Origin: Hymenobacter sp. DG01
GTDB lineage: Bacteria > Bacteroidota > Bacteroidia > Cytophagales > Hymenobacteraceae
Reading direction: 5' to 3'
Assembly: GCF_006352025.1 (NCBI RefSeq)
Contig: NZ_CP040936.1
Location: 1,674,001-1,738,000, forward strand
Length of the DNA: 64,000 bases
Part shown: positions 1-64,000 of the stretch, in pieces
How positions within the stretch are numbered: the first letter of the stretch is position 1
Layout of the letters: every line of letters starts with the position of its first letter
Notes under the pieces: generated by a model
Databases searched by the model: none
What the model saw: only the letters and a program-made list of their open reading frames with translations
Told to the model about the DNA's origin: nothing
Translations under genes and position numbers: made by a program

Positions 1-237
1 GTGAAAGGTCTGAAAACGGGCCCCTACCGCCAGCTGCGCGAAGACGGTACCCCGGAGGTAGCGGGGGCCTTCCGCAATGGCAAGGAAACCGGCGTGTGGA
101 GCTACTTTGAGGCTGATGGCAAAACCGTGCACGAGAAGAAAACCTTCCGCAATGGGCAGGTGGTAACCGCGGGCACTACCCCCGCCGCCAAGCCAGCCCC
201 GGCTCGCAAGCCCGCTACGCCGGTTAAACGCAAATAA
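1..237 (+). CDS. MORN/YwqK-like repeat protein, 3' end only
   Basis: This is the C-terminal end of a protein that probably begins before the window; the GTG at base 1 is in frame but need not be the start. The 78 visible residues hold repeats of the MORN/YwqK type, with GLKTGPYRQLREDG followed by FRNGKETGVWSYFEADGK and FRNGQV, which form short beta-hairpins in the family. A basic, proline- and alanine-rich tail ends in KPATPVKRK. Proteins with such repeats are common in Bacteroidota, and the YwqK antitoxin label often attached to them is not functional evidence. The role is unknown. Confidence 0.6.
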   Translation: MKGLKTGPYRQLREDGTPEVAGAFRNGKETGVWSYFEADGKTVHEKKTFRNGQVVTAGTTPAAKPAPARKPATPVKRK

Positions 238-260
238 TAGCTTAACGCTATATCTGGCCC

Positions 261-268
261 TACTTTTG
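261..268 (+). promoter_or_regulatory. -7 promoter element TACTTTTG
   Basis: TACTTTTG is an exact match to the Bacteroidota -7 consensus TAnnTTTG. No clear -33 TTG is visible at the usual distance. It precedes a hairpin and, 150 bases on, the SBBP-repeat gene, so it may drive a leader, a small RNA or that gene. Confidence 0.45.
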
Positions 269-323
269 CGGAGGTTCGGTCAGATTGGTTTTGCTGCTCC
301 GGGACGCTACCCCTATCTTTCCC

Positions 324-375
324 CAGAAGGCCTTTCTGCTTGTCATGCAAGACTCAGGAAGGCCTTCTGCTTTTC
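324..375 (+). terminator. hairpin with T-rich tail in the leader of the SBBP gene
   Basis: CAGAAGGCCTT at 324-334 pairs perfectly with AAGGCCTTCTG at 359-369, and CTTTTC follows. The loop is 24 nt. It resembles an intrinsic terminator or attenuator between the -7 element at 261 and the gene at 420. Confidence 0.5.
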
Positions 376-419
376 ACTAATCACGCCTGTATCGATTCTA
401 CCCTCTACCCTTCTTCTTT

Positions 420-2084
420 ATGCCTTCCTTTTTACAGTGTGCTGGTGCGGCCTTCGGGCTTTTACTTCAAACTACCGCGGCATACGCCCAGATTCCCGTG
501 TTTTCCTGGGCCTCCGGTGGTGAGAAACCAACCCGTTTTGGGCAGCAGGCTCAGGCGCGCAGCATAGCCACCGATGCCGCCGGTAACACCTACGTAGCAG
601 GTACATTCCGGGAAACCCTCACCCTTGGTGCCACTACCCTCACCGCTACTGCCGACTATGATGTGTTCGTGGCCAAGCTGGACCCAGCGGGCGTCTATAC
701 CTGGGCCGTACGGGCCGGGGGAAACGACGAAGACATTGCGACGGCCGTGGCCCTGGATGCGGCCGGCAACGTGTACGTGACCGGGCACACTGAAAGCTAC
801 CTACCCAGCTTCGGCAATCAGCAGATAGTAAACTCCGGCTACGGCACCCACCTGTTCCTGGCCAAGCTGAGCCCCGAGGGCCAGTGGCTGCGGGTAAGTC
901 ACTCCAGCGGCGTTAACACCAACAACTTTATTTTCCCGGAAGGGTTGGCTGTGGATGCAGCCGGCAATGCCTACGTGACGGGCGGCTTGCGCTGCTACGA
1001 TGCCACCTTCGGTTCGCACCTTGTCCGTAATGAGGGGGTGTATAATGCTTTTGTGGCTAAGCTTAGTGCCGCCGGCACCTGGGACTGGGCCGTGACCGAA
1101 GGCGGTAGCCGCAGCTACGATTTCGGGCAGGGCATTGGGGTTGACGGCAGCGGCAACGTGTACGTGACCGGCACCTTCGAGGGCGACTTGGCCCGCTTCG
1201 GCACTATACCGCTGCGCCGCGACAACTGGCGCAGCAATATGTTCGTGAGCAAGCTCAACGCGCAGGGCCAGTGGCAGTGGGCCGTGAGCGGAGGAGGCAG
1301 CGCCCAGACGCGGGGCAATGGCCTAGCCGTGGACGCAAGTGGAAATGTATTCGTAACGGGCGCCGTAGCGGGCAAGCAGGCACGGTTTGGCACTGTGCCT
1401 GCTTCCAAAGAAGATGACAGCTTCGACTTGCTGGTGGCCCGGCTGAGTCCTGAGGGCCAGTGGCAGTGGGCCGTGCGCGGCGGCGGACCCGAGCAGGATG
1501 CGGGCCTGGATGTTGCGCTGGACGCTGGGGGTAATGTACTCGTTGCTGGTAATTTCGCCGGAACTCGCGTCTCGTTCGGGTCCCTACCTCCTCTGTCGGC
1601 AGCGGGCCCAACCGATGTAGTGGTGGCGGGCCTTACCGCCGCAGGTAGCTGGCGCTGGGCCGTGGGCAGCGGCGGCCCCGGCGAAGACCTTGCCCTGGCT
1701 ATAGCCAGCAACCCCGCCACGGGTGCCACTCAAGTGGCGGGCACTTTCCAGGGTGCCTCCATTTCCCTGGGCGAAACCCAACTGCCGGGCGGCACGCCGT
1801 ACTATGAGTATTTCGCGGACCGTTTTTTCGTGACCAGCGTTCAGGATTTGGCCCGGCCCGCTGCGGCTACCCTTACCCTTTGGCCCAACCCCAGCCGCGG
1901 TACCGTGTGGGCTACGGGTCTGGAGCCCGATCAGCCGGTGCAGGTGTTCGACGCCCTAGGCCGACTAGTAGCCGCCAACGCCCGGCCCGCCTACGAAGTT
2001 CAGGGCTTAAACCTACCCCCTCTAACTCCTGGCATGTACGTGGTGCGCTGCGGCAAGCAAAGCCAGCGCATCCTGATTCAGTAG
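420..2084 (+). CDS. secreted SBBP-repeat beta-propeller protein with T9SS signal
   Basis: This is a 554-residue exported protein. Residues 1-24 form a signal peptide ending in AYAQ. The body carries at least six copies of the SBBP-type motif, such as DAAGNTYVAGTF, DAAGNVYVTGHT, DGSGNVYVTGTF and DASGNVFVTGAV, spaced about 60-70 residues apart, which is expected to fold as a beta-propeller. The last 75 residues look like a T9SS type A sorting domain, with LTLWPNPSRG, a central VFDALGRLV and the ending GMYVVRCGKQSQRILIQ. It is therefore probably secreted through the outer membrane and anchored at the cell surface. The ligand or activity is unknown. A strong terminator follows the stop codon. Confidence 0.85.
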   Translation: MPSFLQCAGAAFGLLLQTTAAYAQIPVFSWASGGEKPTRFGQQAQARSIATDAAGNTYVAGTFRETLTLGATTLTATADYDVFVAKLDPAGVYTWAVRAGGNDEDIATAVALDAAGNVYVTGHTESYLPSFGNQQIVNSGYGTHLFLAKLSPEGQWLRVSHSSGVNTNNFIFPEGLAVDAAGNAYVTGGLRCYDATFGSHLVRNEGVYNAFVAKLSAAGTWDWAVTEGGSRSYDFGQGIGVDGSGNVYVTGTFEGDLARFGTIPLRRDNWRSNMFVSKLNAQGQWQWAVSGGGSAQTRGNGLAVDASGNVFVTGAVAGKQARFGTVPASKEDDSFDLLVARLSPEGQWQWAVRGGGPEQDAGLDVALDAGGNVLVAGNFAGTRVSFGSLPPLSAAGPTDVVVAGLTAAGSWRWAVGSGGPGEDLALAIASNPATGATQVAGTFQGASISLGETQLPGGTPYYEYFADRFFVTSVQDLARPAAATLTLWPNPSRGTVWATGLEPDQPVQVFDALGRLVAANARPAYEVQGLNLPPLTPGMYVVRCGKQSQRILIQ

Positions 2085-2104
2085 CTCCCCATCCAAAACA
2101 AGCC

Positions 2105-2159
2105 AGCACCCCCGCCTACCAGTTGCCGCTAAGCGGAATGGTAGGTGGGGTTGCTTTTT
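2105..2159 (+). terminator. intrinsic terminator after the SBBP gene
   Basis: A 17-bp stem pairs 2105-2121 with 2139-2155, with two G-U pairs, and runs into TTTTTC. It lies 20 bases after the SBBP stop codon and also separates this gene from the convergent kinase gene. Confidence 0.8.
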
Positions 2160-2179
2160 CATAAGACGAGGGGGAGTAG

Positions 2180-3499
2180 CTAGTTGCGGCCGGCGGCTGG
2201 CGTTAGCCAAATGGTGAAGGCCGTGGTGCTATGGGCGGTGGCGGCTAGCTCGAACCGGAAATGGTGGGCCAGCAGGATGTCGCGCACCAGCGTCAGGCCA
2301 ATGCCCTGGCCGTCGCGCTTGGTGCTGAAAAAGGGCGTGAACAGGCGGCGCTGCACCTCGGGCGGAATGCCGGGGCCGTCGTTTTCAATGATAATGCGGG
2401 CGGGCTGTTGCGTGGTCCGGACCCAGATGTTCCCATTTTCGCCAATAGCTTCCAGGGCGTTTTTGCTGATGTTCAGCAGGGCCTGCTCCAGCTGCAGGGG
2501 GTCCAGCACTACCACCAACGCCTCCGGCGCCAGCTCCCAGTGCCACAGGATGCGGCGGCGCTCCGCCTGCACCTGCAACAGACGGCCAATGGAGCGGAGC
2601 TGCGCGTGCACATCGGTGGGCTGGCACTGGGGTAGCGGCAGGCGCACCAGGTTGGCGAAATTGGCAATGAAGTTGGCCAGGTGCGTATTGCGCCCGGTGG
2701 ATACGTCCAGGGCCTCCGTGAAATCGGGCTGGTCGTCGGGGCGGAGCTGGGGGGCGTAATAGTGGAAGCTCTGCAGAATGGAATTGATGGCGCCGATGGA
2801 GTTGTTGATTTCGTGCGACATCATCCGGATCAGCTTCTCGTAGGCCCGTTTCTCCTGCCGGATCAGGTCCTGGGTCAGCTCTTCCAGCATAATAAACTGG
2901 CGGGTAAAGCCCCGGTCCACGAAGTGGGAACAATGCGCGCGGTAGGTCTGGATGCCGGAGAGCTGCACCACCTGCGGCTCCCGGCTGGAAAGCCCCGTCA
3001 GGGCCGCGCCCCAGTCGCCGGGCAGCTGGGCCGGCAGCTGACCCAGCAGCTGCGGCGCCGACAAGCCCAGCATGCGCTCGGCGGCGGGGTTCACGCCCTC
3101 AATGTGCCCATCAAAGGACAGCAGCAGCACCCCGGCCGGCGAGGCCTGAATCAGGCTTTCGAGCAGGTAGCTTTTCTCGTGCTGGGTTACCCGCTCCCGG
3201 CGCAGCTCGTCAATCATGTGGTTGTACACATCAATGAGCTGGTCCATCTCGCGTTGCCCCACGGGCACAAACTTCATGGAGAAGTCCCGGACGCGAATGG
3301 CCTCGGTGCCGGCCGCAATCAGCTGAAACGGCCGCACAAAGCCCCGGTACAGCTGCACCGTCAGAATTATGCTGATCAGCAGTAGCACTTCCAGCCCCAC
3401 AAACAACGGCGGATTTGTGCGCATTACCTGCCCGGCCAGCACAATGAGCACAGCGTGAATTATCGTGACAAAGAGCAGAAACTTAACGCGCAGGGTCAT
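2180..3499 (-). CDS. NtrY-like membrane sensor histidine kinase
   Basis: This 439-residue kinase has two N-terminal membrane segments (about residues 5-25 and 31-50) with almost no loop between them. A HAMP-like region spans 51-105, and a PAS-like domain follows from about 112. The phosphoacceptor box is MMSHEINN with His229. The ATP-binding part has an N box (NISKNALEA, about 343-351), a G1 box (DGPGIP, 374-379) and a G2 box (GQGIGL, 397-402). The near absence of a periplasmic domain suggests sensing within the membrane or through the cytosolic PAS domain. It lies directly downstream of the sigma-54 response regulator and is presumably its partner. A hairpin between the two genes may lower its expression. 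Confidence 0.9.
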   Translation of the reverse strand: MTLRVKFLLFVTIIHAVLIVLAGQVMRTNPPLFVGLEVLLLISIILTVQLYRGFVRPFQLIAAGTEAIRVRDFSMKFVPVGQREMDQLIDVYNHMIDELRRERVTQHEKSYLLESLIQASPAGVLLLSFDGHIEGVNPAAERMLGLSAPQLLGQLPAQLPGDWGAALTGLSSREPQVVQLSGIQTYRAHCSHFVDRGFTRQFIMLEELTQDLIRQEKRAYEKLIRMMSHEINNSIGAINSILQSFHYYAPQLRPDDQPDFTEALDVSTGRNTHLANFIANFANLVRLPLPQCQPTDVHAQLRSIGRLLQVQAERRRILWHWELAPEALVVVLDPLQLEQALLNISKNALEAIGENGNIWVRTTQQPARIIIENDGPGIPPEVQRRLFTPFFSTKRDGQGIGLTLVRDILLAHHFRFELAATAHSTTAFTIWLTPAAGRN

Positions 3500-3540
3500 G
3501 AACGATTTAAGAAGCTAGTAGTGCGCTAAAGCTATGCGTA

Positions 3541-3580
3541 AAACCAGTTCCTCTCCTCGGTTGAGGCGGGGAACTGGTTT
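3541..3580 (-). terminator. attenuator-like hairpin between response regulator and kinase
   Basis: AAACCAGTTCC (3541-3551) pairs with GGAACTGGTTT (3570-3580). Read on the minus strand, the stem ends in TTTT. It sits between the regulator stop and the kinase start, so it may partly terminate transcription before the kinase gene. Confidence 0.5.
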
Positions 3581-3605
3581 CAGTCTCTGCCTATTTGCCT
3601 ACCCC

Positions 3606-4988
3606 CTACTCCGCATCAAACGGAATGGCGTACTTTTCCAAGCGGCGGTAAAGGGCGCCGCGACTCAGGCCCAGAGCTTTGGCTACGCGGCTGATGTTGC
3701 CGCCGTAGTGCTCCAGCGTGCGCCGGATCATCTGGGCCTCCAGCTCATCCAGGGTCATGGTACCGGGTTCGGGCAGCTCGCCGGTTTCGGCGGGGCGCGG
3801 GGGTAGGCGCTGAAACTGGGCCTGGAAATCTTCGGGACCCAGCTCGTCTTTGCCGCTGACCAGTATGGCCCGCTCCACCAGGTTTTTCAGCTCCCTGATG
3901 TTGCCCGGCAGCGGCTGCTCCTGCAGCCAGTGCTGGGCCCGGACGCCTACTTTCAGGGCCGGGCGGTTGTAGGTGGCGCGCAGCCCATCCACGAAGTGCT
4001 GCACCAGCAGCGGAATATCCTGGGGCCGCTCGCGCAGGGCCGGGAGGCGCACCGTAATCAGGTTGATGCGGTAGAACAAGTCCTCGCGGAAGCGGCCCTG
4101 CTGCACCATTTCGGCCAGGTTGCGGTTGGTGGCGCAAATCACCCGGATATCAAGGCGGCGCGGCTTACTGTCGCCGAGCACCTCGTAGGTGCGGTCTTGC
4201 AGTACCCGCAGCAGCTTTACCTGGCTGCTCAGGTCCAGCTCCCCTATTTCATCCAGGAAGATAGTGCCGCCATTGGCCAGCTCGAAGCGGCCGATGCGGT
4301 CGGTTTTAGCATCGGTGAAGGCCCCACGGCGGTGCCCGAACATCTCACTCTCAAACAAACTGGCCGAAATGCCGCCCAGGTTTACCTTCACGAAGGGCTG
4401 ACGGCGGCGCTGGCTGTTCTGGTGCACGGCCTCGGCAATCAGCTCCTTGCCCGTCCCCGATTCGCCCTCAATCAGTACGGAGGCATCGGTGGCGGCCACC
4501 TGGCCTACGTTGCGCAACACGTGCAACAGGCGGGCATCCTGCCCCACAATGCCTTGGAAGTTGTACTGCTTATCAAGCTGCCGGCGCGTGAGGGTGGCGG
4601 GGTCGGTTTCCTCGTCGGGCTCGTGCAGGGCCAGGATGGTGCGGATGGTCTGGAGCAGGGAGTCGTTGTGCCAGGGCTTGGTAATGAACTCAGCGGCCCC
4701 AGCTTTCATGCCTTCCACCGCCAGCGCAATAGAGCCCCAGCCGGTAATCAGGATGACGGGAACCTGCGGGGCGAGGCGCTTAACCTGGGCCAGCAGGCGC
4801 ACGCCATCCTGCCCGCTGGTTTCCAGCGAGTAGTTCATGTCCATGAGCACCAAACGAGGGGGAGCCTGCTGCACCAGCTGCAAGGCTTCTTCGGGGGTAG
4901 CAACGCCCTTGGCGGGGTAGCCGGCCTGCTTCAGCAGCAGCCCCAGCGAGGTGCGTATTGCCACATCGTCGTCAATAATCAAGATCAT
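3606..4988 (-). CDS. sigma-54-dependent NtrC-family response regulator
   Basis: This 460-residue regulator has the full three-part layout. The receiver domain (1-120) carries the phosphoacceptor Asp50 and Lys104. The AAA+ domain has Walker A GESGTGKE (175-182), the sigma-54 contact loop GAFTDA (222-227, where the classical sequence is GAFTGA) and Walker B GGTIFLDEIGEL (240-251). The C-terminus ends in a Fis-type helix-turn-helix, NISRVAKALGLSRGALYRRLEKY. It should bind upstream palindromes and activate sigma-54 RNA polymerase. Both upstream transcription units of this locus carry a matching -24/-12 element and a shared TGTCC-N6-GGACA palindrome, so the local efflux genes are the obvious targets. 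Sigma-54 itself is not encoded in this window. Confidence 0.95.
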   Translation of the reverse strand: MILIIDDDVAIRTSLGLLLKQAGYPAKGVATPEEALQLVQQAPPRLVLMDMNYSLETSGQDGVRLLAQVKRLAPQVPVILITGWGSIALAVEGMKAGAAEFITKPWHNDSLLQTIRTILALHEPDEETDPATLTRRQLDKQYNFQGIVGQDARLLHVLRNVGQVAATDASVLIEGESGTGKELIAEAVHQNSQRRRQPFVKVNLGGISASLFESEMFGHRRGAFTDAKTDRIGRFELANGGTIFLDEIGELDLSSQVKLLRVLQDRTYEVLGDSKPRRLDIRVICATNRNLAEMVQQGRFREDLFYRINLITVRLPALRERPQDIPLLVQHFVDGLRATYNRPALKVGVRAQHWLQEQPLPGNIRELKNLVERAILVSGKDELGPEDFQAQFQRLPPRPAETGELPEPGTMTLDELEAQMIRRTLEHYGGNISRVAKALGLSRGALYRRLEKYAIPFDAE

Positions 4989-5057
4989 AGCTCAGAAGCG
5001 AAGGACGGAATTTAGAGTAGAAAAGAAAATTCCGTGGGGCTCTACCCTACCCCCTGA

Positions 5058-5100
5058 CCCCACCCCAACCTCTGCCTATTAGGGAGAGGCTGGAGTGGGG
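5058..5100. repeat. interspersed palindromic element
   Basis: An imperfect inverted repeat starts CCCCACCCC and ends GTGGGG, with AACCTCTGCC facing GGAGAGGCTGG. It resembles the elements near 39170-39288 and 43125-43310. It lies between the response regulator and the permease gene. Confidence 0.5.
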
Positions 5101-5107
5101 TTTCGAG

Positions 5108-6301
5108 CTACTCCTCCCGAAGCGCAACGGCCGGATGAATACCGGCGGCCTGCCGGCTGGGCTGCAGGGCACAGATGGCCGTGAGCAGGAAAATGAGCAC
5201 CGTGGCCAGCACCATGGCCACGATATACACCTGCTGGGGCAGGCCAAACACGCCCAAAAGCGGGAATTGCGCGGCCAATACCAGCCCCCCCAGCACGCCA
5301 AACGTAGTAACCACCAGCATTTCGCCCAGAAACTGCCCGCTGATGGCGTTGCCAGTGGCGCCCAAGGCCCGCCGCAGCCCGATTTCGGATTTGCGTTGGC
5401 TGATGTTGAACCACAGCACCCCAAACAGGCCCAGCGCCACGTTGAGGATCAGGAATACGCCTACCATGCCCAGGGCAATCAGGGGCGTCATCATGAACTT
5501 CATTTTATCCTTGCGGTTCTCGGCCAGGGTATTCACGTTGGCATCCCAACCCTTGGTCACGGCCTTGATTTTGCGCACCAGCTGCTGCTCCAGCACGGCG
5601 GCGCTGCCGGGCTGCACGCGCACCAGCAGAATAGGTTGCTCCGTGTTGCCTAACCGGGCCGTATCCTGCAGCGCACGCCGGGAAAACAAGGCGGGGTCGT
5701 TGGCGGCGAAGTCGCTGCCGGAGCGGTAGGCATCCACTACACCTACCACCTGCCATTCCTCGTCGTGCTTCTCATTGGTCATTACTTTACCTACCGCCGA
5801 CTCCTGCCCGAACATCTCTTCCGCAAACCGCTTATTTACTACCACGTGGTGGCGCGACGAGGCATCGTCGCGACGGTCGAACCAGCGGCCGGCTACCACG
5901 TTCAGGCCCAGTACCTTTGCCATGTCATCGTCGGCATCATAATATTCCGTGAGGGGAGCCTGCTTGTCTTTGTAGAGGTACTCATCGGTATTCATGTTGC
6001 TGAACGAGAACGGCGTATTGTCGCTGGTCCAGGTAACGGCGGCCACGCCGGGCGTAGCTTTCAGCTCCTGCACCAGCCGCTGGAGCGTTTCCTTGCGGCT
6101 GATGGTATCTTGGCCGGGGTTGATGTTGAACTCCCACACGTTATCCGAGGTGAAGCCCATGGGCTGCCGGTAGTTGTAGTAGTTGTTGACGAGCAGTACG
6201 CTCACCACGAACAGCACGAAAAACGACAGCAGGATTTCGGCCATCAGCAGGAAGTTGGAGCGCTTCCGGTTCCAGATCAGAGTAAACAGATGACGGATCA
6301 T
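5108..6301 (-). CDS. FtsX/MacB-type ABC transporter permease (second)
   Basis: This is a 397-residue inner-membrane permease of the MacB/FtsX fold. One membrane segment lies near residues 18-40, followed by a large periplasmic MacB-type domain and three C-terminal membrane segments. The cytoplasmic coupling sequence SEIGLRRALGATGNAI, typical of FtsX permeases, sits between the first and second of these. MacB normally joins permease and ATPase in one chain; here the ATPase is a separate gene and two different permease genes stand in tandem, which suggests a heterodimer. The gene lies 29 bases after the first permease in the same operon. The substrate is not visible from sequence. Confidence 0.9.
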   Translation of the reverse strand: MIRHLFTLIWNRKRSNFLLMAEILLSFFVLFVVSVLLVNNYYNYRQPMGFTSDNVWEFNINPGQDTISRKETLQRLVQELKATPGVAAVTWTSDNTPFSFSNMNTDEYLYKDKQAPLTEYYDADDDMAKVLGLNVVAGRWFDRRDDASSRHHVVVNKRFAEEMFGQESAVGKVMTNEKHDEEWQVVGVVDAYRSGSDFAANDPALFSRRALQDTARLGNTEQPILLVRVQPGSAAVLEQQLVRKIKAVTKGWDANVNTLAENRKDKMKFMMTPLIALGMVGVFLILNVALGLFGVLWFNISQRKSEIGLRRALGATGNAISGQFLGEMLVVTTFGVLGGLVLAAQFPLLGVFGLPQQVYIVAMVLATVLIFLLTAICALQPSRQAAGIHPAVALREE

Positions 6302-6330
6302 GATTCTACTTGTTATACCGTGTGCATGAA

Positions 6331-7584
6331 TTACTTACTACCCCCCTTCAGGGCTTGAACCGGCTGCAGCCGCGACATTTTGAAGGCCGGATACACGCCC
6401 GAGAGCACGCCGAAAATCAAGGTCACGAGCAGGGCCCAGCCGAAAATCCGCCAGTTCAGCTCGAAGTGGGCGTAGGCCAGCACCTGTGAGCCCCCGATAA
6501 GCTGCAGGGCCCCGTAGGCGAGCAGCAGCCCCAGCAACCCACCGATGGCCGTGAGAAAAATATTCTCGACCAGAAACTGCCCGATAAGCGTGCGGCTGGT
6601 AGCCCCGAAGGCCTTGCGAACCCCGATTTCAGAGGAGCGCTCCATAATGCGGCTCACGTTGATGTTCACCAGGTTCAGGGCGGGCAGCATCATAAACAGC
6701 AGGGCCAGGCCCGAGAGAATAGAGAACAGAATCGTCAGGCCGTCGGAGGCGTAATCGGTGAAGGGGTTCATGAGTTGCCGCGAAAAGGACGCCAGCAGCG
6801 GCTCGGCGTGCATTTCCATATACTTCATGTTCTTCGGGTCGGGCAGGGGCACGCGTTTCATCATCTGGTCGAACTCAGCCTGCACGGCCGGTATATCCGC
6901 TTCCGACTTCACCTGGATGATAGCGGCATAATCGCCGTTGAGCTGCACGCGCTGCAGGTCGTTGGGGCTGGTGGTCAGGGGCACCCACACGTCGGCGTAG
7001 GAGCTGAAGCGCAGGGCCGGCACATTTTCCACCACTCCCTGAACGCGGTAGTTGGTTTGGTTGATTTCGATGGTGCGGCCTACCACGCCTTGGTCGGTGC
7101 CGAAGTACTTGCGGGCCGTGGCGCGGTTGATAACGGCCACCCGCGCCGCCGATTTTACTTCGCCCTCGCTGAAAGGCTTGCCTTCATGAAAAGTAAAATC
7201 CAGTACCTGCCAGAACACCTCATCGGTGTACTTCAGGTCCAGGTCGAGGCGGTTGTTGCCGACGTAGCTGGGCGTGGAGTGAAAGTTGGAGTACACGGCC
7301 ACCTTCTCGGGCGTTTTGAGGGGGCGCACAAACTTATCGAGCAGGTAGTAGCTGGGCGGCGAGTTCTGGTTACCCCCACCCGTCCACCGAACGTGCATGA
7401 AGTTGACGAACAGCATCTTATTGATGCGCGTTTCGGGGGCATGGGCACCCACTAAGTGGTCGAACATGGCCGCCACCACCAGCAGCACCATGAGGGTGAA
7501 GGAGATGCCGAACAGGCTGATGAAGGTGAAGAACTTGCGGCGCAGCAAGACTTTCCAGGCAATTTTGAGGTAGCTAAGCAACAT
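6331..7584 (-). CDS. FtsX/MacB-type ABC transporter permease (first)
   Basis: This 417-residue permease has the MacB/FtsX layout. A first membrane segment lies at about residues 20-45, then a periplasmic domain of about 230 residues, then three C-terminal membrane segments. The coupling motif SSEIGVRKAFGATSRTLIGQ is present. The C-terminus, FKMSRLQPVQALKGG, is typical of Bacteroidota FtsX permeases. Its start overlaps the end of the ECF sigma gene by 11 bases, so the two are translated from the same message. With the neighbouring permease it probably forms the membrane part of a tripartite exporter. Confidence 0.9.
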   Translation of the reverse strand: MLLSYLKIAWKVLLRRKFFTFISLFGISFTLMVLLVVAAMFDHLVGAHAPETRINKMLFVNFMHVRWTGGGNQNSPPSYYLLDKFVRPLKTPEKVAVYSNFHSTPSYVGNNRLDLDLKYTDEVFWQVLDFTFHEGKPFSEGEVKSAARVAVINRATARKYFGTDQGVVGRTIEINQTNYRVQGVVENVPALRFSSYADVWVPLTTSPNDLQRVQLNGDYAAIIQVKSEADIPAVQAEFDQMMKRVPLPDPKNMKYMEMHAEPLLASFSRQLMNPFTDYASDGLTILFSILSGLALLFMMLPALNLVNINVSRIMERSSEIGVRKAFGATSRTLIGQFLVENIFLTAIGGLLGLLLAYGALQLIGGSQVLAYAHFELNWRIFGWALLVTLIFGVLSGVYPAFKMSRLQPVQALKGGSK

Positions 7585-8161
7585 GAGCTTGGGCGTAGGA
7601 AGTAGAAAAGGAAGAATGAAGCGCGGCCACCTGCCGCTGCAGCACCGCGCGGGCTTTGCTGAGCTGCGACTTACTGGTGCCTTCTGAAATACCGAGCAGC
7701 GCGGCCACCTCGGGGTGGGTGTAGCCCTCCAGGGCGCAGAGGTTGAACACGGCCCGGTAGCCGGCCGGCAGCTCCTGCACCAGCCGCAGCAGGTCAGCTG
7801 CTTGCAGCTCCACGTCGGCGGTGGGCAGGTCGGTGGCCAGGTGGCCGGTGTGGCAGTCCTCCAGGCGAAGCGTAAGGATTTCGCGGCGGCGCAGGTAGCT
7901 CAGGGCCTCGTGCACCACAATGCGGCGCACCCACCCTTCCAGGCTGCCCCGGCCCTCGAACTGACCCAGGCACCGAAACACCTTCACGAAGCCGCGCGCC
8001 AGCACCTCTTCGGCGTCGAACTCGTGGTGGACGTAGCGCAGGCAGAGGGCCAGCATCTTCGGGGCGAAGCGGTGGTACAGCTCCTGCTGGGCCGCAGCGC
8101 TGCCCCGGCGGCAGGCCGCAACCAGTTCAGCGTCAGAAAGCGGGAGGACTAGCGTTTTCAT
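7574..8161 (-). CDS. ECF-type RNA polymerase sigma factor inside the ABC operon
   Basis: This is a 195-residue sigma-70 family protein of ECF size. Region 2 includes FDAEEVLARGFVKVFRCLGQF and GSLEGWVRRIVVHEALSYLRRR. Region 4 has YRAVFNLCALEGYTHPEVAALLGISEGTSKSQLSKAR. The AEEVLARGF stretch departs from the usual DAEDLVQETF. No anti-sigma gene stands next to it. It lies between the ATPase and permease genes, overlapping the permease start by 11 bases, so it is made together with the transporter. Its targets are unknown; it could spread the sigma-54 signal to a second set of promoters. Confidence 0.88.
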   Translation of the reverse strand: MKTLVLPLSDAELVAACRRGSAAAQQELYHRFAPKMLALCLRYVHHEFDAEEVLARGFVKVFRCLGQFEGRGSLEGWVRRIVVHEALSYLRRREILTLRLEDCHTGHLATDLPTADVELQAADLLRLVQELPAGYRAVFNLCALEGYTHPEVAALLGISEGTSKSQLSKARAVLQRQVAALHSSFSTSYAQAHVA

Positions 8162-8166
8162 TTTCT

Positions 8167-8270
8167 GGGGTATGAGGGTAGGAGGGTGTGAGGGTGAAGG
8201 ATTTAGGTGGTTCTACAGGCGACAGGTGGATGTACCTCCTACCCCCATACCCTCCTACCCTCCTACCCCC
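8167..8270. repeat. inverted G-rich tracts (G-quadruplex-type) between ATPase and sigma gene
   Basis: The plus strand reads GGGG-N5-GGG-N5-GGG-N5-GGG at 8167-8194. The minus strand carries a second four-tract G-rich run at 8235-8270. The two are near-inverted copies built on GGGTAGGA units. They fill most of the 108-base gap in this otherwise tightly packed operon. Confidence 0.55.
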
Positions 8271-9013
8271 TAGCTAACCTGGCTGCCGTCGAAGAAGCGG
8301 ATGAGGCGCTCGGTGCGGCGGGCCTGCTGCTCGTCGTGGGTTACCATCACGATGGTAGTGCCGTCCTGGCGGTTCAGGCCCAGCAACAGGTCCATGATTT
8401 CCTCGCCCATCACCGAGTCAAGGTTACCGGTGGGTTCGTCGGCCAGAATGATTTCCGGGCGGCCGGCCAGGGCCCGGGCAATGGCCACGCGCTGGCGCTG
8501 CCCCCCGGAAAGCTGGGTGGGGAAGTGGTTGGTGCGGGCGCTCAGGCCTACCTTATCGAGGGCGGCGTAGGCCCGTTCCCGGCGCTCCTTGCCGCCTACC
8601 CCCGGCCGGTAGAGCAAGGGCAGCTCCACATTATCGAGCACGGTAAGGTCGTTGATGAGGTGGTAGCTCTGGAATACGAAGCCGATTTTGTGGTTGCGCA
8701 GCGCGGCCAGCTCCTTATCGGAGTAGGACTGCACCGGGCGGCCATCCAGCTCAATCACGCCGCTGGTCGGCTCATCGAGCAGGCCCATAATGCTGAGCAA
8801 AGTCGATTTTCCGCAGCCCGAAGGCCCCATGATGGACACGAACTCGCCCTTGTTGATGGTCAGGTTTACCCGGTTCAGGGCTACCGTTTCAATGGTTTTG
8901 GTCTGGTAGATTTTCTCGATGTCGCGCAGCTGAATAACGGGTTGGCTGGTAGCCGCGAGGGTAGCGCCGTTGGCCTGGGGCCGCACGGCCGATTGGGCGA
9001 GGATGTTTTCCAT
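8270..9013 (-). CDS. MacB/LolD-type ABC transporter ATP-binding protein
   Basis: This 247-residue ATPase has Walker A GPSGCGKS (63-70), a Q-loop in GFVFQSYHLI, the signature LSGGQRQRVAIARAL, Walker B IILADEPTGNLD and the switch histidine in MVTHD. It belongs to the MacB/LolD/FtsE branch. I chose the ATG at 9013, which gives the usual family length; the frame is open further upstream to a TTG, but that extension would cover the sigma-54 promoter. It heads the operon ATPase, ECF sigma, permease, permease, response regulator, kinase. A sigma-54 promoter, an IHF consensus and an enhancer-type palindrome lie directly upstream. Confidence 0.95.
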   Translation of the reverse strand: MENILAQSAVRPQANGATLAATSQPVIQLRDIEKIYQTKTIETVALNRVNLTINKGEFVSIMGPSGCGKSTLLSIMGLLDEPTSGVIELDGRPVQSYSDKELAALRNHKIGFVFQSYHLINDLTVLDNVELPLLYRPGVGGKERRERAYAALDKVGLSARTNHFPTQLSGGQRQRVAIARALAGRPEIILADEPTGNLDSVMGEEIMDLLLGLNRQDGTTIVMVTHDEQQARRTERLIRFFDGSQVS

Positions 9014-9094
9014 GGGAAGGCGGAAGAGAAGATGAGGAAGGTGCTGAAAGAGTGTCCGGTTTTGAGCCAAGCCCCACCCGGTGTACAGTAGTGT

Positions 9095-9112
9095 AGCCAA
9101 GCAGCGTACCAA
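9095..9112 (-). promoter_or_regulatory. sigma-54 type -24/-12 promoter of the ATPase operon
   Basis: The minus strand reads TTGGTACGCTGCTTGGCT. This matches the sigma-54 consensus TGGCAC-N5-TTGC in the GG at -24 and in most other positions; at -12 it has TTGGC rather than TTGC. The same variant, with the same GG spacing, occurs upstream of the adaptor gene. It lies about 80 bases before the ATPase start. Confidence 0.7.
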
Positions 9113-9129
9113 TTTTATAAATTATTATT

Positions 9130-9142
9130 AATCAATAACTTA
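9130..9142 (-). promoter_or_regulatory. IHF-type bending site
   Basis: AATCAATAACTTA exactly fits the E. coli IHF consensus WATCAANNNNTTR. It begins 20 bases upstream of the -24 GG, between promoter and enhancer, where IHF usually bends sigma-54 promoters. Whether this organism's IHF/HU proteins use the same consensus is an inference. Confidence 0.5.
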
Positions 9143-9176
9143 TACCATTATTGCAAATAATACATTCAACAAAATC

Positions 9177-9192
9177 TGTCCATTTCCGGACA
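9177..9192. promoter_or_regulatory. enhancer (UAS) palindrome TGTCC-N6-GGACA
   Basis: TGTCCATTTCCGGACA is a perfect palindrome of 5-bp arms, extended by C and G to 6 bp, with a 6-base spacer. Its near edge lies 67 bases upstream of the -24 GG. An equivalent palindrome stands at exactly the same distance from the adaptor promoter. It is the probable binding site of the NtrC-type regulator of this locus. Confidence 0.7.
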
Positions 9193-9242
9193 GGGTGTTC
9201 GTTCTTACAAAGCTGAGGTGTTCACCTGACTTTCTCTCTGTC

Positions 9243-9324
9243 ATCCTGACGAGGGAAGGACCTCTCCCGCTTCGTTTCAACCTTCTGAATTAGCCAGCAG
9301 CAGAGGTCCTTCCTTCGTCAGGAT
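9243..9324. repeat. intergenic inverted repeat with 23-bp arms
   Basis: Arms at 9243-9265 and 9302-9324 are complementary with a single mismatch, separated by 36 bases. Each contains a CCTGACGA or TCGTCAGG end and GAAGGACCTCT or its complement. It is typical of interspersed palindromic elements between genes in this group. Confidence 0.6.
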
Positions 9325-9382
9325 AACGACCGTAAGTCCTGTGGTTCTGAATGACAACTATGAACCTCAAGGCCCATAACGA

Positions 9383-9429
9383 CCGCCGCCCTACCCCTCT
9401 TCAGACACCTGAAGGGGGTAGGGCGGCGG
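9383..9429 (-). terminator. long hairpin after tolC-like gene
   Basis: The stem pairs 9383-9404 with 9409-9429, with one bulged base and an ACAC loop. It begins 34 bases past the stop of the TolC-like gene. No T tract follows, so it may stabilise the 3' end or terminate with a factor rather than act as a classical terminator. Confidence 0.5.
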
Positions 9430-9462
9430 GATTCTGCCAGCGAGTTTTGCTTGAGTTTTTGG

Positions 9463-10917
9463 CTACTTCGCAGCCAGGGGCAGCTGCCGCTCGAAGTCAT
9501 AGAGGGTGAGGGCGCGCAGACGGTAATGGGCTACCCAGGCGGCGCGCAGGGCCAAGATGTAGGCGCGGCGGGCCTGATCCTTTTCGGCGGAAGCAATGGT
9601 GAGGTCGGTGAGGCTGATGCGGCCGACTTTGTAGGTAGCCTGGGCAATGGTGTAGCGCTGCTGAGCCAGGGAGTCGGCGCGGGCCGAGAGGTTTAGCTGC
9701 TCACTGAGGGTAGCCAGCTGGGTAGCCTGCACCTGCACATTCAGCTCGAAGGAAGTTTCTTCCTGGGCTACGTCGGTTTGCACCTGGCGGCGGGTCAGCT
9801 CGGCGGTTTTCACAATGGATTTCTGCTTACCCCAATCTACCAGCGGCAAGGCAAACGTGAGCTGCACCTGCTGCTGGTTTTGCAGGGCCAGGTAGGTATC
9901 CCAGAGGTTGCCGGCCTGGTTTACGTAGCCCAGATTAGCCGACAGCGTGGCCTGAAAGCCTGTGGTACCACGGGCCAGGGCCACTTCCCGCTCGGCCTGC
10001 AACAGCCGCCGCCGGAAGGCCAGCACCACGCTCCGGTTCTGGCGGGCCTGGGCCAAAGCCTGCTCGGCGAGCACTACCAGGCGCGGCGCGGCGGGCGGCA
10101 CCGCCAGCCGTATAGTTGCGGCTTGCAGCCCGGTGTAGCTCTGCAGACTCACGGCGGCATTCTGGGCATCAAGCTGCCCCTGGGCCATGGCCTGGCGGGC
10201 GTTCAGCAAGTTGAGCTCTAGCCGCAGCAGGTCGCTTTGGGAGAGGCGGCCCAGTTGGTAGCGCTCCTTCCCTATCCGCAGCAGCTCCTCGTTGGCCTGC
10301 ACGTTCTGGCTGGCTACCTCGGCGTTTACCTGCTGTTCCAGCACATCAAAATACAGCTCCGTGATGCGCTGGGCAATGCTTTCGCGCTCCTCCACGTACT
10401 GGCGCTGACTTTCTTCGTAGCGCAGGGGCTCAATGCGCCGGTCCCACTTCAGGCCGTTGAACTTGCCCAGGGGCTGGGTCAGGCCGATGGCCACGGGCTG
10501 GTTGTTGTAGCGCTTCAGGCGGCCATTGAAATCGTCGAAGCGCTGCACCTCGGAGGCCACAAACACCTGCCCGCCCGTCAGGCCAATGTTCTGGGTTACC
10601 GATAAAGCCAGGTTGGAGTTGTTGATGCGCACGGCCCGGAAATCAGTGGTGCCATCGGGCTGTACTACGGGCGTCACGGCGCGGCTGAAGCCCGGCAGCG
10701 TGCCCTGCAAGCCTAACTGCGGGCGGTAGTTGGCCTGGTAAGTGCGCCACACCCAGTAGCTTTTGTCGCGGGTGGTTTGGGTTTGCTTCGCGGCGGCCGA
10801 CTGGTTCAGGGCCAGGTCGATGACGCTGGGTAGCGTGAGGGCGGGAGCCGGAGCCTGCGCGGCGGCCGGTTGGTGCAGGAGCCCTACTACGGGCAGCAGC
10901 CACAGGAAAGGCTTCAT
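9463..10917 (-). CDS. TolC-family outer-membrane efflux protein
   Basis: This 484-residue protein begins with a signal peptide (MKPFLWLLPVVGLLHQPAAAQA). Two OEP repeats follow, rich in long amphipathic helices, for example VEERESIAQRITELYFDVLEQQVNAEVA and the later ELNVQVQATQLATLSEQLNLSARADSLAQ. This is the hallmark of TolC-type trimers that form an outer-membrane channel and periplasmic tunnel. It is the last gene of the adaptor, hydrolase, TolC unit, 50 bases after the hydrolase. Together with the adaptor and the ABC genes it completes a three-part exporter across both membranes. Confidence 0.93.
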   Translation of the reverse strand: MKPFLWLLPVVGLLHQPAAAQAPAPALTLPSVIDLALNQSAAAKQTQTTRDKSYWVWRTYQANYRPQLGLQGTLPGFSRAVTPVVQPDGTTDFRAVRINNSNLALSVTQNIGLTGGQVFVASEVQRFDDFNGRLKRYNNQPVAIGLTQPLGKFNGLKWDRRIEPLRYEESQRQYVEERESIAQRITELYFDVLEQQVNAEVASQNVQANEELLRIGKERYQLGRLSQSDLLRLELNLLNARQAMAQGQLDAQNAAVSLQSYTGLQAATIRLAVPPAAPRLVVLAEQALAQARQNRSVVLAFRRRLLQAEREVALARGTTGFQATLSANLGYVNQAGNLWDTYLALQNQQQVQLTFALPLVDWGKQKSIVKTAELTRRQVQTDVAQEETSFELNVQVQATQLATLSEQLNLSARADSLAQQRYTIAQATYKVGRISLTDLTIASAEKDQARRAYILALRAAWVAHYRLRALTLYDFERQLPLAAK

Positions 10918-10967
10918 GGCTTAGAGATATTCATACAACATGGGCGCACATGGCAAGGGCCACCGGC

Positions 10968-12473
10968 CTAGCGTGCGGACTTCGTCAGGGTAGCGCTGGC
11001 TACGGAGGGTAGCTCCTGCTGCAGGTACTGCTCCAGCTGGGTCAGGCGGCTTTGGCTGATGTTCTCGTTTACCAGCAGCACAATGCCCAGATTTCGCTCG
11101 GGGTACACCACAAAGCGCGTGTTAAAGCCGATGGACTGCCCATCGTGGTAAATCCGGCGGCGGCCGTTGGTATCGGTGTCCAGCATCCATCCCAGGCCCA
11201 TGCCAAATTCTCCCTCGGTACCGCGGGTGCGCTGGTGCGCCAGGCGCACGGCCGGCTCGCGCTCTGCTAAGTTGGCCGCGGCGTACTTCAGAAGGTCGGC
11301 GGCGGTGGAGCTCATGTTGGGCCCGCCCCAGTAGCCAGTGTAGTTGGGGTGTTGCTGGGGCTGCTGTTGCTTATCGTAGCCGGTGGCGTAACGCTGGTGC
11401 TCGGTGGCCGACAGAACGCGTTTCGTGTCCGTCATGCCAAAGCGAGTCCGGACGAATTTGGTCACGAGTTGCTCGTAGGGCTGCTGGTACACGCGCTCCA
11501 GCAGCAACTGCAGCACCAGCATGGCTACCCCATTGTAGCGGTAGGTAGTACCGGGCTTCGTGGCGAGCTGAAACTGATGCATGTCGCGCAGCAGGCTGTC
11601 GGCAGAATACTGGTTGTAGTAGGCCGTTCTTTCTACCAGGCTCATCTTGCTTTGCCACTCCTTCCGGGCCGGGCTGTACACCTGGGACGTGGTGGGCATG
11701 CCGGAGGTATGGTTGGCCAGGTGCAGCACCCGGACAGGCTCACCTTCAAAGGCTAGGTTGGGGTAGGAACCCGGCAGGTACTTCCGGATATCATCGTCGA
11801 GCTTCAGCTTCTTATCCAGCACAGCCTGCGCCAGCAACGTCCCCACAAAGGTTTTCGCCACGGAACCCATGTCGTAGTAAGTAGCGGCAGTCGGCCGCCG
11901 GCCCGAGCCTTTTTCAACTTCGCCGTAGTTGTAAAACGACATCTTGCCTCCCTGGTAGATACCGATGGAAAGGCCGGCCGCATCGGGGTGCTGCATGTAG
12001 AGCGTGGCGGCGCGGTGCACGGCCTGGTCCAGGGCGCTTTGCTGGCGGTTGTCCGTCAGGGCCGGGGTAGTACGGGCGTTGGGCTGGGCAATGAAATCCG
12101 AAATGGTATAGTCATCCAGCACGCCAGGAGCCGAGGACACCAACATCACGCGCAGGTTTTGCTTTTCGCCCCGCCACTCAAACTCATGGCGCTTGCCCTG
12201 CTCGCTCAGGGCCTTGGTGGCCGTAATCCGACCGGTTTTGGCTTTCAGGTCCGTCAGAAACCGCGTCATGCTGCCCGCCTCCTCCAGCTGGCGCAGGGCC
12301 GGGCTGCTGGAAGCTTCACTGGCTTTAAAGTCGCCGCGGTTGAACTGGGCAATCAGCGAGTCGTTGAACTGCTGGTAGGAAGTAAAGGCGGGCGCCTGGG
12401 CCTGGGCAGACAAGCTGCACAGCGTTGAAACGGAGAAGGCCAGGGCGGTTGTCAGGGAGCGAAGGAGTAGCAT
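10968..12473 (-). CDS. secreted beta-lactamase-fold serine hydrolase
   Basis: This is a 501-residue exported protein with a signal peptide to about residue 26. An N-terminal domain of about 115 residues resembles the small alpha+beta DUF3887 type. The catalytic part is of the class C beta-lactamase/PBP type: the S-x-x-K motif is SVAK at 204-207, a YxN motif occurs in TTYRYNGVAM, and a third motif in YHDGQSIGF takes the place of KTG. Such proteins are usually esterases or peptidases rather than true beta-lactamases. The gene lies between adaptor and TolC genes and belongs to the same sigma-54-driven unit, so it may act on the exported substrate or on the cell wall. Confidence 0.85.
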   Translation of the reverse strand: MLLLRSLTTALAFSVSTLCSLSAQAQAPAFTSYQQFNDSLIAQFNRGDFKASEASSSPALRQLEEAGSMTRFLTDLKAKTGRITATKALSEQGKRHEFEWRGEKQNLRVMLVSSAPGVLDDYTISDFIAQPNARTTPALTDNRQQSALDQAVHRAATLYMQHPDAAGLSIGIYQGGKMSFYNYGEVEKGSGRRPTAATYYDMGSVAKTFVGTLLAQAVLDKKLKLDDDIRKYLPGSYPNLAFEGEPVRVLHLANHTSGMPTTSQVYSPARKEWQSKMSLVERTAYYNQYSADSLLRDMHQFQLATKPGTTYRYNGVAMLVLQLLLERVYQQPYEQLVTKFVRTRFGMTDTKRVLSATEHQRYATGYDKQQQPQQHPNYTGYWGGPNMSSTAADLLKYAAANLAEREPAVRLAHQRTRGTEGEFGMGLGWMLDTDTNGRRRIYHDGQSIGFNTRFVVYPERNLGIVLLVNENISQSRLTQLEQYLQQELPSVASATLTKSAR

Positions 12474-12520
12474 GGGATAGAAAGGATTAAGAAGTGGTAG
12501 GGAGTAGTTTGGCGAAGGAA

Positions 12521-13768
12521 TTAGTCTTGAATGGTCAGCTCGGGGGTTTCGGTGTGGTCCTTCATATCGGACACAATGACTTCTTCGCCCGCCCTGAGGC
12601 CACCGGTTATCTGCACGTAGTCGAAGTTGCTTTCCCCGAACTGCACGGTGCGGCGCACAGCCTTGCCGTCCTGCACCACAAACACGGGCTGCTCTTTGCC
12701 TCCTTGGTAGAAAGGGCCGTTTTTGACGCGCACCACGTTGTGCAGGGATTTGGTTACCACAAATACATCGGCCCGCAGGTTGGCGCGCAGGGCGGGGTGG
12801 TGGTCTTGGGTCAGGTTGGCGTAAAACGTGACTACCCCCTTCTCCACAGCCGGACTGATAGTGCTGATGACGCCCCGCAAATCGGTGCCGTTCACCCGAA
12901 TAACTACCGGGTCCTGGAGGTGGAGGGCGTCGGCGTAGGTATCGGAAATGGTGGCGCGCACCCGGAAGCGGCTCAGGTCGGCCACGCGGGCCAGGGCGTC
13001 GCCAGCCTGCACGGTGGTGCCCAGGTCCTCATTCACCCAGGTGAGCACGCCAGGCTGCTGGCTGCTGATGTTGGCCTGCTGCAGCTTGCCGGCCAGCTCG
13101 GCAATGCTGCGGTCCTGAATCTGCATGGTAAAGCCCAGCTCGCGCACGTCGGCGGCGTTGGCGGCGCGCTGGTTCCGGATCTGCTCCCCGAGGCGCTGTA
13201 GCTCTAGTTGGGCTACCCGCAGGTTCAGCTCGGCCTGGCGCACGCTCTCGGAGGTTCCGCCACCAATTTTAAGCAGGTATTGCTCGTCGCGCAGGGCCGA
13301 CTGCAGGCTGCGGACTTTCACCTGCTGCACCTGCTCCTGGGAGCGGAGGTCGTTGAGGGCTTTTTCGAGGCTGAGCTGCAGCTGGCCGTTCTTGTTGCGG
13401 TTCTGCTGCTGCTCGTCCTGGAGCTTGGCCAGAGCCGTGTTGGTCAGCTCCTTGTCCAGTTCCAGAATAGTTTGGCCGGGCTGCACCTTGCTACCCACCG
13501 GCACTGCTACCCGCCGGATGGTGCTCTGAATGGGGCTGGTAATGACCGCCTCATGAGCCGGAATAATGATGCCGGCGGCCGTGAGTGAGGCCTCTACATC
13601 GCCGGTTTCGGTGCGGGCCGTCAGGATGCTGTTGCGGTTGAGACTGGGCTTGAGCACGCTGCGGAACGCCCACAAGCTTAGCATAACAATCAGAACGGCC
13701 CCGGCCCCCACCAGCCAGCGGTGGCGCTGACGGCGAGCTTGGGTAGTAGAAGATATGGCTCTGTCCAT
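12521..13768 (-). CDS. HlyD/MacA-family periplasmic adaptor
   Basis: This 415-residue protein is anchored by one membrane segment (about residues 18-36) after a basic N-terminus. A lipoyl-like half (ITSPIQSTIRRVAVPVGSKVQPGQTILELD) leads into a long coiled coil (about 115-235). The second lipoyl half (SSQQPGVLTWVNEDLGTTVQAGDALARVADL) and beta-barrel and membrane-proximal domains follow. This is the layout of MacA-type adaptors that join an ABC permease to TolC. It is the first gene of its unit, 48 bases before the serine hydrolase, with a sigma-54 promoter directly upstream. A degenerate copy of the enhancer half-sites overlaps its start codon. Confidence 0.93.
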   Translation of the reverse strand: MDRAISSTTQARRQRHRWLVGAGAVLIVMLSLWAFRSVLKPSLNRNSILTARTETGDVEASLTAAGIIIPAHEAVITSPIQSTIRRVAVPVGSKVQPGQTILELDKELTNTALAKLQDEQQQNRNKNGQLQLSLEKALNDLRSQEQVQQVKVRSLQSALRDEQYLLKIGGGTSESVRQAELNLRVAQLELQRLGEQIRNQRAANAADVRELGFTMQIQDRSIAELAGKLQQANISSQQPGVLTWVNEDLGTTVQAGDALARVADLSRFRVRATISDTYADALHLQDPVVIRVNGTDLRGVISTISPAVEKGVVTFYANLTQDHHPALRANLRADVFVVTKSLHNVVRVKNGPFYQGGKEQPVFVVQDGKAVRRTVQFGESNFDYVQITGGLRAGEEVIVSDMKDHTETPELTIQD

Positions 13769-13773
13769 TTTCG

Positions 13774-13798
13774 TACAGGAAGGAAAGGGATTCCTGTA
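13774..13798. promoter_or_regulatory. inverted repeat in the adaptor leader
   Basis: TACAGGAA (13774-13781) and TTCCTGTA (13791-13798) are perfect inverted copies with a 9-base spacer. They lie between the predicted transcription start (about 13793) and the start codon. They may form a 5' hairpin in the message or be a protein-binding site. Confidence 0.4.
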
Positions 13799-13803
13799 CA
13801 GTC

Positions 13804-13821
13804 AGCCAAGGGCCATGCCAT
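13804..13821 (-). promoter_or_regulatory. sigma-54 type -24/-12 promoter of the adaptor operon
   Basis: The minus strand reads ATGGCATGGCCCTTGGCT, with TGGCAT at -24 and TTGGC at -12. The spacing of the two GG pairs is the same as at 9095-9112, and both share the TTGGCT end. The start codon is about 36 bases downstream. Confidence 0.7.
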
Positions 13822-13838
13822 ATTGATAATGTATTGAT

Positions 13839-13851
13839 AATCAACATATTA
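13839..13851 (-). promoter_or_regulatory. IHF-type bending site
   Basis: AATCAACATATTA fits WATCAANNNNTTR exactly and starts 20 bases upstream of the -24 GG, the same offset as at the ATPase promoter. The surrounding 60 bases are strongly AT-rich. Confidence 0.5.
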
Positions 13852-13885
13852 TCATTAGGATAACTATTCTACGCTTTAAGAAATA

Positions 13886-13901
13886 TGTCCATAAATGGAC
13901 A
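13886..13901. promoter_or_regulatory. enhancer (UAS) palindrome TGTCC-N6-GGACA
   Basis: TGTCCATAAATGGACA is an almost perfect palindrome with 7-bp arms around AA. Its near edge is 67 bases upstream of the -24 GG, identical to the site at 9177-9192. GCTGTTCG or GGTGTTCG follows both copies, so flanking conservation extends beyond the palindrome. Confidence 0.7.
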
Positions 13902-14348
13902 CGCTGTTCGGAAACGCTTTGAGAGCAGGAAGCCAACGGACAAACAATGAAGTAGCGGGAAGCCCTATTATCAAGTCGCTTGGAAGTATCCCATGTGCTG
14001 CAGCCGAACCTCATCTCGGCCTTCTCTCATTGGGGAGGGGTAGTAAATCCGATGGCAAGGTCAGCAGGCTAAATGTTCCGGCAAGCCCGCCAGGCTGGGA
14101 TGGTATAGACTCCTACCCCTCTGCGCCACCGGAAGGGGTAGCAAAAGAGCAGAAACAGAACGTATCGATAGGGAAAGATTGCGCGTGACTGTCTCAGGAA
14201 ATGGCTGTTTTAGCACCCACCTGATTAGGCCCACTAGCGGCCTTGCTACGCCTACCTGAACTGTTGGTAGAGAATTATTTCTAATAATAGAGCCACCGCC
14301 AGAACATCTTTGTGCAACAACATCCCGGCTGACCGGTCTCATGCCTTG
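13902..14348. other. intergenic region between adaptor enhancer and ECF sigma gene
   Basis: This holds no convincing gene. A short hairpin pairs CTACCCCT (14113-14120) with AGGGGTAG (14134-14141). Around 14020-14050 there is a stretch like the interspersed elements (CTCATTGGGGAGGGG). The promoter of the downstream sigma factor must lie here, possibly in the AT-rich part near 14270-14290, but I cannot place it. Confidence 0.4.
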
Positions 14349-14963
14349 ATGAGCAACCTGCCCACCTCCCCCGCGACCGACCAGCAGCTTGTGGCGCAAG
14401 TGTTGGGGGGAAACACTGCGGCTTTTGGGCAACTCGTGCAGCGCACGGAAGGGCTCGTCACGCAGATGGTATTCAAAATGATTCGACATTCCGCTGACCG
14501 CCCGGATGTCGCGCAGGAGATTTACCTGAAGGTTTTTAAAAATTTAGCGGGGTTCAAATTTCAGGCGAAGTTCTCGACGTGGGTGGGGCAAATTGCCTAC
14601 AATACCTGCCTGCACTACTTAGAGAAGAAAAAACTGGTGCTGGTGGACTTGTCGGAACAACGACCGGACGACTCCTCGGAAGAAGGCCGTAGCCCTCCCG
14701 TAAGCCTGGTAGCCGGGTCGGACTACGACCCAGAAACGGCCTTGTTTGACCAAGACCTGACCACTATTCTGAGCACTGCCATCGAGCAACTGCCGCCCCT
14801 CTACCGCACCTTAATTGCCTTGTACCATCAGCAGGAACTGAGCTACGAGGAAATTGCCCAGATAACCTCCCTGCCGGACGGAACCGTGAAAAACTACCTT
14901 TTCCGGGCACGCAAACGGTTAAAGGAATACCTACTGGCCAGCTATCACCGCGACGACTTATGA
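14349..14963 (+). CDS. ECF-type RNA polymerase sigma factor
   Basis: This is a 204-residue sigma-70 family protein. Region 2 has RPDVAQEIYLKVFKNLAGFKFQAKFSTWVGQIAYNTCLHYLEKKK. Region 4 has LPPLYRTLIALYHQQELSYEEIAQITSLPDGTVKNYLFRARKRLKEYL. I chose the ATG at 14349; the frame is open to a TTG 39 bases earlier. The stop overlaps the next start as ATGA, so it is translationally coupled to a zinc-type anti-sigma factor. It probably controls this cluster, including the downstream receptor, in response to an envelope signal. Confidence 0.92.
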   Translation: MSNLPTSPATDQQLVAQVLGGNTAAFGQLVQRTEGLVTQMVFKMIRHSADRPDVAQEIYLKVFKNLAGFKFQAKFSTWVGQIAYNTCLHYLEKKKLVLVDLSEQRPDDSSEEGRSPPVSLVAGSDYDPETALFDQDLTTILSTAIEQLPPLYRTLIALYHQQELSYEEIAQITSLPDGTVKNYLFRARKRLKEYLLASYHRDDL

Positions 14964-15400
14964 CGAGCCCCCATCTTTCCGAGCGCGCCCAGCAAGAGGC
15001 CGCCGAATCGACTTCCCTACTGCCCGTTGCCCAAGCAACCCACCTGCGCGGCTGCTCCCTGTGCCAGAGCCGGGTAGCTACCTACCGGCACTTGCTGACG
15101 GCCGTAGCGCACCAGGCACACCCCACCTTTTCATTCGACTTGTCGGCGAGCGTCCTGGCGCAGCTGCCCCGGGCCAAACCCGGTTTTTCTTGGGTGTTGG
15201 CTGGCGTGGCCACACTTGTACTGGGGGTGGTTATCTCATTTTTAGCCTTGTTTGGTGGCCTGCTGACACCAATTTTCCACAGTATGACTACTGGCCTGGG
15301 AGCTGGGCTGCTAACTGTGGCGGGCCTATTCGTGGCCGGGCAGTGCCTGGAGCTGCTGACCCAGCATCGCCGGCAGATGCGCCAGCTCGCTTTTTCTTAA
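14960..15400 (+). CDS. zinc-type anti-sigma factor, membrane bound
   Basis: This 146-residue protein carries the ZAS-type motif His-x3-Cys-x2-Cys in THLRGCSLCQSR (about residues 30-37), the core of the anti-sigma domain that holds ECF sigma factors. Two membrane segments follow: about 75-100 (FSWVLAGVATLVLGVVISFL) and about 113-135 (LGAGLLTVAGLFVAG). A short basic tail ends the protein. It overlaps the sigma gene by 4 bases. Sequence similarity beyond the zinc motif is weak, so the assignment rests on motif, topology and coupling. Confidence 0.75.
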   Translation: MTSPHLSERAQQEAAESTSLLPVAQATHLRGCSLCQSRVATYRHLLTAVAHQAHPTFSFDLSASVLAQLPRAKPGFSWVLAGVATLVLGVVISFLALFGGLLTPIFHSMTTGLGAGLLTVAGLFVAGQCLELLTQHRRQMRQLAFS

Positions 15401-15465
15401 AACTTTTGCAACATGATGGGCGGTGGCCGGTCTCATCCGGTACCGCCTCTCTTCCGGCTCGCCCT

Positions 15466-15903
15466 ATGAAACGTTTTTGGCTGCTCCTGCTTTTTTGCCT
15501 GGCCACTTGGGAGGCCTCCGCCCAAGGTGCTGATGCAATGGCCCCCGTCCTGGATGGCAGTGCATTGGAATTGGCCCGCCGGGTGTTTATGCCTCTGGCA
15601 GGACTTTTCCTGCTCTGCAATTTCGTGTTGGCCGCCGTCAGAATGGTGTTGAACTACCTGCTGAAAAAGCAGATTGTGACAGCCGCTACTTCGGAAAGCA
15701 TTGTCGAGCGCCTGCTGCCCCGCCCGCAGGATGAGCAAAACAAGGTGGTAAAGTGGGTCGTGTTGCTGCTGAGTACTGGCACAGGGCTCGCGCTTTGCAA
15801 CCGGTACCTGCCTTGGGGTCTGCACTCGGTCATCATCCTGCTCTTCAGCACCGCCGTCGGCTTCCTGGCCTACTACCTCTTCCTGCGTCGCCAAACGAAA
15901 TAG
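15466..15903 (+). CDS. small membrane protein in the sigma/anti-sigma cluster
   Basis: I do not recognise this 145-residue protein. Its start has a signal-like segment (MKRFWLLLLFCLATWEASAQ). A membrane helix follows near residues 45-65, then a charged loop (ESIVERLLPRPQDEQNKVVKW), and two further membrane helices near 88-105 and 110-132, ending in RRQTK. The ATG at 15466 gives the clean signal; the open frame extends further upstream without good reason. It follows the anti-sigma gene by 65 bases on the same strand and may sense or transmit an envelope signal. Confidence 0.6.
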   Translation: MKRFWLLLLFCLATWEASAQGADAMAPVLDGSALELARRVFMPLAGLFLLCNFVLAAVRMVLNYLLKKQIVTAATSESIVERLLPRPQDEQNKVVKWVVLLLSTGTGLALCNRYLPWGLHSVIILLFSTAVGFLAYYLFLRRQTK

Positions 15904-15982
15904 GCAGCCCCTTCCATCCGGCACGATTTCCTTTCTTCCTGCTACCCCAAAGGTAGTTAGCCAACCCTCTTATGCTCTTTGT

Positions 15983-16453
15983 ATGTCCTCCTTGACCGTC
16001 CTTTTTCGCGCCCTTTCCGTGGCAGTCCTGTGCGCTGGCGCCACGTTCGCCCGGGCCCAAACATCCGGGGCCATTAGCCTTGCCCAGGTAGCGCCCGCCG
16101 CCCTGCGCCTGCGCATCGAAAATCCTAGCGCCTGGGCCGGGAGCGTGCAGGTCGTGCGCCTGAGTAGCGGGCAAACTCTCTTTACCGAAACCTACACCGT
16201 TCCGGCATACGGCCATCGGTTTGATTTCAGCCAAGTGCCCAGCGGCCGCTACCTCGTGTGGGTGCAGGCGGGTGGCACTGTGCACCGCTGCCTGGTGCGG
16301 GTACGTACCTGGAACCAGGGTTCATCTATCCGGAGGATTAAGCTGATTTACCCTACAATGCCAGTCTTCAGTAGTGGGGTTACCGTGCCTGCCGTAGCGC
16401 TTGGCTCAACCAATTTTCACCAGGTTCTACAAGAGGATTCACTGAACCAGTAA
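15983..16453 (+). CDS. small secreted beta-rich protein
   Basis: This is a 156-residue protein with a signal peptide (MSSLTVLFRALSVAVLCAGATFARA). The mature part is predicted to be beta-rich: LRLRIENPSAWAGSVQVVRLSSGQTLFTE, YGHRFDFSQVPSGRYLVWVQAGG and VHRCLVRVRTW look like strands of an Ig-like or CarboxypepD-type fold. No catalytic motif is visible. It lies 46 bases before the TonB-dependent receptor and may be its periplasmic or surface partner. No firm family match. Confidence 0.6.
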   Translation: MSSLTVLFRALSVAVLCAGATFARAQTSGAISLAQVAPAALRLRIENPSAWAGSVQVVRLSSGQTLFTETYTVPAYGHRFDFSQVPSGRYLVWVQAGGTVHRCLVRVRTWNQGSSIRRIKLIYPTMPVFSSGVTVPAVALGSTNFHQVLQEDSLNQ

Positions 16454-16499
16454 TCAGTCCGAACGCAACCAGCTTTCCTTACCGTTTCCGTCAAGCCTC

Positions 16500-19043
16500 A
16501 TGAAAAAGCCTGCTTCTTGCGCACTTATTAGTATGCATTGCAAGGTAATATGCATTGCAAACGACGTTAATAATCAACTCCTTGCGCTATTATGGACCCG
16601 AATTGCTGTTTGCTCTCGAGTGATAAGCTACCTCGGCTTGTTTGGGCTGATGGCGGGGCTGTTGCCCGGTAGGGTGCTGGCCCAGGGGCTAGGGGAAGTG
16701 TCGGGCACCCTACTGGACCAACGCACGCGTCAGCCCTTGCCCTTTGCCAACGTGGTGCTGCTGCGGCTGTCGGACTCAACCCTGGCCGCCAACACCCAAA
16801 CCACGGAGAATGGCAGCTTCGCCCTGAACAACCTCGCGCTGGGCCGGTACGTCGTGCGGGCCGAGGCGTTGGGCTACCAGGTCGTCCGCCGATCGGCCAC
16901 GCTGGAGGCTGCCACTCCGGTCGTTCGCTTGGGGGAGTGGCTGGCACTCCCAACCGTCGTGCAGCTGGGCAACGTGGTCGTGCAAGGCGAAAAAGCGGCG
17001 GTAGTCAACGAACTGGGTAAAATCACTCTCAACGTGGACAAGGACCTTACCAGCGCGGGCGGTACGGCGGCGGATGTACTCCAGAAAGTACCCTCAGTAG
17101 CTGTGGATGACAACGGGCAAATCAGCCTGCGAGGCAATGCGAGCGTCACGCTCTACCTTGACGGCCGGCCCGCCCCCCCCAACCTGCGCCTAGACCAGCT
17201 ACCTGCCAGCCGCCTCGAAACCATTGAGATTATCACTAATCCCGGCGCCCAGTATGCGGCCCAAGGCACCGGAGGTATCATCAACTTGGTGCAGAGAAAG
17301 CAGGATAAACCCGGCTGGAACGGCGACGCCCTGGTTACCATAGGCACTCGGGATAAATACACTGCGTCGCTCAGCGGCAACCGGCAGGTCGGCAAACTCA
17401 ATCTTTCTGGCAGTGCCGACGGGTTGAGCAATCGATTCTACGGCAGTTCGTCCCTGCGGCAAGTTGCTACGGTGAATGGCCGTAGCATTCGCACCGACCA
17501 GACGGGAACCAGCACCCGTCTTCAAACCAATCATAGCCTACGCCTAGGCGTTGAGTACACCTTCAGCGATGAGCAGCGCGTTAGCCTGACAGCCCAATAC
17601 TATGCCCAGGACTTTCGCACCACGCAGAACTTTGCTACCCAGCTTGCTCAGGACTCCTACCCCTCCTATTTGCTGCGCAACCAAAACGCGGAAGCCGATA
17701 ACCTGTACGGCAGCCGTTTCTCGGGTACGTACCGGCGCACTTGGGCGGCGGCCCCGGGCCGGGCGTTAACCATCAGTACCTCGTATTACCTGGACGGCGG
17801 CACCGTCATGCCCCAGCAGCGTGTTCTGGAGGGGCCGGCGGGCTACCCGCTTGGCGCCCGTCAGCAACTGCTCGACGTTACTATTCAGATGCCTTCGGTG
17901 CAGGTAGACTACGTGCATCCCCTGGACAAGCAGCGGCGCTGGGAGGCGGGCGTCAAGACCGACGCTCTGGTAACGGCTGGTACGAGCGACTATGGGGTGC
18001 AATCCACCCCGGGGGGCGAATTTGTCCGGCAGGACGCGGGCTCGTACCGCTATACCTACCGGCAACTCATTCCGCAGGCTTACGGGGCCTACCAACATAA
18101 ATCGGAGGCGTGGGAATATCAGGCCGGATTGCGGGCCGAGTTCACGGGGCTCTCCGCCCAGGTGCTGCCCACGGGCTCGGCCCACCAACGGATTCTCAAC
18201 GTGTTTCCCTCAGCCACGGTGGCCCGTACGCTACCCCACGACCAGCGCCTGCAGCTTAGCTACTCGCGCCGCGTGAACCGGCCCAATTTCTTGCAGATCA
18301 TTCCGCTGCCTATCTACTCTGATGCCCGCAACTACGTAGTGGGCAACACTGACTTACGGCCCGAGTACGTGCACGTCGGGGAGTTGGGTCATCAGTTGAC
18401 CTGGCGCGCCATGACGCTCAGCACGACTCTGTTTGGACGCTTTGCCAGCCAGTCCATCCAGAGCCTGCGCACCATCGATACGGTGGCGACCCGCCGCAGC
18501 GGCCAGCCTGATTTTATTACCCGCACCAGCTACGCCAATTTCGGCCGCACAGCCAGCTACGGGGTGGAGCTCTCGTTGACTCAGTCCGTGACCAAGTGGT
18601 GGAAACTTACGGCCAACGGCTCCTACTACCGCAATCAAGTAGCCAGCTTTACCACCGACGGCACCCGCGCCGGCTTCACTGGCTCGGCGTACCTGCTCAA
18701 CCAGTTTAGCCCGACTAAGACCCTGGCTTTGCAGCTTAGCGGCCACTACCGTGCCCCGCTAGTGGTACCCCAGGGCCGAATTTTGTCCGTGTACGGGGTG
18801 GACGTAGCCCTGCGCCAGCGCCTGTTTCACGACCGAGCGGCGCTGACCCTGCGCGTGAGCGATGTATTTAATACACGCCGCCAGTACACGCAGCTTGCGG
18901 CCGATGGACTTGTCACCGACATTCGAACCAAATACGAAACGCACGTAGGCTACTTAGGATTCTCCTGGTTTCTGGGGACCAGAAAGGCCGCCAGCACCAT
19001 CGAGGACCAGCCGCAGGGCGATAAGGGTGGAATAGGTGGCTAG
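16500..19043 (+). CDS. TonB-dependent receptor, outer-membrane beta-barrel family (copy 1)
   Basis: This is an 847-residue outer-membrane protein. A carboxypeptidase-like beta-sandwich (GEVSGTLLDQRTRQPLPFANV to about residue 150) precedes a plug domain (VLQKVPSVAVDDNGQISLRG, NPGAQYAAQGTGGIINLV) and a long beta-barrel. The end YLGFSWFLGTRKAAS plus a glycine-rich tail matches the paralogue at 20043. The start is uncertain: the ATG at 16500 gives an unusually long N-terminus before the hydrophobic signal (VISYLGLFGLMAGLLPGRVLAQ), and a GTG at 16619 would give a normal signal peptide. Likely role: uptake or binding of an unknown ligand, regulated by the adjacent sigma/anti-sigma pair. Confidence 0.88.
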   Translation: MKKPASCALISMHCKVICIANDVNNQLLALLWTRIAVCSRVISYLGLFGLMAGLLPGRVLAQGLGEVSGTLLDQRTRQPLPFANVVLLRLSDSTLAANTQTTENGSFALNNLALGRYVVRAEALGYQVVRRSATLEAATPVVRLGEWLALPTVVQLGNVVVQGEKAAVVNELGKITLNVDKDLTSAGGTAADVLQKVPSVAVDDNGQISLRGNASVTLYLDGRPAPPNLRLDQLPASRLETIEIITNPGAQYAAQGTGGIINLVQRKQDKPGWNGDALVTIGTRDKYTASLSGNRQVGKLNLSGSADGLSNRFYGSSSLRQVATVNGRSIRTDQTGTSTRLQTNHSLRLGVEYTFSDEQRVSLTAQYYAQDFRTTQNFATQLAQDSYPSYLLRNQNAEADNLYGSRFSGTYRRTWAAAPGRALTISTSYYLDGGTVMPQQRVLEGPAGYPLGARQQLLDVTIQMPSVQVDYVHPLDKQRRWEAGVKTDALVTAGTSDYGVQSTPGGEFVRQDAGSYRYTYRQLIPQAYGAYQHKSEAWEYQAGLRAEFTGLSAQVLPTGSAHQRILNVFPSATVARTLPHDQRLQLSYSRRVNRPNFLQIIPLPIYSDARNYVVGNTDLRPEYVHVGELGHQLTWRAMTLSTTLFGRFASQSIQSLRTIDTVATRRSGQPDFITRTSYANFGRTASYGVELSLTQSVTKWWKLTANGSYYRNQVASFTTDGTRAGFTGSAYLLNQFSPTKTLALQLSGHYRAPLVVPQGRILSVYGVDVALRQRLFHDRAALTLRVSDVFNTRRQYTQLAADGLVTDIRTKYETHVGYLGFSWFLGTRKAASTIEDQPQGDKGGIGG
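16532..16560. repeat. 12-base direct repeat TATGCATTGCAA
   Basis: TATGCATTGCAA occurs at 16532-16543 and again at 16549-16560, a period of 17 bases, in an AT-rich patch inside the first codons of the receptor as drawn. It may be a binding site lying in the true leader if translation starts further downstream. Confidence 0.45.
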
Positions 19044-19291
19044 CCCTTTCAGTCCCCACTTAGCGGATCTTTCCGACCAACGATTTGGGCGCCTCAGTAA
19101 GGAAGACGGTTACGGTCTTCTCAACAAATTAAGCCGGCCCGTCGTCAGCACCCGGCTCATCAGTGACCATTGGGAGCATATGCTGCGGCTGGCCGGCTCT
19201 TTAAAATTAGGCCGTGTGAAAAAAACGCTCTACTGCTAGCCTACGTCCACGACGAGGATTATTGGCGACGCGTTCTGGTGCAGCTTAACCG

Positions 19292-19327
19292 CGGCGCGGG
19301 CCCCTATACGTGGGCCCGCGCCGTTTT
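19292..19327 (+). terminator. strong intrinsic terminator
   Basis: CGGCGCGGGCCC (19292-19303) pairs perfectly with GGGCCCGCGCCG (19312-19323), with an 8-base loop, and TTTT follows. It lies about 250 bases after the receptor stop codon, which implies either a long 3' tail of that message or a short transcript in between. Confidence 0.8.
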
Positions 19328-19721
19328 GCCTCGGCACAAAGGGCGAACTGCGCCAGCGCCACCGTGAGAGCATAGAGGTCCCACTAGGGGCGCTGGGTAG
19401 CGCTTGGTGAATTGGCCTAGCGGTATTTTCTGTTCCTACTCTTGTGTTGCCCCCTAGAAGTGCTATAGCTGTCGATTCCCTACCCCCTACTACCTGCCAA
19501 ACCTGCCGGGTTGGGTGCTTTTGCCTCTATATATCAGATTGATAAGATATTTTCTGCATTTCAGGCAACGGATAATCTACGCCTCGCATCTATTCTCCTG
19601 ACAGCCAGTTAGCAGCGCTGTTCGCGCACTTTGCTCCTGCTAAATAGGCGAAGGGCTACCAGCTCAATTCCCGCAGAACACAACGTTTTCACCGAATCGA
19701 AAAATAAATTCTGCTAGTACC
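19328..19721. other. non-coding region between the two receptor genes
   Basis: I see no gene here. The sequence becomes AT-richer after 19520, as expected upstream of a promoter, and TAGTACCTT occurs twice near 19715 and 19732 just before the promoter at 19722-19752. Confidence 0.4.
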
Positions 19722-19752
19722 TTGCGTTACATAGTACCTTCGCTTACCTTTG
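19722..19752 (+). promoter_or_regulatory. primary-type promoter of the second receptor
   Basis: TTG at 19722-19724 and TACCTTTG at 19745-19752, an exact TAnnTTTG match, are separated by 20 bases, the spacing of Bacteroidota -33/-7 promoters. The receptor start is 290 bases downstream, leaving a long leader with a 67-codon open frame (19815-20018). Confidence 0.6.
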
Positions 19753-20042
19753 GACCATTGATTAGCTGAACTCTTTGCCACGGCGCTTCTCCTAACCCGA
19801 GCCGCCCGGGGCAGATGCCAGACACCACCGCAGGCCAGTCGGGCCGGGTGCTGGGCAGCCCGCCGGAAACGCTGTTTCCCGCCGCTGCGCTCGTGTTCTG
19901 GCCGCTTGGCAGCCCGCATTTGGTGCGGCGCGTGTCCCTGCTTTTCGTGTCTGAATTTCTGGCAACCATGCCAGCCCAGCGGAACCGCGGCCGCCGGGCA
20001 CGGCCTCTCCTTGCCTGATTCGTCCTCCAACCACTCCCTTTT

Positions 20043-22505
20043 ATGACTTCCTCCCTGTCTTCCGGCCGGGCCCTGCGGGGCCTGGGGTTCCTTGCTATGC
20101 TCTTTCCGCTGGCCGCCGCGGCCCAGCAGCAACCCGCCGGTTCCGTCAGCGGCACCCTGCTCGACCAGGCCAATGGTCAGCCTCTGCCCTTCACCAACGT
20201 AGTTCTGCTCCGCGCCCAGGACTCCAGCTTTGTGGCCGGGGCCGAAACCCTGGAAAACGGCCGTTTCGAGCTGGAGAAGCTGGGATTGGGCAACTACCTG
20301 CTAAAGGCTTCGGCCGTGGGCTATAAAGGATTCCGGCGCTCCGTGAGCCTGACCAGCGCTACCCCCACCGCGCAGCTGGGCACTATGAAGCTGACGCCCA
20401 CCGCTACCCAGCTGGCCGGCGTAACGGTGCAGGGCGAGCGGGCCGCCGTGCAGGAAAGCCTGGATAAGAAAGTCATCAACGTAGAAAAAGATCTGAGCAG
20501 CGTGGGCGGTACGGCCGTAAACGTGCTCCAGAACGTGCCTTCCGTAACGGTAGCCGCCGATGGCACTGTGAGCATGCGGGGCTCGTCCAACATCACCATT
20601 TTGATTGACGGCAAGCCCAGCAACTCGGCCAACAGCGGGGCGGGCGGCAACCGCCTGGAGCAGATTCCGGCCAGCAGCATTGAGCGGGTAGAAGTAGTAA
20701 CCAACCCCTCGGCCCGCTACGACGCAGCCGGCGCCGGCGGGGTACTCAACATCATCCTGAAAAAGCAGAAAAAGGACGGCTGGAACGGCCAGGCCATCCT
20801 CAACGTGGGCACCCGCGACAAGTACAACACCAGCCTGAGCCTGAACCGCCGCACGGGCAAGCTCAACGCGTTTGGCTCCTTCGACCTGCGCGACGACCAT
20901 TACCGTAGCCGTATGTGGAGCGACCAGTACACCACCCGGGAGGGCCAGGAGCTGCGCACCTATCAGCAGGGCACCAACCTGCGCCACCAGCAAAACTACA
21001 GCGGCCGCCTGGGCTTCGACTACACCCTCCCCGCCAACCAGACGCTTACCTTCACGGTGGAGCCCAACTTCAACCGGGGCTATAACACCGGCACCCAGCT
21101 GGCTACCCTCTCGGGGGCTACCGATGCCCGCATTGGCAGCACCTTCGCCGTAACGGAAAAGGTAGATAACATTGATAACTCGGTGGATTACCGCCGCACC
21201 TGGGAGGCCCACAAGGGCCGCGAGCTGAGCGCCAGCGCCAACTACACCTACCTCAACGCCGACGTGGTAGTGGCCCAGCGCAACACTGAGGGCACCGCCG
21301 ACCTGCGCGAGTGGAAGCAGGACCTGCACGTAAATCTGCACGCCATGAATGGCCAGGTAGATTATGTGCAGCCCCTGGGCGAAAAGGCCCGCCTGGATGC
21401 CGGCCTCAAAACCCAGTACCAAACCAACGAGGGCACCGACGACTTCCTGCGCCAGCAAACCGATGGCCCCGGCTTCGACCGCCTCGCGGACCGCTCGTAT
21501 CAGTACACGTTCCAGGAATACCAGCAGGCCGGCTACCTCACCTATCAGCAGGAAATAGGCAAGTGGCGCATGCAGGGCGGCCTGCGGGCCGAGTACACCA
21601 ATACCAACGGCGAGGTACTGAACGGCAATGGCCCCTTCAAGCTCAGCTACCTGAACCTGTTCCCGTCGGCTACCGTGGAGCGCACCCTGCCTACCGCCGA
21701 CCAGCGCGTGAAGGTGAGCTACTCGCGCCGCCTGAACCGCCCGAACTTTATGCAGCTGCTGGCTTTCCCGCTCTACCAGGACCAGCGCACCTACCGCATC
21801 GGCGACCCTTCTTTGCGGCCGGAGTACATCAACGCCTTTGAGCTGGGCCACCAGATCAGCATGGGCCAGGCCTCGCTGACCTCGACGCTGTTTTTCCGCC
21901 ACACCGATAATACCATTCAGCGCCTGGTGCGGGTTGATGAGGAGGCCACCCGCCGCTATGGAGCCGGGGCGGTAATTACAGCCCAATACGTCGATAACTT
22001 CGGGCAGGCCACGAGCTACGGGGCCGAGGTTTCCCTGAACCAGCCCCTGGCCAAGTGGTGGCGCCTGACGGCCAGCGGCTCGCTGTTCCAGAACACGGTA
22101 ACGGCCGCCACGGGCAACGAGGCCAACCGCCGGGTGGTATCGGGCACGGCCCGCGTGATGAACTCCTTCACGCCTACCCCCAAGCTTGACCTGCAGCTGA
22201 CGGGCAACTACCGCGCCGCCGCCGTAACGGCCCAGGGCCGCATTGCTCCGGTGGGCTCCGTGGATATTGCGCTGCGCCAGCGCCTGCTCAACGACCGCGC
22301 CGCCCTGACCCTGCGCGTTTCGGACCTCTTCAACACCCAGCGCAACCGCACTGAGTCGTACACCGAGAATTTCCGGGCCGAGTACTACAACAAGTGGGAG
22401 TCGCGGGTGGGCTACCTGGGCTTCAGCTGGTACCTGGGCTCTAACAAGCCGCCCAAGAAGATTGAAAACCAGCCCCAGGGTGGTGGCGGCGGCTTCGGCG
22501 GCTAA
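20043..22505 (+). CDS. TonB-dependent receptor, outer-membrane beta-barrel family (copy 2)
   Basis: This is an 820-residue outer-membrane protein with a signal peptide (to about residue 28, AAAAQQQ). It has a carboxypeptidase-like domain (SVSGTLLDQANGQPLPFTNV), a plug domain (VLQNVPSVTVAADGTVSMRG, NPSARYDAAGAGGVLNII) and a beta-barrel ending in YLGFSWYLGSN and the tail IENQPQGGGGGFGG. The order and wording of motifs follow copy 1 closely, so the two arose by duplication and then diverged. Copy 2 has its own promoter and long leader. Ligand unknown. No SusD-like partner is present, which argues against a classical glycan-uptake pair. Confidence 0.92.
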   Translation: MTSSLSSGRALRGLGFLAMLFPLAAAAQQQPAGSVSGTLLDQANGQPLPFTNVVLLRAQDSSFVAGAETLENGRFELEKLGLGNYLLKASAVGYKGFRRSVSLTSATPTAQLGTMKLTPTATQLAGVTVQGERAAVQESLDKKVINVEKDLSSVGGTAVNVLQNVPSVTVAADGTVSMRGSSNITILIDGKPSNSANSGAGGNRLEQIPASSIERVEVVTNPSARYDAAGAGGVLNIILKKQKKDGWNGQAILNVGTRDKYNTSLSLNRRTGKLNAFGSFDLRDDHYRSRMWSDQYTTREGQELRTYQQGTNLRHQQNYSGRLGFDYTLPANQTLTFTVEPNFNRGYNTGTQLATLSGATDARIGSTFAVTEKVDNIDNSVDYRRTWEAHKGRELSASANYTYLNADVVVAQRNTEGTADLREWKQDLHVNLHAMNGQVDYVQPLGEKARLDAGLKTQYQTNEGTDDFLRQQTDGPGFDRLADRSYQYTFQEYQQAGYLTYQQEIGKWRMQGGLRAEYTNTNGEVLNGNGPFKLSYLNLFPSATVERTLPTADQRVKVSYSRRLNRPNFMQLLAFPLYQDQRTYRIGDPSLRPEYINAFELGHQISMGQASLTSTLFFRHTDNTIQRLVRVDEEATRRYGAGAVITAQYVDNFGQATSYGAEVSLNQPLAKWWRLTASGSLFQNTVTAATGNEANRRVVSGTARVMNSFTPTPKLDLQLTGNYRAAAVTAQGRIAPVGSVDIALRQRLLNDRAALTLRVSDLFNTQRNRTESYTENFRAEYYNKWESRVGYLGFSWYLGSNKPPKKIENQPQGGGGGFGG

Positions 22506-22949
22506 CTCCTGAAAATAAATTTTCAAAACGCTGTAACGCCTGGCTGGCAGGGCAGTTTCCACAACAGCTGCCCCGCTCCGGCTCCAACCCCGCACTCCCC
22601 TCCTAGCTTATTACCTGATATACAAGTATTTATTGTAGCCCAGGCATCCTTCCTGCTTAGTTTATCATCTATTCATCAGTTGCGCATCTTACCGGCAGAC
22701 AGGTAGCTACTTCTGCTGGTTTTCGCTCCTGCCTCGGTCCGCGGCGACTTGCCTTTGCCAAGTCATGGCCACCCGCCTACCGAAGCCGCCCCGCCCCTGG
22801 GCGGGGCCTTATCTCCCTCGGGGTTGCTAAGGCAGCCATCGGGGTCTGCCGCTCACATTTTCTTCTTGCTGCTCTTGATTTCTCGGCCAGCCCGCAGGTG
22901 TGGGTAGCCGGAGAGCGGCTTCTTACACCCTTGTTTTTCCTGTAAAATC
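22506..22949. other. intergenic region with a GC-rich hairpin
   Basis: No gene seen. CCCCGCCC (22789-22796) pairs with GGGCGGGG (22799-22806), followed by CCTTAT, a weak terminator-like hairpin. An AT-rich stretch at 22610-22680 may hold a promoter for the next gene, but no clean -7 element stands out. Confidence 0.4.
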
Positions 22950-23336
22950 ATGAAAACCTCCTTGCTTTCCCGCCTCAGCCTGCTGGGCCTGACCCTGGCC
23001 CTTTCCACTACTCTGGCCCAGGCCCAAACCACCTTCTACAGCGAGGCGCCCGTTGTGGCCAAATCGGGCTACTGGACCCTGGAAACCAACCCCAAGCAGC
23101 CGGACTACACCATCATCCGCTTCTACAACGACGACCACTCGGTGCTGTACGAGGAGCGTCTGAACGGCATCTGCCTGAATCCGCTGAAAAACATGACCAC
23201 GCACCGCCGCATGGCCCGGCTGCTGGGCACCGCCCTCGACCAGGTGCAGCGGATGCAGGCTAACTCCGTGGTGGCTAGCAATGTACTGGCCCTCAACCGC
23301 CGCTATACCCAGCGCGCCTACGCCTCGCTCCAGTAA
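22950..23336 (+). CDS. small secreted protein of unknown function
   Basis: This is a 128-residue protein with a clear signal peptide (MKTSLLSRLSLLGLTLALSTTLAQA). The mature part starts with beta-like segments (YWTLETNPKQPDYTIIRFYNDDHSVLYEERLNG) and ends in a helical, basic part (RRMARLLGTALDQVQRMQ). I recognise no family. It stands alone between the receptor and another small exported protein that shares the MKTS start and AQA cleavage type. Confidence 0.7.
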   Translation: MKTSLLSRLSLLGLTLALSTTLAQAQTTFYSEAPVVAKSGYWTLETNPKQPDYTIIRFYNDDHSVLYEERLNGICLNPLKNMTTHRRMARLLGTALDQVQRMQANSVVASNVLALNRRYTQRAYASLQ

Positions 23337-23573
23337 GCGGCACCCCAGCGGCGGCCCTTGCCATTTCGCACTCCTCTGTAGCCCGGCTACCTGCCCGTTT
23401 ATCTCAGGAAGCTGCTGCTTTTGCCCCACCCAGTGCCCGGCTCGCGGCCGTCACTGCTCTGGGCTCGATGCTACCCCCTCGTTGCCTGCCGACGTGTTTC
23501 CGCCCCGGAATGGCTTACGCCGTTTCCCGGCCCCGCTCATGCCGGCGCCCCTTCCTTTTCCATTGTATCTGCC

Positions 23574-24035
23574 ATGAAAACTTCCTTCGCTTCCGCTGCC
23601 CTGGTGGCAATGTCTGTTCTGGTTGCCGCTCCTCAACTGCCCGCCCAGGCTACTCCGGTGCCTGCCCGCGGCACCGTATCGGGGCGCCTGTTCGATGGGC
23701 AAACCCAGGAGCCTATTCCTCACTCCTACGTGGTTGTGCTGCGCGCTTCGGACGGGCGGTTTATGAAAGCCGTGGAAACCGACGCTCAGGGCCGCTTCCG
23801 GGCCGCCGGGCTGCCCTTGGGCCGCTACACCGTGCGCACTACGGTGCTGGGCTACCATGGCATCCGGACGGCGGTGGCCCTGCATTCGGCCCGGCCCCAG
23901 CAGGCCCTGGGCACGGTGGTGATGGTGCCCCTGGGCATGCAGGTAGCCCGCGCTGACAAGCAGGCCTGGGCCAGCCGCAGCAAGGCCGTAGCCGCCGTGG
24001 AGCCCCGCCGGCCCGCGGTGCGCGTGGGGTCCTAG
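23574..24035 (+). CDS. secreted single-domain carboxypeptidase-regulatory-like protein
   Basis: This is a 153-residue exported protein with a signal peptide to about residue 25 (PQLPAQA). Almost the whole mature part is one CarboxypepD_reg-like beta-sandwich: GTVSGRLFDGQTQEPIPHSYVVVLRASDGRF, ETDAQGRFRAAGLPLGRYTVRTTVLGYHG. This domain normally forms the N-terminus of TonB-dependent receptors, as in the two genes upstream; here it stands alone with a short basic tail. It could be a remnant of a receptor or a free periplasmic binding module. The ATG at 23574 is chosen because it yields the signal peptide. Confidence 0.72.
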   Translation: MKTSFASAALVAMSVLVAAPQLPAQATPVPARGTVSGRLFDGQTQEPIPHSYVVVLRASDGRFMKAVETDAQGRFRAAGLPLGRYTVRTTVLGYHGIRTAVALHSARPQQALGTVVMVPLGMQVARADKQAWASRSKAVAAVEPRRPAVRVGS

Positions 24036-24219
24036 CAAAGTAGCCTACCCCCGCATCAGCGCCAAGGCACCTGTACTACTGCCGTTCGTTGGCTTTCCCT
24101 GGAGAGGGCCGACGGGCGGCAGTGGCGTTAGGGGGCAGGTGCAGCCAGTCCGGCGGCTCCGTGGGTTACAACCGCGCCAAATCGGTATCAAACCTGCTGC
24201 CTACCTCTTGCTCAGCCCT

Positions 24220-24903
24220 GTGCCCTTACCTTCGCCGCGTGTTGTTACCTGCCTGCTGATGTCGGCTCTTGCTGCCTTTCTGTTGTTTCTGCTGACGGGG
24301 ACGCTGGTGCCCGTGAACCGCAGGTTTGAGCAAACTCCCGGGGGAGTTCCCATTTACGTGGTGTCCAACGGCTTCCACACCGATGTGGTCCTACCCCTGC
24401 GTGATGCCCAAACCGGCCAAGACTGGCTCCGGACGCTAAACCAGCCCGCCCTGACGGCCCGGTTTGCGCGCTACCCCTACGTGGCCTTTGGGTGGGGCAA
24501 CGAAGGGTTTTACCTGGGCTCCATGGGCGGTAAGTTTCCGGGTCCGAAGGCCGTGGTGGGCGCCTTGTTTCCGTCCCGCACCCTCATGCACGTCGATTTT
24601 TACCGGGCCGCCCCCGACTCCAGGGCGCGGGTAGTACCCCTGCGCATCTCGCCGGAGCAGTACCGCCGGCTCACGGCTTACGTGCAGCAGTCTTTCCGGG
24701 CCGATAGCCTGGGCGGGGTACAGCTGCGGCAGCCGGCGGGCTACACGCCAGAAGATTTTTTCTTTCTGGGCCGGGGCCGCTACCACGCCCTGCGCACCTG
24801 CAACGACTGGACCAACCAGGGCCTGCGCCGGGCTGGTTTGCGTGCCGCCCTGAAGGCTCCGCTGGCCGGCTCCGTGCTGTTTCAGGCGCGGCGGGCCCGC
24901 TAA
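24220..24903 (+). CDS. DUF2459 / TIGR02117 family membrane-anchored protein
   Basis: This protein of about 227 residues has one N-terminal membrane segment (CLLMSALAAFLLFLLTGTL) and a soluble domain with the family motifs VSNGFHTDVVLPL, YVAFGWGNEGFYLGS and, near the end, YHALRTCNDWTNQGLRRAGL. The conserved His, Cys and Asn residues suggest an NlpC/P60-like hydrolase fold, but no activity is established for the family. The start is uncertain: GTG at 24220 gives a basic residue before the membrane segment, and ATG at 24259 is the alternative. It stands alone. Confidence 0.75.
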   Translation: MPLPSPRVVTCLLMSALAAFLLFLLTGTLVPVNRRFEQTPGGVPIYVVSNGFHTDVVLPLRDAQTGQDWLRTLNQPALTARFARYPYVAFGWGNEGFYLGSMGGKFPGPKAVVGALFPSRTLMHVDFYRAAPDSRARVVPLRISPEQYRRLTAYVQQSFRADSLGGVQLRQPAGYTPEDFFFLGRGRYHALRTCNDWTNQGLRRAGLRAALKAPLAGSVLFQARRAR

Positions 24904-25067
24904 GCCGGTTACGCTTACTGGTTGAGCTTAAATCCAATTCCTTCAATCGTTAACCCAAATTAAGCGCAATAGAGCCGGTTTTCGGTCACAAAGTTCTATT
25001 TATTCCTTTTTTCTCGCAGAACTTTCCCCTGTTATCCCGCGCTAATAGAGGATACGTTAACCTACCT

Positions 25068-25481
25068 ATGCAATGCTGCATTTTGGCTATGCTAGATGTA
25101 CACCGCGAGCTGCTACCAAACGGTTTCCTGCTTATCCTTTCGCCTGATACCTCTTCCTCCGACGAAGTAAAACTTACCCGAGCCCTGCACCGGGCCAGCC
25201 GCAGTGACAAAGTGGCTATTCTGGTGGACCTGAGTTTGGTGGATACACTCTCCGACGAAGCTATTGATTTGCTGCTGGCCTATGCCTTCATGCTGCACGC
25301 CCAGGGCCGGCGCCTGATTCTATGCCACGTTCCGCAGCATGCCCAGCACCACTTCCTTTACCTGGATGCGGCCTCCCAGCCCCTGCTGGTTCCTTCCCTG
25401 CTGGATGCCATGCAGGAAATAGATTTTACCGTGGGGCATAATCAGGCTCCGGACCTGCATAGCAGCTATTACCCGCGGTAG
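25068..25481 (+). CDS. STAS-like domain protein
   Basis: This is a 137-residue cytosolic protein (130 if the ATG at 25089 is used). The central part, SDKVAILVDLSLVDTLSDEAIDLLLAYAFMLHAQGRRLILCHVP, has the strand-helix-strand order of STAS domains, where the helix after the LVDLS strand normally carries a phosphorylatable serine. Similarity is general, so anti-anti-sigma activity is only a suggestion. It lies upstream of hisS in the same direction, with a 96-base gap. Confidence 0.55.
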   Translation: MQCCILAMLDVHRELLPNGFLLILSPDTSSSDEVKLTRALHRASRSDKVAILVDLSLVDTLSDEAIDLLLAYAFMLHAQGRRLILCHVPQHAQHHFLYLDAASQPLLVPSLLDAMQEIDFTVGHNQAPDLHSSYYPR

Positions 25482-25577
25482 TGCGGGCGCTTTCTGAGGG
25501 CTCTGGAAAAGCCGGACCGGAAAATTCGATGTAAACCCCGAATTTCGCGGCCGTATTTCCGCATCCCGATTTTCCTG

Positions 25578-26975
25578 ATGAGCGCCCAGAAACCCAGCAT
25601 CCCCCGCGGCACCCGCGACTTCGGCCCCGCCGTGGTGGCCCGCCGTAACTATATTTTCGGCGTCATCCGCCGCGTGTTCGAGAAGTTCGGCTACGCTCCG
25701 CTCGAAACCCCTACCCTCGAAAACCTGTCGGTACTCACCGGCAAGTACGGCGATGAAGGCGACCAGCTCCTGTTCAAAGTCCTGAACTCCGGCGACTTTG
25801 CCAAGGACGTTACAGCAGAGGACCTGGCCGCTGAAAACCGGAGCAAGCGCCTGCTGCCCAAAGTAGCCGAGAAAGGTTTGCGCTACGACCTGACCGTGCC
25901 CTTCGCCCGCTACGTGGTGATGAACCGGGGTACGCTCACCTTTCCATTCAAGCGCTACCAGATTCAGCCCGTGTGGCGCGCCGACCGGCCCCAGCGTGGC
26001 CGCTACCGCGAATTCTACCAGTGCGACGCCGACGTGGTGGGCACTGATTCTTTGCTCTGCGAGGCGGAAATTGTGCTGATGATGTCGGAGGTGCTTACCA
26101 CGCTGGGTCTGACGGAGCACACCATCAAAATCAACCACCGCCGCGTGCTGGGCGCCTTTTACCAGGCCCTGGGCGGCGAAGGAACCGAGGTGGATCTGTT
26201 TACGGCCATCGATAAGCTCGACAAGATTGGGCGCGAGGGCGTGGAGAAAGAGCTGGCGGAACGCGGGTTTTCAACTCCGGCCATTGAGCGGTTGTTTGAT
26301 CTGCTGGGGGTAGGCGGCGGCTTCGAGGAGAAGCTGGAGCGCCTGCTGGCGGCCTTCGCCACGGCCGGCGTGGAGCCCGATAACGCCAACGGCTACAAAG
26401 GCCTCCAGGACCTGACGCGGGTGCTGGAGTACCTGCGCAGCTTTGGTTTCGAGAAGTGGCAGAACCTGGAGTTCGACGTGACCCTGGCCCGCGGGCTGAG
26501 CTACTATACGGGCTGCATCTTCGAAATCAAGATCAACAATGTGAACATGGGCAGCGTCTCGGGCGGCGGCCGCTACGACAACCTCACCGGGGCCTTCGGG
26601 TTGCCGGGTGTGTCGGGGGTAGGCTTTTCCTTTGGGGTTGACCGCCTGTACGACTGCCTGGAGGAGCTGCAGCTTTTCCCGGACGCCGTGGCTACTACCA
26701 CCCGCTGCCTGGTGGCCAACTTCGATGCCGAAAGCGAGGCGGCCGTGCTGCCCGTACTGCGCCAGCTGCGCGAGGAGGGCATCCCGAGTGAGCTGTTTCC
26801 GGAGTCCGGCAAGCTGGGCAAGCAGTTCAAATACGCCGATGCCAAGGGTATTCCCTACGTGCTGATTCAGGGCTCCGAAGAACGTGCGGCCGGCCAGTTT
26901 AAGCTGAAAACCCTGGGCACCGGCGCCGAACAGACCGTAAGCCTGGAGCAGGCACTGGCCGAGTTGAAGAAGTAA
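25578..26975 (+). CDS. hisS: histidyl-tRNA synthetase
   Basis: This is a 465-residue class II aminoacyl-tRNA synthetase that charges tRNA-His with histidine. It starts with the family signature KPSIPRGTRDFGP. Motif 2 lies in RYDLTVPFARYVVMN and KRYQIQPVWRADRPQRGRYREFYQCDAD. The histidine-specific motif is ARGLSYYTGCIFEI. Motif 3 is in SVSGGGRYDNL and GVGFSFGVDRLYD. The last 90 residues form the anticodon-binding domain. The length and all motifs are normal. It is followed by a 16-bp hairpin and then hutH. Confidence 0.98.
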   Translation: MSAQKPSIPRGTRDFGPAVVARRNYIFGVIRRVFEKFGYAPLETPTLENLSVLTGKYGDEGDQLLFKVLNSGDFAKDVTAEDLAAENRSKRLLPKVAEKGLRYDLTVPFARYVVMNRGTLTFPFKRYQIQPVWRADRPQRGRYREFYQCDADVVGTDSLLCEAEIVLMMSEVLTTLGLTEHTIKINHRRVLGAFYQALGGEGTEVDLFTAIDKLDKIGREGVEKELAERGFSTPAIERLFDLLGVGGGFEEKLERLLAAFATAGVEPDNANGYKGLQDLTRVLEYLRSFGFEKWQNLEFDVTLARGLSYYTGCIFEIKINNVNMGSVSGGGRYDNLTGAFGLPGVSGVGFSFGVDRLYDCLEELQLFPDAVATTTRCLVANFDAESEAAVLPVLRQLREEGIPSELFPESGKLGKQFKYADAKGIPYVLIQGSEERAAGQFKLKTLGTGAEQTVSLEQALAELKK

Positions 26976-26999
26976 CTTATTTAGCGCCCGGCCTCCCGG

Positions 27000-27036
27000 C
27001 GGCAGACGTAGGCGGCTCTACCGCCTACGTCTGCCG
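27000..27036. terminator. hairpin between hisS and hutH
   Basis: CGGCAGACGTAGGCGG (27000-27015) pairs perfectly with CCGCCTACGTCTGCCG (27021-27036) around a 5-base loop. There is no T tract after it, so it may be an interspersed palindrome or a factor-dependent terminator. Confidence 0.5.
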
Positions 27037-27068
27037 TCAAGCGTCTTAACTACCCTTTCTTCCTCCGC

Positions 27069-28568
27069 ATGGCTCAGGATTTCGCCCTCACTCCTTCTGC
27101 TTTCCTCGACCTGACTACCCTTGAAGAGCTGCTGCGCACCAAGGCCCGCGTGGTGCTCAGCGAAGAGGCCCGCCAACGCATACAGGACTGCCATGAGTAC
27201 CTGCACGGGCGGCTGGAGCGCACCCCGGATGCCGCTATTTACGGCATCAATACCGGGTTTGGGGCCCTGTGCAGCCAGGCTATTCCGGTAGAGCAGCGCC
27301 AGCAGCTGCAGGCCAACCTGGTCATGTCGCATGCCTGCGGAACGGGTGAGGAAGTGCCCGCCGAGCTGGTGCGGCTGATGCTGCTGCTGAAAGCCCAGAG
27401 CCTGAGCTACGGCCACAGCGGCGTGCAGGTCGGCACCGTGCAGCGCCTGCTCGATTTCTATAACCGGGGCATGCTGCCGGTGGTGTACCAGCAGGGCTCC
27501 CTGGGGGCTAGTGGCGACCTGGCTCCGCTGGCCCATCTGAGCCTGCCGCTGCTGGGCCTGGGCGAAGTAAACTACGAGGGTTACCGCCTGGCCGCCGCCG
27601 ATGCCATGAGTTTGTTCAGCTGGCAGCCCCTGACCCTGGAAGCCAAAGAAGGCCTGGCCCTGCTGAACGGAACCCAGTTTATGCTGGCTTACGCCGTGCA
27701 CGCCCTGCTGCGCACCCGCCGCCTGCTGGCCGCCGCCGATGTTATCGGAGCCTTGTCGTTGGAGGCGTTTGATGGCCGCCCCGAGCCGTTTGATGAGCGC
27801 CTGCACCGCCTGCGGCCCCACGCCGGGCAGCTTACGGTAGCAGCCCGGGTTCGGGAGCTGCTGGGGGGTAGCGAGTTGCAGCAGCAGCCCAAAACCGCCG
27901 TGCAGGATCCCTACTCCTTCCGCTGCCTGCCCCAGGTACACGGCGCCTCCCGCGATGCGCTGGCGTATGTAGAGGGGGTAGTAGAAACCGAGTGCAACGC
28001 CGTAACTGACAACCCCAACCTCTTCCCTGAAGATGACGCCATTCTGAGCGGGGGCAACTTCCACGGGCAGCCCCTGGCCCTGGCCCTCGATATGCTGGCT
28101 ATTGCCACGGCCGAGCTGGGTAGCATCTCGCAGCAGCGCACCACCCAACTCATTAGCGGGCAGCGGGGCCTGCCGCCCTTCCTGGTGGCTGAGCCAGGTC
28201 TGAACTCGGGCCTGATGATTCCGCAGTACACGGCCGCTGGCATTGTCAGCCAGAATAAGCAGCTGTGCACTCCGGCTTCCGTGGACAGCCTCGTGAGCAG
28301 CAACGGGCAGGAGGACCATGTAAGCATGGGTGCCAACGCCGCTACCAAGGCCCTGCGGGTGGTCCAGAACGTGGAGCAGCTCCTGGGCATTGAGCTCCTC
28401 AACGCCACCCAGGCCCTGGAATTCCGCCGGCCCGCCCGCACTTCCGCGGCGCTGGAGCAGGTAGTAGCCGCCTTCCGGGAGAAGGTTGCTTTCGTGGGGC
28501 AGGACCGGGTGCTGTATCCTGATCTGCACGCCGCCGCGGCCTTCGTGCGGGGTTTTGAGTGGCAGTAG
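27069..28568 (+). CDS. hutH: histidine ammonia-lyase
   Basis: This 499-residue enzyme removes ammonia from L-histidine to give trans-urocanate, the first step of histidine breakdown. The MIO prosthetic group is built from Ala147-Ser148-Gly149 in GSLGASGDLAPLAH. Tyr58 in IYGINTGFG is the usual catalytic base. NAVTDNPN and the GNFHGQPLALALD segment are also typical. Length is normal. No hutU, hutI or hutG gene is near, so the rest of the pathway must lie elsewhere, or the enzyme belongs to the wider HAL/TAL family with another substrate. Confidence 0.92.
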   Translation: MAQDFALTPSAFLDLTTLEELLRTKARVVLSEEARQRIQDCHEYLHGRLERTPDAAIYGINTGFGALCSQAIPVEQRQQLQANLVMSHACGTGEEVPAELVRLMLLLKAQSLSYGHSGVQVGTVQRLLDFYNRGMLPVVYQQGSLGASGDLAPLAHLSLPLLGLGEVNYEGYRLAAADAMSLFSWQPLTLEAKEGLALLNGTQFMLAYAVHALLRTRRLLAAADVIGALSLEAFDGRPEPFDERLHRLRPHAGQLTVAARVRELLGGSELQQQPKTAVQDPYSFRCLPQVHGASRDALAYVEGVVETECNAVTDNPNLFPEDDAILSGGNFHGQPLALALDMLAIATAELGSISQQRTTQLISGQRGLPPFLVAEPGLNSGLMIPQYTAAGIVSQNKQLCTPASVDSLVSSNGQEDHVSMGANAATKALRVVQNVEQLLGIELLNATQALEFRRPARTSAALEQVVAAFREKVAFVGQDRVLYPDLHAAAAFVRGFEWQ

Positions 28569-28672
28569 CACCCGCAAGCAGCGGCCCGCTGATTTGAGTT
28601 GAAAGCACCGGTACCTCCCGAAACCTGCTACTTTAGCCCGGCGCGGGTACGCAAGCGCGCGGCTGCTTCGTT

Positions 28673-30607
28673 ATGGGGATAGTGAAACCTCTACTTGTCT
28701 TTTTGCTACTGCTGAGTGCCGGTTGGCTGGGTACCCAGGCTCCGGCTTATGGCCAGTGTACTCCTACCCCCAACTCCGGCGCCTGTTTCAAAGCCTACGA
28801 TGCCGTAACGGGCCAGGAGCTGCCGTTTTACCTGTGCGCCAACCGCCCCGTGCGGCTGCGCGACTGCAGCGGCAAAAACCTCGACCCGGCCCAGATTTAC
28901 TACCAGCGCGGCCCGGCCATTACCTGCAGCGGCTTCACGGATACGGCCACCACATTTACCCCCACGGCGGCCGGCGTGCTAGTTATCACCCAGAACACCC
29001 AGGGGCCCCAGGGCGGCAGCCAGGGCATTATCTTCTCCCGAAACTTCGAGGTAAAAACCACCCCCGACCCTGGTTTTACCCTCACGGCCTGCGCCCCCGG
29101 CTTTGTGGAGGTAACCGTTACGGACACCCACTACGACCAGTACACGGTGCAGGTAGGCACCGCCGCCCCCGTACCCGCCGCGCGCAACACCCCGGCTACC
29201 TACCCCACCAATGGGGCCAATACCGTAACCGTTACCGGCCGCTACGCCATTGCCAGTCTGTGCGCCGGCGTCAGCACCCGCACGTTTACGCCCCTGCCCG
29301 CGCCCCGGACGCCGGTACTGACCCGGCTTGCTGTGGAGGGCTCCACGGCGCAATTCCAGTTCGGGCCGTTGCAGCCGGAGTACCAGTACCGCCTGCAGCT
29401 AGCCGATGCAGCCGCGACGGGCGGCTTCCGCACGGTGGCCACCGTGCCGGGCACGGCTACCTCTTACACCCTTGCCAACGCTGCCCTGCCCGGCTGCTAC
29501 CGCCTGCTACTTCAGGACGCCTGCCAGCCCGCGGTAGCCAATAGTCCATCGGCCACGGTCTGCACCGTTAGCCTCACCGGCACGGCCCTGAGCGGGCGCA
29601 ATCAGCTGAACTGGAGCACCGGCAGCACCGGCCCCTTTACCCTGACCCGGACGGATGGCTCGAACACGGTTCAGCTGCCGCTGCCGGCCGGCACTACCCG
29701 CTACGAGGACCCCGACGTGGCCTGCGGCACTACCTACCGCTACCGCCTGAGTTTGGCAACCGGCGCGGCCACCTCGGTTTCCGATGAGGTAGCGGTAACG
29801 GCCTTGGCTGGTCCGGCCCCGGTAGCGCCCCGCCTGACGGCCTCCTTCACCCTGCGCAACCAAATTGAGCTGCTGGCCACCGGACCAGGTAGCGGGCTGC
29901 TCACCTACCTGCGTAATGGCAGTCCGCTGGCAACTACGGCCGCCCGCTCCTTCATCGACTCGCTTGCCAGCCCTACCCCCGGTGCCGAGCTGTGCTACAC
30001 CGTGCGCCAGCAGGATGCCTGCGGTAACCGCTCCGGCGAAAGCACTGCCGTATGCCCGGTGATGCTGGAGGCCCGCCCCGAAGCGGCCGATGCCAGCACC
30101 ATTCGGCTGAGCTGGACCGCCCTGCGGGGCCCCGACGCCACGGCGCCGGTAAGCTACCGGGTACTGGTTTTGTCGGCGACCAACGCCGTGCTGAGCAGTC
30201 GGCCGGTCAGCGGCGGGGGCCTTACCTACCTCGATCTGCAGCCCCCCCCCGATCAGCAGGTGGTGTGCTACCGCATTGAGGCCACCATAGGCGCCCTTGT
30301 CAGCTACTCCAATGTGGCTACGGTAGCCCGGCGGGTGCAGGTGTTTGTTCCCACGGCCTTCACCCCCAACGGCGACGGGCTTAATGATGTGCTGGAGCTG
30401 AAGGGCCGCTATTTGGAGAACTTCCGTTTTGTCATCATTGACCGCAATGGGCAGCCGGTGTTTCAGGCCACCTCGCGCACACAAACCTGGGATGGGCGCA
30501 TCGGTACGGCGGCCCCGGTGCCGGGCACTTACGTGTGGCGCTTCGAAACCACCGACCAGCTGGGTAACCGGGTGGTGCAGAGTGGCACCGTCACGCTGCT
30601 GCGGTAG
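28673..30607 (+). CDS. large secreted protein with gliding-type (T9SS type B) C-terminal domain
   Basis: This is a 644-residue exported protein with a signal peptide to about residue 28 (APAYGQ). The middle is a row of beta-sandwich repeats, several with a fibronectin-III look, for example GAELCYTVRQQDACGNRSGES and QVVCYRIEATIGALVSYSNV. The last 90 residues are the gliding motility-associated type B sorting domain: VFVPTAFTPNGDGLND, LENFRFVIIDRNGQPVF, TQTWDGRI, GTYVWRFETTDQLGN. It should pass through the type IX secretion system. Function unknown, probably adhesion or surface structure. Confidence 0.87.
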   Translation: MGIVKPLLVFLLLLSAGWLGTQAPAYGQCTPTPNSGACFKAYDAVTGQELPFYLCANRPVRLRDCSGKNLDPAQIYYQRGPAITCSGFTDTATTFTPTAAGVLVITQNTQGPQGGSQGIIFSRNFEVKTTPDPGFTLTACAPGFVEVTVTDTHYDQYTVQVGTAAPVPAARNTPATYPTNGANTVTVTGRYAIASLCAGVSTRTFTPLPAPRTPVLTRLAVEGSTAQFQFGPLQPEYQYRLQLADAAATGGFRTVATVPGTATSYTLANAALPGCYRLLLQDACQPAVANSPSATVCTVSLTGTALSGRNQLNWSTGSTGPFTLTRTDGSNTVQLPLPAGTTRYEDPDVACGTTYRYRLSLATGAATSVSDEVAVTALAGPAPVAPRLTASFTLRNQIELLATGPGSGLLTYLRNGSPLATTAARSFIDSLASPTPGAELCYTVRQQDACGNRSGESTAVCPVMLEARPEAADASTIRLSWTALRGPDATAPVSYRVLVLSATNAVLSSRPVSGGGLTYLDLQPPPDQQVVCYRIEATIGALVSYSNVATVARRVQVFVPTAFTPNGDGLNDVLELKGRYLENFRFVIIDRNGQPVFQATSRTQTWDGRIGTAAPVPGTYVWRFETTDQLGNRVVQSGTVTLLR

Positions 30608-30650
30608 CCCGAGCGGCGTTTATCAGCTCACCGGGCCACCTGTACGCCGG

Positions 30651-31463
30651 CTATTGGGCGGGTAGCACCAGCACCGGCAACTCGCTGTGAAGCAGCACCC
30701 GGGCCGTAACGCTGCGGTGGAACAGGTTGCCCAGGAAGCTGCGCCGCCGGGCAATCAGCATTACGGCATCGTAGTCGGTGGGGCGGGCAGCCTGCAGAAT
30801 ACCCTCGGCCGGGTCGGTCCCGCTTACTACCCGGGTATCGGTAACCGGCCAGTCGAGCCCCAGGCTTGCCGGCAGGGCAGCTTCCAGGCTGGGCTCGTCG
30901 GTAGCCGCTTCGGGGCGGCGGATGTGCACTACGGTTATCTGGGCCTGCAGGGCCGAGAGCAGCTCGCGCACCGGGCCGGCGTGCTGACCCAGGTCGAAGG
31001 CTTCGCCGTCCAGGGCCAGCAGCAGGCGCCGGGGCGGGCCGCTGCTCTCCACGCTGTGGGGCACTACCAGCATGGGGTAGGGCGCGGCCCGCAGAATATC
31101 CAGGGAGGTAGTTTGCACCAACTCGTCGGGGGTAGCACTATAGTCAGGGCGCCCGAGCACTACCAGGGCCGGCTGATGGCGGCTGACGGCATCGGCCACG
31201 GCAAAAGCTACCCGGCCGTGGCCTACTTCGGCTACCACCGGCACCCGCAGCTGCCGCGTCACGCTTTGCAAGGCCAGGGTAATGGCCTCGCGGCTGAGAT
31301 TGGAGAGTTGCCCGCTGAACATTTCGGGGTCCAGCACAGAGTCGCGGCGCACATGCAGCAGCACCAGGCGCGCCTGCAGGGGCTCGGCCAGGTTGGTGGC
31401 ATAGGCCAGGGCCCGGCCCGCGGCCTGAAAGAAATCGGTGAGCAGAAGCAGGGAGGTTGCCAT
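30651..31463 (-). CDS. tandem-domain universal stress protein
   Basis: This is a 270-residue cytosolic protein with two UspA-type domains. The first starts ATSLLLLTDFFQAAGRALAYATNLA and ends YPMLVVPHS; the second starts RRLLLALDGEAFDLGQ and ends ELPVLVLPAQ. The first domain lacks the clear G-x2-G-x9-G nucleotide loop and the second has a degenerate one, so ATP binding is doubtful. It is downstream of the thioredoxin-like gene on the same strand (98-base gap) and probably shares its FNR-box promoter. A second tandem universal stress protein lies in the cbb3 cluster. Confidence 0.85.
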   Translation of the reverse strand: MATSLLLLTDFFQAAGRALAYATNLAEPLQARLVLLHVRRDSVLDPEMFSGQLSNLSREAITLALQSVTRQLRVPVVAEVGHGRVAFAVADAVSRHQPALVVLGRPDYSATPDELVQTTSLDILRAAPYPMLVVPHSVESSGPPRRLLLALDGEAFDLGQHAGPVRELLSALQAQITVVHIRRPEAATDEPSLEAALPASLGLDWPVTDTRVVSGTDPAEGILQAARPTDYDAVMLIARRRSFLGNLFHRSVTARVLLHSELPVLVLPAQ

Positions 31464-31561
31464 GAGCTGCGGGAAGCGGTTAAGGGAAAAACACGGAAAA
31501 GCCTACCTCGCCTACCCCAGGGTGACCCCACAGGCCGCCCAGGTCCGGGCCAGGCGGCAGC

Positions 31562-31909
31562 TCAGCCAGCCGACTCGGCCCAGTCGGGGGCTACTTTAGC
31601 CAGCACCAGGGGCACTACCTCATCGGCGTGGGGCAGGCCCTGCTGCCGCCACAGCTCCCGGCCCTCGCGCACCAGCACGTAGGCCGGCAGCTGCACCGGG
31701 GCAAAGCTGCGCACCACGGCGGGGTAGTTGGCTTCGTCGATGGTGAGCACCTGCACGGCCGCCCCCAGCCGCCGCTGCAGACTGGCCTGGTCAGCGGCCG
31801 AGAAGGTCTGGCCCGGAGTCCCGCCTCGTCGGGCAAGCGGCGGCACCATCACCAGCAGCATGGCTGCAATGGGTGGGTCGGTGGCGGAAAGAGGCAGAAG
31901 ACCGGACAT
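31562..31909 (-). CDS. thioredoxin-fold protein without CxxC
   Basis: This is a 115-residue protein. VQVLTIDEANYPAVVRSFAPVQLPAYVLVREGRELWRQQG follows the second half of a thioredoxin fold, including the cis-proline position (QLPAYVL). There is no CxxC pair, and in fact no cysteine at all, so it cannot be a redox thioredoxin. It starts 20 bases after a predicted transcription start with an exact TAnnTTTG element and a TGA-N6-TCA box. Its place next to a stress protein and the PAS kinase suggests a role in the oxygen or redox response. Confidence 0.65.
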   Translation of the reverse strand: MSGLLPLSATDPPIAAMLLVMVPPLARRGGTPGQTFSAADQASLQRRLGAAVQVLTIDEANYPAVVRSFAPVQLPAYVLVREGRELWRQQGLPHADEVVPLVLAKVAPDWAESAG

Positions 31910-31935
31910 GGCGAGCAGAGTAATTGATCCTAGTT

Positions 31936-31978
31936 CAAAACTACTGGCCGGCCCCGGCCCGTGGCATGACAGGCATCA
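31936..31978 (-). promoter_or_regulatory. FNR/CRP-type box and -7 element for the thioredoxin-like/Usp unit
   Basis: TGACAGGCATCA (31967-31978) is a TGA-N6-TCA box. On the minus strand TAGTTTTG (31943 down to 31936) is an exact TAnnTTTG element. From the first base of the box to the last G of the element the offset is 42 bases, the same as at ccoI and ccoNO. The start codon lies about 20 bases after the expected transcription start. Confidence 0.65.
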
Positions 31979-32058
31979 GCCGGGCTAACTGATATTGATC
32001 ATCTGCCGTTCTTTGCGGAAGTTGCCCCGTTATCTTCTCTTTGTGGTGTCTTTCGCCT

Positions 32059-33651
32059 ATGCCCCTTCCCTTCGCTTCTGGTTCACTTACTGATATTCTC
32101 TTTGCGCAAGCCAAGGACTTTATTGGGCTTTATGACGTTGAGCTGGGCTGGTTTACCCACGTAAATCCGGCCGGTTACCAGCTGCTGGGCTACCCCTCGG
32201 CCCCGGCCCTGCTCACTGACCCGGCCCGCTCCCTCCGTTCCCGGCAGCTGACACCGGCCGAGTGGGACCAGCTGCGCGAGCAGGTGCTGCGCACCGGCCA
32301 TCAGGAGATGGACGTAGAGCTGCGCCGCCAGGACGGCAGCACGTTCTGGGCCAGCATGGAGCTGCATAGCCTTACCCTGGAGGAGCGCCTTCATTTTCTG
32401 GTCCGGATAACGGATACCGACCGCCTGCGGGCCACTGAGCGCCGCCTCAGCCAGAGCGTGGGCCGCTTCGAGGCCGTGTTTGCCCACGCCACCATCGGCA
32501 TTATCGTGTGCAACCGGCAGGGCGATATTGTGCTGGCCAACGAAAAGGCTCAGGAGCTGTTCGGCTACCCCGCGGGCACGCTGCTGGGCCAGCGCATTGA
32601 TGTGCTGGTGCCCGATGCCGTGAGCCACCGCCACGAGCAGCTCCGGGCCTCTTTCAACGCCAACCCCCAGGTGCGGGCCATGGGCCACAACCGCGACCTG
32701 CAGGCCCGGCGCCGCGACGGTTCGGTGTTTCCGGTGGAAGTCAGCCTGAGCTATTTTCACCTCGAAGACGAACTGTTCGTGGTGTCCTACGTCATCGACA
32801 TCACCTTTAAGAAGGAAGCCGAGCGGGAGCTGATTGACCAGCGCCAGCGCGTGGAGCGCCTCAACGCCGAGCTGGAGCAGAAAGTCACGGACCGCACCCA
32901 CGCCTTGCTCACCACCCTGGCCCAGTTGGAAAAGCGCACCGAGGAGCTCGGCCAGGCCCTGCGGGCCGAGCAGGAGCTCGGGGAGCTGAAGTCGCGCTTC
33001 GTGAGCATGGCCTCCCACGAGTTCCGGACTCCGCTCACGGCCGTACTCACCTCCACGGCCCTGATTGAGAAGTACCCCGGCACCGAGCAGCAGGACAAGC
33101 GTGTGAAGCATCTGCAGCGCATCCGGGCCTCCGTAAATCACCTCAACGACATCCTGGAGGAGTTTTTGTCGGTAGGCCGCATTGAGGAAGGCCGCATTGA
33201 GGCCCGGCCCGTGCAGCTCGATTTGCCGGCTCTGCTCCAGGAAACCATTGCCGACCTGCAGGGTCTGCGCAAGGCCGGCCAGACCATTGTGCCCGAGCTG
33301 GAATGCACCCAGCTGGTACGCCTCGACCCCTCCCTGCTGCGCAAAATTCTGGTGAACCTACTCTCCAACGCCCTGAAATACTCAGGCGAGGGCTCCGAGG
33401 TGCGGGTGCGTGCCGAGTGCCACCCCCACCAGGTGCTGATTCGGGTGCAGGACCAGGGCGTGGGCATCTCGGAGGAAGACCAGCAGCATTTGTTTGAACG
33501 CTTCTTCCGGGCCCGAAACGTGGCCAACGTGCCCGGCACGGGCCTGGGCCTCTATATTATTGCCAAGTACCTGGAGCTGATGGGCGGCACCATTGCCCTG
33601 GAAAGCCAGGTAGGCGCAGGCACCACCGTCACTGTTACCATTCCTCTCTGA
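32059..33651 (+). CDS. soluble PAS-PAS sensor histidine kinase
   Basis: This is a 530-residue kinase without membrane segments. It has two PAS domains (about 15-120 and 135-255; GWFTHVNPAGYQLLGYP and GRFEAVFAHATIGIIVCNRQGDIVLANEKA), then a coiled coil and the H box ASHEFRTPL with His320. The ATPase part includes NLLSNALKYS, DQGVGIS and GTGLGLYI. I start at the ATG 32059. The cytosolic PAS domains suggest an internal signal such as redox state, oxygen or a bound cofactor; no conserved heme-binding residue can be assigned. The next gene overlaps its stop by one base, so the pair is coupled. Confidence 0.93.
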   Translation: MPLPFASGSLTDILFAQAKDFIGLYDVELGWFTHVNPAGYQLLGYPSAPALLTDPARSLRSRQLTPAEWDQLREQVLRTGHQEMDVELRRQDGSTFWASMELHSLTLEERLHFLVRITDTDRLRATERRLSQSVGRFEAVFAHATIGIIVCNRQGDIVLANEKAQELFGYPAGTLLGQRIDVLVPDAVSHRHEQLRASFNANPQVRAMGHNRDLQARRRDGSVFPVEVSLSYFHLEDELFVVSYVIDITFKKEAERELIDQRQRVERLNAELEQKVTDRTHALLTTLAQLEKRTEELGQALRAEQELGELKSRFVSMASHEFRTPLTAVLTSTALIEKYPGTEQQDKRVKHLQRIRASVNHLNDILEEFLSVGRIEEGRIEARPVQLDLPALLQETIADLQGLRKAGQTIVPELECTQLVRLDPSLLRKILVNLLSNALKYSGEGSEVRVRAECHPHQVLIRVQDQGVGISEEDQQHLFERFFRARNVANVPGTGLGLYIIAKYLELMGGTIALESQVGAGTTVTVTIPL

Positions 33652-34706
33652 TGAAGACCATTCTGCTGATTGAAGACAACGACCTGATTCGGGAAAATAC
33701 GGCGGAGCTGCTGGAGCTGGCTGGCTACGCGGTGCTGACGGCCGAAAACGGCAAGCAGGGAGTGGAACAGGCCCTGGCTACCCGCCCCGACCTGGTGGTG
33801 TGCGACATTATGATGCCCGTGCTGGATGGCTACGGCGTGCTGCAGATTTTCAACCAGAACCCCCAACTCTCGGGGGTGCCTTTCATCTTCCTGACCGCCA
33901 AAACCGAGCGCACCGACCAGCGCCGGGGCATGGAGCTGGGCGCAGATGATTACCTGACCAAGCCCTTCGATGAAACGGAGCTGCTGAGCGCCATTACCGG
34001 ACGCCTCAACCGCTTCCGCCACCTCAAGCCCGACTACGACCTGCAGCAGCCCGGCGCCCTTACTGAGTTTCTGGACGATGCTTCGGCCGTGGGCAAGCTC
34101 TCTGACCTGGTGGCCGACCGGCGGCCTCATACCTTGCGCAAAAAGCAGGAAGTGTACGTGGAGGGCGACGAGCCCACGCGCCTGTACTTTGTGCAGGAAG
34201 GCCGGGTAAAAACCGTGCGCCGCACCGCCGCCGGCAAAGAGCTGATTACGGGCGTGTACGGGGCCGGCGAGTTTTTCGGCTACCTGCCCCTGCTGCAGCA
34301 AACCCCGCATGACGACACGGCCGTGGTGCTCGACGACGCGACCCTGCTTTACATCCCGCGCGAGGATTTCACCCAGCTGGTGCACCGCAACCCCGCCGTG
34401 GGTCAGCAGTTTATCCGGCTGCTGGCGGGCCGCGTGAGTGAGCGGGAGCAGCAGCTGGTAGGCATGGCCTATAACTCCCTGCGCCGCCGGGTGGCCGATA
34501 CGCTGCTGCGCATGCACGAGGAAGCCGGCGCCACCCCGGAAGCCCTCATTCAGCTCTCCCGCGACGACATGGCCGCCGTAGTTGGCACCGCTCCCGAATC
34601 CCTGATCCGGACTCTGAGCGAGTTCAAGCAGGATGGTCTGGTAGAATTGACGCCCAAAGGAATTCGGGTGCTGCAGCCTCAGAAGCTGCGCCAGCCCAAC
34701 TGGTAG
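33651..34706 (+). CDS. response regulator with CRP/FNR DNA-binding output
   Basis: This is a 351-residue regulator. The receiver domain has Asp52 and Lys104 (DIMMPVLDG, DYLTKPFDE). A cyclic-nucleotide-type beta-roll follows (about 145-260: RKKQEVYVEGDEPTRLYFVQEGRVK, YGAGEFFGYLPLL), then a dimer helix and a CRP winged helix (SRDDMAAVVGTAPESLIRTLSEF). Glu316 and Arg320 align with FNR Glu209 and Arg213, which read the TGA half-site; FNR Ser212 is replaced by Ile. It has no N-terminal cysteine cluster, so it is not an iron-sulfur FNR. Phosphorylation by the coupled PAS kinase probably replaces direct oxygen sensing. Likely targets are the TGA-N6-TCA boxes in this region. Confidence 0.93.
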   Translation: MKTILLIEDNDLIRENTAELLELAGYAVLTAENGKQGVEQALATRPDLVVCDIMMPVLDGYGVLQIFNQNPQLSGVPFIFLTAKTERTDQRRGMELGADDYLTKPFDETELLSAITGRLNRFRHLKPDYDLQQPGALTEFLDDASAVGKLSDLVADRRPHTLRKKQEVYVEGDEPTRLYFVQEGRVKTVRRTAAGKELITGVYGAGEFFGYLPLLQQTPHDDTAVVLDDATLLYIPREDFTQLVHRNPAVGQQFIRLLAGRVSEREQQLVGMAYNSLRRRVADTLLRMHEEAGATPEALIQLSRDDMAAVVGTAPESLIRTLSEFKQDGLVELTPKGIRVLQPQKLRQPNW

Positions 34707-34734
34707 CCTCCAGCACGAAGCCCCGGTCGGAGGA

Positions 34735-34854
34735 ACGCCTACCCCCATCAACCACCCAAACCCAGTGGCCGGTCCGCCGTCGAAGGCGTCCGGCCGGTTG
34801 GCTTCGTGCCAACTCATGCTCGGTTGGGTTTAGGTGGTTGATGGGGGTAGGCGT
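34735..34854. repeat. MITE-like element with 30-bp terminal inverted repeats
   Basis: Arms at 34735-34764 and 34825-34854 match with one mismatch over 30 bases and start ACGCCTACCCCC. The 60-base centre contains GGCTTCGTGC, whose complement GCACGAAGCC also occurs inside the element at 44735-44873. It has no open frame and lies between the response regulator and the cupin. Confidence 0.7.
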
Positions 34855-34883
34855 GGCTGAGTGCGGAAGCTCAGCCGTTGGGG

Positions 34884-34926
34884 TGAGTTTTGTCATGCCG
34901 AGCGGACGGATTGAGGGCGTACTTCG
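34884..34926 (+). promoter_or_regulatory. FNR/CRP-type box and -7-like element for the cupin
   Basis: TGAGTTTTGTCA (34884-34895) is a TGA-N6-TCA box. GTACTTCG ends at 34926, 42 bases from the start of the box, where the -7 element lies in the other members of this set. Its match to TAnnTTTG is only partial. Confidence 0.5.
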
Positions 34927-34976
34927 GGCCGGCAAGCCGGGGCGGAAGTCACCGCCCGGCTCAGCCTTTTCCGCTC

Positions 34977-35285
34977 ATGTTCCCCTCCCTGAAAACCGGC
35001 AGCCTGCTCCAGGGCCAGCACACGCCCGTTGGCCCCCAGAAAGCCCTGGTTTTGCTCGACAAAGCCGGCCAGAAAATCATCTACAAAACCTTCACGGCCG
35101 GCGAAGTTATGCCTACGCACCACGCCAGCGTGGACGTACTGGTAGTGGTACTGGCCGGGCGGCTCATCATCACCCAGGAAAGCAGCCCGGTGGAAGTAAC
35201 CACCGACGACTATGTGGTTATTGCCAACGGCGCCCCTCACTCCCTGCACTGCCTTGAAGACGCCCGCATTCTGATTTACCGCTAG
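34977..35285 (+). CDS. small cupin-domain protein
   Basis: This is a 102-residue single cupin. The two cupin motifs are visible: GEVMPTHHASVDVLVVVLAGRLII and DDYVVIANGAPHSLHCLED, with histidines in the usual metal-binding places. Such small cupins bind a metal ion and may be sensors or enzymes; the substrate is unknown. The ATG at 34977 gives the family length. A TGA-N6-TCA box lies 81 bases upstream, which places it in the same proposed regulon as the cbb3 oxidase. Confidence 0.8.
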   Translation: MFPSLKTGSLLQGQHTPVGPQKALVLLDKAGQKIIYKTFTAGEVMPTHHASVDVLVVVLAGRLIITQESSPVEVTTDDYVVIANGAPHSLHCLEDARILIYR

Positions 35286-35369
35286 CCCAGGCTCCCGGTA
35301 GCACCACGGCCCGCTTCCATCCGGTATGGAAGCGGGCCGTGGCATAGGGCACAAAAGGAGCAGCGAAGC

Positions 35370-35747
35370 TCAGAGCACCGATAAGGAACCGCGCTGGCGC
35401 AGCCGGTACTCGAACATGGTGGCAATGTTGAGGGCGCGCACCTTAGCCTCCTCCGCCTTGGGGCCGGTGAAGAGCGTGTCCACGGTGGCCTCGAACAGCT
35501 CCAGCCAGCGCTGGAAATGGGTAGCATCAATAGGCAGGGGCAGGTGCTTGGGGAAGGGCCGGCCATGGTAGCGGGCCGAGCCCAGCAGAATGCTGCTCCA
35601 GAAATCGTACATAATGGGCAGGTGCCGGGGCCACTCTACGCGGGCCACCTGGTTGAACACGGGGTCCAGCAGCGGGTCGTGGTTTACCTGCTCGTAAAAC
35701 GTATCAACCAGCAGGCGGATGTCGGTTTCCGATTCAATATCGGGCAT
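35370..35747 (-). CDS. group III truncated hemoglobin
   Basis: This 125-residue protein has the layout of group III truncated hemoglobins: DIRLLVDTFYEQVNHDPLLDPVF, then WPRHLPIMYDFWSSILLG, YHGRPFPKHLPLPI and the proximal histidine in ATHFQRWLELFEATVD. These bind heme and ligands such as O2 or NO. It follows a small four-helix membrane protein by 36 bases on the same strand, and the pair faces the ccoI-ccoS genes. This setting suggests a role in oxygen or NO handling under low oxygen. Confidence 0.92.
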   Translation of the reverse strand: MPDIESETDIRLLVDTFYEQVNHDPLLDPVFNQVARVEWPRHLPIMYDFWSSILLGSARYHGRPFPKHLPLPIDATHFQRWLELFEATVDTLFTGPKAEEAKVRALNIATMFEYRLRQRGSLSVL

Positions 35748-35783
35748 TGCGGTGAGGATAAGGGGTAGGGAGAAACAGGGAAA

Positions 35784-36278
35784 TCAGGCGGCCTGGGGCA
35801 CGGCGGGTTGGCCCTGGGGCTGCTGGCCGGCTACCCGCAGCGCCCAGCGGAACCCCCAGCAGCCGGTCAGCAGCAAGGTCAGGAGCTTCACCACTTCCAG
35901 CCCGATGTACACCGTGTGCAGGGAGTTGGGCGGGGCCGGGTGGCCGGCCAGCAGGGCCAGGGCGCGCACATCCAGGGCCGGCAGCAGCCAGGCCGTCTGC
36001 AGCAGCAGCACCCCGCTCAGCAGCCCCAGCGCCGTGCCGATGTGGGCCGGCACCCGGCCGTAGAAGCCACTTACAACGGCCACTGCGGCCAGCAGCAGCT
36101 CGGCCTTGTTGAGGGCCGCAAACACAATCCGCCCGATGCCCAGGCCCAGCGGCACGGTAATGTGCGGGGCCGTAAACTTGAGCGGGGCTTCCAGAAACGA
36201 AATACCGGCCACCATGCCGGCCCACACGAACAGGGCCAGGGTGAGCAGCAGAGAGGCCGTAGCGTGCGCGCGGGGCAT
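35784..36278 (-). CDS. four-helix integral membrane protein next to truncated hemoglobin
   Basis: This is a 164-residue protein with four predicted membrane helices (about 8-28, 47-70, 78-100 and 120-145). The first helix ends in AGISFLEAPLKFTAPHITVPLGLGIGRIVF, a charged and conserved-looking loop. I recognise no enzyme family; it is loosely like DUF4149-type proteins. Coupling to the hemoglobin gene suggests a linked role, perhaps as a heme- or redox-linked membrane partner. The C-terminal tail QPQGQPAVPQAA is probably disordered. Confidence 0.65.
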   Translation of the reverse strand: MPRAHATASLLLTLALFVWAGMVAGISFLEAPLKFTAPHITVPLGLGIGRIVFAALNKAELLLAAVAVVSGFYGRVPAHIGTALGLLSGVLLLQTAWLLPALDVRALALLAGHPAPPNSLHTVYIGLEVVKLLTLLLTGCWGFRWALRVAGQQPQGQPAVPQAA

Positions 36279-36492
36279 AGCAGTAAAGTTTGCGTGTGAT
36301 TTGATATCGAAGGCTAATCAAAGGTCAGCGCCAGGCCGAACAGCGCCAACCGTCATGAGGCTCCCGCTCTCCCCAAGGCGAGGGGACCGGGGGAGGTTCC
36401 ATCAGGTGCTACCCCAGGGCCTAACGGCTAACCTGTCGCAAAGGTCGGCTGGCGCAGCCAGCACTAGGCTGAGATAAATCAGGCGGGCGGGC

Positions 36493-36535
36493 TGACATTC
36501 ATCAGGGAACGGGCGCGCCAGCCGGGGGAGCTTTG
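36493..36535 (+). promoter_or_regulatory. FNR/CRP-type box and -7 element of ccoI-ccoS
   Basis: TGACATTCATCA (36493-36504) is a TGA-N6-TCA box flanked by GGGC and GGG. GAGCTTTG (36528-36535) fits nAnnTTTG. The offset from box start to last G is 42 bases, which places the box centre near -41.5, the class II activator position. Confidence 0.68.
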
Positions 36536-36560
36536 GGGTTGAAACAGCCCGCTTTTGCCC

Positions 36561-39017
36561 GTGCCTACTCTTGCCTCTGCCCCTACCCCCGTCCGCGTTG
36601 CCTGCTCGCACTGCGGCGACGAGTGCCCCGACCAGCCCATCCGGCTGGCGGCCCGGCCCGAGCTGCATTTCTGCTGCCAGGGCTGCCAGGCCGTGTACGA
36701 GCTGCTCGACCAAAGCAACCTGTGCACCTACTACCGCCTCGACGACAAGCCGGGCCAGAAAGTAAAGGACGTGGAGCTGCCCGGCCGCTTCGACTACCTG
36801 GAGGTGGAGTCGGTGCAGGGGCAGCTGCTGGCGTTTCGCTCCGACACGCTGGCCCGCCTCACCCTGAGCATTCCGCAGATGCACTGCGCCTCCTGCATCT
36901 GGCTGCTCGAAAACCTGTTCAGGCTCAACCCCGGCATCACGGCTTCGCGGGTAAATTTCCTGCGCAAAGAGCTTACCGTCAGCTACAATCCCACGGCCAC
37001 TACCCTCAAAGACGTGGTGAAGCTGCTGGCTTCGGTGGGCTATGAACCTCAAATTACCCTGGCCGAGCTGGGCGCCCAGCCCCACCACGCGGGCCGCACG
37101 CTCTACTACCAGCTCGGTCTGGCGGCGTTTGCCTTCGGCAATGTGATGCTGATGGCCTTCCCCGACTACTTTTCCTTCACGGAGCAGCTGCAGGCCTCGT
37201 TCGGGCGGTTTTTTGGGTGGCTGAGCGTGCTGCTGAGCTTGCCGGTGCTGCTGGTGAGTGCGCGCGGCTTCTACCGCTCGGCCTGGCAGGGGCTGCGCCA
37301 ACGCTACATCAACCTCGATTTTCCCATCAGCCTGGGCCTGACGGCCCTGTTCCTGACCAGCCTCTACGACATTGCCACCGGGCGTGGCCCCGGCTACCTA
37401 GATTCGTTTACGGGCCTCGTGTTTTTCATGCTGATTGGCAAGTGGGTGCAGCAGCGCACCTACGACGCCCTGCGCTTCGACCGGGACTTCACCTCCTACT
37501 TTCCGGTGGCCGTCACGCTGCTCGGGCCGGGCGGGCAGGAGCAGTCGGTGCCGGTGCGGGAGCTGCGGGCAGGCCAGCGGATACGGGTGCGCCACCAGGA
37601 AATTGTGCCGGCCGATGCCGTGCTGCTGCGCGGACAGGGCCAGATTGACTACAGCTTCGTGACGGGCGAAAGCGTGCCGGTGGCGCGCACCTCGGGCGAG
37701 GTGGTGTACGCTGGCGGCCGGCAGGTAGGCGAGGCCGTGGAGCTGGAAGTAGTGCGCGAGGTGTCGCAGGGCTACCTCACCCAGCTCTGGAACAACCCCG
37801 CCTTCCAGAAGGAGGAAAAGGCTACCCTGGAAACCTACGCGAACCGTGTGGGCCGCTACTTCGTGGCCGTGACCCTGGTGCTGGCCCTGGGCGCGGTGGC
37901 CTACTGGCAGCTGCAGGGCCAGCCCGTTATGGCCTTGCGGGCCTTTACCTCGGTGCTGGTTATTGCCTGTCCCTGCGCCCTCTCGCTGGCTACGCCATTT
38001 GCCCTGGGCGCCGCGTTGCGGGCGCTAGGGCGCCGCAAGCTCTACCTCAAAAACTCAGGGGTAGTGGAAACCCTGGGCCGCGCCGATACCATCGTGTTCG
38101 ACAAAACCGGCACCCTCACCGATGTGAAGCGCTCCGAGGTGGAATACCGCGGCCCGGCCCTGAGCCCGGCCCAGCAGCAGGCCCTGGCCGCCGTGGTAGG
38201 GCAGTCAACCCACCCCCTGAGCCAGCGCCTGGCCGCCGAGCTGCCCGCCGCCCTGGCCGTGGTGGAGAACTTCCGGGAAGTGCCGGGCCAGGGCCTGACG
38301 GGCACCGTAGGCGGAATGGATGTGCGGGTGGGGTCGGAGGCGTTTGTGGGGGTAGGAAGCGCCGCCCCAGCAGCCCCAGTACCGGAAGCTCCCGCTGCCA
38401 CTTCCGATGCGCTGCAGTCCCGTGTGTACGTGCGCCTGGAGGGGGTGCAGGGCTGCTACCTGCTGCGCAACGTGTACCGCGAGGAGCTGCGCCCGGTGCT
38501 GGCCGAGCTGGGGCAGCACTACCACCTGGCGGTGCTCTCCGGCGACAACGACACGGAGCAGGACCGCCTGCGCGCCTTGTTCGGCCCCGAGGCGGAGCTG
38601 CACTTCCGGCAGTCGCCCCAGCAGAAGCTCGACTACATTGCCCACCTCAAGCAGCAGGGCCGCACCGTCATCATGGTCGGTGATGGGCTCAACGACGCGG
38701 GCGCCCTGCAACAGGCCGACGCCGGCATTGCCCTCACCGATACGCTCACCAACTTCTCCCCCGCCTGCGACGCCATTCTGGACGCCGGCAGCTTTGGCCG
38801 CCTGGCCACCTTCCTGAAGTTTTCTCAGGACTGCCTGCAGGTGGTGCTGGGCACGTTTGTGCTCTCCTTCTGCTACAACGGCATCGGGCTGGGCCTGGCC
38901 GTGCAGGGCAGGTTCACGCCCATTGTGTCGGCCATTCTGATGCCCATCAGCTCCCTGAGCGTGATGGTATTTGCCACCCTGCTGGTGCGCTACGCCGCCC
39001 ACCGGCGCCACCTCTAA
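36561..39017 (+). CDS. ccoI: copper-transporting P-type ATPase for cbb3 oxidase assembly
   Basis: This is an 818-residue P1B-type ATPase. An N-terminal cysteine-rich domain (CSHCGDECP, FCCQGCQAVYELL) precedes a heavy-metal domain with MHCASC (Cys109, Cys112). The ion-binding CPC is at 470-472 (IACPCALS). The phosphorylation site is DKTGTLT with Asp514, and the hinge is GDGLNDAGAL. It moves copper out of the cytosol for the CuB site of cbb3 oxidase. No ATG fits the N-terminus; GTG at 36561 is chosen over a TTG two codons earlier. It is followed by ccoS, as in other cbb3 clusters. Confidence 0.95.
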   Translation: MPTLASAPTPVRVACSHCGDECPDQPIRLAARPELHFCCQGCQAVYELLDQSNLCTYYRLDDKPGQKVKDVELPGRFDYLEVESVQGQLLAFRSDTLARLTLSIPQMHCASCIWLLENLFRLNPGITASRVNFLRKELTVSYNPTATTLKDVVKLLASVGYEPQITLAELGAQPHHAGRTLYYQLGLAAFAFGNVMLMAFPDYFSFTEQLQASFGRFFGWLSVLLSLPVLLVSARGFYRSAWQGLRQRYINLDFPISLGLTALFLTSLYDIATGRGPGYLDSFTGLVFFMLIGKWVQQRTYDALRFDRDFTSYFPVAVTLLGPGGQEQSVPVRELRAGQRIRVRHQEIVPADAVLLRGQGQIDYSFVTGESVPVARTSGEVVYAGGRQVGEAVELEVVREVSQGYLTQLWNNPAFQKEEKATLETYANRVGRYFVAVTLVLALGAVAYWQLQGQPVMALRAFTSVLVIACPCALSLATPFALGAALRALGRRKLYLKNSGVVETLGRADTIVFDKTGTLTDVKRSEVEYRGPALSPAQQQALAAVVGQSTHPLSQRLAAELPAALAVVENFREVPGQGLTGTVGGMDVRVGSEAFVGVGSAAPAAPVPEAPAATSDALQSRVYVRLEGVQGCYLLRNVYREELRPVLAELGQHYHLAVLSGDNDTEQDRLRALFGPEAELHFRQSPQQKLDYIAHLKQQGRTVIMVGDGLNDAGALQQADAGIALTDTLTNFSPACDAILDAGSFGRLATFLKFSQDCLQVVLGTFVLSFCYNGIGLGLAVQGRFTPIVSAILMPISSLSVMVFATLLVRYAAHRRHL

Positions 39018-39029
39018 CCCTGCCTGCTC

Positions 39030-39194
39030 ATGAATATTATCTTTCTGCTAATCGGTATCAGCCTGGTAGTGGCCCTGTTGTTTTTGGGCGGCTTTTTCTG
39101 GGCCGTGCGCTCGGGTCAGTACGAAGACGACTACACGCCCTCGGTGCGCATACTGTTTGAGGACGAGGACCCCACCCCAACCCCTCCCCACTAG
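39030..39194 (+). CDS. ccoS: cbb3 oxidase maturation protein CcoS
   Basis: This is a 54-residue protein 12 bases after ccoI. It has one membrane helix (IIFLLIGISLVVALLFLGGFFWAV) followed by SGQYEDDYTPSVRILFED, the typical CcoS layout with an acidic stretch after the helix. CcoS is needed for cofactor insertion into cbb3 oxidase. The last residues, DPTPTPPH, and the stop codon are encoded by one arm of an intergenic palindrome (39170-39288), so the tail is probably acquired and not functional. Confidence 0.9.
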   Translation: MNIIFLLIGISLVVALLFLGGFFWAVRSGQYEDDYTPSVRILFEDEDPTPTPPH

Positions 39195-39288
39195 GGAGGG
39201 GGTTGAGTTTGTATCTCAACGATAATCAGTCAAATCGTTGCAATGGTACAATAAGCCCCCTGCCTATTGGAGACGGGTTGGGGTGGGG
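39170..39288. repeat. interspersed palindromic element reaching into ccoS
   Basis: CCCCACCCCAACCC (39170-39183) and GGGTTGGGGTGGGG (39275-39288) are perfect inverted arms. Inner GC-rich parts resemble the elements at 5058 and 43125. The left arm lies inside the ccoS reading frame and provides its final codons. Confidence 0.65.
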
Positions 39289-39290
39289 CC

Positions 39291-39355
39291 TGACATCAAT
39301 CAACCCCCGGGCTGACTTTCGTCATCCCTTCCGCAGCAGCCTTGCAGGACCTTTG
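39291..39355 (+). promoter_or_regulatory. tandem FNR/CRP-type boxes and -7 element of ccoNO
   Basis: Two TGA-N6-TCA boxes occur, TGACATCAATCA (39291-39302) and TGACTTTCGTCA (39313-39324), with starts 22 bases apart, about two helical turns. GACCTTTG (39348-39355) is the -7 element, with the last G 42 bases from the start of the second box. The ccoNO start is about 30 bases further on. Confidence 0.68.
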
Positions 39356-39384
39356 GAGAAGTAAATCACTCACTTCTACAGGCT

Positions 39385-41634
39385 ATGCAAGTCGAAGCCA
39401 TACCGCCGGTTGCGGCGCCCCAGTCGCCGGCCCGCCCCCACACTCCCCCGCGGGCGGTTGATACCTTTTTCTACGATAACAAAATTGTCCGCGACTTTGG
39501 CATTGCCACGGTAGTATGGGGCATTATTGGCATGCTGGTGGGCATTCTGGCCGCTTTCCAGTTGGCCCGCCCCGAGGTGAACATGGGCACCGCCTACACC
39601 ACCTTCGGCCGCATCCGCCCCCTGCACACCAACGCCGTGATTTTCGCCTTCGTCGGCAACGGCATCTTTATGGGGGTATACTACTCCCTGCAGCGCTTGT
39701 GCAAGGCCCGGATGTTCTCCGGGGTTCTGAGTAAAATCCACTTCTGGGGCTGGCAGCTCATCATCGTTTCGGCGGTAGCTACCCTACCCCTGGGCATTAC
39801 TACCTCCAAGGAGTACGCCGAGCTGGAGTGGCCCATTGATATTGCCATTACCCTGGTGTGGGTGGTGTTCGGCTGGAACATGTTCGGGACCATTGCCCGC
39901 CGCCGCGAGCGGCACCTGTACGTGGGCATCTGGTTTTACATTGCCACCTTCCTGACGGTAGCCGTGCTGCACATCGTCAACTCGATGGCGTTGCCGGTGA
40001 GCTTCCTGAAAAGCTACTCTATGTACGCCGGCGTGCAGGATGCCCTGGTGCAGTGGTGGTACGGCCACAACGCGGTAGCCTTCTTCCTGACCACGCCTTA
40101 CCTGGGCATGATGTACTACTTCCTGCCCAAGGCCGCCGAGCGCCCCGTGTACTCCTACCGCCTGAGCATCATCCACTTCTGGTCCCTGATTTTCATTTAC
40201 ATCTGGGCCGGACCTCACCACTTGCTTTACACGGCCCTGCCCGACTGGGCCCAGAGCCTGGGGGTAGCCTTCTCCGTCATGCTGATTGCGCCCAGCTGGG
40301 GCGGCATGATCAACGGCCTGCTCACCCTGCGCGGGGCCTGGGACAAGGTGCGCGAGGAGCCCGTGCTTAAGTTTATGGTGGTGGCCGTAACGGCCTACGG
40401 CATGGCCACCTTCGAGGGGCCGATGCTCAGCCTCAAAAACGTAAACGCCATTGCCCACTTCACCGACTGGATTGTAGCCCACGTACACGTAGGCGCCCTG
40501 GGCTGGAACGGTTTCCTGACCTTCGCCATCCTGTACTGGCTGTGGCCCCGCCTCTACCGCACGCCGCTCTACTCCAAGAAGCTCGCCAACACCCACTTCT
40601 GGCTGGGTACCCTGGGCATCCTGTTCTACGCCCTGCCTCTGTACTGGGCCGGCTTTACCCAGGGCCTGATGTGGAAGCAGTTCAACAGCGAGGGCATGCT
40701 GCAGTACAGCAACTTCCTCGAAACCGTGCTGCAGATTGTGCCCATGTACTACCTGCGCGGCATTGGCGGGGTTCTTTACCTGAGCGGGGTGTTCTTCATG
40801 GTGTATAACCTGGTGAAAACCGCCAAAGCCGGCACGCTGCTGGCCGAAGAAAAAGCCCAGGCTCCGGCCCTGGTACCCGCCGAGCTGGTAGAAGAGCACC
40901 AGGGCGGCCACTGGCACCGCTGGATTGAGCGCCGCCCCGTGCAGCTAAGCATTGCCGCCACTGTGGCCATCCTCATTGGGGGTGCCATTGAGATGGTGCC
41001 GACCTTCCTGGTGCGCAGCAACGTGCCTACCATTGCCTCCGTGAAGCCTTACACGGCACTGGAGCTGCAGGGCCGCGACATCTACATCAAGGAGGGCTGC
41101 TCGAACTGCCACACCCAGATGGTGCGCCCCTTCCGCTCCGAAACCGAGCGCTACGGCGAGTACAGCAAGGCGGGCGAGTTCGTGTACGACCGGCCCTTCC
41201 TGTGGGGCTCCAAGCGCACCGGCCCCGATTTGCACCGCGTAGGCGGCAAGTACCCGCACTCCTGGCACTACAACCACATGCTCGACCCCACCAGCATGTC
41301 GCCGGGCTCGATTATGCCGGCCTACCCCTGGCTGTTTGAGCAGGATATCGACTACAAGATTCTGCCCGCCAAAATCAAGGCCCTGCGCAACCTGGGCACT
41401 CCCTACGCCCAGGACTACGACCAGGTAGCCGTGGACGACGCCCGCCGCCAGGCCCAGGGCATTGTGCAGGAACTGAAGAAGGAAGACATCGAGGTGAAGA
41501 CCGACAAGGAAATTGTGGCCCTGATTGCCTACCTCCAGCGCCTGGGCACCGACATCAAAGTAAAGCAGGAGCCCGCTACCGCCGCCGCGCCGCCTACCCC
41601 GGTCCAACGGGCTTTGCCCGTCGGACCGGGGTAG
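39385..41634 (+). CDS. ccoNO: fused cbb3-type cytochrome c oxidase subunits I and II
   Basis: This is a 749-residue fusion of CcoN and CcoO. The CcoN part (about 25-490) has the 12-helix core with heme and CuB histidines, for example in HTNAVIFAFVGNGIF, WWYGHNAVAFFL and WAGPHHLLYTALP, and HVHVGALGW. A linker and one membrane helix (about 520-545) lead into CcoO, whose heme c site is CSNCH at 572-576 (EGCSNCHTQMVRPF). The enzyme reduces O2 to water with high affinity and pumps protons. Fusion of these subunits is known in Bacteroidota. The last residues and the stop codon lie in a long palindrome (41586-41642). Confidence 0.97.
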   Translation: MQVEAIPPVAAPQSPARPHTPPRAVDTFFYDNKIVRDFGIATVVWGIIGMLVGILAAFQLARPEVNMGTAYTTFGRIRPLHTNAVIFAFVGNGIFMGVYYSLQRLCKARMFSGVLSKIHFWGWQLIIVSAVATLPLGITTSKEYAELEWPIDIAITLVWVVFGWNMFGTIARRRERHLYVGIWFYIATFLTVAVLHIVNSMALPVSFLKSYSMYAGVQDALVQWWYGHNAVAFFLTTPYLGMMYYFLPKAAERPVYSYRLSIIHFWSLIFIYIWAGPHHLLYTALPDWAQSLGVAFSVMLIAPSWGGMINGLLTLRGAWDKVREEPVLKFMVVAVTAYGMATFEGPMLSLKNVNAIAHFTDWIVAHVHVGALGWNGFLTFAILYWLWPRLYRTPLYSKKLANTHFWLGTLGILFYALPLYWAGFTQGLMWKQFNSEGMLQYSNFLETVLQIVPMYYLRGIGGVLYLSGVFFMVYNLVKTAKAGTLLAEEKAQAPALVPAELVEEHQGGHWHRWIERRPVQLSIAATVAILIGGAIEMVPTFLVRSNVPTIASVKPYTALELQGRDIYIKEGCSNCHTQMVRPFRSETERYGEYSKAGEFVYDRPFLWGSKRTGPDLHRVGGKYPHSWHYNHMLDPTSMSPGSIMPAYPWLFEQDIDYKILPAKIKALRNLGTPYAQDYDQVAVDDARRQAQGIVQELKKEDIEVKTDKEIVALIAYLQRLGTDIKVKQEPATAAAPPTPVQRALPVGPG

Positions 41635-41642
41635 GCGGCGCG
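41586..41642. repeat. 57-base perfect-type palindrome covering the ccoNO stop codon
   Basis: Arms at 41586-41612 and 41616-41642 match with one mismatch over 27 bases around a TTT loop. The core GGTCCAACGGGC resembles GGTCCGACGGGC in the element at 44735-44873. The palindrome encodes the last residues of CcoNO (TPVQRALPVGPG) and its TAG stop. Confidence 0.75.
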
Positions 41643-41685
41643 GTCCGAAATCCAAGTCCCTAAGACCTCAAGTCCCCAAGTCCCT

Positions 41686-41904
41686 ATGGAAAAGAAAGTC
41701 CTGCAATCCATAGCCGGCATTGAGCTGTACCCGCTCATCTCCCTGGCCATTTTCTTCCTCTTCTTTCTGGGGCTGCTGGTGTACGTGCTGCTGACCAGTC
41801 GCCAGCACCTGCAGGCCATGAGCCAGCTGCCCCTGGGCGCCCCCGAAGACGCTACCCCCGATCAAACCCTAGAGTACCACCTTAACCACGACGTGTTATG
41901 CTAA
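41686..41904 (+). CDS. ccoQ: CcoQ/FixQ-like small subunit of cbb3 oxidase
   Basis: This is a 72-residue protein with one membrane helix (YPLISLAIFFLFFLGLLVYVLL) near residues 16-37 and a short charged tail. Position between ccoNO and ccoP, size and topology fit CcoQ, which stabilises the oxidase. The final codons overlap the start of the next gene by 7 bases. Sequence identity in this family is always low, so the call rests mainly on context. Confidence 0.8.
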   Translation: MEKKVLQSIAGIELYPLISLAIFFLFFLGLLVYVLLTSRQHLQAMSQLPLGAPEDATPDQTLEYHLNHDVLC

Positions 41905-42221
41905 CCAAGCGCACCTCCCTCCTGACTGTTCTGGGCCTGCTGACCTCTTACCTGGCTACGGCGCAATCCACGGCCGCTACGGGTCCGCAGCCCACCGATA
42001 TTCTAAGCTGGCTGGCCGGCGCCCTGGCCGTGGTGGTACTGCTGATGGGGCTGATGACGGGCGTATCGTTGGCGACGGCCGCCGCCCAGCCCGACGACCA
42101 GGCGGCCCCCGCGGAAGCGGAAACCGCCCCCATGACGGCCTCGGTCGCCCAACCCCAACCCGCCACGCCGGTTCTCACGGCCGCCCCGGCCCTCACCCCC
42201 GAGCAGGTTATTGCCGCATGA
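41898..42221 (+). CDS. small membrane protein between ccoQ and ccoP
   Basis: I do not recognise this 107-residue protein. It has a signal-like N-terminus (MLTKRTSLLTVLGLLTSYLATAQ), one membrane helix (about 36-60, DILSWLAGALAVVVLLMGLMTGVSL) and a proline- and alanine-rich tail. It overlaps ccoQ by 7 bases and ccoP by 4 (ATGA), so it is tightly co-translated. The same layout of an N-terminal signal, helix and low-complexity linker is seen at the start of CcoP, which suggests it could derive from CcoP or serve as an extra oxidase subunit. Confidence 0.65.
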   Translation: MLTKRTSLLTVLGLLTSYLATAQSTAATGPQPTDILSWLAGALAVVVLLMGLMTGVSLATAAAQPDDQAAPAEAETAPMTASVAQPQPATPVLTAAPALTPEQVIAA

Positions 42222-43099
42222 GACGACTACCTTACCTTTTGACCGGAGCCGGAGCCCTGCTGCTAAGCGCGTCGGCGGCCCTGGCCCAGGCCGCCGACGC
42301 GGCCACCCCTACCCCCACCCCGGCCGCCGAGCCCAAGCTGCTGCTGTTCTGGTTTCTGGTGGGTGTGCTGGCCCTGGTGCTGCTGGTGTTTCTGGTGCTG
42401 TTTGTGGCCATTGTGGCTCAGATGCGGCCCCAGCTGCGCCGGGTGTATGAGCTACCCTCGGTGCGCCGCTCCTGGAGTGGCAAGGTGCTGGGCCTGCTGG
42501 TAGGCGACCCCACCCTGGTACGGGGCGAGGTGCGCGACGAAATTCTGGACCACGACTACGATGGCATCCACGAGTTCGACAACGACCTGCCGCCCTGGTG
42601 GAAGTATAGCTTCTACGTGACCATTGTGTTTGCCATCGGGTACCTGGGCTACTACCACGTAGCGCAGGCCGGGCAGCTCAGCCAAGCCGAGTACGAAACG
42701 GAAATGCAGCAGGCCGCCCTGCTCGTCTCGCCCGACGCCGACGACCCCAACAAGCTGACCACCTACGAGGCCCTGGCTTCGGCGGCCGATATCAGCAGCG
42801 GTAAAACGCTGTTCGCCAGCAACTGCGCTGCCTGTCACGGCCAGAACGCCGAGGGCAAGGTAGGCCCTAACCTCACCGATGAATACTGGCTGCACGGCGG
42901 CGAGGTAAACCACGTCTATAAAACCATCAAGTTTGGGGTGCAGGGCAAGGGCATGGTGGCCTGGAAAGGCAAGCTCTCGGGCAAGCAGATTCTGCAGGTC
43001 AGCTCCTACATCCTGAGCCTGCAAGGCACCAAACCTGCCGGCGCCAAAGAGCCCCAGGGCGAGAAGGAAGCCCCCACCAAGCCCGTAGCCAAGCTCTAA
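42218..43099 (+). CDS. ccoP: cbb3 oxidase diheme-type subunit III, single-heme form
   Basis: This is a 293-residue membrane-anchored cytochrome c. A signal-like start and two membrane helices (about 44-67 and 127-147) flank the CcoP N-terminal domain (EILDHDYDGIHEFDNDLPPWWKYSF). One heme c site, CAACHG with Cys203, Cys206 and His207, lies in the periplasmic part. Proteobacterial CcoP has two such sites; only one is present here. It passes electrons from soluble cytochrome c to CcoO. The C-terminal tail is lysine- and proline-rich. Confidence 0.95.
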   Translation: MRRLPYLLTGAGALLLSASAALAQAADAATPTPTPAAEPKLLLFWFLVGVLALVLLVFLVLFVAIVAQMRPQLRRVYELPSVRRSWSGKVLGLLVGDPTLVRGEVRDEILDHDYDGIHEFDNDLPPWWKYSFYVTIVFAIGYLGYYHVAQAGQLSQAEYETEMQQAALLVSPDADDPNKLTTYEALASAADISSGKTLFASNCAACHGQNAEGKVGPNLTDEYWLHGGEVNHVYKTIKFGVQGKGMVAWKGKLSGKQILQVSSYILSLQGTKPAGAKEPQGEKEAPTKPVAKL

Positions 43100-43124
43100 G
43101 TCACTACGTGTGGCCTACCCCGAG

Positions 43125-43310
43125 CCCCCTCTCCGAAAAAGCAGTGGGGCCAGATGGTCATCAGTATTATCCCATTTCATCATATAAAGCGTAGCTCCCA
43201 CGCCGGCCAGGCCAGGTAGCCAGTCTTGAGGCCAGAGCCGAAAGGATGGCGCTGAAACGTCAGGCTCCCCCTCTCCTTTTTCCGGAGAGGGGGCCGGGGG
43301 GTGAGGCCCC
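43125..43310. repeat. interspersed palindromic element between ccoP and ccoG
   Basis: CCCCCTCTCCG plus AAAAAG at 43125-43141 faces its near-complement at 43276-43293. The right half also folds on itself (43267-43276 with 43284-43293). CCGGGGGGTGAGG, shared with the element at 63670, ends it. The space between the arms shows no gene. Confidence 0.6.
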
Positions 43311-43316
43311 AGACTC

Positions 43317-44726
43317 ATGTCCGTTACCCAGTTCAAACCCGACGACTCCTACCGCGACTCCATTGCCACGGTAGATGCGGAAGGCCGCCGGGTGTGGCTT
43401 TACCCTAAGCAGCCCGCCGGCCGGCTCTACAACCTGCGCAAGTGGCTGAGCTACGGGCTACTGGCCCTGCTCTTTGCCGGCCCCTGGCTGCGCATTGGGG
43501 GGCTGCCGGTGCTTATGCTGAACCTGCCGGCGCGGCGCTTCATCATCTTCGGGCAAATTTTCTGGCCCCAGGATTTCTTTATTCTGCTGCTGGCCTCGCT
43601 CACGTTTCTGGTGTTCATCATCCTGTTTACGGTGGTGTACGGGCGGGCCTTCTGCGGGTGGGTCTGCCCCCAGACCATCTTCCTGGAAATGGTGTTCCGG
43701 CGCATAGAGTACTGGCTGGAAGGCGACGCGCCCCAGCAGAAAGCCCTCGACCGCGCCGCCTGGACCTGGAACAAGATCTGGCGCAAAACCACCAAGCACG
43801 CGCTGTTCCTGGTCATCTCGTTTCTGATTGCCAACACCTTCCTGGCCTACATCATCGGCACCGAGGAACTGATCAGCATCATCACCGACTCGCCCGCCGA
43901 GCACCTGGGTGGCCTGACCTCCATGGTCTTGTTCACGGGGGTGTTCTACGCCGTGTTTGCCCGGTTCCGGGAGCAGGTGTGCACCATTGCCTGCCCTTAC
44001 GGCCGCCTGCAGGGCGTCCTGCTCGACAAGGACAGCCTGGTAGTAGCCTACGACTACCGCCGGGGCGAGCAGCGCGAGAAGCTGCGCAAAAACCAGGTGC
44101 GCACCGCCGGCGACTGTATCGACTGCCATCAGTGCGTGCAGGTGTGCCCCACCGGCATCGACATCCGCAACGGGGCTACCCAGCTGGAGTGCGTGAACTG
44201 CACGGCCTGCATTGACGCCTGTAACCGCATGATGGATTTGGCCGGCCTGCCCCAGGGCCTGATCCGGCACGCCTCCGTAAACAACATTGCCGAGGGCACC
44301 CGCTTCCGCCTGACGGGCCGGGTGAAGGCCTACTCCACCGTGCTGGTGGTGCTGCTGACCGTGCTGACGGGCCTGCTGGTGTCGCGCTCCAACGTGCAGG
44401 CCACGGTGCTGCGCACGCCGGGGCAGCTGTTCCAGAAAACACCTCAGGGCACCATCACCAACCTCTACAACATCTCCGTCATCAACAAAACCAACGCCCC
44501 CTACCCCCTCACGCTGCGGGTACTGGAGCCGGCCCAGGGTCGGATTTCCCTGGTGGGCGGCCAGGGCCTGAAGCTGCCGGCCCAGGGCATCGTGGAGGGG
44601 GTATTCTTCGCCGAGCTGCCCCGCACGGCCCTGCACCACACCAACCAGCCCCTGCGCATCGGCCTGTATAGCGGCAACCGGCTCATTGCCGAAGCCAGCA
44701 CCAAGTTCCTGGGCCCGGTGCAGTAG
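43317..44726 (+). CDS. ccoG: cbb3 oxidase accessory iron-sulfur protein CcoG
   Basis: This is a 469-residue membrane protein with helices near residues 40-60, 80-105, 155-180, 195-215 and 340-360. The cysteine motif CGWVCPQTIFLEMVFRRIEY is typical of CcoG/FixG. Two 4Fe-4S ferredoxin-type clusters are bound by CIDCHQCVQVCP and CVNCTACIDACN. A C-terminal Ig-like domain (IG_FixG_C) follows from about 370. CcoG acts in copper reduction and oxidase assembly. It is separated from ccoP by a repeat element. Confidence 0.96.
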   Translation: MSVTQFKPDDSYRDSIATVDAEGRRVWLYPKQPAGRLYNLRKWLSYGLLALLFAGPWLRIGGLPVLMLNLPARRFIIFGQIFWPQDFFILLLASLTFLVFIILFTVVYGRAFCGWVCPQTIFLEMVFRRIEYWLEGDAPQQKALDRAAWTWNKIWRKTTKHALFLVISFLIANTFLAYIIGTEELISIITDSPAEHLGGLTSMVLFTGVFYAVFARFREQVCTIACPYGRLQGVLLDKDSLVVAYDYRRGEQREKLRKNQVRTAGDCIDCHQCVQVCPTGIDIRNGATQLECVNCTACIDACNRMMDLAGLPQGLIRHASVNNIAEGTRFRLTGRVKAYSTVLVVLLTVLTGLLVSRSNVQATVLRTPGQLFQKTPQGTITNLYNISVINKTNAPYPLTLRVLEPAQGRISLVGGQGLKLPAQGIVEGVFFAELPRTALHHTNQPLRIGLYSGNRLIAEASTKFLGPVQ

Positions 44727-44734
44727 CCCGCTCT

Positions 44735-44873
44735 CGGTCCGACGGGCAGCGCCCGTCTCGGGGCCGGTTGCCGCCCGCACCTCCAGAGCCACCTGCACAT
44801 CCTACCCCCTCCCGAGTTTCCAACCTCAGCACGAAGCCAACCGGCCCCGAGACGGACGCTGCCCATCGGACCG
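44735..44873. repeat. MITE-like element with 36-bp inverted repeats
   Basis: Arms at 44735-44770 and 44838-44873 match with two mismatches over 36 bases. The outer ends CGGTCCGACGGGC are shared with the palindrome at 41586, and the inner AGCACGAAGCC is shared with the element at 34735. It fills almost the whole gap between ccoG and ccoH. Confidence 0.75.
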
Positions 44874-44896
44874 GGGCCAGGCTTACTGTATTCAAG

Positions 44897-45373
44897 ATGA
44901 TGACCATGACTTCTCCTACCAAGCGCACGTTCTGGCCCTACGCCATTATTGCGGCGTTCGTGCTGTTTGCCGGCTTTATCGGCTACCTTGTGCAGCAGGC
45001 CATGCGCACCAGCGTGGACCTGGTCAGCCCCGATTATTACCAGCAGGAGCTGGCTTACCAGCAGCGCATGGAAACCGTGGCGCGCACGGCGGCCCTGCCG
45101 GCCCCGGTTGAAATTGCGTTTGATGCCGCCGCCGAGCGACTCACGCTGCGGCTGCCCGCCGCCATGGCCGGCCAGGCCGTGAAAGGCCAGCTCCACCTGT
45201 TCCGCCCCTCCGATCAGCACCTGGATTTCAGCCTGCCCCTGCAGCTTTCCGCGCAGCTGGAGCAGCAAATCAGCACGGCCCGCATGCAGCCCGGCTACTG
45301 GCGCGTGCGCCTGGATTTCACGGCCAATGGGCAGACGTATTTTGTGGAAAGAAATATCACCCTCGGCAACTGA
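44897..45373 (+). CDS. ccoH: FixH-family protein (CcoH)
   Basis: This is a 158-residue protein with one N-terminal membrane helix (YAIIAAFVLFAGFIGYLVQQA) and a periplasmic domain containing VDLVSPDYYQQELAYQQRMETVART, the usual FixH/CcoH signature. It assists late assembly of cbb3 oxidase. I chose the ATG at 44897 because the upstream part of the frame lies inside the repeat element. Its TGA stop codon forms the first half-site of a TGA-N6-TCA box for the next gene. Confidence 0.9.
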   Translation: MMTMTSPTKRTFWPYAIIAAFVLFAGFIGYLVQQAMRTSVDLVSPDYYQQELAYQQRMETVARTAALPAPVEIAFDAAAERLTLRLPAAMAGQAVKGQLHLFRPSDQHLDFSLPLQLSAQLEQQISTARMQPGYWRVRLDFTANGQTYFVERNITLGN

Positions 45374-45412
45374 TTTTCGTCATGCCCGGCCCGGCAGCAG
45401 CGGCCGTACTTG
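45371..45412 (+). promoter_or_regulatory. FNR/CRP-type box upstream of the TauE/SafE-like gene
   Basis: TGATTTTCGTCA (45371-45382) is a TGA-N6-TCA box that begins in the ccoH stop codon. CGTACTTG (45405-45412) stands at the position of the -7 element, 41 bases from box start to last G. It would drive the TauE/SafE-like, Usp and hemF genes. Confidence 0.5.
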
Positions 45413-45449
45413 CCTCCCGATTCAAGTACGCTTCATTTCTCTTCCGCTG

Positions 45450-46187
45450 ATGCTCTGGGCCGGTTTTGTTTTTGGGTTATTGGGTAGCTTCCACTGCGTA
45501 GGCATGTGCGGCGCTATTGCCCTGGCCCTGCCCGGCCGGCCCGGAGCGTCCCTACCCTCGGGGCGCTACGTGGCCGGCCGGCTGCTGTATAACCTGGGCC
45601 GCGTTACCACCTATGCCACCCTGGGCGCCCTGGCCGGCCTGGTGGGCCAGAGCCTGCGCCTGGCCGGGCTGCAGCAGGGGCTGTCCATAGCCTCGGGCTG
45701 CCTGATTATGCTGCTGGTGGCCGTGCCCGAGCGCTACACGGCCCGCCTGGCCGGCTGGCTGGGTCTCTCGCGGCCTTTGGGCTGGGTAAAAACCACCCTG
45801 GCCGCGCTGTTTCAAAAGACTTCCGGTGGGGCGCTCTACGGCGCGGGCGTGCTCAACGGCCTGCTGCCCTGCGGCCTGGTGTACCTGGCCTTGGCCGGGG
45901 CCCTGAGCGCGCCGGGCGTGCTGGGCGCGGCCGCCTACATGGCCTGCTTTGGGCTGGGCACGCTGCCCCTGATGCTGGGCCTCTCGCTGACGGGGCAGCT
46001 GGTGCCGCTGCACTGGCGGCGGCGCCTGCGCCTGGCCGTGCCCTACGCCGCCACGGTGCTGGCGGTGCTCTTCATCGTGCGCGGCCTGGGCCTGGGCATT
46101 CCCTACCTCAGCCCCCGCCTTGGCCCGGCTCCTACGGCCCACGCGCCCCATGCCCAGCTGCCCCGGAGCGTGCACTACTGCCACTAA
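45450..46187 (+). CDS. TauE/SafE-type membrane protein of cbb3 clusters
   Basis: This is a 245-residue membrane protein with about six helices. The motifs GSFHCVGMCGAIALALPG in the first helix and GLLPCGLVYLALAGAL in the fourth are typical of the UreH-like/DsbD-related group of the TauE/SafE family that accompanies ccoGHIS genes. The cysteine pairs could carry electrons or bind metal across the membrane. It probably assists copper or heme insertion into the oxidase. The ATG at 45450 is chosen; the frame runs back into ccoH. Confidence 0.85.
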   Translation: MLWAGFVFGLLGSFHCVGMCGAIALALPGRPGASLPSGRYVAGRLLYNLGRVTTYATLGALAGLVGQSLRLAGLQQGLSIASGCLIMLLVAVPERYTARLAGWLGLSRPLGWVKTTLAALFQKTSGGALYGAGVLNGLLPCGLVYLALAGALSAPGVLGAAAYMACFGLGTLPLMLGLSLTGQLVPLHWRRRLRLAVPYAATVLAVLFIVRGLGLGIPYLSPRLGPAPTAHAPHAQLPRSVHYCH

Positions 46188-46227
46188 TCTTCTCCTCCAA
46201 GTCCTTCCCTTTACGCCCAGCCTGCGC

Positions 46228-47148
46228 ATGAAAACCATTCTCGTCCCTCTTGACCACACGGCCGCTGCCGAGTACACCCTGGCCTATGCTAACAAGCTGG
46301 CCGTGCGCTGGCCCGCCGAAATTGTGCTGCTTTACTGCCACCACGGCGCCGGCCCCGGTCAGCCGCCCACCAACCTGCCCGAGCAGGAGCAGCGCCTGCG
46401 CAGCCTGGTGGAGCGCCTGCGCTACCAGCAGCTTACCCGCCAGGATGGGCGCCGCATCCGCTACCACTACCGGGTGCTGGCTGGCTGCCTCCACGACCAC
46501 GCCGCTACCGAAGCCGCCCGCTGCGCCGCCGACCTAGTGGTAATGGGCCTGGAACACGTTGACTGCAACCGGCAGGCGCCCCCCGGCAACCACGCCGCTG
46601 CCATCACGGAGCTGGTGAGCTGCCCGGTGCTGGTGGTGCCGCCCGGCCGCCGCCCTCTGCCCAACCGCCTGGCCCTGGTCACCGACTTTACCTCCCTCGG
46701 GCTGAACGTACTCCCCCGCCTCTCGGCCCTGCGGGAGGCCTTTCCGGCCCCCCTGGACCTGGTGCAGTTCTACTCCCCGGCCCAGCGGCCCCAGCGCCGC
46801 CATCTGAAGCAGGCCCTGAACCAGGCCGCCGCCCAGCTGACCTGGTCCCTGATTACCCCGCATTTGCTGGAAGATGATGCTCCCCTGGAAGGCGGCAGCG
46901 AATTCTGCGCCCGCACCCAAACCCAGCTGCTCATCATTGCGCCCGGCAGCCCGGGGCAGCTGCTGCAGTATTTCGATAGGTGCTACACTACCACCCGGGC
47001 CTACCACACCCAGATTCCGGTGCTCGTGCTGCGCGCCACCCAGCGCCCTGCGTCCGTCGAGGCCTGCTGCGAAAAGTGCGCCGAGCGGCTGGCCCAGCAG
47101 CCCGCCCGCCGCCTGCTCCCCGATTACGCGGCCATGCACTGGGCCTGA
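46228..47148 (+). CDS. tandem-domain universal stress protein
   Basis: This is a 306-residue cytosolic protein with two UspA-like domains. The first, KTILVPLDHTAAAEYTLAYANKLA to CPVLVVPPGRR, is well preserved; the second, NRLALVTDFTSLGLNVLPRL to QIPVLVLRATQ, is more divergent. The C-terminus has an extra CCEKCAERL segment with three cysteines. It lies between the TauE/SafE-like gene and hemF and is probably co-transcribed with both. Such stress proteins often respond to low oxygen. The ATG at 46228 fits the family start. Confidence 0.85.
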   Translation: MKTILVPLDHTAAAEYTLAYANKLAVRWPAEIVLLYCHHGAGPGQPPTNLPEQEQRLRSLVERLRYQQLTRQDGRRIRYHYRVLAGCLHDHAATEAARCAADLVVMGLEHVDCNRQAPPGNHAAAITELVSCPVLVVPPGRRPLPNRLALVTDFTSLGLNVLPRLSALREAFPAPLDLVQFYSPAQRPQRRHLKQALNQAAAQLTWSLITPHLLEDDAPLEGGSEFCARTQTQLLIIAPGSPGQLLQYFDRCYTTTRAYHTQIPVLVLRATQRPASVEACCEKCAERLAQQPARRLLPDYAAMHWA

Positions 47149-47170
47149 TTTTCTTGCTTTTCCTTCTTCT

Positions 47171-48163
47171 ATGATGTCTTCTCCGATGAATATACCTGCT
47201 TCTACCCCCGTTCCCGCCAACCGCGTAGTGGTGGAAGACTGGATGCGCCAGTTTCAGGATTGGCTGTGCCAGCAGCTGGAAGCTGCTGATGGCGGTGAGG
47301 CCCGCTTTACCGAAGATGCCTGGCGCCACGAAGGCGGGGGCGGCGGCCGTACCCGCGTCATTCAGCAGGGGTGGGTTCTGGAAAAAGGTGGGGTAGCCTT
47401 TTCAGCCGTGTGGGGCACCATGAGTGAGCAGGCGGCCCGCGTATTGCTGATGCCTGACCCCGGCTACTTCGCCACGGGTGTGTCGGTGGTGCAGCACCCG
47501 CGCAGCCCCCGGGTGCCCATTTCTCACATGAACGTGCGCTACTTCGAGGCCGCCAACGGCGAGGCCTGGTTTGGGGGTGGCCTGGATTTGACCCCGATTT
47601 ATGTGGATGTCGAGCAGGCCCGCTGGTTTCACGAGCAAATTGAGGCCATGTGTGCCCAGCACGATGCTACCTACTACCCTCGCTTTAAGCAGTGGGCCGA
47701 TGAGTACTTTTTCCTGCCCCACCGCCAGGAAACCCGCGGCATCGGCGGGCTGTTCTTCGACCGCCTCACGGTGGGCAAGGACGGTTCCTTTGCCGAGCTG
47801 TTCGCTTTCGTGCGAGCTGTGGGTGAAATCTATGGCCGCGCCTATTCCACCATTATGCGCCAGAACGCGGCCCTACCCTACACCGAGCAGCAAAAGCAGT
47901 GGCAGCTGGTGCGCCGCGGCCGCTACGCCGAGTTCAACCTAGCCTTTGACCGGGGCACCAAGTTTGGCCTTGAAACCGGAGGCCGCACCGAAAGCATCCT
48001 GATGAGCCTGCCGCCCCAGTGCGAGTGGCACTACAACCTGCAACCCCAGCCGGGCTCGCCCGAGGCCGCTACCCAGCAGTGGCTCCAAAAGGGCATCGAC
48101 TGGCTGGCCGCTGATGCCGCTGCCCCCGAGGCGCTTGAGCTTCAGGAAGCGGCGCAAGCTTAG
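47171..48163 (+). CDS. hemF: oxygen-dependent coproporphyrinogen-III oxidase
   Basis: This is an enzyme of about 330 residues that converts coproporphyrinogen III to protoporphyrinogen IX using O2, a late step of heme synthesis. Typical family segments are VPISHMNVRYFEA, GGGLDLTPIYVD, ADEYFFLPHRQETRGIGGLFFD, RRGRYAEFNLAFDRGTKFGL and GGRTESILMSLPP. Three in-frame ATGs lie within 16 bases at the start; I use the first at 47171. As the last gene of the unit after the stress protein it may supply heme to cbb3 oxidase and the hemoglobin. A terminator follows. Confidence 0.95.
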   Translation: MMSSPMNIPASTPVPANRVVVEDWMRQFQDWLCQQLEAADGGEARFTEDAWRHEGGGGGRTRVIQQGWVLEKGGVAFSAVWGTMSEQAARVLLMPDPGYFATGVSVVQHPRSPRVPISHMNVRYFEAANGEAWFGGGLDLTPIYVDVEQARWFHEQIEAMCAQHDATYYPRFKQWADEYFFLPHRQETRGIGGLFFDRLTVGKDGSFAELFAFVRAVGEIYGRAYSTIMRQNAALPYTEQQKQWQLVRRGRYAEFNLAFDRGTKFGLETGGRTESILMSLPPQCEWHYNLQPQPGSPEAATQQWLQKGIDWLAADAAAPEALELQEAAQA

Positions 48164-48198
48164 GCGTCTTCTCCGCCCCCGTATTGGCAAGGTTACCC

Positions 48199-48236
48199 CG
48201 GCAACTGCCTGATAAATCAGGCGGTTGCCGTTTTTT
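48199..48236 (+). terminator. intrinsic terminator after hemF
   Basis: A 15-bp stem (48199-48213 with 48216-48230, one G-U pair) with a tight loop runs into TTTTTT. It lies 36 bases past the hemF stop codon. Confidence 0.85.
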
Positions 48237-48491
48237 ATGTTCGGGCGCAGCTATCCGGCCTGGGGCGTCCTATACCGCTCATGGGCATCTTTCCTACCCC
48301 CTACGCCCACCCCAACCCGGCCGCTTCCGGCGGTTTGCCGTAAATTGCCGGGCGTTCGTTTGGGGTAGCCGCGCAGGCTCCGGAGCAGGAGCGGCTATGG
48401 TAGCCGCCCCGGCAGGAAAGACCACCTAACGTTTCGCTTACCTTTTGGTGTTCCACTCCGTCCGGCCCGCCGGACTTAGCACGACCTTCCT
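48237..48491. other. intergenic region upstream of ybaB
   Basis: No gene seen. TTACCTTTTGG near 48438-48448 is close to the -7 consensus TAnnTTTG and is the best candidate for the ybaB promoter; a -33 element is not obvious. Confidence 0.4.
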
Positions 48492-48827
48492 ATGTTTGAT
48501 ATGATGGGCATGATGGGCAAAATGAAAGAGCTTCAGGACAAGATGAAGCAGGCCCAGGACCAACTGCAGTACCTCACGGCCACCGCCGAGTCGGGCGGGG
48601 GGCTGGTAAAAGCTACGGCCAATGGGCAGCGTCGCCTGCTGAAGCTGGAAATCGACGAAAGCCTGCTCCAGCCCCAGGACCGCGACATGCTGGCTGATTT
48701 GGTGGTAGCCGCCGTGAATAAGGTTATGGACGAAGCCGGCGAGAAAGCCAAGGAGGAGCTTAAATCGAAAACTGCGGGCCTCATCCCCAACATTCCGGGC
48801 CTCGACCTCGGTGGCTTTGGCCTCTGA
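48492..48827 (+). CDS. YbaB/EbfC nucleoid-associated protein
   Basis: This is a 111-residue protein of the YbaB/EbfC family. Typical parts are MFDMMGMMGKMKELQDKMKQAQDQL, the centre SGGGLVKATANGQRRLLKLEID and AVNKVMDEAGEKAKEELKSKTAGLIPNIPGL. It forms small dimers that bind DNA. In many bacteria the gene is next to dnaX and recR; here it is followed by a glycosyltransferase that overlaps it by 17 bases. Confidence 0.92.
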   Translation: MFDMMGMMGKMKELQDKMKQAQDQLQYLTATAESGGGLVKATANGQRRLLKLEIDESLLQPQDRDMLADLVVAAVNKVMDEAGEKAKEELKSKTAGLIPNIPGLDLGGFGL

Positions 48828-49896
48828 TGCGGGGGCCGCGACCACCGGCTTTTGCGCCGATGTGGCGGTAGTCATTCTGAACTGGAACGGCCGGGACTTT
48901 CTGCGCCGGTTCCTGCCTGCCGTGCTGGCGCACTCCGATGGTGCCACCGTTTTCGTGGCCGACAATGCCTCCTCCGACGACTCAGTGGCACTGCTGGCCC
49001 AGGAGTTTCCGCAGGTACGGCTGCTGCAGAACGGAGCCAACCTGGGGTTCTGCGAGGGCTACAATATGGCCCTGGGCCAGCTGCCCGGGTTTCGTTACTA
49101 CGTGCTGCTCAACTCCGATGTAGAAGTAACGCCTGGCTGGCTTCGCCCCCAGCGCGAGCTGCTGGAAAGCAACCCGCGCATTGCCGCCTGCCAGCCCAAA
49201 ATCCGTCAGTACAGCGAAGTTCCTGCCGAGCGGCAGCAGTTTGAGTACGCCGGCGCCGGGGGCGGCTACCTCGATGAGCTGGGCTACCCCTTCTGTCGCG
49301 GCCGTCTCTTCGATACTCTCGAAGCCGATGCCGGCCAGTACGACGATCCGCGCCCTGTGGCCTGGGCCACTGGCGCCTGCCTGCTGGTGCAGGCCACCGC
49401 CTGGCACGAATTGGGTGGCCTGGAAACGGCTTTTTTCGCTCACATGGAGGAAATTGACCTGTGCTGGCGCCTCCAGAACGCGGGCTATGAGGTGTGGTAT
49501 CACGGCGGCGCTACGGTGTTTCATGTGGGCGGCGGCACGCTCCACAAGTCTAACCCCCGCAAGACATACCTCAACTTCCGCAACGGGCTGGCCCTGGTGT
49601 ATAAGAACACCCACCCCGCCGAGCTGCCGGCCGTGCTGATCAGCCGGGTAGCTCTGGACTGGGTAGCGGCACTGCGCCTGCTACTGCAAGGTGCTACTCC
49701 CGATTTTCAGGCCATCCTGCGGGCGCATTGGCATTTCCTGAAGCGGCTCTCCTACTGGCGCACCCAACGCCGGCAGTTTCCGCCGCGCCTGCGCGCCACG
49801 GAGCGGACGGGCGTGTACCAGGGCAGTTTAGTGTGGGCCTATTTCGGGCAGGGGCGGCGCCGGTTTTCGGAGTTGCCCGGCCACCTGCTGCGCTAA
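48811..49896 (+). CDS. family 2 glycosyltransferase
   Basis: This 361-residue protein has the GT-A fold of family 2. The nucleotide-sugar region has VAVVILNWNGRDFLRRFLPAV and VADNASSDDS, and GANLGFCEGYNMAL and LLNSDVEV (the DxD-like site) follow. The later GACLLVQATAWHELGG and MEEIDLCWRLQNAGYEVWYHGGATVFHVGGGT are typical of rhamnosyltransferase-like members. The start is the GTG at 48811, inside the end of ybaB. It probably adds a sugar to a surface glycan. Confidence 0.9.
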   Translation: MALASDAGAATTGFCADVAVVILNWNGRDFLRRFLPAVLAHSDGATVFVADNASSDDSVALLAQEFPQVRLLQNGANLGFCEGYNMALGQLPGFRYYVLLNSDVEVTPGWLRPQRELLESNPRIAACQPKIRQYSEVPAERQQFEYAGAGGGYLDELGYPFCRGRLFDTLEADAGQYDDPRPVAWATGACLLVQATAWHELGGLETAFFAHMEEIDLCWRLQNAGYEVWYHGGATVFHVGGGTLHKSNPRKTYLNFRNGLALVYKNTHPAELPAVLISRVALDWVAALRLLLQGATPDFQAILRAHWHFLKRLSYWRTQRRQFPPRLRATERTGVYQGSLVWAYFGQGRRRFSELPGHLLR

Positions 49897-49900
49897 AACC

Positions 49901-49940
49901 AAAGCCCGCCTTTGCCGGGCGGGCAGGGGCGGGCTTTCAG
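49901..49940. terminator. hairpin between glycosyltransferase and pspC-like gene
   Basis: AAAGCCCGCC (49901-49910) pairs with GGCGGGCTTT (49928-49937). It lies between convergent genes and has A and T ends on both strands, so it can serve both. Confidence 0.65.
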
Positions 49941-49974
49941 GAAGTTTTCGTTCAGGGTGCTAACCGGGCGGGGC

Positions 49975-50193
49975 CTATAGGTCCCAGACGGTGCTGCGCT
50001 GCCGCCGCAGGGCCCGGCGCACGTTTATCCAGAAGGCCAGGGCAAAGTATAGGACAATGGGCGAGCCAAACGTGAAAAAGGAGGCGTACACAAACGACAA
50101 CCGGACGCTGCTGGTTGAGAAACCCACCCGCTTGCCGATGGCATCGCAGACGCCGAAGCTCTGCTTTTCAATAAAGTCGGTTAGTCGTTTCAT
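49975..50193 (-). CDS. PspC-domain membrane protein
   Basis: This is a 72-residue protein with the PspC signature: FGVCDAIGKRVGFSTSSVRLSFVYASFFTFGSPIVLYFALAFW. It has one long hydrophobic region or two closely spaced helices and a basic C-terminus. PspC proteins take part in envelope stress responses. It stands alone on the minus strand. Confidence 0.85.
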   Translation of the reverse strand: MKRLTDFIEKQSFGVCDAIGKRVGFSTSSVRLSFVYASFFTFGSPIVLYFALAFWINVRRALRRQRSTVWDL

Positions 50194-50357
50194 AACTCCT
50201 GCTATTCCAGTTGCCGGCAGTGGCTAACCTGATGTTAAAATACAATGATTTGTAGCCTGTGTCAAGCACTTACGCGGAAAGCTCGCCGCAAGATACGTCT
50301 GTCGGCTGCCTTTTTCCGTTTGTTGTCTGAATTTCGCGCTACCCCTGCCTGTTGCCC

Positions 50358-52166
50358 ATGAGAATTTCGTTGTTACGCCTAGTACCCGGTGCCCTGCTGA
50401 GCGCGTCCTTTCTATCCGCCTGCTCTCCCCTGGCCAAGGTGCTAAAGAATGCCCAGGCCGGCCAGGAAATTACAGTGCAGCCCACAGTGCTGGAAAGTAA
50501 CGGCGAAAACGTGCTGTTTGAGGTAACGGCCAAAGTACCCGCCAGCCACTTGCGCAAGGGGGCCGCCTACAACCTGGGCCTGAGCTACCGCTACAACAAC
50601 GGCCTGCGCGAAGACACGGTGGGCCGCCTCACGTTTATCTCCGGCGAGTACCTCTACGATGAGGAGCAGAAAAATAAGCTGGTCATCCGGAAGCAGTTTT
50701 CTTTCCCCTACGCTCCCCAAAAAAGCCCCGGTGAGCTGCTGGCCCTCCCCGACGCCCGCGAGACCAAGCCGGGCGGCAAGCGGGTCAAGGGCAAGGAAAT
50801 CTGGCTTACGCGCGGCATTGTAACTACCAGCCGCCTGGTGGTGCGCCAGGATACGGCCATTGCTCTGCTGCCCGAAACGGCCAGCAACAACATGAGCGGC
50901 ACCCGGGTGATGCCCTTTTTCTTTGATGCCGGCAAGGCCGAAATCCGCAACTACCTGGGCACGAACGTAGCGGCCCTGGAAGACTTCATTGAGGCCAACC
51001 AGCACACCGACAAGGTGATGATTGTGGCCGGTCACTCGCCCGACTCCCTTGACCGCCACGACCCACGCCTGTCCGACAAGCGGGTGCGGGCGCTGCTGAA
51101 CTACTACAAAAAGCGCGTCGATACCGACTCCTACCTCAATAAAGTCAGCAACATCGATTTTGAGACGGAGGCCTATCACCGCCGGTGGGACTTGTTTCTG
51201 AACAAGGTGCAGGAGTCGGCCCTGAAGCCGGCTCAGGTCGATTCGGTGCTGCTGCTTATCAACGATACGCCTGGTTCCTACGCCACCAAGGAGCAAAGCC
51301 TGCGCCGGCTTACGTTCTACGACTACCTGGAGCAGTACATTTACCCGGTGATGCGCTTTGGCACCATTGCCGTGCGCTACACCGCGCCCAAACGCTACGA
51401 CTCTGAAATCTATCTGCTCTCCAAAAAGATTGTGGAGAAGCAAACCGAGGCCGACGCCCTCACGCCCGAGGAGCTGCGCTACTCCGCTACCCTTACCCCC
51501 CTGCTGGCCGAAAAGCAGCGCATTTACGAAACCTCGGTGGCTACAACCGGCCTCTGGCAGGCCTACCACAACCTGGCCGTGGTGTTGCTGCAGCGCTCTG
51601 AAAAAGAAGTAAACCCGAAGGTGCAGCGCGCCTACCTGCGGCGCTCGGCCGTGAACTTCACCCTGGCTGCCCACCGCAACCCCACCGCCGAGCTGTTCTA
51701 CCGCGTGGGCAGCGCCTACCACCGCGCCGGCGACAAGCTGGAAGCCCTGCAGAACTACGACTACGCCATCAAGCTGGGCGGACCGCGGGCCGTACTCAGC
51801 AAGATTTTCTCCGATAAGGCCGCCCTGGAAATTGAAATCGGTCAGCTCGATGACGCCCTGCGTAGCCTGAGCTACAGTTCCAAAACCTACCAGAACATCA
51901 TGAATCGGGCCCTCATCTATGTGCTGAAGGGCAACTACCAGGGGGCAGCCAACATCTACGCCGAGGCCATTGCCCTCCGCCCCCAGGACCCGCTGGTGTA
52001 TTACTGCCTGGCCATTGTGGCCGCCCGCCAGCAGAACGAGCCCGCCATGGCCATGCACCTGCGCCGCGCCGTGCAGCTCAGCCGCACCTACGCCAACCGC
52101 GCCGTGGAAGACCTGGAGTTCCGCGACTTCGCCAAGGGCAAGCAGTTTCTGGAGGCGCTACGGTAG
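50358..52166 (+). CDS. lipoprotein with OmpA-like domain and TPR repeats
   Basis: This is a 602-residue protein that starts with a lipoprotein signal (MRISLLRLVPGALLSASFLSACS, lipobox cysteine at about 23). An N-terminal beta-rich part is followed by an OmpA-like segment (VMPFFFDAGKAEIRNY, VMIVAGHSPDSLDRHDPRLSDKRVRALLNYYKK). The C-terminal third holds TPR repeats (AELFYRVGSAYHRAGDKLEALQNYDYAIKLGG, RALIYVLKGNYQGAANIYAEAIALRPQD). It is similar in kind to the PorE/PG1058-type OmpA proteins of Bacteroidota, some of which support type IX secretion, but the domain order differs. The ATG at 50358 is used. Confidence 0.75.
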   Translation: MRISLLRLVPGALLSASFLSACSPLAKVLKNAQAGQEITVQPTVLESNGENVLFEVTAKVPASHLRKGAAYNLGLSYRYNNGLREDTVGRLTFISGEYLYDEEQKNKLVIRKQFSFPYAPQKSPGELLALPDARETKPGGKRVKGKEIWLTRGIVTTSRLVVRQDTAIALLPETASNNMSGTRVMPFFFDAGKAEIRNYLGTNVAALEDFIEANQHTDKVMIVAGHSPDSLDRHDPRLSDKRVRALLNYYKKRVDTDSYLNKVSNIDFETEAYHRRWDLFLNKVQESALKPAQVDSVLLLINDTPGSYATKEQSLRRLTFYDYLEQYIYPVMRFGTIAVRYTAPKRYDSEIYLLSKKIVEKQTEADALTPEELRYSATLTPLLAEKQRIYETSVATTGLWQAYHNLAVVLLQRSEKEVNPKVQRAYLRRSAVNFTLAAHRNPTAELFYRVGSAYHRAGDKLEALQNYDYAIKLGGPRAVLSKIFSDKAALEIEIGQLDDALRSLSYSSKTYQNIMNRALIYVLKGNYQGAANIYAEAIALRPQDPLVYYCLAIVAARQQNEPAMAMHLRRAVQLSRTYANRAVEDLEFRDFAKGKQFLEALR

Positions 52167-52199
52167 CTACTGGCTGAACCGTTTAGATTTACTCATGCA

Positions 52200-52421
52200 A
52201 TGAGAACTCTAAATTCAATCTTACTCAACGAAACCGCCATACTTAGTTTGGCAGGCTATATCATAGCGGCGGCAGCCATTCTCTTTGGTGTAATTATAGG
52301 TGGTGTAGGAGTGGTGCTTTTGATAGGTAAAGTGGATTCAAAGCCACTAAAAGCCGTTGGCATTTTTTTACTGCTGCTGACGCTGTGCTGCTTTTCCTTT
52401 GCTTACTCACTATTCGGGTGA
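52200..52421 (+). CDS. small membrane protein of low GC content
   Basis: This is a 73-residue protein with two predicted membrane helices (ILSLAGYIIAAAAILFGVIIGGVGVVLLI and AVGIFLLLLTLCCFSFAYSLF). No family recognised. Its base composition is clearly lower in GC than the flanking genes, which points to recent gain or to relaxed selection. It starts 33 bases after the OmpA/TPR gene. The reading frame is short, so it could also be spurious. Confidence 0.5.
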   Translation: MRTLNSILLNETAILSLAGYIIAAAAILFGVIIGGVGVVLLIGKVDSKPLKAVGIFLLLLTLCCFSFAYSLFG

Positions 52422-52543
52422 TACTGGTAATACTATGGATACTGGGCGAATGCATTGCTTGTCCGTCCCGGTTACTCGTCGTAGCTTTACGCGCCGGTTT
52501 AGAGCCGGCTTTTTCTTTCTGATCTGACAAGCACCTGACAAGT

Positions 52544-53527
52544 ATGCGGACCATCCAATTCCGGGAAGCCCTGCGTGAAGCCATGTCTGAGGAAATGCGC
52601 CGCGACCCGCGCGTGTTTCTGATGGGCGAAGAAGTAGCCGAGTACAACGGCGCCTACAAAGTAAGCCAGGGCATGCTCGACGAATTCGGGCCGGAGCGCG
52701 TGATTGACACGCCCATTGCTGAGCTGGGCTTCGCCGGTATCGGCGTGGGCGCGGCCGCCAACGGCCTGCTCCCCATCATCGAGTTCATGACCTTCAACTT
52801 CTCGTTGGTGGCTATTGACCAGGTGATTAACTCCGCCGCCAAAATCTACTCCATGTCGGGCGGGCAGTACTCCTGCCCCATCGTGTTCCGCGGCCCCACC
52901 GGCAATGCCGGCATGCTGTCCTCGCAGCACTCCCAGAACTTCGAGAACTGGTACGCCAACACCCCCGGCCTGAAAGTGGTAGTACCCTCTACCCCCTACG
53001 ACGCCAAAGGCCTGCTGAAATCGGCCATCCGCGACGCCGACCCGGTTATCTTCATGGAGTCGGAGCTGATGTACGGCGACAAGGGCGAAGTACCCGAGGA
53101 AGAGTACCTCATTCCGATTGGCAAGGCGAACGTAGTGCGCGAAGGCGAATCGGTAACCATCGTGAGCTTCGGCAAAATGATGAAGGTAGCCCTGGCCGCC
53201 GCCGACGAGCTGGCCAAGGAAGGCATCAAAGCCGAAGTAATTGACCTGCGCTCCGTACGTCCTATCGATTACGACACGCTGGTAGAATCGGTGAAGAAAA
53301 CCAACCGCATGGTGGTGGTAGAAGAAGCCTGGCCGCTGGCCAGCATCAGCTCGGAGCTGGCTTACATAGTACAGCGCCGCGCTTTCGACTACCTCGACGC
53401 CCCCGTGCTGCGCATCACCAACATGGACGTGCCGCTGCCCTACGCCCCTACCCTCATTGATGCTGCTCTCCCGAATGTGGAGCGCACGGTGAAAGCAGTA
53501 AAAGAAGTACTCTACGTAAACCGCTAA
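52544..53527 (+). CDS. pdhB: pyruvate dehydrogenase E1 component, beta subunit
   Basis: This is a 327-residue transketolase-fold protein. [43 protein letters not shown] is the typical start. [46 protein letters not shown] and [22 protein letters not shown] follow as expected. It forms the E1 heterotetramer with an alpha subunit, decarboxylating pyruvate with thiamine diphosphate. No pdhA, E2 or E3 gene is next to it. A related branched-chain keto acid subunit is possible but less likely. Confidence 0.92.
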
Positions 53528-53563
53528 TCCAGGCTCCGGCATCCCCGGTTGCCTTTTGGTTAT

Positions 53564-53602
53564 AACACAAAAAAGCCCGCTTACAGCGGGCTTTTTTGTG
53601 TT
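53564..53602. terminator. bidirectional intrinsic terminator after pdhB
   Basis: A perfect 17-bp stem (53564-53580 with 53586-53602) with a 5-base loop has A6 on one side and T6 on the other. It should stop transcription on both strands. Confidence 0.9.
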
Positions 53603-53807
53603 CCTGCCACTCTTCTGGCCCTGCCCGACCTCGGCTTCCGGCCCGGGCCTCAGGGTTTGGGCTGCCTCGGGGGGTAGGCAAATAGCGTAGCCTCCCGAAC
53701 AGGCCGGATTCTGACGAAGAAGGTCGGCGCCCCCGCCAAGAAGCAGAACAGGAGGGGCAGAATTTTTATGTACCTTTTGCCCAAAGCTACGCTTGTTCTC
53801 TCCCCTT

Positions 53808-54344
53808 ATGAATCATCGGTTACACCTCCGCTTCGAGCAGCTCGAACACGCCACCACCCGCTTACTTCAGTCGGTTGCCGCACTAGGCGACAAGGCCCGG
53901 CAAGCACCAGGTCCGGGGCAGTGGTCGGCCGTGCAGGTAGTGCAGCACCTGGTGGTAGCCGAAACAGGTATTGGCCAGTACATGGAGAAGAAGCTGTTGC
54001 AGGCCGATGCGCTGGCCAAAGCCGGGGTAGGCTCCATCCTGAAATCGTGGCTGCTGCGCGCGCTGCTGCGGCTGCCATTTACGCGCTTTAAGGCGCCTGC
54101 TCAGCTCACCCAGCTTACGCCCGCAACTATTCCGCCGCTCCCGGAGCTGCAGGCCGAGTGGGAAGCCGTCCGCCGCCGCTTGGAGCGCCTGCTCAATGAG
54201 TATCCCGGCAACCTCCTCGACCGCGCCATCTTTAAGCATCCCCGCTCCGGTATGCTCACCATCTACCAGACCCTGGACTTCATGCTCGACCACGTGCTTC
54301 ACCACCAGAAGCAGGTAGAACGCATTGCAAAAGCCGTGGCCTAG
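53808..54344 (+). CDS. DinB-like four-helix protein
   Basis: This is a 178-residue protein of the DinB/YfiT superfamily. It has the four-helix pattern with histidines in the usual metal-binding places: QWSAVQVVQHLVVAETGIGQYM and YQTLDFMLDHVLHHQKQVERI. Members bind a metal and often act as thiol-dependent transferases, but the substrate here cannot be told. Start at the ATG 53808. Confidence 0.85.
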   Translation: MNHRLHLRFEQLEHATTRLLQSVAALGDKARQAPGPGQWSAVQVVQHLVVAETGIGQYMEKKLLQADALAKAGVGSILKSWLLRALLRLPFTRFKAPAQLTQLTPATIPPLPELQAEWEAVRRRLERLLNEYPGNLLDRAIFKHPRSGMLTIYQTLDFMLDHVLHHQKQVERIAKAVA

Positions 54345-54358
54345 GCTAACTAACGCGA

Positions 54359-54414
54359 GCCGGCGCCTACCAGAGCCCAAACCGCCAGGGGTTCAGGGTC
54401 CGGTAGGCGCCGGC
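54359..54414. terminator. long-loop hairpin between dinB-like and thioesterase genes
   Basis: GCCGGCGCCTACC (54359-54371) and GGTAGGCGCCGGC (54402-54414) are perfect inverted arms. The genes on either side converge here. No T tract is present; GCCTACC ends are shared with the interspersed elements of this window. Confidence 0.5.
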
Positions 54415-54434
54415 AGATGGCAGCTTATGGGCTG

Positions 54435-54887
54435 CTAGCTGGGCTTGCGAACAATAGCAGCGTACGACTCGTGCCGGGGCAGTTCCTGCATCAGGGCCGT
54501 GATTTCGGCGGGCGGCACCACCAGTTTGCGGGCCCGCAGATCAAGCCAGGCGCCTTCCACGGCTACAGTGGCGGCCGGGCGGCCATCAGCCTTGTGCAGG
54601 GTATGGATGATGTTCCACCGGGAGCCGTCTTCACTCAGGCCCGAAAGCTCCCCGGTTACGCGCAGCGCTTCGTTAAGGTGCAGCTCCTTCAGGAAGCGGG
54701 TATCCTCCCGAAACAAAATGGGTCCAAGGCTCAGCTGCGCGAAGCGCTGCAGCGTGAAGCCATGCTGGGCCAGGTACTCAATGCGGTGCTGAGCGGCATA
54801 ATCGGCGTAGGCCGAGTGGCGCATGTGCCCATTAGGGTCCATATCGGCCCAGCGCACGGTGTACATACGTTCAAAAACAGCAGACAT
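54435..54887 (-). CDS. acyl-CoA thioesterase, hotdog fold (4HBT)
   Basis: This is a 150-residue single hotdog-fold protein. VRWADMDPNGHMRHSAYADYAAQHRIEYLAQHGF matches the 4HBT motif, with the catalytic Asp in DMDPNGHM. It should cleave an acyl-CoA or acyl-ACP thioester; the acyl chain is unknown. I chose the ATG at 54887; a longer frame upstream adds a poor N-terminus. Confidence 0.9.
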   Translation of the reverse strand: MSAVFERMYTVRWADMDPNGHMRHSAYADYAAQHRIEYLAQHGFTLQRFAQLSLGPILFREDTRFLKELHLNEALRVTGELSGLSEDGSRWNIIHTLHKADGRPAATVAVEGAWLDLRARKLVVPPAEITALMQELPRHESYAAIVRKPS

Positions 54888-54967
54888 ACGAAAGGAAATA
54901 TAAGTGGTAGGCCGCCCCGCCGGGGCGCCTGCCAAGCAGCCGCCCGCACCAGTAAACAGCCCGTGAT

Positions 54968-55708
54968 TTAGCGCACTGTCAGCCGAACGAGGTACTGCTG
55001 CTGGTCGTCTTCCTCCAGAAACTCCACCTCATAGCCGGCGGCTTCGGCGTAGTCCTGCAGCAAGGCCGGGTCGGTGAAAATCCAGTGGAAAGCCGGGCCG
55101 GTTTCGTTGGCGTACTGCATGGTGTACTCTACCTCGCCGTAATAGGGCGCGTTCAGATCAAACACCAAGGCCCCTTCCTCGTCTTCGTAGAGGTAGCTGA
55201 TGTCGGAGGAGGTAGCCAGAATCTGGCCGCCGGGCGTCAGCAGGTGCTTGGCATGGACCAGAAAGCGCTCCAGGCCGTCCAGCGTACCCACCAGCCCGAT
55301 GCCGTTCATAAGCATAAGAATGGTATCGAACTTTTCGCCCTGGGCAAGCGCCGCATCGAAAATATCGTGGCGGGCCACTTCCTGTACGCCGCGCTGCTGC
55401 ATTACCTGCACGGCACCCGCCGAAACATCCACAGCCTTCACGGCGAATCCACGCTGCTGCAGCTCCAGAGCATGGCAGCCGGCCCCGGCGCCCAGGTCAA
55501 GTACCCGGCCGCGGCACTCTTCCAGCGCCGTGCGCTCCATTTCGGGCATTTCCCAGAGGGAGCGGAAGAAGTACGCGGCGGGCAGTACCTCTTCATCGGC
55601 CACGGAGCTGTGCACGGCTATGGTGGCACTCAGGTGGCCTTGCTGATATGCAAGCAGCGCCTGGCCTATGGGGTCGGGGGTAGGGGTAGCAGTAGGTGAC
55701 ATCGACAT
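54968..55708 (-). CDS. class I SAM-dependent methyltransferase
   Basis: This is a 246-residue protein with motif I VLDLGAGAGCHAL (69-81), an acidic end to strand 2 (VKAVDVS), and later LLTPGGQILATSSD. The insert YLYEDEEGALVFDLNAPYYGEVEYTMQY may recognise the substrate. It is of the small-molecule methyltransferase type; substrate unknown. It lies 80 bases upstream of the thioesterase gene on the same strand. Confidence 0.88.
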   Translation of the reverse strand: MSMSPTATPTPDPIGQALLAYQQGHLSATIAVHSSVADEEVLPAAYFFRSLWEMPEMERTALEECRGRVLDLGAGAGCHALELQQRGFAVKAVDVSAGAVQVMQQRGVQEVARHDIFDAALAQGEKFDTILMLMNGIGLVGTLDGLERFLVHAKHLLTPGGQILATSSDISYLYEDEEGALVFDLNAPYYGEVEYTMQYANETGPAFHWIFTDPALLQDYAEAAGYEVEFLEEDDQQQYLVRLTVR

Positions 55709-55805
55709 AACGGCAAAGATACGCGGCGCGGCCCGGCCCGCTGATGCCGGCCGCGAACTTCCCCGTCCTGAACTCGTTACAGAACCCTACTCCTGCTGTT
55801 CCTCC

Positions 55806-55982
55806 ATGCCGTCTTCTAGCCTGCCTAAACGCCTGGTTAAGGGCAATTTGCCCACGAAATTATGCCTGACCTGCGGACGCCCGTTTGAGTACCGTAAAAA
55901 GTGGCGCGCCTGCTGGGACGAGGTGAAGTATTGCGGCGAGAAGTGCCAGCGCAACCGCCCGCCTACCTCTTCCGCCGCCTGA
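55806..55982 (+). CDS. DUF2256 zinc-binding protein
   Basis: This is a 58-residue protein. KGNLPTKLCLTCGRPFEYRKKW and WDEVKYCGEKCQRNRP match the DUF2256 pattern with two Cys pairs that should bind zinc. DUF2256 genes often accompany photolyase/cryptochrome genes, but none is visible in this window. The ATG at 55806 gives the family start. Confidence 0.88.
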   Translation: MPSSSLPKRLVKGNLPTKLCLTCGRPFEYRKKWRACWDEVKYCGEKCQRNRPPTSSAA

Positions 55983-56071
55983 AAGGGCCGGGCACCCGCC
56001 CGGCTGCGTGCATCCTTTCCGGCGGCGGCTGCGTTGTGAAGCTCAGCAACCACTCTCTTCGCTTTCCACTC

Positions 56072-56458
56072 ATGTCAACCAATCTCGACTACCTCGACCC
56101 GGCCCTGCAGCCGCTGGCAGATAAGCTACAGGCGTACCTGCAAACCGAAAAGGAGCTGCAACGGGCCGAAGTAAAAGCTACCGACCTCACGCACCGGAAC
56201 CAGCCCGCTCCTACCCCCATCGACTACGAGCAACGCTCGGCCGCCGGCAGCTACGACCAGTCGCACGAAGAAATACGCCTCAGCCTCCAGCACCTGCGCG
56301 ACGAGCTTGACCAGCTGCGCCAGGAAATAATTACGCTGCTTCCAGTGCACGATGAATGGATTAAAGTAAACCTAGGTTACGGCCCTAGCCGGGTAGGTGC
56401 TTTCAGTACTACGCCCGCTGATGCTCCTGCTAGCTATGAATTGCGCGTAGTAGTGTAA
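56072..56458 (+). CDS. small coiled-coil protein of unknown function
   Basis: This is a 128-residue protein, mostly helical: DPALQPLADKLQAYLQTEKELQRAEVKATDL and SHEEIRLSLQHLRDELDQLRQEIITLLPVHDEWIKVNLGYGPSRVG. The pattern suggests a coiled coil. No family recognised. The LGYGPSRVGAF segment looks conserved. It follows the DUF2256 gene by 90 bases and ends before a terminator. Confidence 0.65.
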   Translation: MSTNLDYLDPALQPLADKLQAYLQTEKELQRAEVKATDLTHRNQPAPTPIDYEQRSAAGSYDQSHEEIRLSLQHLRDELDQLRQEIITLLPVHDEWIKVNLGYGPSRVGAFSTTPADAPASYELRVVV

Positions 56459-56473
56459 AAAGAAAAACACCCT

Positions 56474-56511
56474 ACCACCCCGGAAGCCCCTGCGCTACGG
56501 GGTGGTTTTTT
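56474..56511 (+). terminator. intrinsic terminator
   Basis: ACCACCCCG (56474-56482) pairs with CGGGGTGGT (56498-56506), followed by TTTTT. It lies 15 bases after the coiled-coil gene. Confidence 0.8.
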
Positions 56512-56973
56512 GCGCTTACCGGGCTACACTTTTAAGATGCGGTACACACTAAGCCTAAAGCACCCTCAGTGTGTATAGACAATGCTGTGATTATCAGCAA
56601 TAAAAAAAGGGCGACTAGTAGCCGCCCCCTTTTCCACAACCAAAACACCTAAAAAACTATTCTTTCGTTTTACAGATGATCAAATACCGGGCCAAATTGC
56701 ATTAACCCTGTCTGATCATTTGTGCGAAGAACAGCATTCATAGTGTCTACACGATATAGAGTCGGAAGTGGGGCCTTGGGGTTGCATGGGGATACAAAAA
56801 AAGTAGCGAGCCGAAGCTGCTTGGTCGAAGCGACTTGCGGCGCATGCTGGGTAGCTTGTTTCCGCGTGGGCTGGTAACCCGGTGACGAAAAGAGCTGAAT
56901 ACCGTATTTTGCGCAGTTTTTGGCCGGTTTGTTCGGCCCGTTCTTCTTTCTTCACTCCCTGACTCCTACCCGT
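56512..56973. other. intergenic region with a minus-strand hairpin
   Basis: No convincing gene. GGGCG (56610-56614) and CGCCC (56624-56628) with T7 on the minus strand form a weak minus-strand terminator. Upstream of it on that strand is a 23-codon frame (56741 to 56670) starting MNAVLRTNDQ. AT-rich sequence continues to the guanine deaminase gene; TATTTTG near 56902 may be its -7 element. Confidence 0.35.
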
Positions 56974-57450
56974 ATGGAAGCGCCCAACCCCGACTTTATG
57001 CGCGAAGCAATTCGCTTATCCATTGAAAAAATGCAAGCTGGCTACGGCGGGCCTTTTGGGGCCGTGGTCGTCAAGGACGGACAAATTATTGCCCGGGGCT
57101 TCAACCAGGTTACCAGCACCCACGATCCTACCTGCCACGCCGAGGTAGATGCTATTCGCAAAGCCTGTGCAACGCTTGGTACTTTTCAGCTCGACGACTG
57201 CGACCTGTACACCAGTTGCGAGCCGTGCCCCATGTGCCTGGGAGCAATTTATTGGGCCCGCCCGCGCCGCGTGTTCTACGGCAACACCAAGCAGGATGCC
57301 GCCGCTATTGGCTTCGACGACCAATTTATTTACGAAGAATTAGAGAAGCCGCTAAGCGCCCGCCACATCCCAATGGTGGAATTACTGCGCGACGAAGCAG
57401 GGGCCGGGTTCCGGGCCTGGGAGCAGCACGAGGGCCGCACCGATTATTAA
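56974..57450 (+). CDS. guaD: guanine deaminase (cytidine-deaminase fold)
   Basis: This is a 158-residue zinc enzyme converting guanine to xanthine and ammonia. The zinc site is His55 in CHAEVDAI, with catalytic Glu57, and Cys85 and Cys88 in TSCEPCPMCLGAIYWARP. The long shared stretch AIRKAC-TLG-FQLDDCDLYTSCEPCP and the GFDDQFIYEELEKP segment resemble Bacillus subtilis GuaD more than TadA, which favours guanine deaminase over tRNA adenosine deaminase. Start at the ATG 56974. A strong terminator follows. Confidence 0.88.
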   Translation: MEAPNPDFMREAIRLSIEKMQAGYGGPFGAVVVKDGQIIARGFNQVTSTHDPTCHAEVDAIRKACATLGTFQLDDCDLYTSCEPCPMCLGAIYWARPRRVFYGNTKQDAAAIGFDDQFIYEELEKPLSARHIPMVELLRDEAGAGFRAWEQHEGRTDY

Positions 57451-57488
57451 ACTTTATTTATAGACTTTAGCCTGTTCATCCCACATCA

Positions 57489-57532
57489 GCAAAACCCCGT
57501 CCTATTCCTGGAATAGGACGGGGTTTTGCTTT
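57489..57532 (+). terminator. intrinsic terminator after guaD
   Basis: A perfect stem of 18-20 bp (57489-57507 with 57512-57530 in outline) with a tiny loop carries AAAA and TTTT at its base and continues GCTTTTAC. It can act on both strands. Confidence 0.85.
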
Positions 57533-57654
57533 TACTTCCTTTTTAAGTCACAGGAGCATATAAAATAGAATGAAACTCTTTTTGCGCTCGGATTATTAAC
57601 GCATCATACGTCAAACCAGCCCAAGAGTAATATATAACTAAAATAATATACGCT

Positions 57655-60615
57655 TTGAGTAAAAAGCTTTTACTGTCTGTCTTTTTTCTTTGGTTTTTAG
57701 CAACTTCAGCCCCAGCCCAAACGGGCAGCTGGAATCCACCCGGGGCCACGGCCGCCTACCCCCGTACCCTACTTACACCAGCCGCCATACCGGGCAGCCG
57801 CGGGTTTCTGGCCGCCCCGCAGAACCAGCCGCTGTACGCCAGCTTGTACACCAGCATTGGCAGCGGCCCCACCAGCAGCAACACTACCGCTGATGAGCGC
57901 CGCAGCAGGGCCACCTTCGCCAAGAACGCGGCTTTTGTGCTGCTGATGGACCGCAAGCCCACCGGCTCTACCCTCACCGCTTTGCCTGCGCCTGAGCGTG
58001 CTTTGTACCAGCAACAGGCAATAGAAGCGCTGGAAAGTCTGAACCCAGCCGTAGAGCCATTCGCCAGCTTCTCGGGCACTACTTATACCGAGTGGCAGTG
58101 GCGCTCTAAGGAACTCATTGATTATCTGATTGCCTACGACTTGCTGCGGGGAGCAGGGGTAGCAGAACCAGCTTTGCTGAAGAGCCGGACCAATCTGCAG
58201 CAGTTTGCGGGGAATCTGTACCGGGAATCGAACCGGGCTTTTCTAGGCGTGTACTTCTTCCGCCAGATCAAGAACAACCATACCCTGATGACAGCGGCCG
58301 CGCTGGGTATGGCGGCCGTAGTACTCAACGACGCCACCAGCACCGACGCCAACCTGCAGCCGGCAAACTGGTTCAACTCCGGCCTCTACCACATTGATAA
58401 CGTGCTGTGGGCCGATGCCCAGCGCCAGTCGGACCCGGCAGCGGTAGCAGGCTACGCCGAAGGCCCGTACTACTTTAAGTATGCTTTTCTGAACTGCCTG
58501 CCGTTCTTTCGGGCTCTGGGAAATTTCGCGCCGGATACTGGTTTCACTTGCACCTACAACGGAACCACACGCAGCATCCGCAACCCTTTTTACGACCCTC
58601 GCTACGACCAGCTCTACGACTGGATAACCGCCATTCTGATGCCAGATGGCCGTTTTCCGGCCTTGGAAGACTCGTACGTGGACATGGGCATGCCGGAGCT
58701 GGCCCTCACCGGCAAAAGCCGCTATGTGGTGCCCCTGCATCTGCAACACCTGTCGGGTGGGCAGCTAAATTCCCTGAATGCCCAGCTCCGCGATGCGACG
58801 GTGGACATGCGAGCGGCTTACCTGGCCGCGCAGATAACCCCGGCTCCCCGGATCCGCCCTACCCTCACCTACCTGCCCCAAAGCGGCAACCTGGTGCTGC
58901 AGGCCGGCCCCGATTCCGTAGCCACCTACCTGCACTTGTATGGCAAAGGCGGCGCGGTGCAAGCCAACTCCGGCGGCCACAACCAGGCCGATGCTACCAG
59001 CTTTATTCTCCACGCTCAAGGCCAGCTACTGGCCCTTGATGCTGGCTACCTGAGCTATAACCGCCGGGCAGAGGTAGGTCAGGCCAGTAACCACAACATG
59101 GTGCTGGTAGATGGCGCCGGTCCGGCCATCGGCAACGCCGGAGCGGCCAACGAGGCCAATGCCACATTGCCGCGCGCTTTCGAGTCGGGTGGCCTGGCCT
59201 TCGGCGAAGCGCGCACTACCTACCAAAATGCCTCCGTTACCCGCAAAGTGCTGTTCGTGCGGGGCCGCTACTACCTGCTGGCCGACTTCGTGCAGTCGGC
59301 GGGGCCGCGGCGCTACACCTGGCAGCTGCACGGCTACGGACTGGCCGGCGGCACCGAGCAGACGGGTGTTTTCCGGGATAATCTAGCGCAGCAGGAAGGC
59401 ACCTGGGAGAAGAATGGTGCCCGTCTGCTGGCCCACGTTGCAACGCCGGGCACCACGGCGGCTTACCGTACCGCAACCGGAGCCCACGAGCTGGTTTATA
59501 ACACCACTGAAAATCACACGACCCTGCTGGTAGAGCAAAACGGGGCGGCCCAAACGCAGTTTCTGGCCGCTCTTTATCCCAGCGCCGCCACCACTCCCCC
59601 CGCCCAGATAACCACCACCAGCACCCCCGCCACGGCCGGACTGACAACCTCCACCGATGGCTTCCGGGACATGGCTTTCACCCAAACCGACACCATGCTG
59701 ACCACCAGCCCCGGACCGGACCGCCCCGTCAGCTCCGATGCGCTGCTGACGTTCCTTTCTCTAAACGAGGGAGGAACTCCTGTTCAGGCTTTTCTGGATG
59801 AGGGCACCGAACTGCGCTACGGCTCGGAGGTAGTGCTGCAGTCCTCGCGCCGGGCTACCATCAGCTGGCAGCAGCTGCCCGGCAATCAGTTCACCGTGTA
59901 TGTCAGCCGACCTACGACCCTTACCCTACGTGCAGGCTCGGGGGCGGTAGCCGCTACCGGACCGGGCGTTGCGCGCAGCTCCTACAATCCGGCAACGAGC
60001 CAGCTAGTGGTTGAACTGACGCAGGCCTCGGCCGTTACGGTACAACCGCTCGGCGGCCCGCTGCCGGTAACCCTTACTTCCTTTAGCGCCCGCCGGCAGG
60101 GTAGCACCTCTACTGCGGTAGAGCTAAGCTGGCAAACTGCGGCGGAGCTACAAAACCGGGGCTTCGCGGTGCAGCGTAGCCACGATGGAGGCCGCACGTT
60201 CCAGGATATCGGGTTTGTAAAAGGCCAGGGCACCAGTGCCCAGACTACTACCTACCAGTTCACTGACCACACCGCTCCGGCCGGCCCGGGCTATTACCGC
60301 CTGCAACAGCAGGACCTGAATGGTACCACCGAGTACTCCTCCGTAGTACAGGTAGCCACCGCAGCTACGGCCGCCACGCTAACGGCCTCCCCCGTTCCCA
60401 CGCGCGACTTCCTCACTGTTTCCTACCCCGATCCGCAGCAACGCATCGACCTGCAGATGCTGGACCGCAACGGACGGGTAGTATTACGGGCGCAGTTTCA
60501 GCAGCAAACCCAGCTCAATGTTCAAAGTTTAGCGCCAGGAATGTATTTCCTCCGGGCCTTGAGTTCAACCGGCGAGGTAGTAGCCACGCCCCTTAAAGTT
60601 CTGATTGAGAGGTAA
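57655..60615 (+). CDS. secreted heparinase II/III-like polysaccharide lyase with T9SS signal
   Basis: This is a 986-residue exported protein. After a signal peptide (MSKKLLLSVFFLWFLATSAPAQ) comes an alpha-helical toroid (about 80-400), then a heparinase II/III-like beta domain with SGGHNQADATSFILHAQGQ and NHNMVLVDG. A C-terminal Ig-like region and type A sorting domain end in GMYFLRALSSTGEVV and LKVLIER. It probably cleaves an acidic polysaccharide; alginate or glycosaminoglycan lyase activity cannot be told apart. The only in-frame start that gives the signal peptide is TTG at 57655. The leader is unusually AT-rich. Confidence 0.85.
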   Translation: MSKKLLLSVFFLWFLATSAPAQTGSWNPPGATAAYPRTLLTPAAIPGSRGFLAAPQNQPLYASLYTSIGSGPTSSNTTADERRSRATFAKNAAFVLLMDRKPTGSTLTALPAPERALYQQQAIEALESLNPAVEPFASFSGTTYTEWQWRSKELIDYLIAYDLLRGAGVAEPALLKSRTNLQQFAGNLYRESNRAFLGVYFFRQIKNNHTLMTAAALGMAAVVLNDATSTDANLQPANWFNSGLYHIDNVLWADAQRQSDPAAVAGYAEGPYYFKYAFLNCLPFFRALGNFAPDTGFTCTYNGTTRSIRNPFYDPRYDQLYDWITAILMPDGRFPALEDSYVDMGMPELALTGKSRYVVPLHLQHLSGGQLNSLNAQLRDATVDMRAAYLAAQITPAPRIRPTLTYLPQSGNLVLQAGPDSVATYLHLYGKGGAVQANSGGHNQADATSFILHAQGQLLALDAGYLSYNRRAEVGQASNHNMVLVDGAGPAIGNAGAANEANATLPRAFESGGLAFGEARTTYQNASVTRKVLFVRGRYYLLADFVQSAGPRRYTWQLHGYGLAGGTEQTGVFRDNLAQQEGTWEKNGARLLAHVATPGTTAAYRTATGAHELVYNTTENHTTLLVEQNGAAQTQFLAALYPSAATTPPAQITTTSTPATAGLTTSTDGFRDMAFTQTDTMLTTSPGPDRPVSSDALLTFLSLNEGGTPVQAFLDEGTELRYGSEVVLQSSRRATISWQQLPGNQFTVYVSRPTTLTLRAGSGAVAATGPGVARSSYNPATSQLVVELTQASAVTVQPLGGPLPVTLTSFSARRQGSTSTAVELSWQTAAELQNRGFAVQRSHDGGRTFQDIGFVKGQGTSAQTTTYQFTDHTAPAGPGYYRLQQQDLNGTTEYSSVVQVATAATAATLTASPVPTRDFLTVSYPDPQQRIDLQMLDRNGRVVLRAQFQQQTQLNVQSLAPGMYFLRALSSTGEVVATPLKVLIER

Positions 60616-60642
60616 GGTAGCTGCTACCCCGTAGAAACCCGG

Positions 60643-60674
60643 AAAGCCCGAACGCTGGAGCGTTCGGGCTTTCT
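60643..60674. terminator. intrinsic terminator between lyase and ffh
   Basis: AAAGCCCGAACGCT (60643-60656) pairs perfectly with AGCGTTCGGGCTTT (60659-60672). The genes on either side converge, so it can serve both strands. Confidence 0.85.
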
Positions 60675-60714
60675 GATTCAGGTGGATTTGGAGGCTGGGG
60701 GGCTCCCTTCCGGT

Positions 60715-62064
60715 TTAGCGAAGCGGGCCTTTCATGCCCATCATCCGGGCCATTTGCTGCATACCGCCTTTGGTCTGGCTCATCTTGTTCATGGTGCGCA
60801 TTACTTTGCGCATGTCCTCGAACTGCTTCATCAGGTTGTTTACCTGCTGAATATCAGTACCCGAACCTTTGGCCAGGCGGCGGCGGCGGGAGCCGTTCAA
60901 CAGCTCGGGCTGGGCGCGCTCCTTGGGCGTCATGCTCTTGATGATGGCTTCAATCGGCTTGAAGGCGTCATCGTCGATTTCCACGTCCTTCAGGGCCTTG
61001 CCCATGCCCGGAATCATGCCTACCAGATCCTTCAGGTTGCCCATCTTCTTGATCTGCTCCAGCTGAGAGAGGAAGTCATCGAAGTTGAACTGGTTTTTGC
61101 GGATCTTCTGGTTGATGCGCTTGGCCTCTTCCTCATCGAACTGCTGCTGGGCACGCTCTACCAGCGAAATCACGTCGCCCATGCCCAGGATGCGCTGGGC
61201 CATGCGGTCGGGGTAGAACAGGTCGAGGGCTTCCATCTTCTCACCCGTCGAGATGAACTTGATGGGTTTCTCTACCACGGCCCGGATGCTCAGCGCGGCA
61301 CCACCACGCGAGTCACCATCAAGCTTGGTGAGTACTACCCCGTCAAAATTCAGGCGGTCGTTGAAGGTCTTGGCCGTGTTTACGGCGTCCTGACCCGTCA
61401 TGGAGTCCACCACGAACAGCGTTTCCGAAGGATTGATGGCGCGCTTTACGGCCTCAATCTCCTTCATCATCTGCTCGTCCACGGCCAGGCGGCCGGCGGT
61501 GTCGATGATGACAACCTTCTTGTTGTTCTTACGGGCAAACTCGATGGCGTTCTGCGAAATCTCAACCGGGTTCTTGTTTTCCGGCTCTGAGTACACTTCT
61601 ACGCCAATCTGCTCGCCCAGCACTTTCAGCTGGTCGATAGCGGCAGGGCGGTACACGTCGCAAGCCACCAGCAGCACGTTGCGGCCCTGCTTCTTGATGT
61701 GGCTGGCCAGTTTACCAGCAAATGTGGTCTTACCCGAGCCCTGCAGACCCGAGAGCAGCACCACGGCCGGCTCGCCTTTAATTACAATGTCTTGCTTTTC
61801 GCCGCCCATCAGCTGGGTCAGCTCATCATAGACGATTTTGGTCATCAACTGGCCCGGCGACACGCTGATCAGCACGTCGCGGCCCATGGCCTCGTCCTTG
61901 ATTTTATCGGTTACCTCCTTGGCTACCTTATAGTTTACGTCGGCGTCCACGAGGGCCCGGCGAATCTCCTTTACGGTGGAGGCAACGTTGATTTCGGTGA
62001 TGCTGCCCTGGCCTTTAAGGGTTTTAAAGGCGCGGTCTAGTTTGGTACTAAGGTTATCGAACAT
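60715..62064 (-). CDS. ffh: signal recognition particle GTPase
   Basis: This is a 449-residue SRP54 protein. The N domain (1-90) is followed by the G domain with GLQGSGKT (106-113), the insertion-box DVYRPAAIDQLK, DTAGR (187-191) and TKLDGDSRGG. The methionine-rich M domain (from about 330: NLKDLVGMIPGMGKAL and the tail MSQTKGGMQQMARMMGMKG) binds signal sequences and 4.5S RNA. It targets membrane proteins to the SecYEG translocon. Length and motifs are normal. The 4.5S RNA gene is not in the window. Confidence 0.98.
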   Translation of the reverse strand: MFDNLSTKLDRAFKTLKGQGSITEINVASTVKEIRRALVDADVNYKVAKEVTDKIKDEAMGRDVLISVSPGQLMTKIVYDELTQLMGGEKQDIVIKGEPAVVLLSGLQGSGKTTFAGKLASHIKKQGRNVLLVACDVYRPAAIDQLKVLGEQIGVEVYSEPENKNPVEISQNAIEFARKNNKKVVIIDTAGRLAVDEQMMKEIEAVKRAINPSETLFVVDSMTGQDAVNTAKTFNDRLNFDGVVLTKLDGDSRGGAALSIRAVVEKPIKFISTGEKMEALDLFYPDRMAQRILGMGDVISLVERAQQQFDEEEAKRINQKIRKNQFNFDDFLSQLEQIKKMGNLKDLVGMIPGMGKALKDVEIDDDAFKPIEAIIKSMTPKERAQPELLNGSRRRRLAKGSGTDIQQVNNLMKQFEDMRKVMRTMNKMSQTKGGMQQMARMMGMKGPLR

Positions 62065-62236
62065 GGAGTCGCAGATTTGCGCTGATTTTCCTGATTTCGC
62101 TGAAGTATACTCGTGCTGCGCAAGCGCGGCGTCGGAACGCCGGGAGGCGTCGGTGGTTCAGCCTCCAAAAGTAACCAGAAAACCCCGAAAGGCCGCAGGT
62201 GCTTACCTTCGCGGTTTCATTGCTACCACCTGCTTC

Positions 62237-63577
62237 GTGTCCGTGTCTGCTGCTCGCCCGCTTCGCTTGCTTGTTCTTACGTACTACTGGCCGCCTTCCG
62301 GCGGAGCTGGCGTGCAGCGCAGCCTGAAGTTTGTGAAGCACCTGCCCCAGTTCGGGGTGGAGCCGACGGTGATAACCGTGGACCCCAGCCAAGGCGCCTA
62401 CCCCGTCCTCGACCACTCGCTGGCCGCCGACGTGCCACCGCAGGTGCGCGTGATTCGCACCAACACCTTCGAGCCCTTCGACAGTTATAAACGCCTGACG
62501 GGCAAGCAAGTTCCTTACGGAGGATTCGTGGGCGAAAGCAAAACCAGCTTTGTGCAGCGCGTTTTCAAGTTTGTGCGCGGCAACCTGTTTATTCCGGATG
62601 CCCGCCGGGGCTGGAACCGTTACGCCCTGCAGGCTGTGGCCGACCTGGTGGCGGCCGGCGAGGAGTTTGACGCCGTGCTGACGTCTTCCCCACCCCACTC
62701 TACCCAACTGATTGGCCTGGAGCTAAAGTGGCGCTTCGGCCTGCGCTGGCTGGCCGACATGCGCGACCCCTGGACCGATATTTACTACTATAAAGAACTG
62801 AACCACACCCCGCTGGCCCGCTGGCTCGATGCCCACTACGAGCGCCAGGTGCTGGAGCAGGCCGACGCCGTGCTGGTAACCAGCCCCCACACCAAGCGGT
62901 TGTTCCTGGGTAAGTCAGCGCATATTGCGGCCGACAAGATTCAGGTAGTGCCCAACGGCTACGATGAGGACGATTTCCGGGCGGTAAGCGCGCCGCCCCC
63001 GGATGCGTTGCTCATCACCCACACCGGCACCATCTCCGAAACCTACCACATTGAGCAGCTGCTGGCCGCCTGCGCCGAGTGCGCCCGCCGCCACCCCGAG
63101 GTGCCACTGCGCCTGCGCTTTGTGGGGAAAGTATCCGACGGATTGCGGCAGCAGGTAGTGGCAGCGGGGCTTGGTGAACAGACAGAGTTTATTCCCTTCG
63201 TACCGCACGATGAATCGGTAGGCTACCTGCTCCGCAGCACGGTGCTGCTGATGGCCATTCCGGACGTAGCCAATAACCTAGGCATTCTGCCGGGCAAGGT
63301 GTTTGAGTACCTGGCCGCTGGCAAACCCATTCTGTGCGTGGGCCCCACTGGCTCTGATGCCGACCTGCTCCTGCGCGAGTGCGGCGCCGGCCAAGCCCTA
63401 CCCTACGCCGACTACGAAACCATGCTGGCGCATTTGGAAGCATTAGCCGCGCAGTGGCGCACCAACCCCAACCTTGATCTGCCCGCTGGCCGCGCCACCG
63501 CCTACTCCCGCCGTGCCCTTACCGAGCGGCTGGCGAAATTGGTGAGGGTAGGTGATGAGGTGACCAGTGACAGGTAA
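62237..63577 (+). CDS. GT-B glycosyltransferase (family 4-like)
   Basis: This is a glycosyltransferase of about 446 residues. The acceptor domain begins RLLVLTYYWPPSGGAGVQRSLKFVKHLP. The donor domain holds KIQVVPNGYDEDDF, LITHTGTISETYHIEQLLAAC, RLRFVGKVSDGL and LGILPGKVFEYLAAGKPILCVGP, where the acidic EYLAAGKP segment binds the nucleotide sugar. There is no good ATG; GTG at 62237 or 62243 fits best because the open frame upstream overlaps the divergent ffh start. TTACCTTCG at about 62205 may be the -7 element. It probably builds a surface polysaccharide. Confidence 0.85.
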   Translation: MSVSAARPLRLLVLTYYWPPSGGAGVQRSLKFVKHLPQFGVEPTVITVDPSQGAYPVLDHSLAADVPPQVRVIRTNTFEPFDSYKRLTGKQVPYGGFVGESKTSFVQRVFKFVRGNLFIPDARRGWNRYALQAVADLVAAGEEFDAVLTSSPPHSTQLIGLELKWRFGLRWLADMRDPWTDIYYYKELNHTPLARWLDAHYERQVLEQADAVLVTSPHTKRLFLGKSAHIAADKIQVVPNGYDEDDFRAVSAPPPDALLITHTGTISETYHIEQLLAACAECARRHPEVPLRLRFVGKVSDGLRQQVVAAGLGEQTEFIPFVPHDESVGYLLRSTVLLMAIPDVANNLGILPGKVFEYLAAGKPILCVGPTGSDADLLLRECGAGQALPYADYETMLAHLEALAAQWRTNPNLDLPAGRATAYSRRALTERLAKLVRVGDEVTSDR

Positions 63578-63669
63578 ATGGTTGGAAGTGAAGAGTGGTA
63601 GGTGAATCGTCTGTCATGCAGAGGCGCAGCCAAAGCATCCCGCGTGCTGACGTTGCAGGACTATTCAAT

Positions 63670-63705
63670 CTCCCTCTCTGAGGAGAGGGAGCCGGGGGGT
63701 GAGGT
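63670..63705. repeat. interspersed palindromic element
   Basis: CTCCCTCTC (63670-63678) and GAGAGGGAG (63683-63691) are perfect inverted arms, followed by CCGGGGGGTGAGG, which also ends the element at 43310. The flanks (63600-63740) have the TGACGTT and GGAATGACG ends common in such elements. Confidence 0.55.
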
Positions 63706-63786
63706 TGCCCACGCGAGATTCCTCGACAAGCTCGGAATGACGTTCTGTTTGTAACCTATCACTTGTCACCCCATCACCTTATCACT

Positions 63787-64000
63787 TTACTTAAACAAGC
63801 CGCGCAGCTTACTTGGTACTAGGCTGGCGGCGCGGGCTTTCAGGTCGGTCCAAGTGGAATGGTCTAGATGGTGGCCGTGCCACTGGCCGATGGCGGCGGC
63901 TAGGCGCTGGGCCAGGGTGCGGTAGTGCTGGCGGTGATAGTGGCGGAGGTTGTTGGTCACGTCGGCGGGCGTCTGCACGAAGTCGCGCACATCTACTACC
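63787..64000 (-). CDS. C-terminal end of an unrecognised protein (runs off the window)
   Basis: This is the last 71 or so codons of a minus-strand gene whose start lies beyond base 64000; the frame is open to the edge. The visible part, VVDVRDFVQTPADVTNNLRHYHRQHYRTLAQRLAAAIGQW, is helical and rich in His and Arg, and ends KARAASLVPSKLRGLFK. I cannot assign a family. Confidence 0.5.
   Translation of the reverse strand, partial: VVDVRDFVQTPADVTNNLRHYHRQHYRTLAQRLAAAIGQWHGHHLDHSTWTDLKARAASLVPSKLRGLFK

Follow-up and report, generated by a model that had tools for sequence, protein, structure and literature searches.

Paired TGA-N6-TCA sites in fixed register with the -7 element at the cbb3 island of Hymenobacter sp. 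DG01 and a receiver-CRP hybrid as their candidate reader

Genes and boxes of the island

The window, i.e., the whole stretch of 64,000 nucleotides of Hymenobacter sp. DG01 analyzed here, carries a cbb3 oxidase island in which the genes of a ccoI-type copper ATPase and of a fused ccoN-ccoO (ccoNO) lie together with those of a PAS histidine kinase and a receiver-CRP hybrid; the kinase stop and the hybrid start overlap by one base (Table 1). The names ccoP, ccoG, ccoS, hemA-like, D-LDH-like, SDR-like, and Roadblock-like were assigned by eye, and the thioredoxin-like (Trx) protein is named after the initial annotation. Also read by eye, an ORF on the same strand (39030-39194) precedes the ccoNO box pair, and no divergent gene was seen there.

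Table 1. Genes and promoter elements of the island (positions in the window; boxes are TGA-N6-TCA).
Feature	Position	Strand	Basis
Universal stress protein (Usp)	30651..31463	-	PF00582
Thioredoxin-like protein	31562..31909	-	no Pfam match
-7 element TAGTTTTG, Trx-like/Usp unit	31936..31943	-	TTTG ends 42 from box start
Box, proximal to Trx, distal to kinase	31967..31978	.	motif search
Partner box, 23 bp from 31967 box	31990..32001	.	motif, orthologous upstreams
PAS histidine kinase, second PAS FixL-like	32041..33651	+	PDB match, alignment
Receiver-CRP hybrid	33651..34706	+	Response_reg 4-115, cNMP_binding 161-247, HTH_Crp_2 280-348
Box, cupin promoter	34884..34895	.	motif, other loci
Degenerate -7 GTACTTCG, cupin	34919..34926	+	position at offset 42
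Small cupin	34977..35285	+	PF07883
Bacterial-globin-like gene	35370..35747	-	PF01152
164-aa protein divergent from ccoI	35784..36278	-	no Pfam match
-7 element GACCTTTG, possible divergent promoter	36439..36446	-	end (36439) 42 from box 36470
Box, proximal to divergent unit, distal to ccoI	36470..36481	.	motif, orthologous upstreams
Box, proximal to ccoI	36493..36504	.	TTTG at +42 in 25/25
-7 element GAGCTTTG, ccoI	36528..36535	+	TTTG end 36535, 42 from box start
ccoI-type copper ATPase	36555..39017	+	E1-E2_ATPase, HMA, ATPase-cat_bd
Distal box, ccoNO	39291..39302	.	motif, orthologous upstreams
Proximal box, ccoNO	39313..39324	.	pair and TTTG at +42 in 23/23 Hymenobacter
-7 element GACCTTTG, ccoNO	39348..39355	+	TTTG end 39355, 42 from box start
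Fused ccoN-ccoO	39385..41634	+	COX1 and FixO
Single weak box before TauE-like gene	45371..45382	.	2/4 Hymenobacter upstreams
TauE/DsbD_2-type membrane protein	45450..46187	+	PF13386

The window contains 17 TGA-N6-TCA boxes against 5.6 expected, a number reached by none of 100 shuffles. Six of them (31967, 34884, 36493, 39291, 39313, and 45371) had been reported in the initial annotation and are all present at these coordinates, but the single box considered there as the promoter unit has to be replaced by a pair of sites 22-23 bp apart. With the partner boxes at 31990-32001 and 36470-36481, which the initial annotation lacked, three window promoters carry such pairs. In the whole genome, two boxes with 9-12 bp between them occur at five places, three of which are the window pairs, while the control yielded none.

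A distance of 42 bases between box start and the end of a -7 element had been claimed for four promoters, and of 41 for a fifth upstream of the TauE-like gene. Exact TTTG motifs ending at 42 are found at Trx (TAnnTTTG at 31936-31943), ccoI, and ccoNO (both nAnnTTTG). A TTTG at this offset accompanies four of the 34 oriented window boxes (p ~4e-6, or ~4e-4 after allowing 85 offsets), and many orthologues of the Trx unit show a -7-like element at the equivalent place. The cupin element is degenerate and reads TACTTCG only, yet it ends at offset 42; elsewhere, the cupin -7 at this offset is TGCTTTG (L013, L014), TAGCTTTG (L021), or TAGTTTTG (L025), and a box lies within 400 bp upstream in eight of nine other loci with a cupin match. 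The element of the TauE-like gene does end at 41, but its sequence is poor (TACTTG). Two of four Hymenobacter upstreams have the box, namely the window and L018, and it is absent from L009, L010, and 12 more distant loci, a set that passed a filter which excluded L003; membership of the gene in the core regulon is not supported.

According to excerpts of PMC9723704, TAnnTTTG is also the -7 box of Bacteroidota sigma-A promoters, whereas the elements of ccoI and ccoNO in the window start with G (GAnnTTTG). A -7 element weakened in this way would fit dependence on an activator.

Conservation of the paired geometry

Among 50 Hymenobacter loci, 103 box pairs lie 12-60 bp apart, with 78 at 22 bp, 22 at 23 bp, two at 24 bp, and one at 20 bp. 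Not one of seven control dyads (46-241 sites each, compared to 489 for the box) was paired at 22 or 23 bp in these loci, and further dyad controls gave zero at 22 bp. The TTTG offset from the proximal box is 42 in 90 cases, 43 in nine, and 53 in 12, with at most six cases at any other value. Single boxes reveal TTTG peaks at 64/65, which equals 42 plus 22/23.

The boxes are kept at the cco genes of related genomes: All 23 Hymenobacter ccoNO upstreams contain the pair with TTTG at 42, and the ccoI upstreams have TTTG at 42 in 25 of 25 and the pair in 22 of 25 cases. Pairs are also found upstream of the 164-aa divergent gene (14 of 16), the Trx gene (29 of 35), and the kinase gene (32 of 45); no box at all was detected in nine of the 45 kinase and three of the 35 Trx upstreams. 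Outside Hymenobacter, the exact pair occurs in only three of ten ccoNO upstreams.

Across the window genome, a single box with TTTG at 41-43 proved a weak rule (29 matches versus 13 in the control) and was discarded as a definition of the regulon. The paired composite was found in 54 of 61 genus genomes (228 matches) and 115 of 197 class genomes (495 matches), with the reversed-pattern control at zero in both sets. The offset of the proximal box is exact relative to the -7 element, and its center would fall on -41.5, the class II position suggested initially, provided that the -7 position of -12 to -5 from the start-site map of Flavobacterium psychrophilum (excerpts of PMC9723704) holds.

TGA-N6-TCA is short and palindromic, and single boxes with TTTG exceed the control of the window genome only about twofold, which could hint at chance or a base-composition artefact. 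With no reversed-pattern match in 61 and in 197 genomes and no control dyad at 22/23 bp, the probability of such an artefact is practically negligible. The distal box, in turn, might serve a divergent promoter only and play no role at the promoter of the proximal box. Divergent genes flank two of the three window pairs, and on the minus strand box 36470 has its own -7 element GACCTTTG at 42 and possibly forms a divergent promoter. However, the ccoNO pair lies behind a same-strand ORF with no divergent gene in sight and is nevertheless kept in 23 of 23 Hymenobacter upstreams, and the peaks of single boxes at 64/65 appear as if a degenerate partner remained, such that a purely divergent role is highly improbable.

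The hybrid, its kinase and other candidate readers

The hybrid passes the cut-offs of PF00027 and PF13545 and thus combines a cNMP-type effector domain with a Crp HTH, as members of the CRP/FNR superfamily do. In its receiver (PF00072), the phospho-acceptor D52 and K104 are present in 81 of 81 aligned sequences. Glu316 and Arg320, pointed out in the initial annotation, are kept in the recognition helix of 80 of 81, the window included; an E-x3-R recognition helix is the reader of TGA half-sites. At the positions aligned to what we take to be the Fe-S cysteines of FNR, the window hybrid has none, its sole cysteine being C51 in the receiver. The cAMP-pocket Glu and Arg of CRP are not kept either: in an alignment made by eye, the hybrid has Y211 and D222 at the presumed cAMP-contact positions of E. 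coli CRP, with Tyr in 73 of 81 sequences at the first and 62 Asp and 18 Glu at the second. FixK is a CRP/FNR protein without receiver, induced via FixLJ, whereas the hybrid has a receiver and is encoded by a gene overlapping that of the kinase.

For the second PAS domain of the kinase (PAS2), the best PDB match is FixL (2.7e-11), and its 15 PDB matches are mostly FixL or the oxygen sensor DosP; nearly the same score is reached by 10jx, a PAS from a multi-sensor kinase. At sequence level, all 32 aligned kinases whose locus also contains ccoNO or ccoI keep the histidine at the position of the presumed heme ligand of FixL, with His198 as the predicted ligand; four more cbb3-linked kinases lay outside the alignment. 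The histidine is likewise present in 27 of 38 kinases unlinked to cbb3, a point against the explanation proposed below.

Within the genus, all 30 genomes with cbb3 carry the hybrid, and none of the 16 hybrid-less genomes has cbb3. These counts were taken without phylogenetic correction, and because hybrid and cbb3 reside in one island, joint gain or loss explains part of the co-occurrence. Genomes with the hybrid contain 4.8 composites on average, those without 0.7; in G053, the hybrid is present and the composite absent. Hybrid-less Hymenobacter genomes contribute 11 composites. Five of these are listed (G019, G023, G024, G033, and G038): three lie before Roadblock-like genes, one before an SDR-like gene, and that of G033 adjoins CRP2.

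CRP2 (C1:3999481-4000185) is, next to the hybrid, the other strong CRP/FNR protein of the window genome, where two weaker Crp-HTH matches also exceed the cut-off (3e-6 and 1e-5). Such a stand-alone FNR-like protein could read the cbb3 boxes and leave the hybrid to control something else, and CRP2 would suit this role with an N-terminal CxxC followed by another Cys and with ETASR as its recognition motif. The same reading is favored by 10 of 18 chosen class genomes lacking the hybrid, in which a Crp-HTH gene and ccoN are no more than 10 kb apart. However, CRP2 is absent (E<=1e-50) from 20 of 61 genus genomes, 12 of which belong to the 30 with cbb3 and without exception carry composites, and its gene adjoins a different box-bearing gene in the window genome and a composite in several others; we consider CRP2 improbable as the sole reader at cbb3. 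Both proteins might instead act on one set of boxes, each at its own oxygen level, like FixK and FnrN on their shared anaerobox in Rhizobium leguminosarum (excerpts of PMC7888657). The two share the E-x3-R core, but the lack of CRP2 in the genomes just mentioned and a mere 0-2 composites per genome in the 12 of 16 hybrid-less genomes which do have CRP2 render joint reading rather doubtful. Finally, the geometry may be right and the kinase may respond to redox state, quinone, or NO. A PAS of FixL-like sequence does not have to bind heme, the heme pocket being a sequence-level prediction here, and the score of 10jx is compatible with another signal. Since most PAS2 matches are FixL or DosP, and oxygen limitation induces cbb3 in F. 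psychrophilum (excerpts of PMC9723704), a signal other than oxygen seems somewhat unlikely.

The receiver-CRP hybrid, named as the natural reader in the initial annotation, is the best-supported reader of the box pairs within the genus. This does not carry over to the class, where the ccoN geometry occurs in 46 of 73 genomes with and 21 of 37 without the hybrid (p=0.54) and therefore cannot by itself identify the hybrid as reader. Linkage speaks for the hybrid: among the 138 listed of 417 matches in hybrid-bearing class genomes, 42 lie within 10 kb of a hybrid gene (0.76 expected). Against it, composites are present in 29 of the 99 class genomes that lack the hybrid. Eighteen aligned Crp-HTH proteins of hybrid-less genomes show CxxC and a later Cys as in FNR; some of them (e.g., G121) have no evident third cysteine ligand of FNR, which slightly lowers the odds of the reader exchange considered below. 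Hybrid-less composites, the class ccoN geometry, and FNR-like genes near ccoN rule out the hybrid as the only reader. In some genomes elsewhere in the class, FNR-like proteins with FNR-like cysteines probably read the same grammar.

A proposed switch and its relation to known systems

We propose that composite promoters activate the cbb3 island by binding two neighboring CRP/FNR-type dimers at a distance of 22-23 bp. Of these, the proximal dimer at -41.5 would touch RNA polymerase (class II), and the distal one at approximately -63.5 would stabilize it, possibly by cooperative contact; at divergent pairs, the distal site could serve the opposite promoter as its proximal site. At low oxygen, the adjacent FixL-like PAS kinase would phosphorylate the hybrid (33651-34706) at Asp52 and so enable binding and activation, such that a single protein would cover what FixJ and FixK do one after the other in rhizobia. 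Elsewhere in the class, the role of the hybrid is probably taken in some genomes by an FNR-like protein. As a whole, this explanation with hybrid reader and FixL-like kinase is likely. About even chances are given to a broader one: a single rigid microaerobic grammar throughout the class (sites separated by roughly two turns of the helix and in class II position relative to TAnnTTTG), in which the reader was exchanged between an FNR-type oxygen sensor and a phosphorylated hybrid with FixL-like kinase while the promoters remained unchanged. The spacing of 22 bp would then reflect direct contact of neighboring dimers.

Detailed knowledge of the oxygen control of cbb3 oxidases stems from Proteobacteria, and no title among the listed matches in the open-licence PMC literature addresses a cbb3 regulator in Bacteroidota. 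E. coli CRP promoters of class II and of the two-site type (class III) bind one dimer at -41.5 and a second one upstream. The arrangement proposed here would be alike, but the partner is fixed at 22-23 bp, and the aligned cAMP-contact residues are absent from the hybrid. With FNR/FnrN the system would share the class II-type position, TGA-N6-TCA, and control of cbb3; the hybrid differs by its receiver domain and by the lack of the cysteines of FNR. A FixL-like PAS kinase is common to the island and to the rhizobial FixL-FixJ-FixK and hFixL-FxkR-FixK cascades. Like FixK, the hybrid is an activator-type CRP/FNR protein without Fe-S cysteines, with cbb3 and heme genes as targets of FixK and predicted ones here, and the rhizobial anaerobox TTGAT-N4-ATCAA contains the same TGA-N6-TCA core (excerpts of PMC7888657 and PMC4999443). 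In contrast to FixL-FixJ-FixK, receiver and CRP activator form one protein, with no separate fixK transcription step; the boxes are paired at 22-23 bp, in contrast to the single anaerobox listed for each rhizobial fixNOQP promoter in PMC7888657 (Table 1); and the -7 element is of the Bacteroidota type.

The paired geometry provides a searchable promoter rule for the whole class, together with a candidate sensor-regulator pair. It also offers a natural case in which the reader seems to have changed and the promoter geometry has not. This parallels the split between FnrN and FixL/FixK in rhizobia and would suggest convergent rewiring.

Box pairs in the cbb3 island

The island around the high-affinity cbb3 oxidase comprises a thioredoxin-like/Usp unit, a PAS histidine kinase, a receiver-CRP hybrid (its gene overlapped by that of the kinase), a cupin, a globin-like gene, a 164-aa protein, ccoI and a fused ccoN-ccoO. 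The initial annotation had described six TGA-N6-TCA boxes, all of which are present in the window. At four of its five promoters it had put the box start 42 bases from the last base of the -7 element; this distance, taken to the end of TTTG, is exact at the thioredoxin-like gene (Trx), ccoI and ccoNO. Two further boxes had been overlooked, and with these counted, three promoters hold box pairs, spaced by 23, 23 and 22 bp. Genome-wide, two boxes separated by 9-12 bp occur at five places, three of them inside the island, and the reversed control gave none. In some other genomes, the stretch aligned to ccoN-ccoO is interrupted by a stop.

Features of the island (coordinates within the window) and the CRP2 locus
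Feature	Coordinates	Strand	Remarks
Trx	31562-31909	-	
Overlooked box	31990-32001		
Kinase side, from box 31990	31990-32043		TTTG ends at offset 53 (42 + 11) from box 31990
PAS histidine kinase	32041-33651	+	
Receiver-CRP hybrid	33651-34706	+	
Hybrid codons 51-52	33801-33806		Cys51, Asp52
Inverted repeat, 30 nt	34735-34764 / 34825-34854		Between hybrid gene and cupin promoter; arms 97% complementary, 60 nt apart
Overlooked box	36470-36481		
ccoN-ccoO	39385-41634		Single reading frame; COX1 and FixO domains
ccoP- and ccoG-like genes			3' of ccoN-ccoO; names assigned by eye
CRP2 (stand-alone FNR-like protein) and adjoining Roadblock-like gene	L116 682-1389 and 1838-2215 (G000:C1:3998800-4001800)		Roadblock-like promoter has box with TTTG at 42; elsewhere in the genus, several genomes have CRP2 beside a full composite

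Conservation of geometry

We fetched 80 loci, each with a relative of the hybrid. At ccoNO, a pair at 22-23 bp with TTTG exactly at +42 was found in 23/23 cases (22 Hymenobacter loci and the window); outside Hymenobacter the box was present in 10/10 upstream regions and the exact pair in 3/10. TTTG stood at +42 in all 25 ccoI upstream regions, 22 of which had the pair. Boxes and pairs were likewise found upstream of Trx (32/35 and 29/35), the kinase (36/45 and 32/45) and the 164-aa gene (16/16 and 14/16), the box upstream of the cupin in 8/9 other loci with a cupin match, and upstream of TauE in 2/4 only. In the Arcicella ccoN upstream regions (L052, L054), the spacing between the two exact boxes is 44 bp (2 x 22), and TTTG stands at offset 42 relative to the proximal box, the one nearer the -7 element.

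Spacing was counted in 50 Hymenobacter loci (1.01 Mb, window included) selected for presence of the hybrid. Among 103 box pairs 12-60 bp apart, 78 lie at 22, 22 at 23, two at 24, one at 20 and none elsewhere; none of the seven control dyads, which had fewer sites, gave a pair at 22/23. Measured from the proximal box, TTTG lies most often at offset 42 (90 cases), then at 53 (12 oriented pairs) and 43 (9), and no other offset exceeds 6. The 31 loci outside Hymenobacter hold 35 pairs at 22, five at 44 and no more than two at each remaining spacing between 12 and 70, and four control dyads gave 0 at 22.

The composite, a box pair 22-23 bp apart followed by TTTG at the right offset, was matched 228 times across the genus, in 54/61 genomes, while the reversed control had no match in any of the 61. 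Searched as AnnTTT with 22 bp spacing, it occurs in 115 of the 197 genomes (118 genera) of the class Bacteroidia (495 hits; reversed control 0 in 197/197). In other genomes of the genus, composites precede Usp genes, assigned by match to the window's Usp, and hemA-like, D-lactate-dehydrogenase-like and SDR-like genes, named by eye (L097, L103, L101, L096, L091, L113). The first three kinds would fit a microaerobic regulon. According to PMC9723704, a paper whose main text lacks the words CRP and FNR, oxygen limitation raises cbb3 and heme gene expression.

Start-site mapping in Flavobacterium psychrophilum places the -7 box, TAnnTTTG, between -12 and -5 (PMC9723704). Offset 42 then equals -5, so by arithmetic on Flavobacterium start sites the proximal box centre (offset 5.5) would fall at -41.5, and the distal one at -63.5 or -64.5.

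Sensor kinase and a possible mechanism

The second PAS domain of the kinase finds its best solved-structure match in FixL (1d06, 2.7e-11), followed by a multi-sensor kinase PAS (10jx, 3.3e-11), more FixL entries and DosP. The FixL heme-histidine position is His in 32/32 aligned kinases whose fetched locus also includes ccoNO or ccoI (four more cbb3-linked kinases were left out of the alignment) and in 27/38 lacking that linkage (p 6e-4, kinship ignored). To judge by sequence, this fits heme-based oxygen sensing.

From the anatomy we infer that low oxygen would activate the kinase, which would phosphorylate the hybrid; two hybrid dimers would then occupy the adjacent boxes, and the proximal dimer would activate transcription in class II fashion. 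One CRP dimer covers about 22 bp, and neighbouring dimers at this distance would therefore touch. That hardly any other spacing occurs speaks for a dimer contact under selection. Divergent pairs could serve two promoters; ccoI and the globin unit may be such a case.

Readers of the boxes

The hybrid consists of receiver, cNMP-type and Crp HTH domains; its closest relative (96% identity) is found in Hymenobacter latericoloratus. Asp52 and Lys104 are conserved in all 81 aligned sequences, Glu316 and Arg320 in 80 of them. In the window's hybrid the FNR cysteines are absent from the alignment, and Tyr and Asp stand at the cAMP-contact Glu and Arg positions. Cys51, its sole cysteine, adjoins the phospho-acceptor Asp52 and is invariant in 81/81. 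No PDB match spanning both halves was among the best 60 of 348, and the matches listed in a literature search held no relevant title on receiver-CRP regulators. As described in PMC7888657 and PMC4999443, cbb3 is controlled by FixL-FixJ-FixK and hFixL-FxkR-FixK through the anaerobox TTGAT-N4-ATCAA, FnrN uses the same anaerobox, and FixK has no Fe-S cluster; Bacteroidetes are not mentioned in the available part of PMC8510549.

Within the genus, the hybrid (E<=1e-60) is present in 45/61 genomes and cbb3 (E<=1e-100) in 30/61, every cbb3 genome being among the 45 with the hybrid (Fisher 2e-6, kinship ignored). Genomes with the hybrid average 4.8 composites versus 0.7 without (p 2e-8, 61 genomes, kinship ignored), and among genomes without cbb3 the means are 3.3 versus 0.7 (p 7e-5, kinship ignored); in one genome (G053) the hybrid occurs without any composite. 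These associations are correlations, and since hybrid and cbb3 share an island, they may be gained and lost jointly.

CRP2, with an N-terminal CxxC, is the only other strong Crp-HTH protein of the source genome; two weaker matches also pass the cut-off. At E<=1e-50 it is absent from 12/30 cbb3 genomes and present in 12/16 hybrid-less genomes of the genus, and therefore does not qualify as general reader of the cbb3 boxes.

In the class, composites occur in 86/98 genomes with the hybrid (E<=1e-40) versus 29/99 without (Fisher 1.4e-17), and 42 of the 138 composite matches listed have a hybrid gene at most 10 kb away (0.76 expected). The exact geometry at ccoN is found in 46/73 genomes with and 21/37 without the hybrid (p=0.54), and with an exact partner at 22/23 in 39/73 and 14/37. 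Other scanned offsets (-20 to +39) gave 0-4 and 0-7, except for the expected +22 (50 and 17). Eighteen hybrid-less genomes were selected because their ccoN has a class II box; a Crp-HTH gene lies within 10 kb of ccoN in 10 and in none of the other 8. One Crp-HTH protein per genome was aligned, the ccoN neighbour in the 10 and the strongest match in the 8, and compared at what we take to be the FNR cysteine positions. The 18 proteins share an N-terminal CxxC, a Cys in an xCx(I/V)P stretch and E-x3-R, but some show no evident third N-terminal Cys of the FNR type. The cis geometry is thus a property of the class, while its reader probably varies.
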